Shown here one piece after another: positions 1 to 64,000 of a DNA stretch of 64,000 bases; the first letter of the stretch is position 1, and each line of letters starts with the position of its first letter. This stretch comes from Ricordea florida (taxonomy: Eukaryota; Cnidaria; Anthozoa; Corallimorpharia; Ricordeidae), in NCBI GenBank assembly GCA_949710005.1, contig OX453276.1, forward strand, positions 23,221,849 through 23,285,848, in the 5' to 3' direction. The notes under the pieces were generated by a model. It saw only the letters and a list, made by a program, of their open reading frames with translations, ran no database searches and was not told where the DNA came from. Made by a program: the position numbers and the translations under genes.

Positions 1-2343
1 ATACTGCTGAGATAGTACTCAAGTTCATCAAATCAGTCCTCGTTACACAGATTAGTAATGCACATGCAATTTTCACCATCTTGTAGCAATTAAAATTTAA
101 TTTAAAATCCATTTTTTGTCGTAATGATAGTCATTTATAATACAAGATAGAATACAACGAGATGGTTGCAAGGAAGCTCAGCCTTACAGATTTTTGTCAA
201 AACACCATATAAGAGATTGTATGGGAAGAAGCGCCGTCATCTAGGGTCGTAGGTTATCGATTCATTTTGAATGTTCTATCTATATGTAATAGTAGGGTAT
301 AGATCTTAGGTTCAGATAACGAGTACGATTTTAATTGCAATGGATAGATTTCCATGCGATTTAAGGAAAAAACTTTTAGTTACTACGCATGCGCACTTCG
401 ACCAATTGCCTAAATCCTTTAAAATAAAAGTTAATCTATGATACCTCGGCCTGGAGAATCTTTGCAATTCTGAAACTTTGAAGATTTGTAGTATTACGAC
501 AGGGCAATATCTACGTAAGAAATCAAATTGATAGTAATTCGCAATCTTATTGTATTTTGCCTGTCAAGATATTTGCTTAAGGCAGCTAATTCTATAGCAT
601 TCTGCACAAACAGTACCCAAGTTCATCAAATCAGTCCTTATTACACAGATTAGTGATGCACATGCAATTTTCACCATCTTGCAGCAATTAAAATGTAATT
701 TAAAATCCTTTTTATGTCGTAATGATAGTTATTTATAATACAAGATAGAATACCAAGAGATGGTTGCAAGGAAGCTCAGCCTTACAGATTTTTGTCAAAA
801 CACCATATAAGAGATTGTATGGGCAGAAGGGCCGTCATCTAGGATCGTAGGTTATCGATTTATTTTGATTGTTCTATCTATATGTAATAGTAGGGTATAG
901 ACTCAGGTTAAGATAACAAGTACGATTTTAATTGCAATGATTAGATTTTCATGCGATTTAAGGAAACAACTTTTAGTTCCTACGCATGCGCACTTTGACC
1001 AATTGCCTAAACTCTTTAAAATGAAAGTTATTCTATGATACCTCGGCCTGCCGAATCTTTGCAATTCTGAAACTTTGAAGATTTGTAGTATTACGACAGG
1101 GCAATATCTACGTAAGAAATCAAGTTGATAGTAATTCGCAATCGTATTGTATTTTGGCTGTTAAGATATTTGCTTAAGGCAGCTAATTCTATAGCAAAGT
1201 GCTTAGACAGTACTTAAGTTTATCAAATTAGTCCTCGTTACACAGATTAGAGATACACATACAATTTTCACCATCTTGTAGCAATTAAAATGTAATTTAA
1301 AATCCATTTTATGTCGTAATGATAGTCATTTATAATAGAAGATAGAATACCAAGAGATAGTTGCAATGAAGCTCAGCCTTACAGATTTTTGTCAAAACAC
1401 CATATAAGAGATTGTATGGGCAGAAGGGCCATCATCTTGGATCGTAGGTTATCGATACATTTCGAATGTTCTATCTATATGTAATAGTAGGGTATAGACT
1501 CAGGTTTAGATAACGAGTACGATTTTAATTGCAATGATTAGAATTCCATGCGATTTATGTAAAGAACTTTTAGTTACTACGCATGCGCACTTCGACCAAT
1601 TGCCTAAATCCTTTAAAATAAAAGTTATTCTATGATACCTCGGCCTGCCGAATCTTTGCATATCTAAAAACTTGAGAGATTTGTAGTATTACGACACGGC
1701 AATATCTACGTGAGAAATCAAATTAATAGTAATTCGCAATCGTATTGTATTTTGGCTGTCAAGATATATGCTCAAGGCAGCTAATTCTATAGCATACTGC
1801 TCAGACAGTACTCAAGTTCATCAAATCAAACCTTATTACACAGATTAGTGATGCACATGCAATTTTTACCATCTTGTAGCAATTAAAATGTAATGTAAAA
1901 TCCATTTTATGTGGTAATGATATTAATTTATAATACAAGATAGAATACCAAGAGATGGTTGCAAGGAAGCTCAGCCTTACAGATTTTTGTCAAAACACCA
2001 TATAAGAGATTGTATGGGCAGAAGGGCCGTCATCTAGGATCGTAGGTTATCGTTTCATTTTGAATGTTCTATCCATATGTAATAGTAGGGTATAGACTCA
2101 AATTTAGATAACGAGTACGATTTTAATTGCAATGATTAGATTTCCATGCGATTTAGGGAAAGAACTTTTAGTTACTACGCATGCGCACTTCGACCAATTG
2201 CCCAAATCCTTTAAAATAAAAGTTATTCTATGATACCTCGGCCTGCCGAATCTTTGCAATTCTGAAACTTTGAAGATTTGTAGTATTGCGACAGGGCAAT
2301 ATCTACGTAAGAAATCAAATTGATAGTAATTCGCAATCGTATT

Positions 2344-2934
2344 TTATCTCATAGATACTGAGATTTCCTCACGAAAGAAAGACTGCGTAAAATTGATACG
2401 TAAAATGCATTAGCGAATAGGAAACGCGAGCGATGAAAACTCACTAGTGAAAAAACGTCGTTCGTCCAATCACAAACGCGAACGACGAAAACTCACTAGT
2501 GAACAACATCGCATCGCGATTTCGATTAAATTTGAACCTATAAGCCTCAGTCAGGTTTATTTTTTTAGTTGAAAAATGTTTATAAAAGTTGTGAAGGTGT
2601 AAACTGACGTTTTAATTCTTGTGTTACTTCATTAAATATTTGATTTTGAAAGAGAAACTGATGTTTTAATTATTCTAGTTTTACACGCATACTTTACAGT
2701 TGAATGGGTTCCCTAAACACGCGCGTAAGATTGAAAAAATTTGGCCTTTTAAAAATCCCAGTTTCTATAAAATAAACAAATTACACCATGGAAATGCTTT
2801 GTACGATTTTTTATTCACTAGTTGAGTTGTATCAGAAAACTCACTCGTTCGCTGCGCTCACTCGTTTGTATTCTGATACCACTCAACTCGTGAATAAAAA
2901 TCGTACGCGCGCATTTTCCATGGAGTAATCCCAA
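2344..2934. mobile_element. ~591 bp fold-back insertion inside a satellite monomer
   Basis: The satellite sequence stops after 'caatcgtatt' and resumes at 'gtattttggctg', so about 591 bp of unrelated DNA sits between two GTATT motifs that the uninterrupted monomer also has side by side. The insert has two features: a near-direct repeat containing 'gaaaactcactagtgaa' (around 2436 and 2488), and a large imperfect hairpin at its right end. No coding frame is seen. It looks like a non-autonomous fold-back or MITE-type element, but I could not find terminal inverted repeats spanning the whole insert or a clear extra target duplication, so the class is uncertain. Confidence 0.6.
2786..2923. repeat. 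Imperfect palindrome, ~52 bp arms
   Basis: The left arm begins ccatggaaa and runs to gtatcagaa (2786-2837). The right arm 2871-2923 is its imperfect reverse complement, ending ttttccatgg. The ~33 bp loop contains 'cactcgttcgctgcgctcactcg'. It lies at the right end of the insertion in the satellite. Such a cruciform-prone arm is typical of fold-back elements. Confidence 0.85.
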
Positions 2935-5900
2935 TGTATTTTGGCTGTCAAGATATTTGCCTAAGGAAGCTAATTCTATAGCATACTGCCCAGACAGTAC
3001 TCAAGTTCATAAAATCAGTCCTCATTACACAGATTAGTGATGCACATGCAATTTTCACCATCTTGTAGCAATTAAAATGTAATTTAAAATCCATTTTATG
3101 TGGTAATGATAATCATTTATAATACAAGATAGAATACCAAGAGATGGTTGCAAGGAAGCTCAGCCTTACAGATTTTTGTCAAAACACCATAGAAGAGATT
3201 GTATGGGCAGAAAGGCCGTCATCTAGGATCGTAGGTTATCGATTCATTTTGAATGTTCTATCTATATGTAATAGTAGGGTATAGACTCACGTTTAGATAA
3301 CGAGTACGATTTTAATTGAAATGATTAGATTTCCATGCGATTTAAGGAAAAAACTTTTAGTTACTACGCATGCGCACTTCGACCAATTGCCTAAATCCTT
3401 TAAAATCAAAGTTATTCTATGATACCTCGGCCTGCCGAATCTTTGCAATTATGAAACTTTGAAGATTTGTAGTATTACGACAGGGCAATATCTACGTAAG
3501 AAATCAATTTAATAGTAATTCGCAATCGTATTGTATTTTGGCTGTCAAGATATTTGCTTAGGGCGGCTAATTCTATAGCATACTGCCCAGACAGTACTCA
3601 AGTTCATCAAATCAGTCCTCATTACACAGATTAGTGATGCACATGCAATTTTCACCATCTTGTAGCAATTAAAATGTAATTTAAAATCTATTTTATGTCG
3701 TAATGATAGTCATTTATAATACAAGATAGAATACCAAGAGATGGTTGCAAGGAAGCTCAGCCTTACAGATTTTTGTCAAAGCACCATAGAAGAGATTGTA
3801 TGGGCAGAAGGGCCGTCATCTAGGATCGTAGGATATCGATTTATTTTGAATGTTCTATCTATATGTAATAGTAGTGTATAGACTCAGGTTTAGATAACGA
3901 GTACGATTTTAATTGCAATGATTAGATTTCCACGCGATTTATGGAAAGAACTTCTAGTTAATACGCATGCGCACCTCGACCAATTGCCTAAATCGTTTAA
4001 AATAAAAGTTATTCTATGATACCTCGGCCTGCCGAATCTTTGCAATTCTGAAACTTTGAAGATTTGTAGTATTACGACAGGGTAATATCTACGTAAGAAA
4101 CCAAATTAATAGTAATTCGCAATCGTATTGTACTTTGGCTGTCAAGACATTTGCTTAAGGCAGCTAATTCTATAGCATACTGCTCAGACAGTACTCAAGT
4201 TCATCAAATCAGTCCTCATTACACAGATTAGTGATGCACATGCAATTTTCACCATCTTGTAGCAATTAAAATGTAATTTAAAATCCATTTTATGTCGTAA
4301 TGATAGTCATTTATAAGAGAAGATAGAATACCAAGAGATGGTTGCAAGGAAGCTCAGCCTTACAGATTTTTGTCAAAACACCATATAAGAGATTGTATGG
4401 GCAGAAAGGCCATCATCTAGGATCGTAGGTTATCGATTCATTTTGAATGTTCTATCTATATGTAATAGTAGGGTATAGACTCAGGTTTAGAAAACGAGTA
4501 CGATTTTAATTGGAATGATTAGATTTCCATGCGATTTAAGGAAGGAACTTTTAGTTACTACGCATGCTCACTTCGACCAATTGCCTAAGTACTTTAAAAT
4601 AAAAGTAATTGTGTGATACCTCGGCCTGCTGAATCTTTGCAATTCTGAAACTTTGAAGATTTGTAGTATTACGACAAGGCAATATCTACGTAAGAAATCA
4701 AATTGATAGTAATTCGCAATCGTCTTGTATTTTGGCTGACAAGATATTTGCTTAAGGCAGCTATTTCTAAAGCATTCTGCCCAGACAGTACCCAAGTTCA
4801 TTAAATCAGGACTCATTACACAGATTAGTGATGCACATGCAATTTTCACCATCTTGTAGCAATTAAAATGTAATTTAAAATCTATTTTATGTCGTAATGA
4901 TAGTCATTTATAATAGAAGATAGAATACCAAGAGATGGTTGCAAGGAAGTTTAGCCTTACAGATTTTTGTCAAAACACCATATAAGAGATTGTATGGGCA
5001 GAAAGGCCGTCATCTAGGATCGTAGGATATCGATTTATTTTGAATGTTGTATCTATATGTAATAAGAGGGTATAGACGCAGGTTAAGTTAACAAGTACGA
5101 TTTTAATTGCAATGGTTAGAATTCCATGCGATTTAAGGAAACAAGTTTTAGTTACTACGCTTTCGCACTTCGACCAATTGCCTAAATCCTTTAAAATGAA
5201 AGTTATTCTATGATACCTCGGCCTGCCGAATCTTTGCAATTCTGAAACTTTGAAGATTTGTAGTATTACGACAGGGCAATATCTACGAAGAAATCGTATT
5301 GATAGTAATTCGCAATCCTATTGTATTTTGGCTGTCAAGACATTTGCTTAAGGCAGCTAATTCTATAGCATACTGCTCAGACAGTACTTAAGTTTATCAA
5401 ATCAGTCCTCATTACACAGATTAGAGATGCACATGCAATTTTCACCATCTTGTGGCAATTAAAATGGAATTTAAAATCTATTTTATGTCGTAATGATAGT
5501 CATTTATAAGAGAAGATAGAATACCAAGAGATGGTTGCAAGGAAGCTCAGCCTTACAGATTTTTGTCAAAACACCATATAAGAGATTGTATGGGCAGAAA
5601 GGCCATCATCTAGGATCGTAGGTTATCGATTCATTTTGAATGTTTTATCTATATGTAATAGTAGGGTATAGACTCAGGTTTATATAACGAGTACAATTTT
5701 AATTGCAATGATTAGATTTCCTCGCGATTTAAGGAAAGAACTTTTAGTTACTACGAATGCGCACTTCGACCAATTGCCCAAAACCTTTAAAATAAAAGTT
5801 ATTCTATGATACCTCGGCCTGCCGAATCTTTGCAATTTTAAAACTTTAAAGATTTGTAGTATTAGGGCAGGGCAATATCTACGTAAGAAATCAAATTGAT

Positions 5901-7634
5901 AGTAATTCGCAATGGTATTGTATTTTGGCTGTCAAGATATTTGCTTAAGGCAGCTAATTCTATAGCATACTGCTCAGACAGTACTTAAGTTCATTAAATC
6001 AGTCCTCATTACAAAGATTAGTGATGCACATGCAATTTTCACCATCTTGTAGCAATTAAAATGTAATTTAAAATCCATTTTATGTGGTAATGATAGTCAT
6101 TTATAATACAAGATAGAATACTACGAGATTGTTGCAAGCAAGCTCAGCCTTACAGATTTTTGTCAAAACACCATATAAGAGATTGTATGGGCAGAAGGGC
6201 CGTTATCTAGGATCGTAGGTTATCGATTCATGTTGAATGTTCTATCTATATGAAATAGTAGGGTACAGACTCAGGTTTAGATAAGGAGTAGGATTTTAAT
6301 TGCAATGATTAGATTTCCATGCGATTTAAGGAAAGAACTTTTAGTTACTACGGATGCGCACTTCGACCAATTGCCTAAATCCTCTAAAATCAAAGTTATT
6401 CTATGATCCCTCGGCCTGCCGAATCTTTGCAATTCTGAAACTTTAAAGATTTGTAGTATTACGACAGGGCAATATCTACGTAAGAATTCAAATTTATAGT
6501 AGTTCGCAATCGTCTTGTATTTTGGCTAACAAGATATTTGCTTAAGGCAGCTAATTCTATAGCATACTGCTCAGACAGTACTTAAGTTCATCCAATCAGT
6601 CCTCATTACACAGATTAGTGATGCACATGCAATTTTCACCATCTTGTAGCAATTAAAATGTAATTTAAAATCCATTTTATGTCGTAATGATAGTCATTTA
6701 TAATACAAGATAGAATACCAAGAGATGGTTGCAAGGAAGTTTAGCCTTACAGATTTTTGTCAAAACACCATATAAGAGATTGTATGGGCAGAAAGGCCGT
6801 CATCTAGGATCGTAGGATATCGATTAATTTTGAATGTTCTATCTATATGTAATAGTAGGGTATAGACTCAGGTTAAGATAACAAGTACGATTTTAATTGC
6901 AATGGTTAGATTTCCATGCGATTTAAGGAAACAAGTTTTAGTTACTACGCTTTCGCACTTCGACCAATTGCCTAAATCCTTTAAAATGAAAGTTATTCTA
7001 TGATACCTCGGCCTGCCGAATCTTTGCAATTCTGAAACTTTGAAGATTTGTAGTATTACGACAGGGCAATATCTACGTAAGAAATCAAATTGATAGTATT
7101 TCGCAATCCTATTGTATTTTGGCTGTCAAGACATTTGCTTAAGGCAGCTAATTCTATAGCATACTGCTCAGACAGTACTTAAGTTTATCAAATCAGTCCT
7201 CATTACACAGATTAGAGATGCACATGCAATTTTCACCATCTTGTGGCAATTAAAATGTAATTTAAAATCTATTTTATGTCGTAATGATAGTCATTTATAA
7301 GAGAAGATAGAATACCACGAGATGGTTGCAAGGAAGCTCAGCCTTACATATTTTTGTCAAAACACCATATAAGAGATTGTATGGGCAGAAAGGCCATCAT
7401 CTAGGATCGTAGGTTATCGATTCATTTTGAATGTTCTATCTATATGTAATAGTAGGGTATAGACTCAGGTTTAGATAACGAGTACGATTTTAATTGCAAT
7501 AATTAGATTTCCATGCGATTTAAGGAAAGAACTTTTAGTTACTACGCATGCGCACTTTGACCAATTGCCGAAATCCTTTAAAATTATAGTTATTCTATAA
7601 TACCTCGGGCTGCCGAATCTTTGCAATTTTAAAA

Positions 7635-7878
7635 AGTAGTATATTTGGCGTCATTTCAATACCACTTGAGCTAGAAGCAATTTTTTTAGAAATGAAGCTT
7701 TTGTCTATATTTCCGATTTAAAGTATTGTTTTGTCTTGTTTTGACTTGTTTCCCACCTCCGAAGATTTTCGAAGATGACCCGAAGATGCACCGAAGATGA
7801 TCTGAAGATTTTTCGAGCGTTTTCCGAAAATTAATGAGCTATTTCAATTTAGACAAATATGCATACTATAAATCTTCG
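7635..7878 (+). repeat. Left terminal inverted repeat of the Polinton
   Basis: 244 bp matching the reverse complement of 22056-22299 with about nine substitutions and no gaps by eye (~96%). It contains five GAAGAT hexamers at 7761, 7771, 7782, 7793 and 7804, spaced 10-11 bp, that is, one helical turn. This phased cluster is the best candidate for a protein-binding or replication-initiation site. Confidence 0.96.
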
Positions 7879-7953
7879 TGAAAACGTTGGTGCAACGCGA
7901 ATCCTTGCGCGCCTACTGTTTCTTGTTGCTTTAAGTGAAAATTTGGTAAAACG

Positions 7954-8160
7954 ATGTCTTATGAGGATAATTGGGATGAGGTGGAGATAGAGGAGTTAGA
8001 AGATGTTATGGAGCAATTGGAGTTAGAGATGGAAGTTTTAGAACGTCAGATTGCTCGTTTACCTCCGTTAATTCAAGATCTTATCGAAGAGGAGGATTGC
8101 GCCCCCGTTCCTATTTGGGGTGGCTATATCGACCAACGGTTGATTTGTTCAAGTTCTTAG
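7954..8160 (+). CDS. Small acidic coiled-coil protein (unrecognised)
   Basis: 68 residues starting at ATG 7954, 75 bp inside the left TIR. The first half is very acidic and heptad-like (EVEIEELEDVMEQLELEMEV), predicted to form a coiled coil. The C-terminal part is short, with no motif I recognise. It is the first frame of the element and lies upstream of and parallel to the polymerase. I know no function for it. It could be an early regulatory or adaptor protein, or a chance frame. The strong composition bias and good start context argue mildly that it is real. Confidence 0.5.
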   Translation: MSYEDNWDEVEIEELEDVMEQLELEMEVLERQIARLPPLIQDLIEEEDCAPVPIWGGYIDQRLICSSS

Positions 8161-8184
8161 ACTTTAAGAGCGCATTTTTTGCGG

Positions 8185-8197
8185 TATATATATATAG
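8185..8197 (+). promoter_or_regulatory. TATA-like box upstream of polymerase gene
   Basis: TATATATATATAG, about 136 bp before the likely polymerase start at 8333. It is the only extended TA run between the small acidic frame and the polymerase. Confidence 0.45.
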
Positions 8198-8332
8198 AAC
8201 ACGTTGACAAAATTGGGAGCGTTTATTTTAGATGGTATGAAGGGGAAGGGTTAAACCGTAGTGGGAGTATAATAGACGCAACGCAAAAGTATTTCCATTT
8301 AGAAAATGGTGCATCAAAGGTATCTTCAAAAT

Positions 8333-11300
8333 ATGCCCACCGTCAAAGAGTTACGCTCTTTAGCAAGAAGTTATGGATTATCTGTAGGTTCTAAGATGCT
8401 AAAAGCTGACCTCCTACGAGCTATCGGGGAGGCTCGCGCTGCGGAGTGGAGGAAACGACTCCGGCGAGCGCTACAGACGGGGAGATACCCTGCTATTACC
8501 AGAGGGGATATAAAGAATCCTCATAAGAAGTGGCAGCGGGCTCGTGAACTCCGTCAACTTGCGAGAGAGGTTGACGCTGCGCTTCTCACGGAGGGTGTCC
8601 GAAAGAAAACTACTCCAACGATGAGGGCAGAAGTTCGTAGAAAAATTGAAAACCGTCGAGCCCCCTTAGAGCGATCTTTGGTTCGAGAAGGGGCGCGTAT
8701 ACTCGAAGAGTTGGATGGAGAGATAGAGGGAGAGGAAGCTGGTCGCCGCTTCTGGAAGTGGTCTTTCTTCCGAGGCGTGGACGGTCCTCTTGTGGATCGG
8801 ATTATGGATAAGCTCCACGAGAGGGTCACCACCAGCTGCTATCTCCGATATAGTTACACCTATCGACTAAGGAATATCGAAACGGGAAAAACTATGTTGT
8901 TTCACAAAATCGTAAAAGGTAGTCCTTGGATTCAGCGCCTAGAGCCGCAAGCTAGAGACTGGGTGCAGGCGGAAGACGAGAAGCGCTTGATTGGTGACCA
9001 AATTGAGCGACCTAACACCAAGTGGGTCTTCATCCGGTTTATCTCTGTGACAGTAAAAGCTGTAATAGATAGGTAGGTGCCTTTGTTGGGGACAGGACCA
9101 CTACCAGATTGGCTCCGAAGAAAGCGTGGGTTGAACTCCTTGGACACATATGGAGATAACCTCTGCCTCTTTCGGTGTATAGCGGTCCATCGTGGCGCGC
9201 GCGTGGATCGTTGTACCAGCCAAGCTCGAGTTCTTGCGAGAGAGATGTACCACTCGCACGAGGCTTGCCCAGGGGTTTCTCAGGACGAGCTGCGGAAAGT
9301 AGAGCAGCACTTTCGGCTAGGGATCCGGGTATACGAACCGACAGAGTCTGGAGATTGGCTGTATCGGAGGCAACCAGCACACTATGAAAAAGTAGGTACT
9401 CCACCGATGACGATCGGCGTCTACGAGAGGCACGCGTTTCTCATTCGCGACATACAGAAACTAGCGCATGTATACGTGTGTGGGGAGTGCAACGCGCGGT
9501 TTACAAAGATCAGCGATCTTTATCGCCACGCCGATCGTTGCACCCAAGGTGAGACAAAAGTTGTCTGCAAAAGAGAGAAAGTGGAAGCTCCGCTGTCTGC
9601 CTTTGAGAAGGCCTTCTACCCACAAAAACGGGATAGCGTCCAAGCCGTACAATGGCTCGAGTATGAAGCCCGCACCAGAGGGATTCATATCCATCACCAG
9701 CTATGTGGACATGGAGGCGAGCGAGTGATAGAAGGTTTCGCCGTAGACGGTTATGATCCCATTTCAAAGACCGTCTTCCAATTCAACGGGTGCCTATGGC
9801 ATGGGTGCAAACGCTGTTTCCCATCGCCGAAGCAACGCCAGGAGAAACTTCGGAATCTTTCCAAGAAAAATGGCAGCCCTGTTACACGCGAGATAGCATA
9901 CCAACAGACGCTCGAGCGAGAAGCCAAAATCCGAGCTGCTGGGTTTCGCCTTGTGGTTCGGTGGCAGCACGAGGAGCCTAAACCTTGGAGAAAAGATCGC
10001 ATCCTCGAACAAAAAACCGAGACCTACCCCCACGCGATCGTGTATGACTTCGAGAGTTACCTCGACAAGTCCAGTGCGAAAAAACCGACCGCCGATTTGA
10101 CTATAGAGGGAGCCCACGTTCCTATCTCCGTCTCCATATCAGACACCCTGGATCCGACTCCCGAACACCTATGCGTACGAGAGTCTAAGTTGTTGGTCGA
10201 AGAATTTGTTCGAGCGCTAGAACGACGGGCCGTTCGGATACGCGAACATGTTCGCGCGAGGTTCCTGCCCGACACCATCGAGCTCTTACCAAAAAAGTAT
10301 CGGGAAGCGATCGAAGATTGGTGCGACCAAGTCTCTGTGCTTGGATTCAATTCGGGGAAGTACGATTTGAATTTGATCCGGAACCACTTCGTCCCAGAAA
10401 TCTGCAAGACGACCGACCAGTCCATCAAAGTGGGGTGTAAGGAAAACCAGGTTATGTATATCACAACTCCGGGCTTCAAATTTCTGGACGTTTTGAACTA
10501 CATCGGTCCTGGAAAAACCTACGATGCTTGGGTCAAAGCCTACGGTTGCACTCTCACGAAGTCTTGGTTTCCGTACGAATGGTTCGACTCGCACGACAAG
10601 CTCGACTTCCCTGGCCTACCGGACTACCCACAGTGGTTTTCGAAACTGAAAGGCAAATATCTTCTTTCCCTTTCGGAATATCGAGACTGCAAGCGGGTAT
10701 TCCGGGAAAAGGGGATGCAGACCTTTGCGGACTGGCTCCGCTACTACAACAATCTCGACGTGGGCCCCTTCGTCGAAGCACTGGCCAAAATGCGCGACTT
10801 CTACATCGCGTATGGAATCGACATCTTCAAAGATGCGGTTAGTCTACCTGGAGTGTCGATGAGGTTCGTCTTGCGAGGCACACTTGGCAGCCCCAACCCG
10901 CCCGAGCTGTATGCCCCCAACAAAGAAGCGTACGACATGCTCAAAGCAGCGGTTGTCGGAGGGCCTTCGATTGTATTTACCCGCTACCACGAGGTGGGGG
11001 TCTCGCGGATCAGGTCGCACCAATACGACCAGACCCACCAATGTCAACGCATCCTCGGCTACGACGCGAACGCGCTCTACCTCTCTACCATGGCAGCCCC
11101 TATGCCCTGTGGGTAGGGAACGGTGATCCACTACCGTAGTCCGGACGAGCCAACCAGGGCTGTCGATGGGTTTGTGGAGGCTCTACGAGAAGGAAGGTGG
11201 TTCGGGTTCGCCGAGGTTGACATCGAGGTCCCCGAACACCTCTGGCCAAAGTTCGAAGAAATGCCCCCGCTCTTCTACAACAAGGAGATCCCCATCGAAG

Positions 11301-12340
11301 CGGTTCCCCAAGAGATGCTGGACTACCTCGAGCGAATGGGACGAACCCGATCAACAGATCCGAAGCTTGTAGGAGCGCTTTCCGCAAAGAAGATTCTGTT
11401 GTACGCCCCTCTGCTCCGCTGGTACCTCGCCCACGGTTTAGTTGTCACCGCGGTGTACCGGACGATCAACTACAAACCGCAAAAGATCTTCGGCTGGTTC
11501 GTCGACCAGGTTACAGAAGCTCGACGAGAAGGGGATACCAACAAGGACAAAGCACTGTTCGCTGACCTGTTTAAACTGCTGGGTAATAGTTGCTACGGCA
11601 AGTTTATCGAAGCGCTGGAGCGCCAGACATTGGTCTCCTACACAGCCGACGAAGCGGTGGTCGATCGTGCTCTCCGCTCTTCCTGGTTCGAGGACCTCGA
11701 CGAAATAGGTTCCGCCTACGAGATCCACAGGAGAAAGCAGAAGATCGAGATCACCCGCCCGTTCCAAATCGGAATCACAGTCTATCAGCTAGCCAAACTA
11801 CGGATGCTCGAATTCTACTACGACTTCCTAGACCATTTCGTAGACCGAAGATCCTTCGAGCTCCTACAGATGGATACCGACAGCCTGTACATGGGCATCG
11901 CCGGGAAAAACCTGGACGACGTTGTCCGCCCCGAGCTCCGCGAAGAGTTCGAGGGTTGCAAAAAGAAATGGCTAGCTTGGGACAAGTGAAGTGGCCGGAC
12001 TCCGGGCCTGTTCAAACTCGAGTTCGAGGGAACCCGGGCCATCGCTCTATGCAGCAAGGCGTACTACGTCGACAGCGAGCCAGCGGCGTCAGGGACAGAA
12101 AAAAGCAAAACCTCGGCGAAGGGGATGTCCAAGAAAGACAACGACTTGACCTGGAGGCGCTACAAAACAACCCTGGATGGAGCGCTCGACCGGGCAGAAA
12201 ACCGGGGATTCCGAATGGACCACGGAAAGATGACAACGTACCACCAGGATAAACTCGGGCTTTTCGCCTACTACGACAAGAGACGAGTTCTACCCGACGG
12301 GATTCACACCGAACCCCTTGAGTACACTTTCAGGGGGTAA
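8333..12340 (+). pseudogene. Protein-primed family B DNA polymerase with three in-frame stops
   Basis: Replicative polymerase of the element. One frame runs about 1335 codons from ATG 8333 (an in-frame ATG at 8306 is an alternative). Order: N-terminal SAP-like helix pair (VKELRSLARSYGL), DNLCLFRCIAVHRG segment near 9155-9196, C2H2-type finger (C..C and H...C, ~9480-9541), restriction-endonuclease-like motif with QFNGCLWHGC (~9780), ExoI YDFESY (~10045), ExoII GFNSGKYDLNLIR (~10343), ExoIII YYNNLDV (~10742), palm motif A YDANALY (~11060), motif B KLLGNSCYGK (~11572) and motif C QMDTDSLYMG (~11869). The frame is cut by TAG 9074-9076, TAG 11114-11116 and TGA 11987-11989. Sequence on both sides of each stop stays in the same frame and remains polymerase-like, and no indel is seen. 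Convergent overlap of 51 bp with integrase. As read, the product is inactive unless the stops are bypassed. Confidence 0.93.
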
Positions 12341-13306
12341 TTCGGTATTCCAAGGTACTACCTGCAGCTCCTCGCGGATGAAGCCTCGTTTTGGCCCGTC
12401 TCTGAGAAAGTAGACCACAGGTTCGCCTGGTCGAATCTCCGCACGCGCCTGTTCGTACACCTCGAGGCCCGTTGATCGTCTTCGCCCACCCTCCTGCTCA
12501 CCAGGCTGGTATAAATACCGTAAGTCGGCGTCAGACGAAAGTCTCTCCTCCTCCAAACCAACCGCTCTCCCCGGTAAAACAGAGGAGGACCTGCTTTGCG
12601 CCACCGATTTGGCTTCGATGGCATCCTGCGGCTTTTTTCCGATCAACCGCGTCGGTTCGTTGTTCAAAGCCGCGACAACAGCAGGCAGCCGAGCCACCCA
12701 TTCAACCGATCTTTCTCCTTCGGGAAGAAGCATCTCCTGGGCGTACTGGTAACCGAACAACCGCTCGGCTAGAGTCCTGTTGAACCTCTCAACGATCGCT
12801 TGGTCTCGGTGGATGTCCACTCGGCCACGCCGAACTTCGGTATTGTGGCGAGCTAGTAGCGGTAAGACAGCACCCATGAACTCTTTTCCTGGATCGACTT
12901 GGAGTAGCTTGGGCCAGGTCAAAGGACTTCGCTTGTAGATGCGCTCCAACGCTCCCGCGACTTCTCTCGCTTCCTTTGAAGCCAACGGCTCAGCCTCTTT
13001 GTAGCGCGAGGCAACATCGACCACAGTGAGCGCATATTTGTAAAGCTTCCGCCCACGTCCCGGACGGTCATGAGGTAGAAATAGAAGATCGGCCTGATGA
13101 ACCTCGTTTGGTGTTGAGACATTGAACCTTGGCCTCGGTATGCGTTGTGGAGGCAGCAGGTAGATCTGCCACATTGCCTGTTTTTCTAGCCACGCCAGGA
13201 CGGCATCTTCAGAGACGCCAGCCGCGTCCGCCAACTTCTTCGAGGCAGCGAACCCCTTCCAATAACCCTGAAGGCTGTAGTAGATATCGGACAGCTTCTT
13301 TTCCAT
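12290..13306 (-). CDS. Retroviral-type (rve) integrase of Polinton
   Basis: 338 residues from ATG 13306; the longer open frame begins without an ATG. It inserts the element's DNA into the host genome. The DDE catalytic core is visible: D in HQADLLFLP, D in QVDPGKEFMGAV and E in the QAIVERFNRTLAERLF helix. An N-terminal helical region precedes the core. The C-terminal part contains GEPVVYFLRDGPKRGFIREELQVVP-type strands, like the SH3/chromodomain-like tail of these integrases. CTATAG lies just before the start. The frame is intact, and its 3' end overlaps the polymerase gene tail by 51 bp. Family assignment is firm. Confidence 0.93.
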   Translation of the reverse strand: MEKKLSDIYYSLQGYWKGFAASKKLADAAGVSEDAVLAWLEKQAMWQIYLLPPQRIPRPRFNVSTPNEVHQADLLFLPHDRPGRGRKLYKYALTVVDVASRYKEAEPLASKEAREVAGALERIYKRSPLTWPKLLQVDPGKEFMGAVLPLLARHNTEVRRGRVDIHRDQAIVERFNRTLAERLFGYQYAQEMLLPEGERSVEWVARLPAVVAALNNEPTRLIGKKPQDAIEAKSVAQSRSSSVLPGRAVGLEEERLSSDADLRYLYQPGEQEGGRRRSTGLEVYEQARAEIRPGEPVVYFLRDGPKRGFIREELQVVPWNTELPPESVLKGFGVNPVG

Positions 13307-13344
13307 TGGTCTATAGTTCCATTGCGAAAAAAAGCTATTGTGTC

Positions 13345-13776
13345 TCACAACAATCGGCTAGCAGCATACCCAATGGCGAGCATCCCACCCCCTACATAGG
13401 CCAATTCACCTGTTCGTTGGGAACTCGAAGGACGGTAATAATCGCTCCATTGCGGGGCGTCGTGGTCATCAACCGCTGTGGGACGAGGATGGGTTTTAGC
13501 GTACAAGTCGAGAGCGCGGTTAGTTGCAGCTGTGTCTTGGTCAGCGCGATTTCGCAGTCGCTCCTGCTCTGCTTCCCAATCAGCCAGATTCTCGCGGCGT
13601 TTCTGAAAGACAGCCCAGTCAGCCTGGAACTTTTCCAAAGCTTTGTCGTGACGCTTACGCTCAGCCGCCATTGCATCGGGAACTTTCCCAGAAATCGCCC
13701 GTGCGAGATACGACCCACCTACGAAGGCCGTAGCGTTCAAGATAGCCCCACCAAGCATCAACGCTATGGTTGCCAT
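13345..13776 (-). CDS. Conserved-looking Polinton membrane/coiled-coil protein, unknown
   Basis: 143 residues. Hydrophobic N-terminus (MATIALMLGGAILNATAFVG) and C-terminus (GGGMLAIGYAASRLL) flank a charged helical middle rich in R, E and K (about residues 35-85) likely to form a coiled coil. A protein with both ends membrane-inserting or tail-embedded is one possibility. Start ATG 13776 lies 2 bp after the stop of the upstream 71-residue gene, so the two are probably co-transcribed. It is separated from integrase by 38 bp. No enzymatic motif. I do not know its function; a virion-membrane or assembly role is inference from position among morphogenesis genes. Confidence 0.65.
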   Translation of the reverse strand: MATIALMLGGAILNATAFVGGSYLARAISGKVPDAMAAERKRHDKALEKFQADWAVFQKRRENLADWEAEQERLRNRADQDTAATNRALDLYAKTHPRPTAVDDHDAPQWSDYYRPSSSQRTGELAYVGGGMLAIGYAASRLL

Positions 13777-13778
13777 CT

Positions 13779-13994
13779 CTACTCAGTTGGGATTATCTTC
13801 TTATCGACTAAGTATTGCCTAGCTGCGACGGCTCCAGAGAGAACTGCAACCCACTTCGCGTAGTTTTCAATCGACGAGGAAGGGTCCGAGATCATAGGCG
13901 TTTTGAGAACCTTTTTCCCCAACCAACCGATACCAGCAGCAATGCCTGTCAGAGTTGCCGCTTCGACAACAGTGTTTACGACTTTGTTGTTCAT
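13779..13994 (-). CDS. Small two-helix membrane protein, unknown
   Basis: 71 residues from ATG 13994; an upstream non-ATG extension contains a TATAG-like motif and is unlikely to be coding. Two hydrophobic stretches: ATLTGIAAGIGWLG near the N-terminus and WVAVLSGAVAA near the C-terminus, joined by a polar linker, consistent with a small hairpin membrane protein. TTGTATTGTATAG precedes the start. It ends 2 bp before the next gene downstream. Not recognised by family. Confidence 0.6.
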   Translation of the reverse strand: MNNKVVNTVVEAATLTGIAAGIGWLGKKVLKTPMISDPSSSIENYAKWVAVLSGAVAARQYLVDKKIIPTE

Positions 13995-14016
13995 CGAGAC
14001 TATACAATACAAAAAT

Positions 14017-14412
14017 CTATTCCATAATTTCGCGAGGCCGCGCAGGCTCGGGTGGCGGGTGAGTAAGCTTTGGCTGCTGCTGCGGTTCCATAATTTCGCT
14101 AGGCCGCGCAGACTCGGGTGGCGGGTGAGTAAGCTTTGGCTGCTGCTGCGGTTGCTTGAGATGCGCTAGATATAGACTATACAGACTGGCGAAGAGGCTC
14201 CCTGCGGCAATCAGGAGCCCCCAATTCCAGCTTGTCGTAGCTCGGTGTGGTTCGTCGTCGTGGCTCTCGCGAGACCGCTCTCGAGCCAGAGCTTGTCGAC
14301 CTTTTTTGTTCCTAGCCGCGAGGGCTCGGCCAGCCGCGACCTTCTTAGGATCCTTTTGCTTATTCGGAGCTACGGGAGCGGCCGGCGCTGTAATACGATC
14401 TTCTTCTTCCAT
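14017..14412 (-). CDS. Basic single-span membrane protein with duplicated Pro/Gln tail
   Basis: 131 residues from ATG 14412; a GTG just upstream is not needed. N-terminus acidic, then a strongly basic segment KDPKKVAAGRALAARNKKGR, then one transmembrane helix NWGLLIAAGSLFASLYSLYLA, then a proline/glutamine-rich tail made of two copies of a 22-residue unit (QQQPKLTHPPPE core). The basic block may bind nucleic acid. The topology suggests a small membrane-anchored or virion protein. A TATAGTATAC-like motif lies about 20 bp before the start. Function unknown; the KDPKKVAAGR-plus-TM layout looks like a recurring Polinton type, but I cannot verify that here. Confidence 0.65.
   Translation of the reverse strand: MEEEDRITAPAAPVAPNKQKDPKKVAAGRALAARNKKGRQALARERSRESHDDEPHRATTSWNWGLLIAAGSLFASLYSLYLAHLKQPQQQPKLTHPPPESARPSEIMEPQQQPKLTHPPPEPARPREIME
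14020..14151. repeat. 66 bp tandem duplication inside the membrane-protein gene
   Basis: Two copies (14020-14085 and 14086-14151) beginning ttccataatttcg and differing at a few bases. Because 66 is a multiple of 3 the frame is kept and the protein gains 22 residues at its C-terminus. Confidence 0.95.
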
Positions 14413-14474
14413 CACTTTCAGACAGGGCTCGTATACTATACAAACACCAAAAAAAAAAAATTGCGAGCGGGACC

Positions 14475-14984
14475 CTAGCGATCCTCCACAGGTTTGCTAG
14501 CATCTGGGCCTGCGGCCGTCGAAGACTCTGTGTGACAACCTACATGAGCCAGTGCAGCCACTAGCGCCACCAAACGACCTCCGTTGACAGCGATCCAGCC
14601 AGCTCCGTAGCTCAACTCACGTCGGATCAGAGCATCCTGCTGGAGGACTGTTAACAGTGCCTGCTCGGAATCCAGTTTTTTCCCTACTGCTCCCAACAAA
14701 TGACCGACCGCCTTGCACGCGACCTTCAAAACCCCGCTAGAGAGACTGTGCTCGACCTGCTTTCCGAGGGTCACCTGGTAACGAAGATGGAGCGAAGCAA
14801 CCTCCTTCCTCGAGAGCTTGTGGACGTCGCCCAGCGACAGCTCCTTCCCCAAGTACTCCTTGGTATTGCCCGCGGCTGCAAGAATAGCCAGCGCCTCCCG
14901 TTCGTCCCGAGCATCGTCTACGGGAGGCTCGCTGGGACATATCCCTTCTTCGCGGAGAATTTCATCCAGCACGGTGTCATCCAT
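14475..14984 (-). CDS. Unrecognised 169-residue Polinton protein downstream of the ATPase
   Basis: Start ATG 14984 sits 2 bp after the ATPase stop codon; a longer open frame on this strand runs through the ATPase gene and is a shadow. N-terminal half polar and acidic (MDDTVLDEILREEG), then a basic helical part (HKLSRKEVASLHLRYQVTLG) and an amphipathic helix, ending with a hydrophobic stretch GGRLVALVAALAHVG and a polar tail. The sequence GATATATAG that ends the ATPase gene is also the TATA-like motif directly in front of this start. Co-expression with the ATPase and MCP suggests a packaging or virion role. This is inference. Confidence 0.7.
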   Translation of the reverse strand: MDDTVLDEILREEGICPSEPPVDDARDEREALAILAAAGNTKEYLGKELSLGDVHKLSRKEVASLHLRYQVTLGKQVEHSLSSGVLKVACKAVGHLLGAVGKKLDSEQALLTVLQQDALIRRELSYGAGWIAVNGGRLVALVAALAHVGCHTESSTAAGPDASKPVEDR

Positions 14985-14986
14985 GA

Positions 14987-15634
14987 CTATATATCTGCCG
15001 AAACAATTTTGCTGGGAGCTGGGATTTCCAACACGATATCGAATGGATGGCGGAGACGGAAGCAAAGTCTGGCGTACGGATGCTCCTTGAGCGCGGATAG
15101 CATTTGGTGCCGCTCCTCCTTCGAGTGTCCCACCCCGTAGTTCTCCCAAAGCGTTTTCCCGTCGAGCTCGCTCGGGCTGTAAAACGTCAACGTCGCTGCC
15201 ACATTCTCCCGGAACGCTTTTGCCACGCTCGTGTATTGTTGGATCAAAAGCCATACTGAAAAATTCTTGTGCCTGCCGGAGAAAGCCAGCTCGATCAAAG
15301 CGCTGCGATGTCTTCTTACGTCCTTACTGGCGGCGCAGTCGTCCAGAATAAGCAACACCTGGCCACGTCCTTCGAAGACCGCGACCGCCAACCGGAGGCA
15401 CTTCTCAATTTCACCACCCGAGTTCGATGGCGCCAGGGCGACGAAGCCGGGGTCCTTCAGGGCAAATCCCCAATATGTTTTGTTGTGGACGTACGTCAGG
15501 CAAATCAAACACGCGACGTGGAACTTCCCACGAAAAGGACCGCGGAGAGCTTCGACGACCAGTCTCGACTTCCCCGACGCCGTTGGGCCAACGATAAGAA
15601 GGTGGCCGGGTATCAAGTCGGTGAGAAAATCCAT
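14987..15634 (-). CDS. FtsK/HerA-type genome-packaging ATPase
   Basis: 215 residues. Walker A GPTASGKS (about residues 16-23), a strand before Walker B with VLLILDDCAAS (about 93-103), and a later polar motif LLIQQYT consistent with sensor/arginine regions of the A32/FtsK-HerA family. In related elements this ATPase pumps linear DNA into the capsid. Start ATG 15634 is preceded 2 bp upstream by the palindrome CCTATATAGG. Intact. Its stop codon overlaps the promoter-like motif of the following gene. It lies next to MCP, as expected for a morphogenesis module. Confidence 0.92.
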   Translation of the reverse strand: MDFLTDLIPGHLLIVGPTASGKSRLVVEALRGPFRGKFHVACLICLTYVHNKTYWGFALKDPGFVALAPSNSGGEIEKCLRLAVAVFEGRGQVLLILDDCAASKDVRRHRSALIELAFSGRHKNFSVWLLIQQYTSVAKAFRENVAATLTFYSPSELDGKTLWENYGVGHSKEERHQMLSALKEHPYARLCFRLRHPFDIVLEIPAPSKIVSADI

Positions 15635-15636
15635 GG

Positions 15637-15646
15637 CCTATATAGG
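15637..15646. promoter_or_regulatory. Palindromic CCTATATAGG motif before ATPase start
   Basis: A perfect 10 bp palindrome 2 bp upstream of ATG 15634 (minus). It is the clearest copy of the TATATAGG-type motif found before several genes of the element. It lies in the 20 bp between the MCP stop and the ATPase start. Confidence 0.6.
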
Positions 15647-15654
15647 GGCGGTGA

Positions 15655-16884
15655 TTAATAGTAGACGACTTCACTTCCAAGGTCGACTGCTGCGTCGGCT
15701 AGGAGGAAGACGTGGCAGTTGGCATTACCACCGCCGCTGGTCTTTCGATAGATCCGGAACTGAAGATTTTTTCCCGGACCGCTAGCTGCTTGTCCGTCGC
15801 CGTGAACGAGGTGGTCGCGAGACGTGCGGAGATCGATGAAGATCCCGTATTTGTCATGTGAGAACCCATTAGGGCGGGTGACCTCCGAGAGTGGAGCTGG
15901 GTGCACCAACCATTCTGCGCCGGCTCACGCCATCTCCCAAATATCTGCGGGGAGCATGCCGCTGGGGTACAGCGTGTTGGGGACGCCGTTTAAGTCGAAC
16001 TCAACCTTTGTTACCCCCGGATTCGGGAAGGCTTCGCTGTGTCGTCCTCCCGCGGGGAACGGGTCGACGAACAGGAACAGGACACCCACAAAGCTTTTTA
16101 GTTGCACGGGGATGTTGTCCGTGAGAATTGTCTCGGTGGCCTTCGCAAAGGAGATCACTTTGTAGTGCGAGATGTGGTTGTAAATAACCGCGACCGGGTT
16201 GTGCTTCGCGTAATCGGGGGACTCAATCACTTGATACACAAGTTCTATGTTTTTTAGTGTGTAGCCCCCAATCTTGGTCGGATCCGAGCTTACGATGACA
16301 TCTTTGGCGGCGGCGAGAGTGAGCTCCAACTTAATTAGTGGAAGACTCGCCGTATGGAGAACGCCGTGGTTGCGCAAGAGCTCAAAGTCAAGTGGGATCC
16401 TATATTTGGGGAAGGTCTCGGCAATTGCTACGTCCCCTGCCACATCGCCTTTGTCTCCGGCCTCTGAGCGGATTTTGTTGACCGCGGTTGTCTGGATCCC
16501 TTGCTCGATACGGTTAGCTCGCTCTTCGGTGGGAAGCCACAGGTCGGAGAACGCTCCAACTAGGTCAGCGCGCTCCAGGTCCTCTAGGGTTTTATCGCCC
16601 ATCTTGACGATCCTGCGCCGAATCAAACAGCGCCCCAGGTTGTCGACAACGCGATTGTTGGCGTGCTTCGACGATCCGCCTAGCGTCACCTCGCCTACAA
16701 GGGCTATGGTGTCTGGGACTAGGACGGTGTCGGCGGGAAGTTTGGGAATTTCAACGTAAAGAGTCTCTTTGTGGATCGCTGAGCTAGGGTTAAAGGTCAA
16801 GCGGTGGGTGACGCGCTTTCCTTTTGAGGCCATGAGAGCGCGCGGCGCCATCCTTGGGTCAAGCTTCATGGAGATGAACGCCAT
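15655..16884 (-). pseudogene. Major capsid protein (double jelly-roll type) with one in-frame stop
   Basis: Main building block of the predicted icosahedral capsid. Start ATG 16884. The frame runs 409 codons to 15655 but is cut by TGA at 15925-15927, about 320 codons in. The last ~84 codons after the stop stay in the same frame and keep the typical C-terminal features: a strand with GIFIDLRTSRDHLVHGDG, then NANCHVFLLADAAVDLG. The upstream part has beta-rich segments such as TLYVEIPKLPADTVLVPDTIALVG and the ATPase lies next to it. I assign it as MCP from the C-terminal pattern, size, position beside the ATPase and overall beta content. The shorter product would lack part of the second jelly roll. 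No frameshift seen. Confidence 0.78.
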
Positions 16885-16916
16885 AATTTTCTTGTATATA
16901 TAGGCAGAAACAAAAC
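16885..16916. promoter_or_regulatory. 32 bp bidirectional promoter between MCP and the coiled-coil gene
   Basis: The whole gap between two divergent ATGs (16884 minus, 16917 plus). It contains TGTATATATAGG at 16893-16904. Both transcripts must start inside or next to this motif, so leaders are very short. Confidence 0.6.
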
Positions 16917-17915
16917 ATGGATATCAACCCTGATGAAATGACCCCTTTGATGACCCCCGACGATCCCGAGCCCGCCGGCGCTGAAGGTGGGAGGGTTAAC
17001 CCCAGCTTCGACCCCGCCGATCTGCCGGAGGGTGGAGAACAATTCGGGATGTATGACTTAAGACCGCGAGGTCGTCCCCGTGAGCCTGCCACAGCAGAAA
17101 CGTCGTTTTCGACCGACCCTGTTGATACAATGTTGTTTCAGGGGGCACGACCAAAAACGAAGATGGTGACCAACCCTTTTGACGGGAGGCCAATAAGCGA
17201 AAAATTGCTGAAAGATGCGAAGTTGGAATTGGAGAACGAATATCCCCAAGCTAACGGTTACGAAATAGGTATTGTCGGTGGTCGTATTATGATTCGTGTG
17301 TGGGAGGGGGAAAATAAGACGTGGCGACCGCTGCGCAACTTGCATGGTGGTTTTACGCAGAACTTCTCTAAAGAATTGAAAGAAGTTCTAGGACCCTCCG
17401 TGGGTGAGATAATCGAAGAACATAACAACACAATAGAAAACCTCGAGCAGCAAAATCGACAGGACGAGGAGATAAGATTCGCCCCCGATATTTCACCCGA
17501 AGATAGGCGTGCCGCGGAGGCGCGGATTGCGGCGCGCGAGGAAAAGATTCAAGAACTCGAGCGGCAAAGCGAAGCCCTTGAGGAGAGAATGTCTCTGCGC
17601 AAACGCGTAAAAGCCATTTTCAAGAAGTACGGAGTAGGGGTCCTGGGGGTTCTCGTAGCGGCTGGAACGGTCATTGGGGTTATCTTGGGGGCTTTACAGC
17701 GGGGGCTCGCCGGCGTAGCGCAAGGGGTAGGGCGGGGACTGAAGGCCATCGGAAAAAAGATCGGGGAGCTACTACCTGGGGCCATAGGCGCCATTGTCTC
17801 GTTTCTCTTCCGCACGGCTGGAGAAGCTGTTGGTTTCTTAGCGAAAAACGCCTGGCTCTTGATCGTAGCCGTGGTCGTGTTTCTCATCGAGCGCTACAAG
17901 AAGAAGTCTACCTAA
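16917..17915 (+). CDS. Coiled-coil plus multi-pass hydrophobic virion-type protein, unknown
   Basis: 332 residues. N-terminal ~60 residues are acidic/proline-rich and probably disordered. A middle region (~75-145) looks folded. Residues ~160-220 are a long charged coiled coil (EEKIQELERQSEALEERMSLRKR). The last ~105 residues are glycine-rich and hydrophobic with at least three membrane or amphipathic segments: GVLGVLVAAGTVIGVILGAL, then GAIGAIVSFLF, then NAWLLIVAVVVFLIE, ending KKKST. Divergent from MCP across a 32 bp promoter, so probably expressed with it. The tail overlaps the convergent neighbour by 8 bp. Function unknown; a membrane-active minor capsid protein is possible but unproven. 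Confidence 0.75.
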   Translation: MDINPDEMTPLMTPDDPEPAGAEGGRVNPSFDPADLPEGGEQFGMYDLRPRGRPREPATAETSFSTDPVDTMLFQGARPKTKMVTNPFDGRPISEKLLKDAKLELENEYPQANGYEIGIVGGRIMIRVWEGENKTWRPLRNLHGGFTQNFSKELKEVLGPSVGEIIEEHNNTIENLEQQNRQDEEIRFAPDISPEDRRAAEARIAAREEKIQELERQSEALEERMSLRKRVKAIFKKYGVGVLGVLVAAGTVIGVILGALQRGLAGVAQGVGRGLKAIGKKIGELLPGAIGAIVSFLFRTAGEAVGFLAKNAWLLIVAVVVFLIERYKKKST

Positions 17916-19137
17916 ACAACCACCAAGTCGCACCTGCGGCCACAACAGTGACTGCAGCTAGATTTCGCTCGTGCGCCGTTGGGGCCGGTTCTTTTCTTTT
18001 TGGTGTTATTTTCGGTACAAGGGGGTCTGGGGCTTTTGTTTTCGGTGTTGTTTTCGACCGCAGGGGGAGTGTGGCTTTTATTTTCGGCGTGAGCTTATGT
18101 GTCCTCTCGTTTACGTTAGGATTGACCCCGAAGGTCATATCACTGGTCGCTTTCTGGAGCTCGTTGTTGTACCCGAGAACGCTGTTTGAATTAATAACAA
18201 GACGGCTGGGGAGCAACCAGAGCCCTGGGGCGACAGCCCGATTCAGCTGCGCTCGAGCGTCTGACAAAGCCCTTTGATAGTTCTGGATGCCGGTGGAGAT
18301 ATCGTTTACTACGATTGTCTCCTCTAGAAGTTGTCTAAACATTTGGCGGGTCTCAACAGCACTGCCGCTCGCCCCCACGATAGTAGATCGGGTTTTGACT
18401 TGCGAGCCATGAACACAATAAACTAAAGCCTCGATACTACGATTTAGACGCCCCATGCCAGCCTCCGTCAGACCTTCACCCTTTTTCGGTGAAAACCAGC
18501 TGTATTGCGCTCCGCCGTGTGCATCGTTTCGGATAAAGGCCAACAGATTACCTTGATTCTTTTTCCCACCCTCATCTGAGAAGAGATTCAGGCTATCAGG
18601 GCATGTGTTTGCTTCGGTGTCATAGCCACGGATGACGTGCAAGTTCTTTGGACCCTCGCTTGGGTACGTTATAAACACGTCTCCAAGAACGTGGTTTCGT
18701 CCGCCCTTCCAACGAAAGTCGGGGGCTCTAGGTAGTCCGAATTCGATGCAGAGGCTTTCAAAGGCGGACTTGCGAAGTGGGATGTTTGTTTTTTGGAACG
18801 CCTTGTCTCCGGGGAGGGGACAGCCGAGCTCGAATAGGATACGGCGGATGGTGAAGTATACGTGGAAGCTAAGCAGCCCCTGAACTATGGGCGGGAAGGT
18901 TTTATTGGTCGGGTCGGTAATCGACACCCCACACCCTGCAGTTGCGCACCATGTGGCGAAGTTCAGCTGCTGAGGCCAATATTCGTACGTGGGAGAAGAA
19001 AGCCAACGATGAGCCTCCTTTGCCGAGCAATGTGTGATAGTAGTTTCCTTCCAGAAGTCTCGGACTCCTGCTTTGAACGAGATTTTAGGGTCAACAAAGA
19101 TCTCTAGCTCTCGAAGCAGCGGTGTGATTTCAGACAT
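17908..19137 (-). CDS. Large conserved-type Polinton protein with C-terminal anchor, unknown
   Basis: 409 residues from ATG 19137; an upstream in-frame GTG extension is unlikely. N-terminal ~300 residues look globular with several cysteines and aromatic motifs, notably SPTYEYWPQQLNFATWCATA near residues 48-67. This is followed by a lysine/proline/threonine-rich low-complexity linker (KITPKRKEPAPT and similar repeats of 'KxTPK') and a short hydrophobic C-terminus AAVTVVAAGATWWLFR that could anchor it in a membrane. The globular-linker-anchor layout suggests a surface or internal virion protein. No catalytic triad of a cysteine protease is evident. Function not recognised. Converges on the 332-residue gene with 8 bp overlap. 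Confidence 0.75.
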   Translation of the reverse strand: MSEITPLLRELEIFVDPKISFKAGVRDFWKETTITHCSAKEAHRWLSSPTYEYWPQQLNFATWCATAGCGVSITDPTNKTFPPIVQGLLSFHVYFTIRRILFELGCPLPGDKAFQKTNIPLRKSAFESLCIEFGLPRAPDFRWKGGRNHVLGDVFITYPSEGPKNLHVIRGYDTEANTCPDSLNLFSDEGGKKNQGNLLAFIRNDAHGGAQYSWFSPKKGEGLTEAGMGRLNRSIEALVYCVHGSQVKTRSTIVGASGSAVETRQMFRQLLEETIVVNDISTGIQNYQRALSDARAQLNRAVAPGLWLLPSRLVINSNSVLGYNNELQKATSDMTFGVNPNVNERTHKLTPKIKATLPLRSKTTPKTKAPDPLVPKITPKRKEPAPTAHERNLAAVTVVAAGATWWLFR

Positions 19138-19176
19138 CGTTTCAGCGAACGAAACGGCTGGCACGGGGTATTTGTC

Positions 19177-19320
19177 CTAGCTGCGGAGAAGGAGAGCTTG
19201 CGGAAAATTGCTCTGTTTAGGAAATTTAATTTTTTCCAAGGTTTTACCGAACTCTACGGCCTTTTTTGGAAACGCTGTTTTTAGAACAGACCAAAGATCT
19301 ATTTCGTGGGATTGATCCAT
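19177..19320 (-). CDS. Possible 47-residue small protein
   Basis: ATG 19320 to TAG 19177. Basic and lysine-rich (KKAVEFGKTLEKIKFPKQ in the middle). Its start lies directly at the TGTATATATG motif shared with the divergent plus-strand gene, and it sits between two minus/plus virion-type genes with no overlap to the left neighbour. Too short to judge by family. It is kept because the promoter placement repeats the MCP arrangement. Confidence 0.4.
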   Translation of the reverse strand: MDQSHEIDLWSVLKTAFPKKAVEFGKTLEKIKFPKQSNFPQALLLRS

Positions 19321-19333
19321 GGTGTATATATGT

Positions 19334-20014
19334 ATGTCCCTCAGCATAGCGGCAAGCGAGGGTGTAAACGAACTTTACCCTCCGGTCGTTGGTGAGCTCT
19401 CGAGTGTCGCAGCTCGAACCGTGAAGATCCCTGAAATAACGCTCACAGTACTTAAAACGATGGATATATATTTCTTCGCTCTCAACTCATGGGACAAATT
19501 GAACCTCATTCGCGAAGGAAAAGCCGATTTTGCCACGATCAGGAAAGCGAAAGGGAACATTCTGGTCTCAATTCCGAAGGGGGAGTACAACCTCCACTGT
19601 CTACAACAGGCAATTGTCTATGGGCATGGAAAGGATGTCGCCGCGGGCACTTGTGAACTTCGGATAACCGCTACTGGAGTGTATTTCTTCTCGAAAGTAC
19701 AGGTGATCCTAGACATCAAGCTAGCCGACTTGTTGGGGATATCCGAAGTCCCGCGCGTTCTGATTCACGTTCCTGTACAATGGGGACCGCCCTCTGTTTC
19801 AATCTACTTCGATTTGGTGACCCCCAACAATTCGTATGAGGATGGCAAGCCCTCCTATCTCCTGGCAAAGGTCGAACCGCTGAAGCTTCAAGGTCCTTCG
19901 GTGTGGCATTTGCGACCGTTTTATCTCCCCGTCGACCCCACAAAAAGAAATCTCTTTCGAGTTTGGACGGTACCGACGACCAAGGTTGAAGTTTTGTTAG
20001 AACTCTGTATATAG
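19334..20014 (+). CDS. Putative penton/minor capsid-like protein
   Basis: 226 residues from ATG 19334; an earlier in-frame ATG at 19319 would place the TATATA motif inside the gene, so I prefer 19334. The sequence is beta-rich with alternating hydrophobic strands, no membrane helix and few charged clusters. Features: KGEYNLHCLQQAI, then LDIKLADLLGI, then VSIYFDLVTPN followed by KPSYLLAKV, and a final strand region ending in TTKVEVLLELC. This order of motifs resembles the penton-type proteins of Polintons and adintoviruses, but I rate it as inference. Located in the capsid gene block and followed at 4 bp by the next gene. Confidence 0.5.
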   Translation: MSLSIAASEGVNELYPPVVGELSSVAARTVKIPEITLTVLKTMDIYFFALNSWDKLNLIREGKADFATIRKAKGNILVSIPKGEYNLHCLQQAIVYGHGKDVAAGTCELRITATGVYFFSKVQVILDIKLADLLGISEVPRVLIHVPVQWGPPSVSIYFDLVTPNNSYEDGKPSYLLAKVEPLKLQGPSVWHLRPFYLPVDPTKRNLFRVWTVPTTKVEVLLELCI

Positions 20015-20017
20015 GGG
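20006..20017 (+). promoter_or_regulatory. TGTATATAGGGG motif at gene junction
   Basis: It overlaps the stop of the penton-like gene (ending 20014) and ends 1 bp before ATG 20019, so the promoter-like motif of one gene is built into the last codons of the one before, as at 14986-14994. Confidence 0.55.
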
Positions 20018-20018
20018 T

Positions 20019-20615
20019 ATGGAATCTGATTGTTTGTACCCAAAGGTTCCCACCGCCCCCAACGATGAGGGGCATTCATTTCGGCTTCAAAAGATTTGTG
20101 ACATTCAGACCACCCTAAAAAACAGTATCGCCCATTACGAGGGGGTTCGGAAAAAATATACCCGCTCTCGGACAATTCTAAACGGGGTAGCTTTAACCGC
20201 TGGAAGTCTGAGCGTTATACTTTCGGCTTCGGGCCTAGCCGCCTCTTTGACCGGCCTTGGGATTGTCGTTGGGGTTCCACTGGGTGCTATTGGTGGCATC
20301 TTCGGAATCGTGTCAGCATCGATGGTCCGGGTCAGTAAACGGATCGCCGTAAAGATCTCCAAGCATGAGCGAACCGTCACGATTGGTGAGACGAAGTTGA
20401 GTACCATCAACGACCTGGTCTCGAAAGCCTTACAGGATAACCAAATCAGCGCTACTGAATTTCAACTTATTCTGTCTGAGGTTGAAAAATATAAAACTCT
20501 CAAGCGCGAGATTAAACAAAAAGCTTTGACAAAAAACGAGGACCTCGATCTGACAAAGCTGCGGACCGAGATTCGCAGCGAACTGGTCGCAGAAATGCGC
20601 GAAAAACTCGCTTAA
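20019..20615 (+). CDS. Membrane-hairpin protein with charged helices, unknown
   Basis: 198 residues. N-terminal helical region (~20-48) with basic residues. Then about 55 residues of hydrophobic, glycine/alanine-rich sequence (VALTAGSLSVILSASGLAAS, then GLGIVVGVPLGAIGGIFGIV) likely forming a membrane hairpin. Then a basic helix (VRVSKRIAVKISKHERTV) and a long charged C-terminal helical part rich in K, E and L that may form a coiled coil (SEVEKYKTLKREIKQKAL). Lies 4 bp after the penton-like gene, probably the same transcription unit, and ends in a 3 bp overlap with the convergent neighbour. I do not recognise a named family. A membrane-penetration or virion-membrane role is only a guess from structure. 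Confidence 0.65.
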   Translation: MESDCLYPKVPTAPNDEGHSFRLQKICDIQTTLKNSIAHYEGVRKKYTRSRTILNGVALTAGSLSVILSASGLAASLTGLGIVVGVPLGAIGGIFGIVSASMVRVSKRIAVKISKHERTVTIGETKLSTINDLVSKALQDNQISATEFQLILSEVEKYKTLKREIKQKALTKNEDLDLTKLRTEIRSELVAEMREKLA

Positions 20616-21169
20616 GTGGAGGTTGTTATTTCCACGTTGAACGATGACTTCAGCTTGGACCATAGATCCTCGTATTTTCGAAGCGTCGTCGGTCGAATGT
20701 TTGAGATGTCGCACAGGGCTGCTCTTTCAGGGTCCTTTCGGAGTTCGAAGATTACTTTCAACAGCCATATCAGCTTTGGACACCGGCGGTAGCCTGAGAC
20801 AAAACTCAAGTTGTCCTCAATATGATTCACAAGGTTTACTATCGATTCTCTTTCGAAGAAATCAAGCTCGAACTCTTTCATCAACAATTTTTGCAACGCG
20901 GACCTTCTAGTTTTTGATCTTGGTCTAGGTATATACCACTCGTTTCGCCGGTCGGTTGGAAAGTTCCATGTAAGATGATCAAACTCACCAGAAACCACAC
21001 GCTGACAAAGTCGAGGGCTGGCTGAAAGATACCCCTCGATGCTTTCTGGGTTGGGATGGGGAGAAATTGGAGGGTCTTCTAAGAAAGAGGTTGCTAAGAG
21101 TTTTAACTGCGAGAGGTAAGTAGAGGAATAATTTTCTTTTTTCAAGCTGTCAGCGACCATTACATCCAT
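20612..21169 (-). CDS. Unrecognised 185-residue protein
   Basis: From ATG 21169 (another ATG three codons in). Mixed alpha-type sequence with basic patches, including WYIPRPRSKTRRSALQKLLM near the middle and TTLRKYEDLWSKLKSS near the C-terminus. No signal peptide, membrane segment or catalytic motif. It does not show the His/Cys arrangement expected of an adenovirus-type protease. It is transcribed from the right side of the element like the next gene, so it may belong with early or non-structural genes. Function unknown. Confidence 0.6.
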   Translation of the reverse strand: MDVMVADSLKKENYSSTYLSQLKLLATSFLEDPPISPHPNPESIEGYLSASPRLCQRVVSGEFDHLTWNFPTDRRNEWYIPRPRSKTRRSALQKLLMKEFELDFFERESIVNLVNHIEDNLSFVSGYRRCPKLIWLLKVIFELRKDPERAALCDISNIRPTTLRKYEDLWSKLKSSFNVEITTST

Positions 21170-21231
21170 TTTTGGGGTCTATTGATTGCTAATCTTTAAT
21201 TGCCTGCCCAAAAAAAGTGAGGCTGGTCGGG

Positions 21232-21837
21232 TTAGCCGAGCCACAACGAGCTCAGCCAATTCATGGTTGCTCCGAATTCAGGCGCGCCAAACTCTTCGAC
21301 ATCTTCCACCTGCCGCTCGAACATGGCGAGGGCATCGCTCACAAATTCAAAGAAATACTGTCTTGTTTCATCACGAGGGAGAAATTTGCCGCCCCTATTT
21401 TCCAACCAGCGATTGTGGGCGAGCTGGCACTCGCGGTAAATCAGTCGGACCTCTGCGACCCGTACCTCTGTATAATAAAAGTACTTTGTACGCGAGATGA
21501 CGGAAGTGAAATACCCGCTTCGGCCAACATTTTCAAGAAGTGCCGCTAATTTTCTTGGCACCCCACGGGTCTGAAACTCCCTCCGGAGTTGATCATCGAC
21601 GGCATAGAAGGTGCCGTCACAAAGCTGTTCTCGCAACCGCGAATCTCCACTCAACCACACGAGGGCGACATCGCGGGACGATAGATTGAAATTCGCCCGC
21701 CTATCTGCACGTTCTATCACCACGCGCGCTCGAGGGTGCGCCAATAAAGCGCGACGCAGTTGAGCTTTGACCATCTTAGACCGGCCAGGGATCTGGTATC
21801 TTGTTGCCAAAGCGCGTAACTCTTTGACTGAAAGCAT
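21232..21837 (-). CDS. SAP-like-domain protein near right TIR
   Basis: 201 residues from ATG 21837, the outermost gene on the right, pointing inward. The N-terminus MLSVKELRALATRYQIPGRS continues into KMVKAQLRRALL, a helix-turn-helix of SAP type (DNA/chromatin-binding). It is very similar to the first ~30 residues of the polymerase frame at the other end (VKELRSLARSYGL, then SKMLKADLLRAI). The rest is alpha-rich with basic and aromatic residues and no known enzyme motif. A role in recognising element or host DNA is inference. The mirrored placement of two SAP-like proteins at the element's ends is notable. Confidence 0.65.
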   Translation of the reverse strand: MLSVKELRALATRYQIPGRSKMVKAQLRRALLAHPRARVVIERADRRANFNLSSRDVALVWLSGDSRLREQLCDGTFYAVDDQLRREFQTRGVPRKLAALLENVGRSGYFTSVISRTKYFYYTEVRVAEVRLIYRECQLAHNRWLENRGGKFLPRDETRQYFFEFVSDALAMFERQVEDVEEFGAPEFGATMNWLSSLWLG

Positions 21838-22055
21838 GTTTATGGAAATACCTTTTATGAACCACTCTCTAAATGGAAATAATTTTTGTGTCGCCTATTA
21901 TTAATTAATCAAACATGGATTTCTCACAGACTTGAAACGTTTTTTTTTTTTCCCCCACCGAAGAGCAAGGGATCAACAAAATTCGCTCAGAGGCCACCGG
22001 AGCCCCAGACGATAGGGGGGCGGAGGACGTGCGCGCTGCCCTGTGGCTTCCCCCC

Positions 22056-22299
22056 CGAAGATTTATAGTATGCATATTTGTCTAAATTGAAATAGCTCAT
22101 TAATGTTCGGAAAATGCTCGGAAAATCTTCGGATCATCTTCGGTGCATCTTCGGGTCATCTTCGAAAATCTTCGGAAGTGGGAAACAAGTCAAAACAAGA
22201 CAAAACAATACTTTAAATCGGAAATATAGACAAAAACTTCATTTTTAAAAAAATAGCTTCTAGCTCAAGTGGTATTGAAATGACGCCAACTATACTACT
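22056..22299 (-). repeat. Right terminal inverted repeat of the Polinton
   Basis: Reverse complement of 7635-7878. The phased hexamers appear as ATCTTC at 22125, 22136, 22147, 22158 and 22168. Between the last gene (ending 21837) and this TIR there is a 218 bp gap holding a T/C homopolymer run and no convincing gene. Confidence 0.96.
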
Positions 22300-25200
22300 T
22301 AAAACTTTGAAGATTTGTAGTATTACGAAAAGGCAATATCTACGTAAGAAATCAAATTGATAGTAATTCGCAATCGTATTGTATTTTGGCTGTCAAGATA
22401 TTTGCTTAAGGCAGCTAATTCTATAGCATTCTGCCCAGAATGTGCCCAAGTTCATCAAATCAGTCCTCATTACACAGATTAGTGATGCAAATGCAATTTT
22501 AACCATCTTGTAGCAATTAAAATGTAATTTAAAATCCATTTTATGTGGTAATGATAATCATTTATAATAGAAGATAGAATACCACGAGATGGTTGCAAGA
22601 AAGCTCAGCCTTACAGATTTTTGTCAAAACACCATATAAGAGATTGTATGGGCAGAAGGGCCATCATCTAGGATCGTAGGTTATCGATTCATTTTGAATG
22701 TTCTATCCATAAGCTATAGTAGGGTATAGGCTCAGGTTTAGATAACGAGTACGATTTTAATTGCAATGATTAGATTTCCATGCGATTTAAGGAAACAACT
22801 TTCAGTTACTACGCATGCGCTCTTCGACCAATTGCCTAAGTTCTTTAAAATGAAAGTCATTCTATGATACCTCGGCCTGCCGAATTTTTGCAATTCTGAA
22901 ACTTTGAAGATTTGTAATATTACGACAAGGCAATATCTACGTAAGAAATAAAATTGATAGTAATTCGCAATCGTACTGTATTTTGGCTGTCAAGATATTT
23001 GCTTATGGCAGCTAATTCTATAGCATACTGCTCAGACAGTACTCAAGTTCATCAAATAAGTTCTCATTACACAGATTAGAGATGCACATGCAATTTTCCC
23101 CATCTTGTAGCAATTAAAATGTAATTTAAAATCCATTTTATGTGGTAATGATAGTCATTTATAATACAAGATAGAATACCAAGAGATGGTTGCAAGGAAG
23201 CTCAGCCTTACAGATTTTTGTCAAAACACCATATAAGAGATTGTATGGGCAGAAGGGCCATCATCTAGGATCGTAGGTTATCGATTCATTTTGAATGTTC
23301 TATCTATATGTTATAGTAGGGTATAGGCTCAGGTCTAGATAACGAGTACGATTTTAATTGCAATGATTACATTTCCACGCGATTTAAGGAAAGAACTTTT
23401 AGTTACTACGCATGCGCACTTCGACCAATTGCCTAAGTCGTTCAAAATGAAAGTTATTCTATGATACCTCGGCCTGCCGAATCTTTGCAATTCTGAAACT
23501 TTGAAGATTTGTAATATTACGACAGGGCAATATCTACGTAAGAAATCAAATTGATAGTAATTTGCAATCGTATTGTATTTTGGCTGTCAAGATATTTGCT
23601 TAAGACAGCTAATTCTATAGCATACTGCTCAGACAGTACTCAAGTTCATCAAATCAGTCCTCATTACACAGATTAGTAATGCACAAGCAATTTTCACCAT
23701 GTTGTAGCAATTAAAATGTAATTTAAAATCTATTTTATGTCGTAATGATAATCATTTATAATAGAAGATAGAATACCAAGAGATGGTTGCAAGGAAGCTC
23801 AGCCTTACAGATTTTTGTCAAAACACCATATAAGAGATTGTATAGGCAGAAGGGCCATCATCTAGGATCGTAGGTTATCGATTCATTTTGAATGTTCTAT
23901 CTATAAGCTATAGTAGGGTATAGGCTCAGGTTTAGATAACGAGTACGATTTTAATTGCAATGATTAGATTTCCATGCGATTTAAGGAAACAACTTTCAGT
24001 TACTACGCATGCGCACTTCGACCAATTGCCTAAGTTCTTAAAAATGAAAGTTATTCTATGATACCTCGGCCTGCCGAATTTTTGCAATTCTGAAACTTTG
24101 AAGATTTGTAATATTACGACAAGGCAATATCTACGTAAGAAATCAAATTGATAGTAATTTGCAAACGTACTGTATTTTGGCTGTCAAGATATTTGCTTAT
24201 GGCAGCTAATTCTATAGCATACTGCTCAGACAGTACTCAAGTTCATCAAATCAGTCCTCATTACACAGATTAGAGATGCACATGCAATTTTCACCATCTT
24301 GTAGCAATTAAAATGTAATTTAAAATCCATTTTATGTCGTAACGATAGTCATTTATAATACAAGATAGAATACCAAGAGATGGTTGCAAGGAAGCTCAGC
24401 CTTACAGATTTTTCTCAAAACACCATATAAGAGATTGTATGGGCAGAAGGGCCATCATCTAGGATCGTAGGTTATCGATTCATTTTGAATGTTCTATCTA
24501 TATGTTATAGTAGGGTATAGGCTCAGGTTTAGATAACGAGTACGATTTTAATTGCAATGGTTAGATTTCGATGCGATTTAAGGAAAGAACTTTTAGTTAC
24601 TACGCATGCGCACTTCGACCAATTGCCTAAGTCCTTCAAAATGAAAGTTATTCTATGATACCTCGGCCTGCCGAATCTTTGCAATTCTAAAATTTTGAAG
24701 ATTTGTAATATTACGACAGGGCAATATCTACGTAAGAAATCAAATTGATAGTAATTCGCAATCGTATTGTATTTTGGCTGTTAAGATATTTGCTTAAGAC
24801 AGCTAATTCTATAGCATGCTGCTCAGACAGTACTCAAGTTCATCAAATCAGTCCTCATTACACAGATTAGTAATGCACATGCAATTTTCACCATCTTGTA
24901 GCAATTGAAATGTAATTTAAAGTCTATTTTATGTCGTAATGATAATCATTTATAATAGAAGATAGAATACCAAGAGATGGTTGCGAGGAAGCTCAGCCTT
25001 ACAGATTTTTGTCAAAACACCATATAAGAGATTGTATGGGCAGAAGGGTCATCATCTAGGATCGTAGGTTATTGATTCATTTTGAATGTTCTATCTATAT
25101 GTAATAGTAGGGTATAGACTCAGGTTTAGAAAACGAGTATGATTTTAATTGCAATGATTAGATTTCCATGCGATTTAAGAAAACAACAATTAGTTCCTAC

Positions 25201-28200
25201 GCATGCGCACTTCAACCAATTACCTAAATCCTTTAAAATGAAAGTAATTGTATGATACCTCGGCCGTCCGACTCTTTGCAATTCTGAAACGGTGAAGATT
25301 TGTAGTATTACAACAAGGGAATATCTACGTAAGAAATAAAATTGATAGTAATCGCTATCGTCTTGTATTTTGGCTGACAAGATATTTCCTTAAGGCAGCT
25401 AATTCTATAGCATACTGCTCTAACAGTACTTAAGTTTATTAAATGAGTTCTCATTACACAGATTAGAGATGCACATGAAATTTTCAGCACCTTGTAGCAA
25501 TTAAAATGTAATTTAAAATCTGTTTTATGTCGTAATGATAGTCATTTATAATAGAAGATGGAATATCAAGAGATGGTTGCAAGGAAGCTCAGCCTTACAG
25601 ATTTTTGTCAAAACACCATATAAGAGATTGTATGGGCAGAACGGCCGTCATCTAGGATCGTAGGTTATCGATTTATTCTGACTGTTTTATCTATATGTAA
25701 TAGTAGGGTATAGACTCAGGTTAAGATAACATGTACGATTTTAATTGCAATGATTAGATTTCCATGCGATTTAAGGAAACAACTTTAAGTTACTACGCAT
25801 GCGCACTTCGACCAATTGCCTAAATCCTTTATAATGAAAGTTATTCTATGATACCTCGGCCTGCCGAGTCTTTGCAATTCTGAAACTTTGAAGATTTGTA
25901 AAATTACGACAGGGCAATATCTACGTAAGAAATCAAATTGATAGTTATTCGCAATCGTATTGTAATTTGGCTGTCAAGATATTTGCTTAAGCAGCTAATT
26001 CTATAGCATACTGCTTAGACAGTACTTAAGTTTATCAAATCAGTCCTCATTACACAGATTAGAGATGCACATGCAGTTTTTACCATCTTGTAGCAATTAA
26101 AATATAATTTAAAATCCCATTTATGTCGTAATGATGGTCGTTTATAATAGAAGATAGAATACCAAGAGATGCTTGAAAGAAAGCTCAGCCTTACAGATTT
26201 TTGTTAAAAAACCATATAAGAGATTGTATGGGCAGAAGGGCCATCATCTAGGATCGTAGGTTATCGATTCATTTTGAATGTTGTATCTATAAGCTATAGT
26301 AGGGTATAGGCTCAGGTTTAGATAACGAGTACGATTTTAATTGCAATGATTAGATTTCCATGCGATTTAAGGAAAGAACTTTCAGTTACAACCCATTCGC
26401 ACTTCGACCAATTGCCTAAGTCCTTCAAAATGAAAGTTCTTGTATGATACCTCGGCCTGACGAATCTTTGCAATTCTGAAACTTTGAAGATTTGTAATAT
26501 TACGACAGGGCAATATCTACGTAAGAAATCAAATTGATAGTAATTCGCAATCGTATTGTATTTTGGCTGTCAAGATATTTGCTTAAGACAGCTAATTCTA
26601 TAGCATACTGCTCAGACAGTACTCAAGTTCATCAAATCAGTCCTCATTACACAGATTAGTAATGCACATGCAATTTTCACCATCTTGTAGCAATTGAAAT
26701 GTAATTTAAAGTCTATTTTATGTCGTAATGATAATCATTTATAATAGAAGATAGAATACCAAGAGATGGTTGCAAGGAAGCTCAGCCTTACAGATTTTTG
26801 TCAAAACACCATATAAGAGATTGTATGGGCAGAAGGGTCATCATCTAGGATCGTAGGTTATTGATTCATTTTGAATGTTCTATCTATATGTAATAGTAGG
26901 GTATAGACTCAGGTTTAGAAAACAAGTATGATTTTAATTGCAATGATTAGATTTCCATGCGATTTAAGAAAACAACAATTAGTTCCTACGCATGCGCACT
27001 TCAACCAATTACCTAAATCCTTTAAAATGAAAGTAATTGTATGATACCTCGGCCTGCCGACTCTTTGCAATTCTGAAACTGTGAAGATTTGTAGTATTAC
27101 AACAAGGGACTATCTACGTAAGAAATAAAATTGATAGTAATTCGCAATCGTCTTGTATTTTGGCTGACAAGATATTTCCTTAAGGCAGCTAATTCTATAG
27201 CATACTAATCAGACAGTACTCAAGTTCATTAAATCAGTCCTCATTACAAAGATTAGTGATGCACATGCAATTTTCACCATCTTGTAGCAATTAAAATAAA
27301 ATTTAAAATCCATTTTATGTGGTAATGATAGTCATTTATAATACAAGATAGAATACCAAGAGATGGTTGCAAGGAAGCTCAGCCTTACAGATTTTTGTCA
27401 AAACACCATATAAGAGATTGTATTGGCAGGAGGGCCGTCATCTAGGATCGTAGGTTATCGATTTTTTTGAATGTTCTATCTATATGTAATAGTAGGGTAT
27501 ACACTCATGTTAAGATAACAAGTACGATTTTAATTGCAATGATTAGAATTCCATGCGATTTAAGGAAACAAATTTTAGTTACTACGCATGCGCACTTCGA
27601 CCAATTGCCTAAATCCTTTAAAATGAAAGTTATTCTATGATACCTCGGCCTGCCGAATCTTTGCAATTCTAAAACTTTGAAGATTAGTAGTATTACGACA
27701 ATGCAATATCTACGTAAGAAATCAAATTGATAGTAATTCGCAATCGTCTTGTTTTTTGGCTGTCAAGATATTTCCTTATGGCAGCTTATTCTATAGCATA
27801 CTGCTCAGACAGTACTCAAGTTCATCAAATCAGTCCTCATTACACAGATTAGTGATGCACATGCAATTTTCACCATCTTGTAGCAATTAAAATGTAATTT
27901 AAAATCCATTTTATGTCGTAATGATAGTCATTGATAATACAAAATAAGATACCACGAGATGGTTTCAAGGAAGCTCAGCCTTACAGATTTTTGTCAAAAC
28001 ACCATATAATAGATTGTATGGGCAGAAGGGCCGTCACTTAGGATCGAAGGTTATCGATTCATTTTGAATGTTCTATCTATATGTAATAGTAGGGTATAGA
28101 CTCAGGTTTAGATAAGGAGTACGATTTTAATTGCAATGATTAGATTTCCATGCGATTTAAGGAAAGAACTTTTAGTTACTACGGATGCGCACTTCGACCA

Positions 28201-31200
28201 ATTGACTACATCCTTTAAAATCAAAGTTATTCTATGATACCTCGGCCTGCCGAATCTTTGCAATTCTTAAACTTTGAAGATTTGTAGTAGTACGACAAGG
28301 CAATATCTACGTAAGAAATCAAATTGATAGTAATTCGCAATCGTATTGTATTTTGGCTGTCAAGATATCTGCTTAAGGCAGCTAAATCTATAGCATACTG
28401 CTCAGACAGTACTCAAGTTCATTAAATCAGTCCTCATTACACAGCTTAGTGATGCACATGTAATTTTGACCATCTTGTCGCAATTAAAATGTAATTAAAA
28501 TCTACTTTATGTCGTAATAATAGTCATTTATAATACAAGATAGAATACCAAGAGATGGTTGCAAGGAAGCTCAGCCTTACAGATTTTTGTCAAAAAAACT
28601 TAAAAGAGATTGTATGGGCAGAAGGGCCGTCATCTAGGATCGTAGGTTATCGATTCATTTTAAATGTTCTATCTATATGTAATAGTAGGGTATAGACTCA
28701 GGTTTAGAAAACAAGTACGATTTTAATTGCAATGATTAGATTTCCATGCGATTTAAGAAAATTTAGTTACTACGCATGCGCACTTCTACTAATTGCCTAA
28801 GTCCTTTAAAATCAAAGTAAATGTGTGATACCTCGGCCTGCTGAATCATTGCAATTCTGAAACTTTGAAGATTTGTAGTATTACGACAAGGCAATATCTA
28901 CGTAAGAAATCAAATTGATAGTAATTCGCAATCGTATTGTAATTTGGCTGTCAAGATATTTGCTTAAGCAGCTAATTCTATAGCATACTGCTTAGACAGT
29001 ACTTAAGTTTATCAAATCAGTCCTCATTACACAGATTAGAGATGCACATGCAATTTTTACCATCTTGTAGCAATTAAAATATAATTTAAAATCCCATTTA
29101 TGTCGTAATGATGGTCGTTTATAATAGAAGATAGAATACCAAGAGATGGTTGAAAGAAAGCTCAGCCGTACAGATTTTTGTCAAAACACCATATAAGAGA
29201 TTGTATGGGCAGAAGGGCCATCACCTAATATCGTAGGTTATCGATTCATTTTGAATGTTCTATCTATAAGCTATAGTAGGGTATAGGCTCAGGTTTAGAT
29301 AACGAGTACGATTTTAATTGCAATGATTAGATTTCCATGCGATTTAAGGAAAGAACTTTCAGTTACAACGCATTCGCACTTCGACCAATTGCCTAAATCC
29401 TTTAAAATGAAAGTTATTCTATGATACCTCGGCCTGCCGAATCTTTGCAATTCTGAAACTTTGAAGATTTGTAGTATTACGGCAGGGCAATATCTACGTA
29501 AGAAATCAAATTGATAGCAATTCGCAATCGTATTGTATTTTGGCTGTCAAGATATTTGCTTAAGGCAGCTAATTCTATAGGATACTGCTCAGACAGTACT
29601 CAAGTTCATCAAATCAGTCCTCCTTACAAAGATTAGTGGTGCACATGCATTTTTTACCATCTTGCAGCAATTAAAATGTAATTTAAAATCCATTTTATGT
29701 CGTAATGATAGTCATTTATAATACAAGATAGAATACCACGAGATGGTTGCAAGGAAGCTCAGCCTTACAGATTTTTGTCAAAACACCATATAAGAGATTG
29801 TATGGGCAGAAGGGCCGTCATCTAGGATCGTAGGTTATCAATTCATTTTGAATGTTCTATCTATATGTAATAGTAGGGTATAGACTCAGGTTTAGATAAC
29901 AAATACGATTTTAATTGCAATAATTAGATTTCCATGCGATTTAAGGAAAGAACTTTTAGTTACTACGGATGCGCACCTCGACCAATTGCCTAAGTCCTTT
30001 AAAATCAAAGTTATTCTATGATACCTCGGCCTGCTGAATCTTTGCAACTCTGAAACTTTGAAGATTTGTAGTATTACGACAGGGCAATATCTACGTTAGA
30101 AATCAAATTGATAGTAGTTCGCAATCGTATTGTACTTTGGCTGTCAAGATATCTGCTTAAGGCAGCTAATTCTATAGAATACTGCTCAGACAGTACTCAA
30201 GTTCATCAAATCAGTCCTCATTACACAGATTAGTGATGCACATGCAATTTTCACCATCTTGTAGCAATTAAAATGTAATTTAAAATCCATTTTATTTGGT
30301 AATGATAGTCATTTATAATACAAGATAGAATACCACGAGATGGTTGCAAGCAAGCTCAGCCTTAAAGATTTTTGTCAAAACACCATATAATAGATTGTAT
30401 GGGCAGAAGGGCCGTCACTTAGGATCGTAGGTTATCGATTCATTTTGAATTTTCTATCTATATGTAATAGTAGGGTATAGACTCAGGTTTATATAACGAG
30501 TACGATTTTAATTGCAATGATTAGATTTCCACGCGATTTAAGGAAAGAATTTTTAGTTACTACGCATGCGCACTTCGACCAATTGCCCAAATCCTTTAAA
30601 ATAAAAGTTATCCTATGATACCTCGGCCTCCCGAATCTTTGCAATTTTAAAACTTTGAAGATTTGTAGTATTACGGGAGGGCAATATCTACATAAGAAAT
30701 CAAATTGATAGTAATTCGCAATCGTATTGTATTTTGGGTGTCAAGATATTTGCTTAAGGCAGCTAATTCTATAGCATACTGCTCAGACCGTACTCAAGTT
30801 CATTAAATCAGTCCTCATTACAAAGATTAGTGATGCACATGCAATTTTCACCATCTTGTAGCAATTAAAATAAAATTTAAAATCCATTTTATGTGGTAAT
30901 GATAGTCATTTATAATACAAGATAGAATACCAAGAGATGGTTGCAAGGAAGCTCAGCCTTACAGATTTTTGTCAAAACACCATATAAGAGATTGTATGGG
31001 CAGAAGGGCCGTCATCTAGGATCGTAGGTTATCGATTTTTTTTGAATGTTCTATCTATATGTAATAGTAGGGTATACACTCATGTTAAGATAACAAGTAC
31101 GATTTTAATTGCAATGATTAGAATTCCATGCGATTTAAGGAAACAAATTTTAGTTACTACGCATGCGCACTTCGACCAATTGCCTAAGTCCTTTAAAATG

Positions 31201-34200
31201 AAAGTTATTCTATGATACCTCGGCCTGCCGAATCTTTGCAATTCTAAAACTTTGAAGATTAGTAGTATTACGACAGGGCAATATCTACGTAAGAAATCAA
31301 ATTGATAGTAATTCACAATCGTCTTGTATTTTGGCTGTCAAGATATTTCCTTATGGCAGCTTATTCTATAGCATACTGCTCAGACAGTACTCAAGTTCAT
31401 CAAATCAGTCCTCATTACACAGATTAGTGATGCACATGCAATTTTCACCATCTTGTAGCAATTAAAATGTAATTTAAAATCCATTTTATATCGTAATGAT
31501 AGTCATTAATAATACAAAATAAGATACCACGAGATGGTTGCAAGGAAGCTCAGCCTTACAGATTTTTGTCAAAACACCATATAATAGATTGTATGGGCAG
31601 AAGGGCCGTCATCTAGGATCGTAGGTTATCGATTCATTTTGAATGTTCTATCTATATGTAATAGTAGGGTATAGACTCAGGTTTAGATAAGGAGTACGAT
31701 TTTAATTGCAATGATTAGATTTCCATGCGATTTAAGGAAAGAACTTTTAGTTACTACGGATGCGCACTTCGACCAATTGACTACATCCTTTAAAATCAAA
31801 GTTATTCTATGATACCTCGGCCTGCCGAATCTTTGCAATTCTGAAACTTTGAAGATTTGTAGTAGTACGACAAGGCAATATCTACGTAAGAAATCATATT
31901 GATAGTAATTCGCAATCGTATTGTATTTTGGCTGTCAAGATATCTGCTTAAGGCAGGTAAATCTATAGCATACTGCTCAGACAGTACTCAAGTTCACTAA
32001 ATCAGTCCTCATTACACAGCTTAGTGATGCACATGCAATTTTGACCATCTTCTCGCAATTAAAATGTTATTTAAAATCTACTTTATGTCGTAATAATAGT
32101 CATTTATAATACAAGATAGAATACCAAGAGATGGTTGCAAGGAAGCTCAGCCTTACAGATTTTTGTCAAAAAAACTTAAAAGAGATTGTATGGGCAGAAG
32201 GGCCGTCATCTAGGATCGTAGGTTATCGATTCATTTTAAATGTTCTATCTATATGTAATAGTAGGGTATAGACTTAGGTTTAGAAAACGAGTACGATTTT
32301 AATTGCAATGATTAGATTTCCATGCGATTTAAGAAAATTTAGTTACTACGCATGCGCACTTCTACTAATTGCCTAAGTCCTTTAAAATCAAAGTAAATGT
32401 GTGATACCTCGGCCTGCTGAATCATTGCAATTCTGAAACTTTGAAGATTTGTAGTATTACGACAAGGCAATATCTACGTAAGAAATCAAATTGATAGTAA
32501 TTCGCAATCGTATTGTAATTTGGCTGTCAAGATATTTGCTTAACGCAGCTAATTCTATAGCATACTGCTCAGACAGTACTCAAGTTCATCGAATCAGTCC
32601 TTATTACACAGATTAGTGATGCACATTCAATTTTCACCATCTTGTAGCAATTAAAATGTAATTTAAAATCCATTTTATGTGGTAATAATAGTCATTTATA
32701 ATAGAAGATAGAATATCAAGAGATGGTTAAAAGGAAGCTCAGGCTTACAGATTTTTGTCAAAACACCATATAAGAGATTGTATGGGCAGAAGGGCCATCA
32801 TCTAGGATCGTAGGTTATCGATTCATTTTGAATGTTCTATCTATTAGCTATAGTAGGGTATAAGCTCAGGTTTAGATAACGAGTACGATTTTAATTGCAA
32901 TGATTAGATTTCCATGCGATTTAAGAAAACAACTTTCAGTTACTACGCATGCGCACTTCGACCAATTGCCTAAGTCCTTTTAAATAAAAGTTATTCTATG
33001 ATACCTCGGCCTGCGGAATCTTTGCAATTCTGAAACTTTGAAGATTTGTAATATTACGACAGGGCAATATCTACGTAAGAAATCAAATTGATAGTAATTC
33101 GCAATCGTATTGTATTTTGGCTGTCAAGATATTTCCTTAAGGCAGCTACTTCTATAGCATACTGCTCAGACAGTACTCAAGTTCATTAAATAAGTCCTCA
33201 TTACACAGCTTAGTGATGCACATTCAATTTTCACCATCTTGTAGCAATTAAAATGTAATTTAAAATCTACTTTATTTCGTAATAATAGTCATTTATAATA
33301 CAAGATAGAATACCAAGAGATGGTTGCAAGGAAGCTCAGCCTTACAGATTTTTGTCAAAACACCATATAAGAGATTGTATGGGCAGAAGGGCAGTCATCT
33401 AGGATCGTAGGTTATCGATTCATTTTGAATGTTCTATCTATATGTAATAGTAGGGTATAGACTCAGGTTTAGAAAACGAGTATGATTTTAATTGCAATGA
33501 TTAGATTTCCATGCGATTGAAGAAAAGAACTTTTAGTTACTACGCATGCGCACTTCGACCAATTGCCTAAAACCTTTAAAATGAAAGTAATTGTATTATA
33601 CCTTGGCCTGCCGACTCTTTGCAATTCTGAAACTTTTAAGATTTGTAGTATTACGACAAGGCAATATCTACATAAGAAATCAAATTGATAGTAATTCGAA
33701 ATCGTCTTGTATTTTGGCTGACAAGATATTTGCTTAAGGCAGCTAATTCTATATGATTCTGCCCAGACAGTACCCAAGTTCATCAAATCAGTCCTCATTA
33801 CACAGATTAGTGATGCACATGCAATTTTCACCATCTTGTAGCAATTAAAATGTAATTTAAAATCCATTTTATGTAGTAATGATAGTCATTTATAATACAA
33901 GATAGAATAAAAAGAGAAGGTTGCAAGGAAGCTCAGCTTTAGAGATTTTTGTCAAAAGACCATAAAAGAGATTGTATGGGCAGAAGGGCCGTCATCTAGG
34001 ATCGTAGGTTATCGATTTATTTTGAATGTCTCATGTATATGTAATAGTAGGGTATAGCCTTAGGTTAAGATATCAAGTACGATTTTAATTGCAATGACTA
34101 GATTTCCATGCGATTTAAGGAAAGAACTTTTAGTTACTACGCATGCGCACTTCGACCAATTGCCTAAACCCTTTAAAATGAAAGTTATTCTCTGATACCT

Positions 34201-35385
34201 CGGGCTGCCGAATCTTTGCAATTCTGAAACTTTGAAGATTTGTAGTATTACGACAGGGCAATATCTACGTAAGAAATCAAATTGATAGTAATTCGCAATC
34301 GTATTGTATTTTGGCTGTCAAGATATTTGCTTAAGGCAGCTAATTCTATAGCATACTGCTCAGACAGTACTCAAGTTCATCAAATCAGTCCTCATTACAC
34401 AGATTAGTGATGCACTTGCAATTTTCACCATCTTGTAGCAATTAAATTGTAATTAAAAATCCATTTTATGTCGTAATGATAGTCATTTCTAATACAAGAT
34501 AGACTACGAAGAGATGGTTGCAAGAAAGGTCAGCCTTACAGAGTTTTGTCAAAACACCGTATAGGAGATTGTATGGGCAGAAGGGCCGTCATCTAGGATC
34601 GTAGGTTATCGATTCATTTTGAATTTTCTATCTATATTTAATAGTAGGGTATAGACTCAGGTTTAGATAACGAGTACGATTTTAATTGCAATGATTAGAT
34701 TTCCACGCGATTTAAGGAAAGAACTTTTAGTTACTACGCATGCGCACTTCGAGCAATTGCCAAAATCCTTTAAAATAAAAGTTATTCTATGATACCTCGG
34801 CCTGCTTAATCTTTGCAACTCTGAGACTTTGAAGATTTGTAGTATTACGACAGGGCAATATCTACGTAAGAAATCAAATTGATAGTAATTTGCAATCGTA
34901 TTGTATTTTGGCTGTCAAGATATTTGCTTAGGGCGGCTAATTCTATAGCATACTGCCCAGACAGTACTCAAGTTTATCAAATCAGTCCTCATTACACAGA
35001 TTAGTGATGCACATGCAATTTTCACCATCTTGTAGCAATTAAAATGTAATTTAATATCCATTTTATGTCGTAATGATAGTCATTTATAATACAAGATAGA
35101 ATACCACGAGATGGTTGCAAGCAAGCCCAGGCTCACAGATTTTTGTCAAAACACCATATAAGAGATTGTATGGGCAGAAGGGCCGTCATCTAGGATCGTA
35201 GGTTATCGATTCATTTTGAATGTTCTATCTATATGTTATAGTAGGGTATAGACTCAGGTTAAGATAACAAATAAGATTTTAATTGCAATGATTAGGTTTC
35301 CATGCGATTTAAGGAAAGAACTTTTAGTTACTACGCATGCGCACTTCGACCAATTGCCTAAATCCTTTAAAATGAAAGGTATTCG
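22300..35385. repeat. ~597 bp satellite array, right part
   Basis: About 22 more monomers in the same orientation as the left part, resuming in mid-monomer (ttaaaactttgaagatttg) exactly where the left flank stopped. The array ends near 35385 where a monomer breaks after aaaatgaaag. Diagnostic variants show mosaic block duplications: 'acactcatgttaag' at 27501 and 31076, and 'caaaaaaacttaaaagag' near 28590 and 32166 (both offset ~3576 bp, six monomers); 'gaagggtcatcatc' near 25043 and 26832 (offset ~1789 bp, three monomers); and 'ataagctatagtaggg' variants alternating every two monomers near 22710 and 23902. Confidence 0.97.
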
Positions 35386-35815
35386 TATCAGTTTTTATTC
35401 CTGGGAAACCGAGCTCGGTGAACATTCACCGTGCTCAACTTCCCAACCGACCTCGCTTTCTTATTACACTCGGCAAGTCGAGCTCCACTTGTGACATCGA
35501 GCTCCACTTGTGACATCGAGCTCGATGAACACACCTGACAAACCGAGCTCGACTGACAAACAGAGCTCGATGGACTCGAATGAAACCGACCTCGGTTAAG
35601 TATGTAGCTCAATCGTGCACTTTGAGAGAACAGAGCTCGACGGCAAACTGAATGACAAATCGAGCTTGCTTCCTCAATGGACGAGCGTGAAAGAGACTGG
35701 TGATTAGTACATGAGGCGGGGGGGAGCGAATTCAAGAAATTGCGTTCATGGGTAATCCTCCAATTTTGAGTTCTTTTTTTTTCATTAATTCCAACGTTAA
35801 ATATCCTGTTTGCGT
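35386..35815. other. Array junction: GAGCTCGA-rich segment, no gene
   Basis: After the satellite stops, 35400-35670 is dotted with about ten GAGCTC or near-GAGCTC motifs, including a direct duplication of cgagctccacttgtgacat around 35490-35526. The composition is unlike the flanks. No splice-bounded or start-bounded coding frame is convincing. Confidence 0.6.
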
Positions 35816-36070
35816 ATTTATTCCTTATTTGTGGGTAAACAAAGATGAAATCAGTTGTACGAAACGTAATATAGTGGAATAAACTAGCCGGGAAGAGTTT
35901 TTTTAAACATGTTCATGTTCTTGCTACATTTGAATATCCCTAAATCAAGTAATATTTTCTTTCTTTTTTTTTTCTATTCCTTTTTTACATTTTTTTTTAA
36001 TGCTAGGAATAAAAGTAGACCAAACTATTATCGAATATAAGAACCTTTTGGATTATTACTGTACTTATAA
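35816..36070 (+). repeat. Dispersed repeat, copy A (related to 44230-44515)
   Basis: Shares with 44230-44515 the ordered blocks 'ggaataaacta', 'acatgtt..t.tt..tgctacat', 'tacatttttt.ttaatgctaggaataaa' and 'attgtacttataa'. Old, diverged copies. It lies immediately upstream of the LINE insertion. Confidence 0.6.
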
Positions 36071-36337
36071 CAGGGTATGAATGGGCCAATTTCTTAACTG
36101 ATGTTTATTGTTTCCGAAGTAAATACCGTTAAATGTTTGGAGTATTCTTCGAACATCTTCGGCAATACTTGGACCTCTTCGTTAGTATTCGAAAATGTTC
36201 CAGAGTCATCGGAAATGTTCGGTAGCCTTCATATATTTTCTGAAATAATCCGGAATTGTCGTAAATGGCCAAAAGCTCAGTACTATACAAAATAATATTG
36301 GCCCTGTTTGAGCCGCTTTTGTTTCTTTTTTCTGGAT

Positions 36338-36623
36338 AGGCCTTGTTAACATCATTATCAGAAATATTAGACCATTCAATTTCTTGCAACTCCGAGAGAA
36401 ACACGTTAGCATTGAAATTGGAATAATCACGTAATTTTTTCCTTTGGTTTGAATGGTTAATTGAGTCAGGTCTGTATTGTGGCAACACAGCCTTACTCAA
36501 TTAACCATTCAAACCAAAGGAAAAAATTACGTGATTATTCCAATTTCAATGCTAACGTGTTTCTCTCGGAGTTGCAAGAAATTGAATGGTCTAATATTTC
36601 TGATAATGATGTTAACAAGGCCT
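36338..36623. repeat. 129 bp inverted duplication at the LINE 5' end
   Basis: 36338-36466 is the reverse complement of 36495-36623, essentially perfect by eye, with a 28 bp spacer. The same protein fragment (SINHSNQRKKLRDYSNF) is therefore encoded on both strands. Ordinary twin-priming inverts a 5' segment but does not duplicate it. Confidence 0.93.
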
Positions 36624-38999
36624 TCACAACCTTTTACAAAAAAATAAACACCTTGATTGACAAGCACGCTCCGATGAAAATTCTCTCCAAGCGCAGGGAA
36701 AAAATATTTTCAAAACCATGGATTACCAGGGGAATCAGAACTTCAATACGAATAAAAAATAAATTATTTCTTAACGCAGATTGGGAACACTATAAATTAT
36801 ACCGAAACAAAATAGTGAGTTTAACGCGTCTAAGCAAGAAAAATTATTATGAACGTTACTTTTTAGAAAACATTGCCAACTCTAGGCAAACGTGGAGAGG
36901 TATAAACGACATTATCTCAAGAAAGGCAAAACGTGCACGTGGTCAAAAACCAATTCACCGTCTTGTTAACGCCAACTCGAAATCGATATACAACCCAAAG
37001 GAAATAAGTAATTCTCTTAACACGTTTTTTGCAACTGTTGGACATAAATTAGCATCTTGTATACCTTCTCCGCCATCAGATCATGACTTTAGTATTTTTT
37101 TAGACCCGCCCATAGTAAGTTCTTTCTATTTTGACCCTTTCGTCCCTGCAGAAGTTGAAGCTGAAATTAAAATGCTGCCAAACAATAAAGCCTACGGACT
37201 CTATTCATGTCCAGTCAGTATATTGAAATTGTCTCGTCATATTATTTCTCAACCCTTAGCTCAAATCTTCAATGTCTCAGTATCCACAGGCTGTTTCCCA
37301 GCTAAACTTAAAGTCGCTAAAGTCGTTCCGATTTTCAAATCAGGAGATGAATCTAAGCCAGGAAACTACCGACCAATTTCCTTGCTATCAATTTTCAATA
37401 GAATCTTTGAAAAATTGGTTTATAGAAGACTCATGAAGTTTGTTGACAAACAAAGTATTTTGTATTCATCTCAATACGGATTCCGCGGTAAGCATAGTAC
37501 ACACCACGCTACTCTAGAAATCATAAACGATATTCTTACTAATTTTGATAAAGGGCAATTTACTTGCTGTTTATTTATAGATTTAAAAAAGGCTTTCGAC
37601 ACGGTTAACTATGATATTCTTCTCTCTAAACTCGAAAGTTATGGTTTCAGAGGAGTGGTAAATGATTGGTTCAAGTCATATCTAATTGGTCGCAGACAGT
37701 ATACCACTGTTAATGGTTATATATCTGATGCTAATCAAACCCTCTGCGGAGTTCCTCAAGGTTCCGTGCTGGGACCCTTGCTTTTTCTCTTGTATATCAA
37801 TGACTTATATAAATCCTCCGATAAGATTAATTTCTACTTGTTTGCCGATGATACTAGTGTGACTTATGCTAACGGTGATCTTAAACGACTTGAAACTGAA
37901 TTTAATGAAGAGCTTTCCAAAGTGTGTACGTGGTTAGCTGTTAATAAACTAACCTTGAATGCCGAAAAATCTAACTATATCATCTTTCGTCCACGCCAAA
38001 AGACTCTCTCCTTTAATCCCAATATTAGAATAACTGATAACATCTCAAACACTAGCCAACCGTTAGAAATGAAAAATTATATTAAATATCTTGGTATACT
38101 CATTGATGCGAACCTCTCATGGAAATATCACATAGATTACATTTGTCAAAAAGTTAGTAAAACAATTGGGATTATTGCCAAGCTCAGACATTTCGTTCCA
38201 CGTCATGTACTTCTCACGTTATATCGTTCATTAATTTTACCTTATCTGAACTATGGCATCTGCGCTTGGGGTCAAGCTGCTGAAACACACCTTCATAAGC
38301 TACTCATTCTCCAAAAGAGAGCCCTTAGGCTAATGTTCTTCAGTAATCCAAGAGCTCATGCAGTCCCATTATTCTTAGAAACAAAACAGTTGCCGATATC
38401 ATTCTTGCTGTTTGAGCAAATGAGTCTTTTAATGTACGACATTCATAATAATCTTGCTCCTAGTAAAATTAAGAATATGTTCAAGAAATTGTCTTTTGTT
38501 CATAGTTACCGGACTAGATCTGTTTCTAACGAGAATTATTATGTTGAGAAAGCTAGAACTGAAAATATGAAAAAAGCCTTTTCTATCTCAGGTGCCCTGA
38601 TTTGGAATAGCATTCCACTCACCATCAAAGTCTTAAATAAAAGTCAGTTTAAAAGCAAACTAAAGAATAAACTTTTTGAAATCCTTAAGAATGAAGACGA
38701 TTACATCAGAATTTCTGATATACGAGTACAATTCTCAAAATCATAACATTGTATGTTACTCCCAATATTGACTATAGTCTGCCTCCCCGTATCATTCTGC
38801 CTATAAACCACACGACAAACTAGATTGCTTCTAGGTTTGTTCTGTAGACAGTATTAATTGACTTTTAAATTGTTTTTTGCTCTTTTGCCCGCCTCGAATA
38901 GCCCTCGCTAATCGCGGGCAAAAGCTCTCTAATGTTAAATTCTTGTTTAGATCTAATGTTTAGATCAATTTAGATCAATTTAGATCAATAAAGGATTTG
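36339..38999 (+). mobile_element. 5'-truncated LINE (CR1/Jockey-like) with 9 bp target duplication
   Basis: Flanked by TTCTGGATA at 36330-36338 and again at 39000-39008. The 3' end carries short tandem tttagatcaa repeats (about 38960-38990) then ataaaggatttg, instead of a long poly(A). This is the style of CR1-like elements. The endonuclease part is missing. The 5' end is an inverted duplication (see separate entry). The body codes for reverse transcriptase without interruption. Confidence 0.85.
36497..38746 (+). CDS. LINE reverse transcriptase (partial ORF2)
   Basis: About 750 residues in one open frame. The domain order is that of a non-LTR reverse transcriptase: NYRPISLLS fingers motif (~37360), SQYGFRGKHSTHHA (~37470), CLFIDLKKAFDTVN motif A (~37575), GVPQGSVLGPLLFLLYINDL motif B (~37750), LFADDTSV motif C (~37840), then thumb and the C-terminal region LQKRALRLMFFSNPRAHAVP typical of CR1/Jockey-superfamily elements. 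The first ATG of the open frame (36461) lies in the spacer of the inverted duplication, so the true protein start is lost with the 5' truncation. The upstream endonuclease domain is absent. Intactness of the rest suggests a recent insertion. Confidence 0.9.
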   Translation, partial: SINHSNQRKKLRDYSNFNANVFLSELQEIEWSNISDNDVNKAFTTFYKKINTLIDKHAPMKILSKRREKIFSKPWITRGIRTSIRIKNKLFLNADWEHYKLYRNKIVSLTRLSKKNYYERYFLENIANSRQTWRGINDIISRKAKRARGQKPIHRLVNANSKSIYNPKEISNSLNTFFATVGHKLASCIPSPPSDHDFSIFLDPPIVSSFYFDPFVPAEVEAEIKMLPNNKAYGLYSCPVSILKLSRHIISQPLAQIFNVSVSTGCFPAKLKVAKVVPIFKSGDESKPGNYRPISLLSIFNRIFEKLVYRRLMKFVDKQSILYSSQYGFRGKHSTHHATLEIINDILTNFDKGQFTCCLFIDLKKAFDTVNYDILLSKLESYGFRGVVNDWFKSYLIGRRQYTTVNGYISDANQTLCGVPQGSVLGPLLFLLYINDLYKSSDKINFYLFADDTSVTYANGDLKRLETEFNEELSKVCTWLAVNKLTLNAEKSNYIIFRPRQKTLSFNPNIRITDNISNTSQPLEMKNYIKYLGILIDANLSWKYHIDYICQKVSKTIGIIAKLRHFVPRHVLLTLYRSLILPYLNYGICAWGQAAETHLHKLLILQKRALRLMFFSNPRAHAVPLFLETKQLPISFLLFEQMSLLMYDIHNNLAPSKIKNMFKKLSFVHSYRTRSVSNENYYVEKARTENMKKAFSISGALIWNSIPLTIKVLNKSQFKSKLKNKLFEILKNEDDYIRISDIRVQFSKS

Positions 39000-39008
39000 T
39001 TCTGGATA

Positions 39009-40499
39009 AAAAATACTGTTTCATATAATTTTTTAATGTGTTCCACCTGATACGAAACTCAGTTAACAACTTCGGATCAATGAAAACGTCTTGTGCTTCT
39101 GTGCAGAAGGGGGCGGAATTGGGATAAACTTATTCATGTACGTGTAATGAGCGGATTGTTTAGAATTTGCCATCATAACTGTTTGTTAATTTAGCTTGCT
39201 CAACCTGATACGTAATTCAGCGCGAAACTCAAACTTGGTATCGAGTTAAACCATTTCTGCGATTGAAAGACATGAAACGATGGAAAATGGGGGCATCAAG
39301 TTCAGGTGTTTGCGAAAAATTTAGAACTAGAGAAATGAAAATTTGAACTGAGGGCAAAACTGACACATATGAATATATTCGTTTTGTATTGAGTTGCATT
39401 GTTCTTTTTTTGTGTGTTTGACATCCTGTCCTCTTTTTCTTCTTCTTCCTTGTTAATTCGTCTTTCTTGTCATTACTCTCAGCTCAACTCCACACTTCTC
39501 AACTTTCAAAGTAACTCCACATCGGAATTTATTCCCCTTGTTGTTCTTTTTATTGAATTTTCTTTGATAGACATCGATTTCTTTTTAAAACTTTCTGCTT
39601 TGCTTCTCAGTTGAAATCATAAGTATAAAATAGTGCCATCCCTCTCATTGTCAACCGCTAATTTACTCATGTGCGATTTAATGTTCAAAGTACTGTATGA
39701 AGTTGTAGTTGGTTCCAATTGGAAAAAAATGACAAACACCCAAAAAATCATCACCCCGCATTTGGATCCAAGCCCGCTCCTGTTTAATGGACTTAAAAAA
39801 ATCTCGGGTGCGTTCTTTTATCAGTTTCAATTGTTTCCGAGTGGACATCTTTTGTAACGTAACGGAGTGCTAGAATGGAATAAGAATTTTTCTTTCACTT
39901 AAGGTATCGCTGAGGACGACTGCTGTTTCAATTTTCACAGCCACATCGGTTTAAACATATCTGACAAATACAAGAGCTCTTTGAAATACCAATTCTTTAA
40001 CCCATTTCAAAATTAAAAAACACCTTCAGTCTAAAAGTCGATGCGTTTTTACTAAAGTCGGTAAGTTGATTGTTACATGTATTTATGCAGGAGACTTAAT
40101 GCTTGAAATCACACCCCTTCATGGTTCCCACATTCACCGACCAAAGGCACCGCCTTTTAAGTGGATAGGTATGAATAAACCTTATTAAAGTCGTTAGTTG
40201 TCTTGCAGTGTTTGGCACAAAGACTATACGTAGTTCGGTCTTTGTTTAAAAGTTTACTAATACATTTGTTCTAGTTTAGCAGAAATATCACTAGAGAATA
40301 AAATTCTACTTATCGCACATGTTGTCGGGTGCCGCTTATTGATTAGAATACAACAATTAATTGTGCAAGTGGTATTCCCACGAGTCGTGCTTCTTAACCA
40401 ATCACAGCAACTTGTAATTATTACCTAAATTTATCGTTCAAAATAGGTCGCATAATTACCATCCTTTAGGACTTATAGTTCGACTTACTTTGGGAAGTG
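39009..40499. other. Intergenic; one dispersed repeat, no gene seen
   Basis: 39041-39280 shares ordered motifs with 44764-44915 (cctgatacgaaa, tgtttgttaatt, gaaac.caaact..gtatcgag, agacat.aaacgatg), so it is a second block of the dispersed repeat family. The rest, up to the transposase gene, contains only short frames without support. Confidence 0.55.
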
Positions 40500-42407
40500 A
40501 TGGACCTCAACACGTGCATTGATCTGCAACGCTCTCCACGTTCAGTTTTAATACAGTGGTTGCAACAGCGATCCCTTTTGGCCAATCCGTTGCAATGTTC
40601 TCAGTGTAATCAGGGAATGGAGATGGTTGATAGGAACGACGACCACGTGGATGGTTTTCACTGGTAAGTAAATTGTATGGGATCGTTCCCGTGAGTTAAC
40701 TTCAGTTAATCATTTCAACTGGTGCTGAAATTCATGCTTAGAACGTAAACTTTGTTTCCTTCTTATTACCATGTTTTAGCACTTTACGCTATGGCAAACA
40801 ATCTCTCTCGGTCCGCTCTTATGGTCAAAACTTACTGAAAATCAAAGAGTTTCGGCTAGTTTACCTGTTGTTATAAACAAAGTAAGAAAACTGAACATTG
40901 GCGATATTTCAACTAATAACTGCAATTGCTCTAACCTTTGCAGGCAATACAATTATTATATTTTTATAGTTTTATCTTGTTCATAACCTAACTAAGGATT
41001 TCATTGGACTAAAATAGAACGAAGAACGATTTGGACTTGCATGTCTCATTGTCTGTAAATATTCAAATTTTACAAGTACCGTATATCAATCAGTTCTGCT
41101 ATTTTACCATTTTCCCCAATTAGTGTATCTAGGCTGAAAACATAGCCTCTAAATACAGGTTTCACTTGAAATACTTACTTAACTACTTACCTACTTCTTA
41201 GGCGCTGTAGCGGATGCAGAAAGAGAAGGAGCTTACGAGCAAATAGTTTTTTCGAGTTGTTTTCTCGGGTCTCACTTGGGACACTCTTAATGGCTATATA
41301 CTACTTTGTATCCGATGACTCCCAAAGAAAAACTGCGCGTTCACTACATCTTACCCCCGCCCTGGTATCCAGAATATACCGTCAGTTGCAGGATGTCTGT
41401 TCCAGAGATCTTGAGGCCCATCCATTTATACCCTTCGGAGGACCAGGTGTCGTAGTCAAATGCGACGAGAGCAAGTTTAACCACAAAACGAAGGTAAATC
41501 AGTAGAATGGTTACATGCAGGTTTGCCCTTTCCCAAAATCTCTGTAAAACCTACGTGCTTACGTTATACCTATAGCTCTCATTTAAAATTTTCTGCTAGA
41601 TTTGTCAAGTACCTGTTTGTTGAGAATCCTCTCATTTCTCACTTTTGTTTTGTTTGGCATTGTATTAGAATGAAACCCTCTAAACTGCCAAAAAAGCTGA
41701 AGGACTTTCTGCATCCTTTATGGAGAAGCATGATTATGATTATTATTAATAATGTATAGTAGTACTGCGAAAGGCGACATTAATGCCTGGACAAGGATCG
41801 ACTGGATGATTTGCGAAAAGTAATTTTAAACTCATTCTGATGATGCTACGGCGAGCCCTGTGCAAAGTTCTGCGGAGAGTTCATATGCCACCGCCTTCAT
41901 TTACCCAGTCAACTAACTATCTATTTTTCGTATTAGTACAATAGAGGGAGACGAGCAGCCCAGGATGCATGGGTGTTCGGTATTGTGACTACCGAATCCA
42001 GTCCAGCGAAGGGGTACTTCCAAGTAGTGGAGAGACGGGATATTGCTACTCTCGACCCAATTATATCCCGATGCATCCTACCTGGCACTGAGGTGCATAC
42101 TGATGACTGGGCTGCATATAGAGGGATCTCGGCGAGAATAAACAACGTCGCGGCCCACAGGATAGTTGTGCATTCACGCCACTTTGTAGACCCCGTCACT
42201 GGGGTTCATACCCAAGAAATCGAGTCCTGCTGGAACACATTAAAGCTAGGCCAAAAAACGCGTCGAGGTATCCCCCGGAAAGACCTCCAATCATACCTCG
42301 ACGAGCAAATGTGGCGCCAGTGGAGAGGGGGCATTCATCCGCAAACGATGGTCAACTTCTTGGCCGTTTTACCACGCCAATTTCTAGTCAATCAACCTGT
42401 GCTGTAG
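40500..42407 (+). CDS. Three-exon ISXO2/Merlin-type transposase gene
   Basis: Exons 40500-40663, 41202-41493 and 41937-42407 join in phase across GT-AG introns (donors gtaagt and gtaaat; acceptors ttcttag and tattag), giving 308 residues. N-terminal zinc ribbon: CSQC in exon 1 and CSGC in exon 2, split by the first intron after HVDGFH. Then a helical linker ([20 protein letters not shown]) and an ISXO2-like DDE domain: first D in VVKCDESKF, then [16 protein letters not shown], second D in [10 protein letters not shown] and E in [15 protein letters not shown] transposase of this type would cut and paste DNA. No terminal inverted repeats are visible nearby, and spliced structure with intact frame suggests either a host-adapted copy or a recently active intron-containing element. 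Exons were assigned from phase and splice signals only. Confidence 0.85.
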
Positions 42408-42651
42408 GCGATCTTTCGATTTTTTGATTTGATAAACCTGGCGACAATGCGTTCAGTTGGTTGGTTTTCCCCTGTTTCCTTTCGGAGAGGCAAAGATATC
42501 TATCGCCATGCCTTATTGTTTTGGGTTTTAATTAATTTATTGTAAAGTAGCATCTCATAAGGAATCTAAAAATGTCGTTCGTATTTTTAAATATTTTACA
42601 TCAATGATTAGAAAACATGTTTCTTAAAAGACCGAATGTAAGACTTGCCTT

Positions 42652-42931
42652 GGGACCGTTCCTTTTTTAACAGTATGGGCGGGCTGGCAGGTGGGATTTG
42701 GGGGGTTATGCCAGGAAAATCATGGAAAAGGGTGGGTCACGTGAATGATTTTAATAACAGTCTTATGTCATAATTTTTTGATCCAAAATTGACTTTTCAT
42801 TTTTTTTTATTTTGAGGGGGACGTGTCATGTGAATCAAAATTGACAAGCTGTGGGGGAGTCACGAAATTTTTAAGTAGTGCTTTTTGAATCACACCAGCC
42901 CCCCTTCCCTCATAAATAAAGGAATGGTCCC
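42652..42931. mobile_element. MITE-like element, ~280 bp
   Basis: Imperfect terminal inverted repeats gggaccgttcctttttt (left) and aaaggaatggtccc (right). Non-coding, G-rich in the middle. Target duplication not clear (TT on both sides). Confidence 0.6.
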
Positions 42932-43239
42932 TTAGTCGACTTAACGATCAGGCACTTTACGCAAACATTTATCGTTATCATTGTTAATGAATAATTTAAA
43001 TACACTCTTCAGGTTTGGATGACCGTAGGAGAAGTGCCGGAAATTGTTGATGTGCGCGGGCACGTGCTGCATTCAATTTATGTTGAACAACAAAACAGCA
43101 AATTAGCAACAAATGCTCTATTGGCCTTTTTGATTATTTGTGGATCAACAGAGGTAAAATCAGTTGTACGAAACAGCTTTCCGTATGATTCCTGTCTATT
43201 CAAGAGCTATGGAACTGCATCTGTAAAGCAATACTTGTT

Positions 43240-43680
43240 GAGGCCCCATTGGGGGGGGGGGTCTGAATATCCCGTATCCCATTAATTCCTGTAGTTTGCA
43301 TCCCTATAATTCAAGTTAATACTGATGACGTCACTACATGTGATAAGTCTGATTACCAAATAGTGTATAACACATTTTCCGGTGCGGTTTCATACTTTAA
43401 AATAGAAATCAAGTGCAAATAGGGTTTGAATGATGATAACAATGTTTTTTCTTAGGGAAATACATTAATTCGCATTTTCAAGTACTTTTTTTCTTTTCGC
43501 GTCTTTCATATTGATCAATTAACCTGTTTTATCCTGTCAAAAAAGAAACTTTGACGTTCGATATCCCACTATCTCTTTTCTAAATATCCCGTATCCCTAT
43601 AATTTTTCCCCGAAATATCCCGTATCCCTATATTTTTTTTCGCAGATATCCCGTATCCCTAAAACCCCTAATGGGGCCTC
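43240..43680. mobile_element. MITE-like element with CTTGTT target duplication
   Basis: Terminal inverted repeats GAGGCCCCATT(G/A)GGGG at both ends. CTTGTT flanks it at 43234-43239 and 43681-43686. Inside, near the ends, are several copies of atatcccgtatccc (43264 region and 43559-43662). A homopolymer of ten or more G follows the left TIR. Non-coding. The 88-codon frame at 43019-43285 runs into it and is not a gene. Confidence 0.8.
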
Positions 43681-43910
43681 CTTGTTTGATTCTTGTGTTA
43701 CCCCAGCTTGAAGTTACACTATTTTATGCCCTAAAATACTATAGTCATCTTTTAAATTTTAGTGTGTTTGTTTTAGTGTTAGCTAAGTATTTAACTGAAA
43801 TTATTTCTTTCCTGGCGCTTAATAATAAAAATGAATTACTAGCACTGCTGAGGTAACGTAATTCAGCATGCTTTTTGGCTTAGTTAATATAAGAAGATAT
43901 ATCAAAAGCA

Positions 43911-44039
43911 GGGGCGGGATTCACGAAGCTTCCCTGGCTTGATATGTATCCTGAGTGTTGTTTTCTAACAGTGGGCTATTGTGCGGGAACAATACTTATG
44001 GTACATCTTAACTTCGAAGGACTTTGTGAATCTGGCCCC
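43911..44039. mobile_element. Short MITE-like inverted-repeat element, ~130 bp
   Basis: ggggcgggattcacgaag at the left and ctttgtgaatctggcccc at the right form imperfect terminal inverted repeats around ~95 bp. No coding content. Confidence 0.6.
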
Positions 44040-44229
44040 AGGTTCATACAATTTATTAATGTAGTAAGGGTTTCCTGGTCCCCCCAGTCATTAACACTGG
44101 TATTATCCTGTTAGTTTCAGAAAGGCAATTATACATAAGTTAAACTACTTATCTTCTTTAACTGATATGGAATCTCATTTAATCACTAAGTAACTTCTTA
44201 AGCTTTGAAAATATTTCGTAATGTTACCG

Positions 44230-44915
44230 AATTTTTAGTCGAAGCGTTCTACGGCGGAATAAACTAGTTAAGAGTTTCTTTCTACATGTTGATATTTTTG
44301 CTACATAGAATTTAGTACTGTATCTGTAAGGCATGTAATGCTTTCTTTATATAATCTCAGGAGTTTTTTCTTTTCCAAACTATTTACCAATATGAACGAC
44401 TAAGCTGATATTAACTAGTTTTTTGGGCTTTTATCCTATTTCTTTGTTGTTTTTTTTCTACATTTTTTCTTAATGCTAGGAATAAAGGTATAGAGTCTTA
44501 TTGTACTTATAATAATTTAATTACAATTAATGCTCAGTGCTATAATTGTTATATTTGCCTTTCTGAAACCAAGCAGGGGGTATCATCCAGTTACCAACTG
44601 GACTCATTGTTGCCAGGTTTGTTTAATCTACATTTAAATAATACATGAAATTAAGTCCAAAAATCAATTCTGGTATAGTGAAATATTTCTTTTGAGTTTC
44701 AGAATAATGAGTCGAAGTGACAGCAAAGTCATATCTCTCTATTTTATTCGTGACAACTGTCTGCGACCTGATACGAAATTCATTGCGGCGGAATTGAGTT
44801 AAACTGATTCATGCTGTTTGTTAATTGATTAGATTCAACTTGATAGGAAATTCACTGCGAAACCCAAACTTCGTATCGAGGTGAACATTTTCTGCGGTCC
44901 AAAGACATAAAACGA
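44230..44915 (+). repeat. Dispersed repeat, copy B
   Basis: Two blocks, 44230-44515 and 44764-44915, correspond in order and orientation to 35816-36070 and 39041-39280. In copy A the LINE lies between the two blocks. A further short match, aaatcagttgtacgaaac, occurs at about 35850 and 43157. Together these suggest a duplicated tract of about 1.7 kb whose left copy later received the LINE. Confidence 0.6.
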
Positions 44916-44933
44916 TGACTAGACTATGAAAGC

Positions 44934-45278
44934 CACTGTGGTAGACTCTTGATCAACTCTTTACTCCCAGCAGTAAATTTTTTTTGGGATCCATCTTTTC
45001 CTCACGGCAACAGCACTGCACCTCGTGCAAACAGACTATCGGAATTTTTGCAAATTAAGCGGCGATTTATGGCCATCGGGGTTAAATTGTTTCTACGGAA
45101 TAAGTACTAAAAATTCCAAAACATTTACTTCGAATTTTAGCATGCAGATACAGTGATAATTTGCTCGATACTGGAATAACTAGAAATTGGACATGACTAT
45201 ATATGGTGATACACAGATATGGTCATCTTTATGTCCAATTCCTGGTCATTCCCAAGTTGACCAAAGTCTACCACAGTG
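44934..45278. mobile_element. MITE-like element with nested hairpin, ~345 bp
   Basis: Outer inverted repeats cactgtggtagact...gatcaact and agttgaccaaagtctaccacagtg. A second inverted pair lies inside near the right end: ggaataactagaaattggacat (~45173) and atgtccaattcctggtcattcc (~45231). Non-coding. Confidence 0.7.
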
Positions 45279-45325
45279 CTAATCATTTTTTCCTCGCTTA
45301 GCGTTGACGGGAACCTCCTTTCAAA

Positions 45326-47825
45326 TTATCTTGTGACAGCACCATTCTTGATTAATGCGAATCTGAAAAAAAGTAAATAACTAGAAATATTCACAATCTA
45401 ATATCATACAGTAAATCTTAAAGAATCAAAGAAACCTTTTTTTCTCTATTTAAGTAAAGTAAATTATTCCATAATGCCAATGGTGGATTTCTGGTACAAA
45501 CACTCTCTTTCTAGTTTCCTTTTTTCCAAGGTAAATACTGCAACAATTGTTTCCTCCTCTCTAACAACCAAAAAATTTACTCTTTTTCTTCCAGGCACGG
45601 CACTGGTGCCAAACAACTTCATCAAATAACAAATGCCCTTTACCTTGCTTTGACGGTGAGTGGTGTACAGGAAACCACCTGTTCAAGGATAAGCTTATGT
45701 GGTGTCGAAGTCCGATGCCAAATGCATCTCAGCATGTTCCCTTCGACGCTGAAGAGAGGACTTGCTAGATCTCTACCATCCTCGGCATCTTCCAGCTTCA
45801 GCGCCCACCGAAAACTTTTCCTGTTCTTAACAACTCTCTCCACCTTTTCGTCAGCCTGAAAAATATTCCATTGGACATTTTTTAAAACCCTTTCACTAAA
45901 ATCACTGACTACAGTTTTTGCCCTACTGTATCCTTCATAAGGCAGTTTCGTACTGAAATGTCAACAGCGACCTCCACAATTGATTCTTAAATAAAAAAAA
46001 TAGCCCATTCTCATGAATGGTTCCATAACTCGACTGACTGCCATACCCACCGTTCACAACTTAATTAAGATCACCCACCTTGTCAAACAATACTCCTCTT
46101 AGTCGCTCGACTTCGTTTTTGAGTAAAACCTGGTGGCTTTCCTGGTAGTGCCTTTGATGCTCACCCTGGGCACCAATCGTATAAAAACTATGGTATCCTC
46201 GCACAGTACATTTCACCATCCGTCTTGGACAGTCGCTAAGGTGCAAGTGAATATGTGACCTGTGAATAAGTCAATAACCTAGTATTATCACTAGTAATAA
46301 TACTATCATAGTACCGATACTACAATAGTAACAGTAGTTCTAGTAATAGTAACTGTACCAGTACTAGTATTTCATAAGAATTATTATGCATGCAGTATAC
46401 ATATATCTTACCTTGGTAACTTCTCCCCGCACTGGAGTGGGCAAACCCGAGGACCATCTGGACAATTTTCTAGATGAGCATCGAAGTGGTATCACCGCAC
46501 TCGCGTTTTACAATACACACATGGCAGTTGTTGGTATGGGCAAGTTGCCAGGTGCTGGTGCATTATATCTCGCTGGTGGCTTCCCACGCAACCATTTGGA
46601 CAATTTATCATCATAAAGGGGCAAGTGTCCCTGTGTGTCTCTTTTTCCGATTCTTCCCCCACCCAGGAGCAACCAGGATTTGTGCAGCGCACATTTATCC
46701 TCGCGATCACAGCGCGTACAGCAACATTAGTGTTAAGATTTCTGCTATCAACTGCCGCTCTGCAGACGGGGCAGGTGTTGGCACAGAGGGTCCGTTTACC
46801 GAATAACTCCTGTAGACAGGCCCTGCACGAACTGTGACCACAGGGCATGGAAACAGGCTGATTCATTAACTCCTTGCTGAGAGCAAATGGAAAATAAAAG
46901 ATGACAAGAGAATAACAAGAGCAAACAAAGCTGAGATTTTGGGGCCTGTTTGCAACATAATTTGAACAAATAGAGAGGAAGAATTGGGAGAGGGATGAAA
47001 AGGTCCGTTTGCATATCTCGCTATTCTGGCCGTCAATCAAAATTAACGCAGTCGGTACTATACTCCCCTCTCTGATTCCTCTCTCCATCGCATTTTCGAA
47101 TCCGAAGATTCTAAGTTTCCTTTCTCTACGAAAAAGAGGCTAACTTGCGGACTGAAATGCGAAAGATTTTACTTTAGATACTCGTAGGGAATTTATTACA
47201 TATGTTACGAAAATTGCACATATGAATGGAACGGTCACTTAGAAATTTGAATCCTTCCCTAAGCTATAGAAGATTCTAAGCAATTTTTCCTTCTCCGAAC
47301 ATATTTTTTATACAAAACAATTGTTGGGTGTCCCTGTAATATCGCTACTATCGCCGATGAAATGAAAACCGGGTTTAAGCAGGGGTATCGGTTGGTCTTT
47401 GCGAGCATTATTTTAACTTTTTGGGGGGGAAGTGCCGCATCTGGTGAGCAGCAAGCGCTAACTACAAAATTAGTAATAACTCGTGAGAATCTGAACAATT
47501 GCTAAAATTTTGCGAGGGCCACGCGAACTGTCATTTAAACTTTGCAAATATTTCGATCAAATGCCAATTTTGGCGAGCACTTTATATATTTCACGAACCC
47601 TACGAAACCCTTTGACTGACATATGGGCTTAGCCAAATATCGCACATTTGCTACAACAGAAATCAGATGATACAAACACGCACAAAACTGACAGAGCACC
47701 AAGAGCCCATCATATAGTGACGGGCTCCCGTGTTTGCACTTATCTAACCATATCGGGCATAGAAGCCTTTGGTCCACCACCTCGTGATTAGCAATCTCGC
47801 AGTTAAAGGAACTCAACCCAGACAT
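45326..47825 (-). pseudogene. RING plus TRAF-type zinc-finger gene, five exons, one in-frame stop
   Basis: Minus-strand exons 47825-47749, 46876-46412, 46259-46079, 45855-45644 and 45362-45326 join in phase (323 codons plus stop). The RING finger is split by intron 1: LLCPI in exon 1, then KELMNQPVSMPCGHSSCRAC, ending CPVCRAAV in exon 2. TRAF-type fingers follow (CTNPGCSW...HRDTCPF, CPNGC...HLATCP, CVYCKTRV...HLENCP). Exon 3 adds HLHLSDCPRRMVKC and a helical stretch, KNEVERLRGVLFDK. The last two exons encode a beta-rich tail with ASPLFSVEGNMLRCIWHR. RING/TRAF proteins act as E3 ubiquitin ligases or signalling adaptors. TGA at 46492-46494 (codon ~154) interrupts a zinc finger while the downstream frame and all splice sites stay intact, so this is a young pseudogene, a null allele or a base-call error. 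Confidence 0.78.
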
Positions 47826-48306
47826 GTTCAGCACTTCGATTCCAACGCGGGCCTCTTTTGTTTAGTGAACGGTGAAAAGTTCAATTTGTAGTTGAACCCC
47901 GCCACATGACAACTTTGTAATTAAATACAAACACCCCTTTATTTTTCCCGAACAAAAGCCCACACATTCTCTTGCCTGAAAGACACACCACCCCGTTTTT
48001 ACGACCAACGAACAGCTGTTGGAGTCCTCAGCCCTTATAATAATTTGTTATTTGGTTTATTAAGGTAGCCCGTTAGTATTACCCGTTGCATTGATTTCCG
48101 AGGAAGCAGAATGACGACTGACACAATCTGACAAATAACGCATTATAATTTTATTGAATGCATTACAATTTCTTATTGAATGTTTTCAGGCGGACATTTT
48201 TCTGTTTCATGATCACGTTCAAACGATATAACATCAGGGAAGGAAATTACACTGAGTAAAGAAATGAACAGGCTTCACACAGCTGTGAGAACACGTCACA
48301 GTGTTA
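47826..48306. other. Intergenic, no gene seen
   Basis: AT-rich sequence between the TRAF-like gene start and the inverted-repeat transposon. It could hold the promoter of the minus-strand gene. No TATA box or conserved element stands out. Confidence 0.4.
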
Positions 48307-48312
48307 CATTTC

Positions 48313-49226
48313 TACGGTGGCCCAAAAGTGCCACGGCAATTTCAATTTGATCACGGCAACTTCAATTTAACCACGGCAATTTCAATTTGATCACGACAAC
48401 TTCAATTTAACCACGGCAACTTCAATTTGACCACGGCAATTTAAATTTGACCACGGCAATTTTCAAGTTTTGACCACAGCAATTTCTATTTGATTCACGG
48501 CTCAAGTTGTCTCGCGACACAGTCAGCGGAATTACAAATATTCCGAAGCTACCTTGTGCGACTAACGTGGCATTGAAGATGGCGGACGGCGGGAAAGTGA
48601 AAGAAGTAAATAAAGCGCTTCTCGAGTCGTTGTTTTACAAGGGTCACGAGTATAGAGAAATTTTGCATATCCTTAATTAGAAGTCAGCACCATATAAATA
48701 TTAGTCTTCGCACTCTTAAAAAAAGGCTGAAACAGTACAGTTTCCAAAGAAATGGTGTTGAGTTCTGCCCAGGATCTTTGAGAGACGCCATAATGGCAAT
48801 CATTGATGGTCCAGGGAGTACCATTGGCTACCGAAGTCTTTGGCATGCTCTACAGCGGAAGGGAATACGTGTTCCCAGGAGCTTAGTTGAAGAAATAGTT
48901 CGAGAACTCGACCCCAATGGAGTTGAAGCACCACAATTTCCACAAAACAGCGCTTTGTTCATCACTTTCCCGCCGTCCGCCATCTTCAATGCCACGTTAG
49001 TTGCACAAGGTAGCTTCGGAATATTCGTAATTCCGCTGACTGTGTCGCGAGACAATTTGAGCCGTGAATCAAATTGAAATTGCCGTGGTCAAATTGAAAT
49101 TGCCGTGGTCAAATTGAAATTGCCGTGATCAAATTGAAATTGCCGTGGTTAAATTGAAGTTGCCGTGATCAAATTGAAGTCGCCGTGATCAAATTGATAT
49201 TGCCGTGGCACTTTTGGGCCACCGTA
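48313..49226. mobile_element. Defective DNA transposon with minisatellite-bearing TIRs
   Basis: Long terminal inverted repeats of about 300 bp (48313-48618 and 48949-49226) beginning TACGGTGGCCCAAAAGTGCC, flanked by the 6 bp target duplication CATTTC (48307-48312 and 49227-49232). Each TIR contains seven or eight copies of a ~20 bp unit (cacggcaatttcaatttgat and variants). The unique middle (~48620-48945) encodes a decayed N-terminal transposase/integrase fragment: SIRTLKK-like residues, then SLRDAIMAIIDGPGSTIGYRS and LWHALQRKGIRVPRSLVEE. This resembles the N-terminal domain of rve-type 'integrase core' transposases common in invertebrates (inference). The catalytic part is gone and the fragment is frameshifted near 48675, so it is non-autonomous. 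Confidence 0.85.
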
Positions 49227-49232
49227 CATTTC

Positions 49233-50552
49233 AGATCCTGACGATCCGCAGGAATTCACAATTTCGTGCTGCTTTTCGAAGGCTCACAAAACTTATTTTC
49301 TCTTTTAGTTTCTGTTCCTTTTGTCTAAGGCTCTTTTCTTCACGTATCTTTACTCTTACTTCCTTTTCGGTTTGGAACTTCGAGAAATTTATTAAGAAAG
49401 TAACATTTTCTTGGCTGTCCGATACACGGGTAGACGCATGTTATATCCCGAGTAAGAGGGGGGACAATGTGAAAATCTTAAAAGTTAGCGATAGCGCAAA
49501 CGGATTGGTTAAAGCAACGGCAAGGCCAATTTAAGTAAACAGAATCTTAAATTTTAAAAACTGTTTTTTAAAACTTGCTATTAGCTACAGTGTAAAGAAC
49601 GGCTCTTGTGGACATTTAGTCAAAACAGGCTATATCCTGTCGGGTAACTGAAAGACGTCATTGTTTTTTTTGCATCACATGTACTCGGTTTTGTCAGTCA
49701 TTGTCATTGTATGGTTGAAAAGTAACTGTAAAAAGGCTCATATATAGCGGAATTGTAGGGCTCATGTGCTGCCTATGTTTGAAAAGAGGCAACTGTTTAA
49801 TATGCCTTTAACGACAGGAATACTATATCAATACTAGTCTTACATATATTTCTTTTATTTACTTATATTAATAGTTCCGTCTTTTAGGATTCGTGGTCTT
49901 TTCCCGCGGTTCCATCGTTTAGAATTTGGGTTGATTTTCTGTGGTTCCGGCATTCCCTGATCCTGCCGTGCCGGCCTTTTAGTTTCGCCCCATTACCATG
50001 GCCTGTGGTTGCCTATGACTGTTTCGCTTAACTTCTGTCATTGAAGAGCTTCCATCGCTGAAAAAAAATAATAATAATTAACGAGCAACACATAAAATGG
50101 TCGGTCGATCATGAATAGTAATAGCGACTTAGAAGGAAGATCAGTAGATTGAATAAAAATGCGCTAATTGTAAGGCTGAATTATGACCACGAGTTTACAA
50201 CCAGCCAACGTATTTTCGGTTGTGCTTTCCAAAGGCAATGTGGCACCTTGTAGGAGATCGCACGAGAGATGACTTTTGGGTTATTTCCGCCAAGTAAAAA
50301 CAGCAGATTGTAGTGTATTGATGAAGAATTAGGCTATCAATAACAGATGAATAAACACGGACTTATTTCTCCAATTCTCACTTTTGACATTTTTTCCGCC
50401 TTTAACAAAGTCCAGGCGCACTGCTACGTGTCAATTTCGTGATTGGCGTCAAGTATAGTGCTATCTTTATCGGTCAGATCTCGCGTCGTTTGTTCTCTGT
50501 TTCCATCGCTGCGTTGCGTCCTTCGTTAACTGCACGAAATCATTTCGAAAAG
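49233..50552. other. Intergenic, no gene seen
   Basis: No convincing exon, RNA gene or repeat array. Short frames only. It may contain the promoter of the plus-strand multi-exon gene. Confidence 0.4.
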
Positions 50553-52708
50553 ATGAATCCACAACCAAGGCACAGTAATCGTGCATTTCAGAGGACTATG
50601 GTGCTCCTAGAACGTAGAGTGGACAGCAGTCCGTCACCAAATGCATGGAAGAAGTTGGTGGACGCTGGAAGGGTGAAGGAAATTTCTTTCACCAAAAACA
50701 GTTCTCCCGCTCACATAGGGCTCTTGCTGCAAAGCAGTTTCCCTTCGTTGGCTGCTTAAAATTTGGACAGGTATGTTATTTTCTTTGCTTGATGCAAATA
50801 TCTTGAAGAAATAACTGAATTCCGATCTCTCCGGGAGCGCTCTCGTGTGTAATCTACAATCGAAAAAAAAGTTAACTTATTAAGATATATGTATGAACAG
50901 AAAGTGATCACTCTATAGTTGTTTAACTTGAACATTGACCCCTAACAGGGTGCATTGGGCAATGGTTCAGGACGACCTTTGTAACTAGTAAGACAAATGC
51001 TTTCACCGTACTAAAAGAACGAATATTTATGTTAACGTCGTCGTGTTGCCAATTGTCTCTCAACTTAAGGCATCCGAACAAAATGCTGTGTATTGCGAGA
51101 AATCTTTTCTTGTACTTGTCATCTATTACCTTTGGTCGAGTTTCGTTCTTCGTTAAGAGGACTTAAAGACCTTTCTAACTTTGTGAGTCCTACCGGGCCT
51201 CAATTTGCACTAACGTGGTGAACGTGGCAGGGTATCCTGCAGACCACAAATTCTTGCATTTATTTTATAATGCGTACCCAGCTTCTGGGAGACTTCAATT
51301 GCATTTATTTTGTACCGCGTAGCCTGCTTTTAGGGGACAGCATGAAAGTCTTGAATTTATTATGCACAGAAAAGAAAAAAAAATCAACATAAATCAGACG
51401 TTTCATATCAAATGATTAGACAAACTGTCATTTTCGCCAAACGCTTGATAAACCATTTTTTTGGGGTGCGGTTTACATACCACAAATAGGCATGTGTTTT
51501 GTCCTTGGTAAAGGAATAGCAAGTAGTCACAATTCCGATTGCGTTACTATAACAAAATTCATTTTTTTATGTTTCAAAGTAAGCCAATATTAAATCTTGA
51601 GTAACGTTGCTGGTAAAATACACATCACATGTAGATTCTAAATCTCACATTACATCAGAGCAAAGTTAGTCACTTAATTCTCCCTCTTTACCTCGCCGCC
51701 ATCTGGCAAAGACTGGAATTCATAGCCTCCTATGCGAGAGGACACTCAATGGCCACAGTTGGCAATGACCTACAGTCTGGGGCACGGCTTGCCGAGCTTT
51801 ATCCGGGGGAAAGGAAAAAGAAGATATTCCTGTACTTGACAACAGGTAATTCCGGTGAGATTACTCTGTAGAGAATACATAGATGTAAGCAGACATAAAT
51901 CGCTGAAGTCGGGCTGAACGTTCTGGTGTGAAAACGACCATAGCCTGTCTCCAACACCAGCTTCAGCTGTTGTGGGGTGATTTAAAGGCAGGGAGTGATT
52001 TGCGAACAAGGCAGTTGGAGTGGGAAATGTGTGTATTACAGTTAATTGCTAGTTGGAAGCTTCCAGACCTACAGGCTCTTGGCTAGTAATGCAAGGGCAA
52101 AATTAAGTGCGAGAGTGTGTGTTGCCAGTCTTGAGTTCAGGAAAGATAAAGCCTCCATGGCACCATAGGCACTTTTGAAATTCGACAAGCGATTATGAAT
52201 TGTGTACACCAAATACAGTCTAGGGCAATTAAATGTATTTACAGGGACAACATAATTATTAATGAAAGATAAGTCATACCATACTGGATGTGGTGTTTTC
52301 ACAAAGCACCATGTAAACTGATTCAGCCATCATACAAGAGTGTGATTTACATGTCCTTACACTTGTTTCGTTTTCTTTGTTCACAGTTGGGGTGCATTCA
52401 GCTCACCAGAGAAAACTCCCTACCGACGGTCGTAAGTACAAAGCAAATGAAACGTATACATGTTTTATAAGTCTTGGTTCTTTATACGTCTAAAGTTTTA
52501 ATATTAAATTGTGACTGAAATCACAAAACGAGAATTAAGTAAACATATGAAAAGAGCAATTTAGTTATCAACTTTGCCTCTCTAAAGATGTCTGAAAATC
52601 ATCCCTGGTTTCGTCATCAGCTATGTCTTACCATTTTTGTCATTTCTTCGGTGCGACTTTGTTAATGTTGCTTTTATTTTCTGATGTGCCTCTCCCACCC
52701 TTTTTCAG

Positions 52709-53101
52709 AATCAACAAGTGCAGGCACAGGTGTTAACACGAGTGCAGGCACAGGTGCAAGCACAAGTGCAGACACAAGTGCAAGCACAAATGCAGGCACA
52801 GGTGCAAGCACAGGTGCAAGCACAAGTGCAAGCCCAAGTGCAGGCACAAGTGCAAACACAAGTGCAGGCACAGGTGCAGGCACAAGTGCAGGCACAAGTG
52901 CAAGCACAAGTGCAGGCACAAGTGCAAACACAAGTGCAGGCACAGGTGCAAGCACAGGTGCAAGCACAAGTGCAGGCACAAGTGCAGGCACAAGTGCAGG
53001 CACAAGTGCAAACACAAGTGCAAGCACAAGTGCAGGAACAAGTGCAAACACAAGTGCAGGCACAGGTGCCAGTGAACCCACAAGTGCAGGCAACACAAGA
53101 G
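52709..53101 (+). repeat. Hexamer-based minisatellite exon (CAAGTG CAGGCA)n
   Basis: About 370 bp built from alternating caagtg/caggca-type hexamers inside one exon. Splice phases on both sides (phase 1 in, phase 1 out) select the Ser-Thr-Ala-Gly frame over the Gln-Val frame. Nearly all six frames are open because the unit has no stop in any register. Confidence 0.9.
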
Positions 53102-56100
53102 GTATGCTGGGAGATGGGGTCATGGTACAGTGTAGTTAAGATGTAGCAGGTCATAGGGAATTAGTCATTTTGGAATTTTAAGTCCTCTTATGATAATGAA
53201 CTGAGACAACTACTACATAATTAGGTTTTATGGGTGTGGAAAGAACTTATGCAATGAACACCTTAAGTGCACAATCTCCAGTGTCTCTTCCCCTGCTAAG
53301 CTCTCGGCCAGCTCCTCCAAGCCAAGGAAATCACCCAAACAATTATTTACTTGTACATGGCTAACTAAAACATATCCCTGCCCCTTATTACCCGAAATGT
53401 CTCAAGGGTTATGTTGGTTTTGCTAAACAAACATAATTATTATCGGTACTGCAATGGACATCAATTTTGCCCTCAATTAACTACGTGAATATCTCCAATA
53501 TTTTTAAACAAGTCTAACCACATGGAATGGCATTTGTGAGACACTCTTCAAGGCCAGTATTATGCATTTTATGGATTTGCAACAAACATACAGGGCATCT
53601 ATTTAGCATTTTACGACTATTGAGAGCTGTCCTAGCTACCAACACCTTATGCACAACATCTATAGCAACATTAATTTAATCCACAGACCAACAACTGCAT
53701 GTCACAGACAGTTCAGATGAGTCCGGAAGCGTGGGTGAAGAAGAAAATGAAGACGACATTTTTTGTAATCTGTCTCATAATTGTGTGTTTGTCGTGGCGT
53801 AATAGGAGGTTCAAGTTTTGACCTGTTCTGTGACGGTTATTGACCCTATTATTTGAAAGTGTTTCCAACCCTGGCTAAATCCTTTCTATGCCATAACTTT
53901 ATCATTTCGCATTTCACAAAGATAAACTTTTTTATACAATACTGGTTTTTCATTGAGTCTGTGTAATTCTGTTATTTAAGCAAAAGGTAGTAATTTTGAC
54001 GGATATCCCGGACAATACTTTGATGCCCACACTTGCAAACTTGACACTACTTAACTTATTACTTTTTTATTTTCCATTTTCACCACCAGCCGCAAGTAGT
54101 TATAATAGTTATGAAAACATCAGCTCTGATGATCAGTTCATGCCAGGTAAACCCTGACATTTTCAATTTTTTTTTTTTCATTTAATTAAATGCATAATGG
54201 AACATAATCTTGTTTGCACAAATACTCACTACATGCAATATTAATATAATGTCAATGAAGAAATGTTGAGATTTCACTCAACATAGTGCATAGTGTTTTT
54301 CATTGATTGTTGCAAAGTAGTTTAAAAGACAGCGTATGACTAGGTCTATTCCAGTATGCTTATACGCTAATTACTATACTGAAGGTTCAAGGATTTATCT
54401 ACAAAGTTCTGGTACAGTATTGATTAAGCTTACAACATAGGCACTGAATTTGATGCAACTTCTTGATGTACTATGCATGCAACACACAAACTATTAGTAT
54501 TCTTTTAAATACACTGAACAAAAACTGCTAAAATTTTCCTCTCATGGAGCCTGACAAGATCTAACCCTCATACCATTAGGATAATATATCATATACTCCT
54601 CTTAATAACTTCAAACAAGCCAGTTTGCACTTAAAATGTTAGATAATTATTAATTATTGTTAGGACCCACACCAATAAATATAATAACATATAGTGATAA
54701 AATATTCAATACTTCTTCTTTAATAGAGTTTGTCAGTGCAGGAGCCATCCCAGGAATAAGTGTGCCAGGTGTGGCAGTCTTCATTATAACGATAGCTGTT
54801 ATAGATACTGCAGGATAAAATTAGTATCATTACTTAATCCAATGCAAACATTTAAACCCTTACCTGTTTTTGCTGCTTTTTTCACTTACCAAAACACAGC
54901 CTGCCATTTTCAATTTTATGTGCAATGTTTCAAAGTTGTACATGACAGTAGAAATGACAGCTAGGAAATACAGAAATATGAAAAATTGTGCAGGTTCTTG
55001 GAAGATGTAATTCCTTTGAGATTTTGAAATAGCAAGGTGCCCCTGTATACGCACTTATACCATCCCAACGTCAAATGCTCTGTTTATTAAGGGAAAGTGT
55101 AGATGGTATAGTGAAATACATATACATGTAAATCTCTTTTCTTTTTTAAACATCTACAGATGATTCTGCCATTGACAGAGTAGCACCAATAACAGGTACC
55201 GCAATAGCTTCAGCCATGTACATACATGCACAAATATTCAAATGTTCAAACACCACTAAATGACTGAAATCATTTTTACCCCTTTCACTTCCAAGATCTG
55301 AGTTGCAATTTTCCTGATTACTGATTGTCATGCCTTAGAATATTATGTCAATTTGGAGAACATAAAATGGATTGATTCAATATCATCAACACTTTTCCTA
55401 TTAAGAGTGAGTTAAGAGATTTTACTAGGGCTAATGGCAGATAATTTTACTTGTGGAGACACCTTAGGAGTTCAAGGTTTAGGTTGGTAATTTTTCTCAA
55501 TAATTATTGTAAGCTTGCTAGGCTCTGTGCTGATGCTTTATGGAAACATTTACAAATGACCTGAGTTTTTAGTGTGAAAGGGTTTAGTCTGTGACAAAAT
55601 TTAATATTTATATGGCCTACCTTTTTAATGGTGTCACGTACTGTATTAAGAATGATTATGATTGGCTAGAGAGAAGCCCAAAACTCTGCTGTTTAACTTG
55701 TTATCTGACAGTCTGTCAAGTACCACACATTCAAAACATAAATGTAAAAAAGAATGGGCAACAAAAGATGTCCCTTTTTTTCACGTCCATCCATATTTGT
55801 AATCAATTATGTGATTATGGACCGAACTGAACTCCACTCAGTCACATTATTTATCTTGTTAATTTATATTTGGAATTAAATCAACTTTTAGCTGGGATAA
55901 TTGAGAATGATCTCAGGCCACTTGGTGCTGTGGAATTAAGACATGGGAAAGGTATGTTCTATTCATAACTAAGATAAAATCTACTAGACCAAGTCAATTT
56001 AAAAAATGTGAAATTATTGATAATTTAATATAAAAAGAAAAGTTGTCATCTGCAATTTGGATGTAATGTTAACTTCCACCGACATATTTCAAACATTATC

Positions 56101-56570
56101 AAGTTACTTATCTCATGACTGGAAAGTAAACACTCACGGAAAGACAATGTTTAACCACCTTTTGACATTGGTGGAGGTTAACCAGCACAGAACAGGGACA
56201 TTAGGCCGTACCATAGTACATGCAATGTTGTCATCATAAGCTAAGTGACAAACTATCTCAATTTTGCTTTGCTGCAAATGGATCTACTTTGGCATGCAGG
56301 CTTCTTTTCATGTAGACAACATTGCTCTGATCTGAGTTACTATTTTGGCTATGAGTACCATGCCCAATGTTACATATTTGTTTCAGTGCCATGGACTCAA
56401 ATTGACCGTGTCCATGAGGTCATCTTGTGCGAGAGGGAGCTGATGAAAAGCAATCCTCACCAGCCACTGCCAGTATTTTTAAATCTCTCTTTTGATGAGG
56501 TTTGTGCTCAAATAATATGCTACTATAAGAGCTTGCATGCAACTTGCATTCACCTAAATATGTAAATAAT

Positions 56571-56620
56571 ATCCACACACACACATACACATACATATAA
56601 GTTATTTAAGTATGTATATA
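56571..56620. repeat. CA/TA microsatellite
   Basis: cacacacacacatacacatacatat and following TA-rich tract in an intron. Confidence 0.8.
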
Positions 56621-58884
56621 TATGAAGAATAAGGCTCCGCCCAACCACCCCTGACAAATAGAAATGCCAAAACGCATCAGGTCAATACCAAACGGTCCCA
56701 CATTTTCTGGCTCTCTCAGATAGGCAAGTTCCGTGATGTCAATTGTCCAAAAACTCCATGCTGTTAAACTACAACAGATGTCAATCGTAGGATGATAGCA
56801 TGGATTTTTGGACACTTCATGTCATATTGCTGGATATGAATATTAGCCAGGGCATCCTGGCTAATGAGAAATGGAGATATATCTTGAATCAATGATATAC
56901 ATATATTCACGCATACATACAAAGGATGCCGTCGCAGTATACAAATTAGCTTTCCTTAAGTAAAAGTTACAAATACGCTTATATTGTAATAGGTTTGATT
57001 GATAAGTAAATTATACATTAGATTTTTAACAGAATATCATTTAAGCATATGTGCAGGTATCAAATCAATCCACAAAGAAGCCATTGACTTGGTGAGGTCT
57101 GCAGTTGCAAATAACAATCGAAATAACAATTGAAATTGCCTGTACAATGTTTTGGAAAAGTGCATCTAGTGAAAGGGAAACTATAATCATTGTTTAACTA
57201 TGGCAATTTGACCAAAGAAAAATAATTAGCCAAAATAAGCTAAGAGTTCTTATTGCGACTGTCTCTGAGCAATTATGCTGACAGTGAAAAAAATGGGATT
57301 TTATAAGTAAAACTGTTACTCGTTTTAGTACTACTGTGCCATATAGTTTCAATCTAAACTCTTCAGTTATCATCTTGGCCAGGTATAGGCAGGAAATCAA
57401 ATTAACGGCCCTGTGCATGTGCAGATTATACAATTGAACTGAACATACATTAAATCACTACAATAACGCTTTAATTTGCTTTTATATGAATGCATTCAGC
57501 TGTGGCACCAAAGTAGGACAGATCACCGCCTGATGGTCTTGGTCGTGATAAAAGATGGAGAAGACCTAACTGATGTTCAAAGGCAAGTACCCTGAAATAC
57601 TTTGAAGGACACATGTACTTTGAAATAGCCATGCTTATTCATTATGTGGTTTTTTTATTCTCTCTAGTCTTTTGAGCTTCCTTGCAAATAGCCAGGAAAT
57701 TTATTTCTGGATTGCAAATTCAGAAACTAAAAGTGGGAGACATGGTAACTATAAATAACTTTGTTGTTTTAAATGTTACAATCATAATAAAAAATGCACT
57801 AAATATATCACAGGTTTATTTCTTTCCCTTTTTTTTGGATTGAAACTTAATATAAATTTTCATTTTCACTTAAGTTAAAGCTTGTATTATTGTAATAGAT
57901 TGTTGTAATAGTGTATAGTCTCAATTCTTTCTTTGTCTCTTTCGAAAAAATATTGCCCACTTAGACTAGCTTTTCCTACTTCTGGGCCTACCAAACTACT
58001 CAGTGCACATTTCTATTCAAAACAATGAAGGTTTTTGTGTGTGTCATTGGAGGCATACAGTCCATCAATGTTGTTTCAATGTTAATTGTTTCTTTTCGGT
58101 AGTCATAGAAAAATTTGGTTGTAACAGCCATCAAACGGAGGTTTTTATCCTGGCACCTACATCTGGAAGGCCAGTCCTTGTTGAAAGATATGCTGGTAAG
58201 TCCAAAATTTTGTTGACCTGCAAAAATGTTTTTGGGAATCTTCAAACACTCTCTTAAAATTCTAGCTTTTGCTAGGCGTCAATTCTCTCTGGTTCAAGTT
58301 AAAAGAACAACATTTACCTCATGTGTGGTAAATCAAGTGACATAACCATTAACAGAAAGTCATGGAAGTGAAAAGACCATTCTTGGAAATTAAAAAGCAG
58401 GGAACATGGTTGTACATTAAATGTTTAAAAAAAAAGAAAATGTAGGTAACTTACTTCTGCTATGGAGTTTACAGTAATAAATGGGATGTCTCCTTAGTAA
58501 TTCTGGGGTTCACTCTTGTTACTTTCAAAGGTGAGACCCTGAAAAATAAAAGAAAAAAAGACATGGATGAAATTGTAAGTCAAGGAATGCGAGCCCTACA
58601 GGGCTTAAAAGATGAATGGTAAGAGTTACGCCTTACAACTCCTAAGGTAGCAATCTACACCATATAGTGTAACTGCCTGTTTGTGCAGTGTAGGTCTGCC
58701 GCTCAGTTCTCTCTGCTGCACATAGCAAAAGATAAATTCGAATTGTTTTGAGAGAGAGAATTAACCCTTTCACTTCCAGAAGTGATCAACACGGAACTCC
58801 TCCTTTGCATAACCCTACACTGTAAAGCAAACTGACTATGAGAATTGAACAGAATGATCACCTCAAATATAATGTGTTGACCTA

Positions 58885-58970
58885 TAAATAAAAATACATA
58901 CATACATACACACACGCATAACAACCACACACGCATGCACACATACACACTCGCATACCTATACAATATG
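58885..58970. repeat. CA-rich microsatellite
   Basis: catacatacatacacacacg and further CA/CG dinucleotides in an intron. Confidence 0.8.
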
Positions 58971-61650
58971 TTACTGCTATATGCAGTTCATGTCGAGAAT
59001 GAGCATTTTCAATTAACCATTAGATTTGTAATATTAAGTTGCAATAGATAAAAACACCAGCAGTAAGGGAAAGTCCTTATCCACTCACTGTTTTTTAGAT
59101 TAACTGATTGAGAGGGAAATATCCCAAGGGAGTGAAGTAAGAGAGCCCATATATAAAAATATCTTTGTTTTCGTAGCGAGAGAGTCGAATTACAAGAATT
59201 CCAGGAGGACAATCTGAGGGACTATGAACTGGAAGACAAAAAGGTAAATGGCAAATGTACTGGTTTTCCGTATTCACATGTATACTCACAAACTATCGTC
59301 CTGTAGAGGTATAAATTTCTATTGTTATTGAAATCAACCTAGTCTACTGTTAATGTTGTTATCTATATTTTTTCAGGAAGACCAAGCCCCAGCGGCACGA
59401 CAAGCTGCAGCTGCTCCAAGGAAAGCTCCAACAGTAAATAAAGTATGTGCCAGATCACCAAAAAGATATGATAATCCCATATCTACATTAGGCCAGTCTT
59501 TTTAACATGGTACTATATAATAATATGCCACCCCATATATTGAATGCCAGGTAACAACGAAGTTGACTCAACAACCCTTGCCAAAAGCGTTTTGACATCG
59601 TTTAAAATAACCAGGAACTGAGATGTGTGACACCATCTACAGTGTTTGTTCCCAGAAAAAATTAGCATAAATATAAATAACTGAACCAACTACTGTACCA
59701 CATGTTCTTGAGTCGTTCAATGACTCTGTTTTTCTTAATTTTAGATAAGAGAGGATAAGAGCCGACGCATACCTCCAGCACCCGAGAATGGCACCACAAT
59801 TATTCTCCGCCATGGTGCTGATAAGATATCAAGAAAGTTTAAGAGTACTGCATTGTTCCAGGTAAATACTTCTAACACATGGCCACTATTATGTGGTGAA
59901 TTTGCCTTTCTCAGAGTTCTAGTAGATATTCACCTAATAGGTTAACAGTAATGTATGACACATCACTGATAATATTTGCAGATGTGCATTCCATGATTTT
60001 TAATGAGCAATAAAGCTTGTTCCCCACTATTCCCCCCCCCCCTCCTTGAAACACACAACCAAAGTAGAGTTATCATGTTGAAAATTCATTTTTGTAACAT
60101 TTTCTCTCATGAATGACAGGAAGTATATGACTGGGCAGGTGCCACAGAACATTTTCCAGTGTAATTCACCCTACAGCGGAGGAACAAAGTCATTCTGCAC
60201 CAGGACCCGCTAGAGGGAGATGAGGTCCTCGATATCTACCCAAGAGTAAGTATCTTCCCCTTCAGACTGACCAATTATTAAAAATAGGAACAGCATAATG
60301 TTCATGTGACATGCAATCCTGATTGACAATAATGCTTACTTTTAATATTTAGTGGTGATAGACAATAACTTACTTCTCCCTAACCTGAATAATCAACTTT
60401 CTATATATTTCAATTTGCGGTCCAAGTGCAAATTGTGCGACCTATGGTAACCAGTGACAGAAGAAAAGAATTTCAAATAAAATGCAAGGGATAGATGAGG
60501 TTGCCGAGACAGTAGTCTAACAAACACAAACAATATTATGCACCAATGATTTACCAATAATTACTATTGTTATTACAACTATGCAGAGAGAAGAGGAGGT
60601 AAAAGCACTCCTGAACCACGAGGTAGGGAACATTTCATTGATATATGTAGTGAGAGTATGAATTCCTGCTAGGAAGTTTGGTAGGCTTGTGCAGTGCTTT
60701 TTGAAGCATGGAAAATGAACAAGGGGGATGATAGGATAGTACATGTGTCCAATAATAAGTGTCTACGGAAGATTTTTTGAATTAAGTGGCACGACCATGG
60801 TAATACAAGAGAGTTGCTGGATAGAGTGGAGGGTCAATGAGTGAGGAAGTGAGGAGGAGAAGATGAAAGATATATTAATACAAGACCAGAACAACGGCAG
60901 CAACGTAGCACTGAGAAGATGGAAAAGCATTATAGAGACCTTATGTCCCAGAGGGCACTTAGAAGATAGGTAACAGGTGCAATGCGTTTGCATAGTACTG
61001 CATGTAGGACCCAAAATTTGGATACTTATTGTCATGCAAGGAGGTTCAACGGCCCGAGAGGACCATATAGGTGCAAAAACAACCATAACTAGGTACATTC
61101 TAATACATGTAGGAATATACAGTTAAGCTAAGCCCTGTCTTTATTTATTGAATAGTTAATGCCAAATAATGAAATAATGTATTTAATGTCAACCTATAAA
61201 GAAAATTAAATCTTGAAACATAAACCATTAGACAACCCCATATTTAAAGTAAAATAAATTACTAATTCAAAAGAGACTTAAAACACATCAATACTATTGT
61301 AAAATGTATAATTCATAATAAAATAAAATACTTAAAAAAATCCTAAAAAAATAAAATATGGACTAAAGTAAGAAGAAGTATAGCATAATTGAAAATGATA
61401 TCTGGAGGGTTCGATCACGCAAACAGTAGACATGGAAATGCATGACACATGTGGGGAGCCAAGGGTACAACTCTTTCTCTACTACTTGTATTTCCACCCC
61501 CTTACAAAAAATTTTGTTTGTCTTGGAACAAAGATGCCATGAAAATAAGGCACCTCAGTTGTGCAGTACAAGACCCCATTATCTGACCATGCAATTGACA
61601 TATGGACACAAATGACTTCAATTATAAGACTAAAACTAGGCAGACAACAC

Positions 61651-62480
61651 TGTTTACTTCAGGGACGAGGCTCTCCGTGAGCCGCGATACTTGGAGTAGA
61701 CTGACTCTACTGTGTACTTCAGGGACGAGGCTCTCCGTGAGCCACGATACTTGGGGTAGACTGACTCTACTGTTTACTTCAGGGACGAGGCTCTCCGTGA
61801 GCCGCGATACTTGGGGTAGACTGACTCTACTGTTTACTTCAGGGACGAGGCTCTCCGTGAGCCGCGATACTTGGGGTAGACTGACTCTACTGTGTACTTC
61901 AGGGACGAGGCTCTTCGTGAGCCGCGATACTTGGGGTAGACTGACTCTACTGTTTACTTCAGGGACGAGGCTCTTCGTGAGCATCGATACTTGGGGTAGA
62001 CTAACTCTACTGTTTACTTCAGGGACGAGGCTCTTCGTGAGCCGCGATACTTGGGGTAGACTGACTCTACTGTGTACTTCAGGGACGAGGCTCTTCGTGA
62101 GCCGCGATACTTGGGGTAGACTGACTCTACTGTGTACTTCAGGGACGAGGCTCTTCGTGAGCATCGATACTTGGGTTAGACTGACTCTACTGTGTACGTC
62201 AGGGACGAGGCTCTTCGTGAACTTCGATACTTGGGGTAGACTGACTCTACTGTTTACTTGAGGGACGAGGCTCCATGAGCATCAATACTTGGGGTAGACT
62301 GACTCTACTGTGTACTTCAGGGATGTGGCTCTACGTGAGCATCGATACTTGGGGTAGACTGACTCTACTGTTTACTTCCGGGACGAGGCTCTCAAAGAGG
62401 ATCGATACTTGGGGTAGACTGACAGTACTGTTTATACACAGGGACAAGACTCACCTGGAGCATCAGTACTTAAAGTAGAC
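61651..62480. repeat. 60 bp minisatellite, ~14 copies
   Basis: Unit tgtttacttcagggacgagg... ending gactctac repeats at exactly 60 bp from 61651 to about 62250. Then two or three shorter or diverged copies up to 62480. Because 60 is divisible by 3, long frames appear on both strands (219 and 180 codons); these are artefacts. Confidence 0.97.
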
Positions 62481-63285
62481 CTACCCTCTGATTATGTCTT
62501 CATTTCTATTTGGTAATGTACAAGATTAAAAAGTAAGAAAACTGGAACATATAAAATGCAGAAAAAAGGGCAATTCCTGCTGTTTTCCAACTTTATAAAA
62601 TGTAGCAATGCCACATGGCTGATACTTGCCACTAACATTAACAGTAACATTGACACTAACATTAACTGGCAAGTTAATGCAAGTGACATCAACTACATTT
62701 TCAAAAAACAGGCAAACCTCTTTAAAACAGTCACCCTTGGGAATGAGCCAAGTGACAGCTTCAAAAAAAATTTCCCCAAATTGTAGTATAAAATATGGCA
62801 ATAATATGCATATGGAACTGCAGCATGTATACAGTATATAGCATCAATTCAAAGTAACAGTAACACAAATTATTAGAAAAAAACATCAAGTAAAAAAACA
62901 GTAAGGTAGTTGATATGGTAACTGCAAAATCTGGCATAAAGGAAACCAAGTAAGTTGATGACGTTCATCAAAATAATGCCACTGACAGATTTGAAGTTGC
63001 TGGTCCCAGTATTAATGTCTAAGTGGTGAAACATGTTTTTCATGAAACCTACGTACTATGGAAAAGTAATAATCAAGGGGAAATGAGAAAACAGAAGAGG
63101 TGGCTATGGTCTCAATATTCCTTGTGAATGTCTTTTTGAGGGTAACAGTTTCCCTTCTGGTTGGCTACAAGCGAAGTTGATAAAAAAGGAAATTGGTGTG
63201 TGCTGTGGTGGACCCTCAAAGAACTCTTTTTTTTTGTAGTTTTTTGTTTGTGTAAAAATTTTCTAAAATATCCCATTGCAATAGG

Positions 63286-63600
63286 CCACTTGACTGCTCA
63301 ACAGAGGTTAAAATAGAATGTTAGCCTATTGGGAATTCTAATGGGTGACAATGTCCGCTTAATAGAGGTGACTTAACCCTTTAAAGCCCGAGGTGTCTCC
63401 CTGAGACGAGTAAAATCGTCTGGCATTAGCCAGAGTAAAATCTGTAAAGACACTATCGGGGCTTAAAGGGTTAAAGAGATAGATTTTAATAGAGGTCAAA
63501 CTTACAGTAAATAAGGGGACAGCATTAAGGGCATTTGATTACTGTCCGTTAAATAGAGTGTGATCACTTAATAGAGGGCCACTTACTTAATATAGGTTTG
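63286..63600. repeat. Scattered TTAATAGAGG repeats
   Basis: Related motifs at about 63359 (cttaatagaggtgac), 63486 (tttaatagaggtcaaa), 63565 (cttaatagagggcc) and 63586 (cttaatataggtttgac). Degenerate interspersed minisatellite. Confidence 0.6.
63373..63474. mobile_element. Tiny MITE/hairpin, 102 bp
   Basis: ttaaccctttaaagccc at the left and gggcttaaagggttaa at the right, with a second internal palindrome tctggcattagccaga. Sits among the TTAATAGAGG repeats. Confidence 0.65.
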
Positions 63601-64000
63601 ACTGTATTTGGGAGGTGTGCTGCCCAAATGAAAATTGTGTAACTTGCTTAAATGATGGAAAAAATATCTCTCATACCCACCATTTAAAGCAAGTTGCATG
63701 CGACTCCTTCGAGCAGCACACTTCCCTTCCCTATTTTTCTTGCAGGTATCCTTCAGGGGAGACTTGCCTGAAGGAAAAGAAGAGACGTTGTCTGCAACAC
63801 TAGTTGGTAAGAACAATTTGAAGAATTGTCTTGTGCTATTGTAGTTAAGGTTCCCATTTCAAAAAAATGACCCGTATTAAAAGCCATAGATTAAGGTGAC
63901 AAAAAGACCAACTGACAAGTTAGCATCAACGAAGTATGAAAGTCAGATTTCTTTCTCAACAGATGAACCAAACACAGATGAAGAAGGAATACAAATGCAG

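What the first reader, a model, noticed from the sequence alone, without database searches (positions are those of the whole stretch)
7629..22304. Complete virus-like Polinton inserted in one monomer of a satellite array, with a readable empty site
TTAAAA flanks both ends, and joining the flanks gives a satellite context found uninterrupted in neighbouring monomers. The insertion is therefore defined to the base, and sister monomers act as built-in empty-site controls. A 14.7 kb gene-rich element in a satellite that could spread by unequal exchange raises the question whether the array amplifies or silences it.
Basis: seen in the sequence. Interest (0 to 1): 0.75.

Follow-up and report, generated by a model that had tools for sequence, protein, structure and literature searches.

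The report
Broken Polinton inside a satellite array
A 14.7-kb virus-like mobile element inserted once, cleanly, into one unit of a repetitive DNA array in an animal genome, perhaps a sea anemone's; it seems to have decayed there without being copied by the array, while many relatives elsewhere in the genome look fresher.

Summary
A 14,665-bp Polinton/Maverick element (7635-22299) interrupts one 597-bp satellite monomer in phase; joining the flanks restores a full-length monomer whose junction occurs uninterrupted for 45 bp at 30631. The literal TTAAAA repeat is better read as a 5-bp duplication, TAAAA, plus the element's own terminal T: 19 of 29 copies examined show 5 bp, 2 show 6 bp, 8 are unresolved. 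Each junction occurs once in the 538-Mb assembly, allowing 3 mismatches, so no amplification by the array is visible. It is one of about 80 located family copies and the only one with satellite at a sampled flank, which is near chance if the satellite is roughly 0.8% of the genome. It is not coding-complete: the polymerase frame has two in-frame stops, the capsid gene one. Its terminal repeats differ at 9/240, against a pooled 25/4843 for 21 other copies: probably an older insertion, though the element is a mosaic. CpG comparison with one close copy shows no methylation-type decay. An ordinary integration in an unusually readable setting.

The parts
7630..7634 (.). left target-site duplication, TAAAA (5 bp)
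22300..22304 (.). right target-site duplication, TAAAA (5 bp)
7635..7878 (+). left terminal inverted repeat, begins AGTAGTATA
22056..22299 (-). right terminal inverted repeat
8303..11989 (+). one frame with a weak (below cut-off) SAP/Rho_N-like start followed by family B DNA polymerase; two in-frame stops (9074-9076, 11114-11116) split it into three ORFs. That the first stop is a break and not a gene boundary is inferred from the longer open frames of other copies
12290..13306 (-). retroviral-type (rve) integrase, 338 aa, open
13345..13776 (-). 143-aa ORF, no family
14017..14412 (-). 131-aa ORF, no family
14987..15634 (-). A32-type genome-packaging ATPase, 215 aa
15658..16884 (-). major capsid protein; an in-frame stop at 15925-15927 ends it at 319 aa, the six closest relatives have 396-415 aa
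16917..17915 (+). 332-aa ORF, no family
17908..19137 (-). 409-aa conserved protein, 1780 relatives (most of the 120 listed are about 500-550 aa); one in-frame stop upstream of its start in the alignment to relatives, whether a break is uncertain; function unknown
19319..20014 (+). 231-aa ORF, candidate minor capsid (penton) by position and size only
   Evidence: no Pfam match
20019..20615 (+). 198-aa ORF, no family
20612..21169 (-). 185-aa ORF, no family
21232..21837 (-). 201-aa ORF with a weak (below cut-off) Rho_N-like N-terminus
1..7629 (+). satellite array, 597-bp monomers, left of the insertion (itself interrupted at 2348-2926)
22305..35384 (+). satellite array, 597-bp monomers, right of the insertion

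Best explanation
A member of a large Polinton (Maverick) family, probably recently active, was integrated once into one monomer of a 597-bp satellite by its own rve integrase, with a 5-bp staggered cut duplicating TAAAA. Shown: the ends, the duplication, the empty site, the unique junctions, a family of insertions with matching ends at unrelated sites, and the broken genes. Inferred: the integrase did it; the insertion is older than most sampled copies and lost function in place; the array went on duplicating monomers locally without copying the element. The site looks like chance rather than targeting.
For: Joined flanks restore a 597-bp monomer and match a sister junction over 45 bp. The same terminus and 5-bp duplications appear at unrelated sites, with no target consensus or palindrome (47 of 190 complementary pairs; shuffled mean 49.7). 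Junctions are unique. Genes: polymerase, integrase and ATPase by Pfam above cut-off; capsid fold. Family: 65 scored polymerase copies, window included, out of 5197 first-look candidates; 51 of 65 stop-free in the 679-codon piece, 25 of 65 stop-free with an open frame of at least 1320 aa. Window terminal repeats differ at 9/240 versus pooled 25/4843 in 21 other pairs, Fisher p = 2e-5. The three closest satellite pairs differ by 1.2-1.8%, less than 3.75%.
Against: The window and the C3 copy (nearest by terminal repeat and polymerase piece) differ by 0.9% in a 2-kb polymerase piece but by 6.4% and 4.7% in two other pieces, so the element is a mosaic and terminal-repeat divergence may not be a clean clock. 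Five of the nine differing sites carry window alleles also seen, rarely, in other copies. C3 itself, the nearest copy, has a 6-bp duplication. Gene conversion can make satellite pairs look young. No reads were available to check the assembly.
Confidence: 0.88

Rival explanations
1. The junctions are a misassembly joining satellite to an unrelated Polinton contig.
For: Satellite arrays are prone to assembly error; no reads could be inspected.
Against: Both ends stop at the family's terminus with a 5-bp duplication, and the flanks rejoin in phase to a full monomer. A chimera would not be expected to do this at both ends.
Confidence: 0.03
2. The array amplifies the element by unequal exchange, giving several copies in the satellite.
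For: The array does duplicate units locally (pairs 3574-3575 bp apart, six monomers, 1.35-3.2% divergent).
Against: Each junction is found once genome-wide with up to 3 mismatches, and no element piece or terminal repeat was found in 25 kb of fetched neighbouring sequence.
Confidence: 0.04
3. The 9/240 terminal-repeat divergence does not mean old age: the element inserted with unlike ends after recombination between lineages, or mutates or converts faster in the satellite.
For: Internal pieces show a mosaic against the C3 copy (99.1%, 93.6%, 95.3%), and some window alleles are shared with other copies.
Against: At four of nine sites the window allele occurs in none of the other terminal repeats readable there, and at the other five it is rare (1-3 of 45-60). 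The element also carries at least three in-frame stops. The rate private to the window against C3 in the repeats (8/480, read from the alignment) is not significantly above the polymerase difference (18/2001, p = 0.14).
Confidence: 0.3
4. Polintons of this family target the satellite or AT-rich TTAAAA sites.
For: This insertion is in AT-rich satellite at TTAAAA; the central base of the 5-bp duplication is A or T in 17 of 19 sites.
Against: None of the other roughly 79 located copies has satellite at the sampled flank; the outer end is uncertain where no terminal repeat was recognised (16 of 60 loci) or only its inner part matched.
Confidence: 0.03

Closest known systems
Polinton/Maverick elements (Polintoviricetes)
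   Same: rve integrase, family B polymerase, A32-type ATPase, major capsid protein, terminal inverted repeats, and an AGTAGT start that fits the (AGT)2//(ACT)2 end type reported for vertebrate Mavericks (PMC8097293, passages)
   Different: Mostly 5-bp rather than 6-bp duplications, within the 5-6 bp range stated for Maverick/Polinton elements (PMC8547959, passages); no cysteine protease recognised; this copy is broken
Polintons of Nematostella vectensis (P-3_NV, named in PMC4028283, passages)
   Same: A Polinton with a capsid gene in a sea anemone; the only named capsid relatives here are two from the sea anemone Actinostola, 56% and 52%
   Different: Not compared directly; no P-3_NV sequence was at hand
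Adintoviruses
   Same: Integrase plus family B polymerase plus capsid layout in animals (recalled; only the search listing was seen)
   Different: Membership not tested; no phylogeny was made

Membership tests
Polinton/Maverick | family B DNA polymerase of the protein-primed type | tested here: met
   PF03175 above cut-off in two ORFs of one frame, E 2e-7 and 1.5e-6; frame broken by stops. Protein priming itself was not tested
Polinton/Maverick | retroviral-type integrase | tested here: met
   PF00665 just above cut-off, 32.9 against 32.6 bits; at least 3499 relatives among 7996 scored candidates, PF00665 in the 120 listed
Polinton/Maverick | A32/FtsK-type packaging ATPase | tested here: met
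   PF04665 above cut-off
Polinton/Maverick | double jelly-roll major capsid protein | tested here: met
   All 50 PDB matches listed are capsid or scaffold chains of an iridovirus, PBCV-1, Melbournevirus, vaccinia or orf virus, best E 4e-7; but model pLDDT is 62 and TM-scores are low (0.29-0.39 by query). PF16903 in 1 of 12 members, not in the window's own protein; PDB sequence profile search found no capsid of this kind at E below 0.2
Polinton/Maverick | minor capsid (penton) protein | tested here: inconclusive
   231-aa ORF in a plausible place, no Pfam match at E up to 1
Polinton/Maverick | Ulp1-family cysteine protease (listed for Polintons in PMC11071308, passages) | tested here: inconclusive
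   No such family in the ORFs scanned; not every short ORF was scanned, and the copy is decayed
Polinton/Maverick | terminal inverted repeats of a hundred bases or more | tested here: met
   235 of 244 identical inside the element
Polinton/Maverick | 5-6 bp target-site duplication | tested here: met
   5 bp here; 19 of 29 copies 5 bp, 2 of 29 6 bp, 8 of 29 unresolved. A strict 6-bp rule would not be met by this copy
satellite DNA | long head-to-tail array of one unit at several sites | tested here: met
   597-bp unit; 5090 exact 24-mer matches genome-wide, the first 100 listed on C1 and C4, further blocks on C5
Adintovirus | clustering with adintovirus polymerase/capsid | not tested
   no tree made

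The most novel reading that the evidence does not exclude
The satellite acts as a refuge: Polinton copies landing in it are tolerated and persist to decay, while copies elsewhere are young because they turn over. The array keeps exchanging units locally but does not pass a 14.7-kb insert through exchange. One host genome with dozens of open copies and an internally dated satellite copy would let this be measured. So far it rests on one satellite copy.
Probability: 0.2. Interest if true: 0.5.

Novelty: new member of a known kind. Interest (0 to 1): 0.35.

Why it matters
Many transposon insertions lack a trustworthy empty site; here sister monomers in the same array supply one, and the same genome holds a large family of similar elements, many with open polymerase genes. 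That allows integration precision, duplication length and fate by context to be measured in one animal. The single satellite copy by itself is an ordinary event.

Tried and rejected
A viral-contig scan for the 409-aa protein found no relative. PDB sequence searches with the capsid profile and with the integrase gave nothing useful. A fold search with the 409-aa model gave no match at E below 1 (model pLDDT 57.6). A target motif was tested and rejected. The reading of a 6-bp duplication was dropped. The idea that 5-bp duplications are new was dropped, which states 5-6 bp for this class. Literature searches for a Polinton in a satellite (listings only) showed no title on that subject; no stronger claim is made. 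The host could not be named: the sea anemone reading rests on two Actinostola capsid relatives (56% and 52%), while named integrase relatives include molluscs at 70%, so it is weak.

Unresolved or dropped rows: 8 of 29 copies gave no clear duplication (one pair off by a base, one with different ends, two with a wrong or missing partner end, four with no partner found). Two of the 19 five-bp cases need a three-base slip in the AGTAGT start. In 16 of 60 loci no terminal repeat was recognised, and in many of the other 44 only its inner part matched. The terminal-repeat divergence comparison used 22 pairs; the C14 pair was not added. The copy clusters use typed, partly rounded positions.
Full report
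What is there. The window lies on contig C5 (23,221,849-23,285,848) of a 538-Mb, 48-contig assembly. Up to 7634 and from 22307 to 35384 it is a head-to-tail array of 597-bp monomers on the + strand, with one further insertion at 2348-2926. Between the two parts lies a 14,665-bp element, 7635-22299, with 51.6% G+C against 34.1% in the array. Its ends are inverted repeats identical at 235 of 244 bases.

Ends and empty site. In most other copies looked at the terminus is AGTAGTATA, which places the window's duplication at 5 bp, TAAAA, with the next base belonging to the element. Across 29 copies examined, 17 show an exact 5-bp duplication directly and 2 more after allowing a three-base slip in the AGTAGT start; 2 show 6 bp, one of them the nearest copy, and 8 are unresolved. 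Joining the window's flanks restores a monomer of exactly 597 bp in phase, and the joined junction matches an uninterrupted junction at 30631-30675 over 45 bp. The insertion is therefore base-precise and a misassembly is unlikely.

What the element encodes. On the + strand one frame from 8303 to 11989 carries a weak SAP/Rho_N-like start and a family B polymerase, broken by two in-frame stops; many other copies have a single frame of about 1330-1345 aa. On the - strand are an rve integrase, an A32-type ATPase and a major capsid gene. The capsid model resembles capsid or scaffold proteins of iridovirus, PBCV-1 and vaccinia, though its confidence is modest; one in-frame stop ends the gene at 319 aa where the six closest relatives have 396-415. 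A 409-aa protein has 1780 relatives but no recognised fold, with an in-frame stop upstream of its start in the alignment to relatives. No cysteine protease was recognised in the ORFs scanned. This is a Polinton in anatomy, and this copy is defective.

The family. A 679-codon polymerase piece finds 65 scored copies (of 5197 first-look candidates) at 91-100% amino-acid identity, the window's own included; 51 of 65 have no stop in the piece and 25 of 65 have a stop-free frame of at least 1320 aa. The counts are lower bounds. Together with copies found by their terminal repeats this makes about 80 clusters. Against the copy on C3, nearest by terminal repeat and polymerase piece, the window element is 99.1% identical over 2 kb of polymerase but 93.6% and 95.3% in two other pieces, so lineages have probably recombined.

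Why this site. The satellite is abundant: 5090 exact matches to one conserved 24-mer, or very roughly 0.8% of the assembly if two thirds of monomers keep that word as in the window. With about 80 copies, 0.67 would be expected in satellite by chance; one is seen. Apart from the window's own loci, no fetched flank matched the satellite, with the caveat that in 16 of 60 loci no terminal repeat was recognised and in many others only its inner part. Targeting is not supported.

Amplify or silence. Each junction occurs once genome-wide even with 3 mismatches, and no piece of the element was found in 25 kb of fetched neighbouring sequence or elsewhere in the window. The array has meanwhile duplicated monomers locally, the three closest pairs differing by 1.2-1.8%. 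For silencing there is only indirect evidence: the element's CpG content is not depleted (1.10 observed/expected), and CpG losses between the window and C3 are even, 13 against 13 over three pieces.

Age. The window's two terminal repeats differ at 9 of 240 sites, the most of 22 pairs compared; the other 21 pairs pool to 25 of 4843. At four of the nine sites the window allele occurs in none of the other terminal repeats readable there; at the rest it is rare. Together with the stops this suggests an older insertion that decayed in place. Because the element is a mosaic, the repeats could also have differed at insertion, so the age reading is inference.

Known or new. Polintons in sea anemones are in print (P-3_NV of Nematostella, PMC4028283, passages), and 5-6 bp duplications are stated for this class (PMC8547959, passages), although vertebrate Mavericks are described with 6 bp (PMC8097293, passages). 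The host identity is a weak inference from two capsid relatives in Actinostola; named integrase relatives include molluscs. The finding is a new member of a known kind in an unusually readable setting.

Noticed in passing
window 2348-2926: A second insertion in the same array, 579 bp, with a hairpin-like end and about 13 bp of monomer duplicated on either side.
   Followed up: partly
window 8269-8407 and 21763-21901: An internal inverted repeat, 75% identical over 140 columns, linking the start of the polymerase frame to the SAP-like gene at the right end; looks like an old duplication inside the element.
   Followed up: no
G000, e.g. C3:29802627-29817294: The genome holds a large Polinton family, many copies with open polymerase frames and nearly identical terminal repeats.
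   Followed up: partly
window vs C3 copy (L123-L125): Identity varies between pieces (99.1%, 93.6%, 95.3%), suggesting recombination between lineages.
   Followed up: partly
G000:C4 about 16.3-16.6 Mb and 17.85-17.94 Mb: Further large clusters of the same satellite, on opposite strands in the two stretches (the listing stops at 17.94 Mb); possibly pericentromeric, not tested.
   Followed up: no
window 36461-38746: 761-aa ORF with a reverse transcriptase domain next to the array.
   Followed up: no
window 46495-47139: ORF with RING and TRAF-type zinc fingers, best PDB match TRAF6.
   Followed up: no
window 61649-62434: 60-bp tandem repeat, 13 copies.
   Followed up: no
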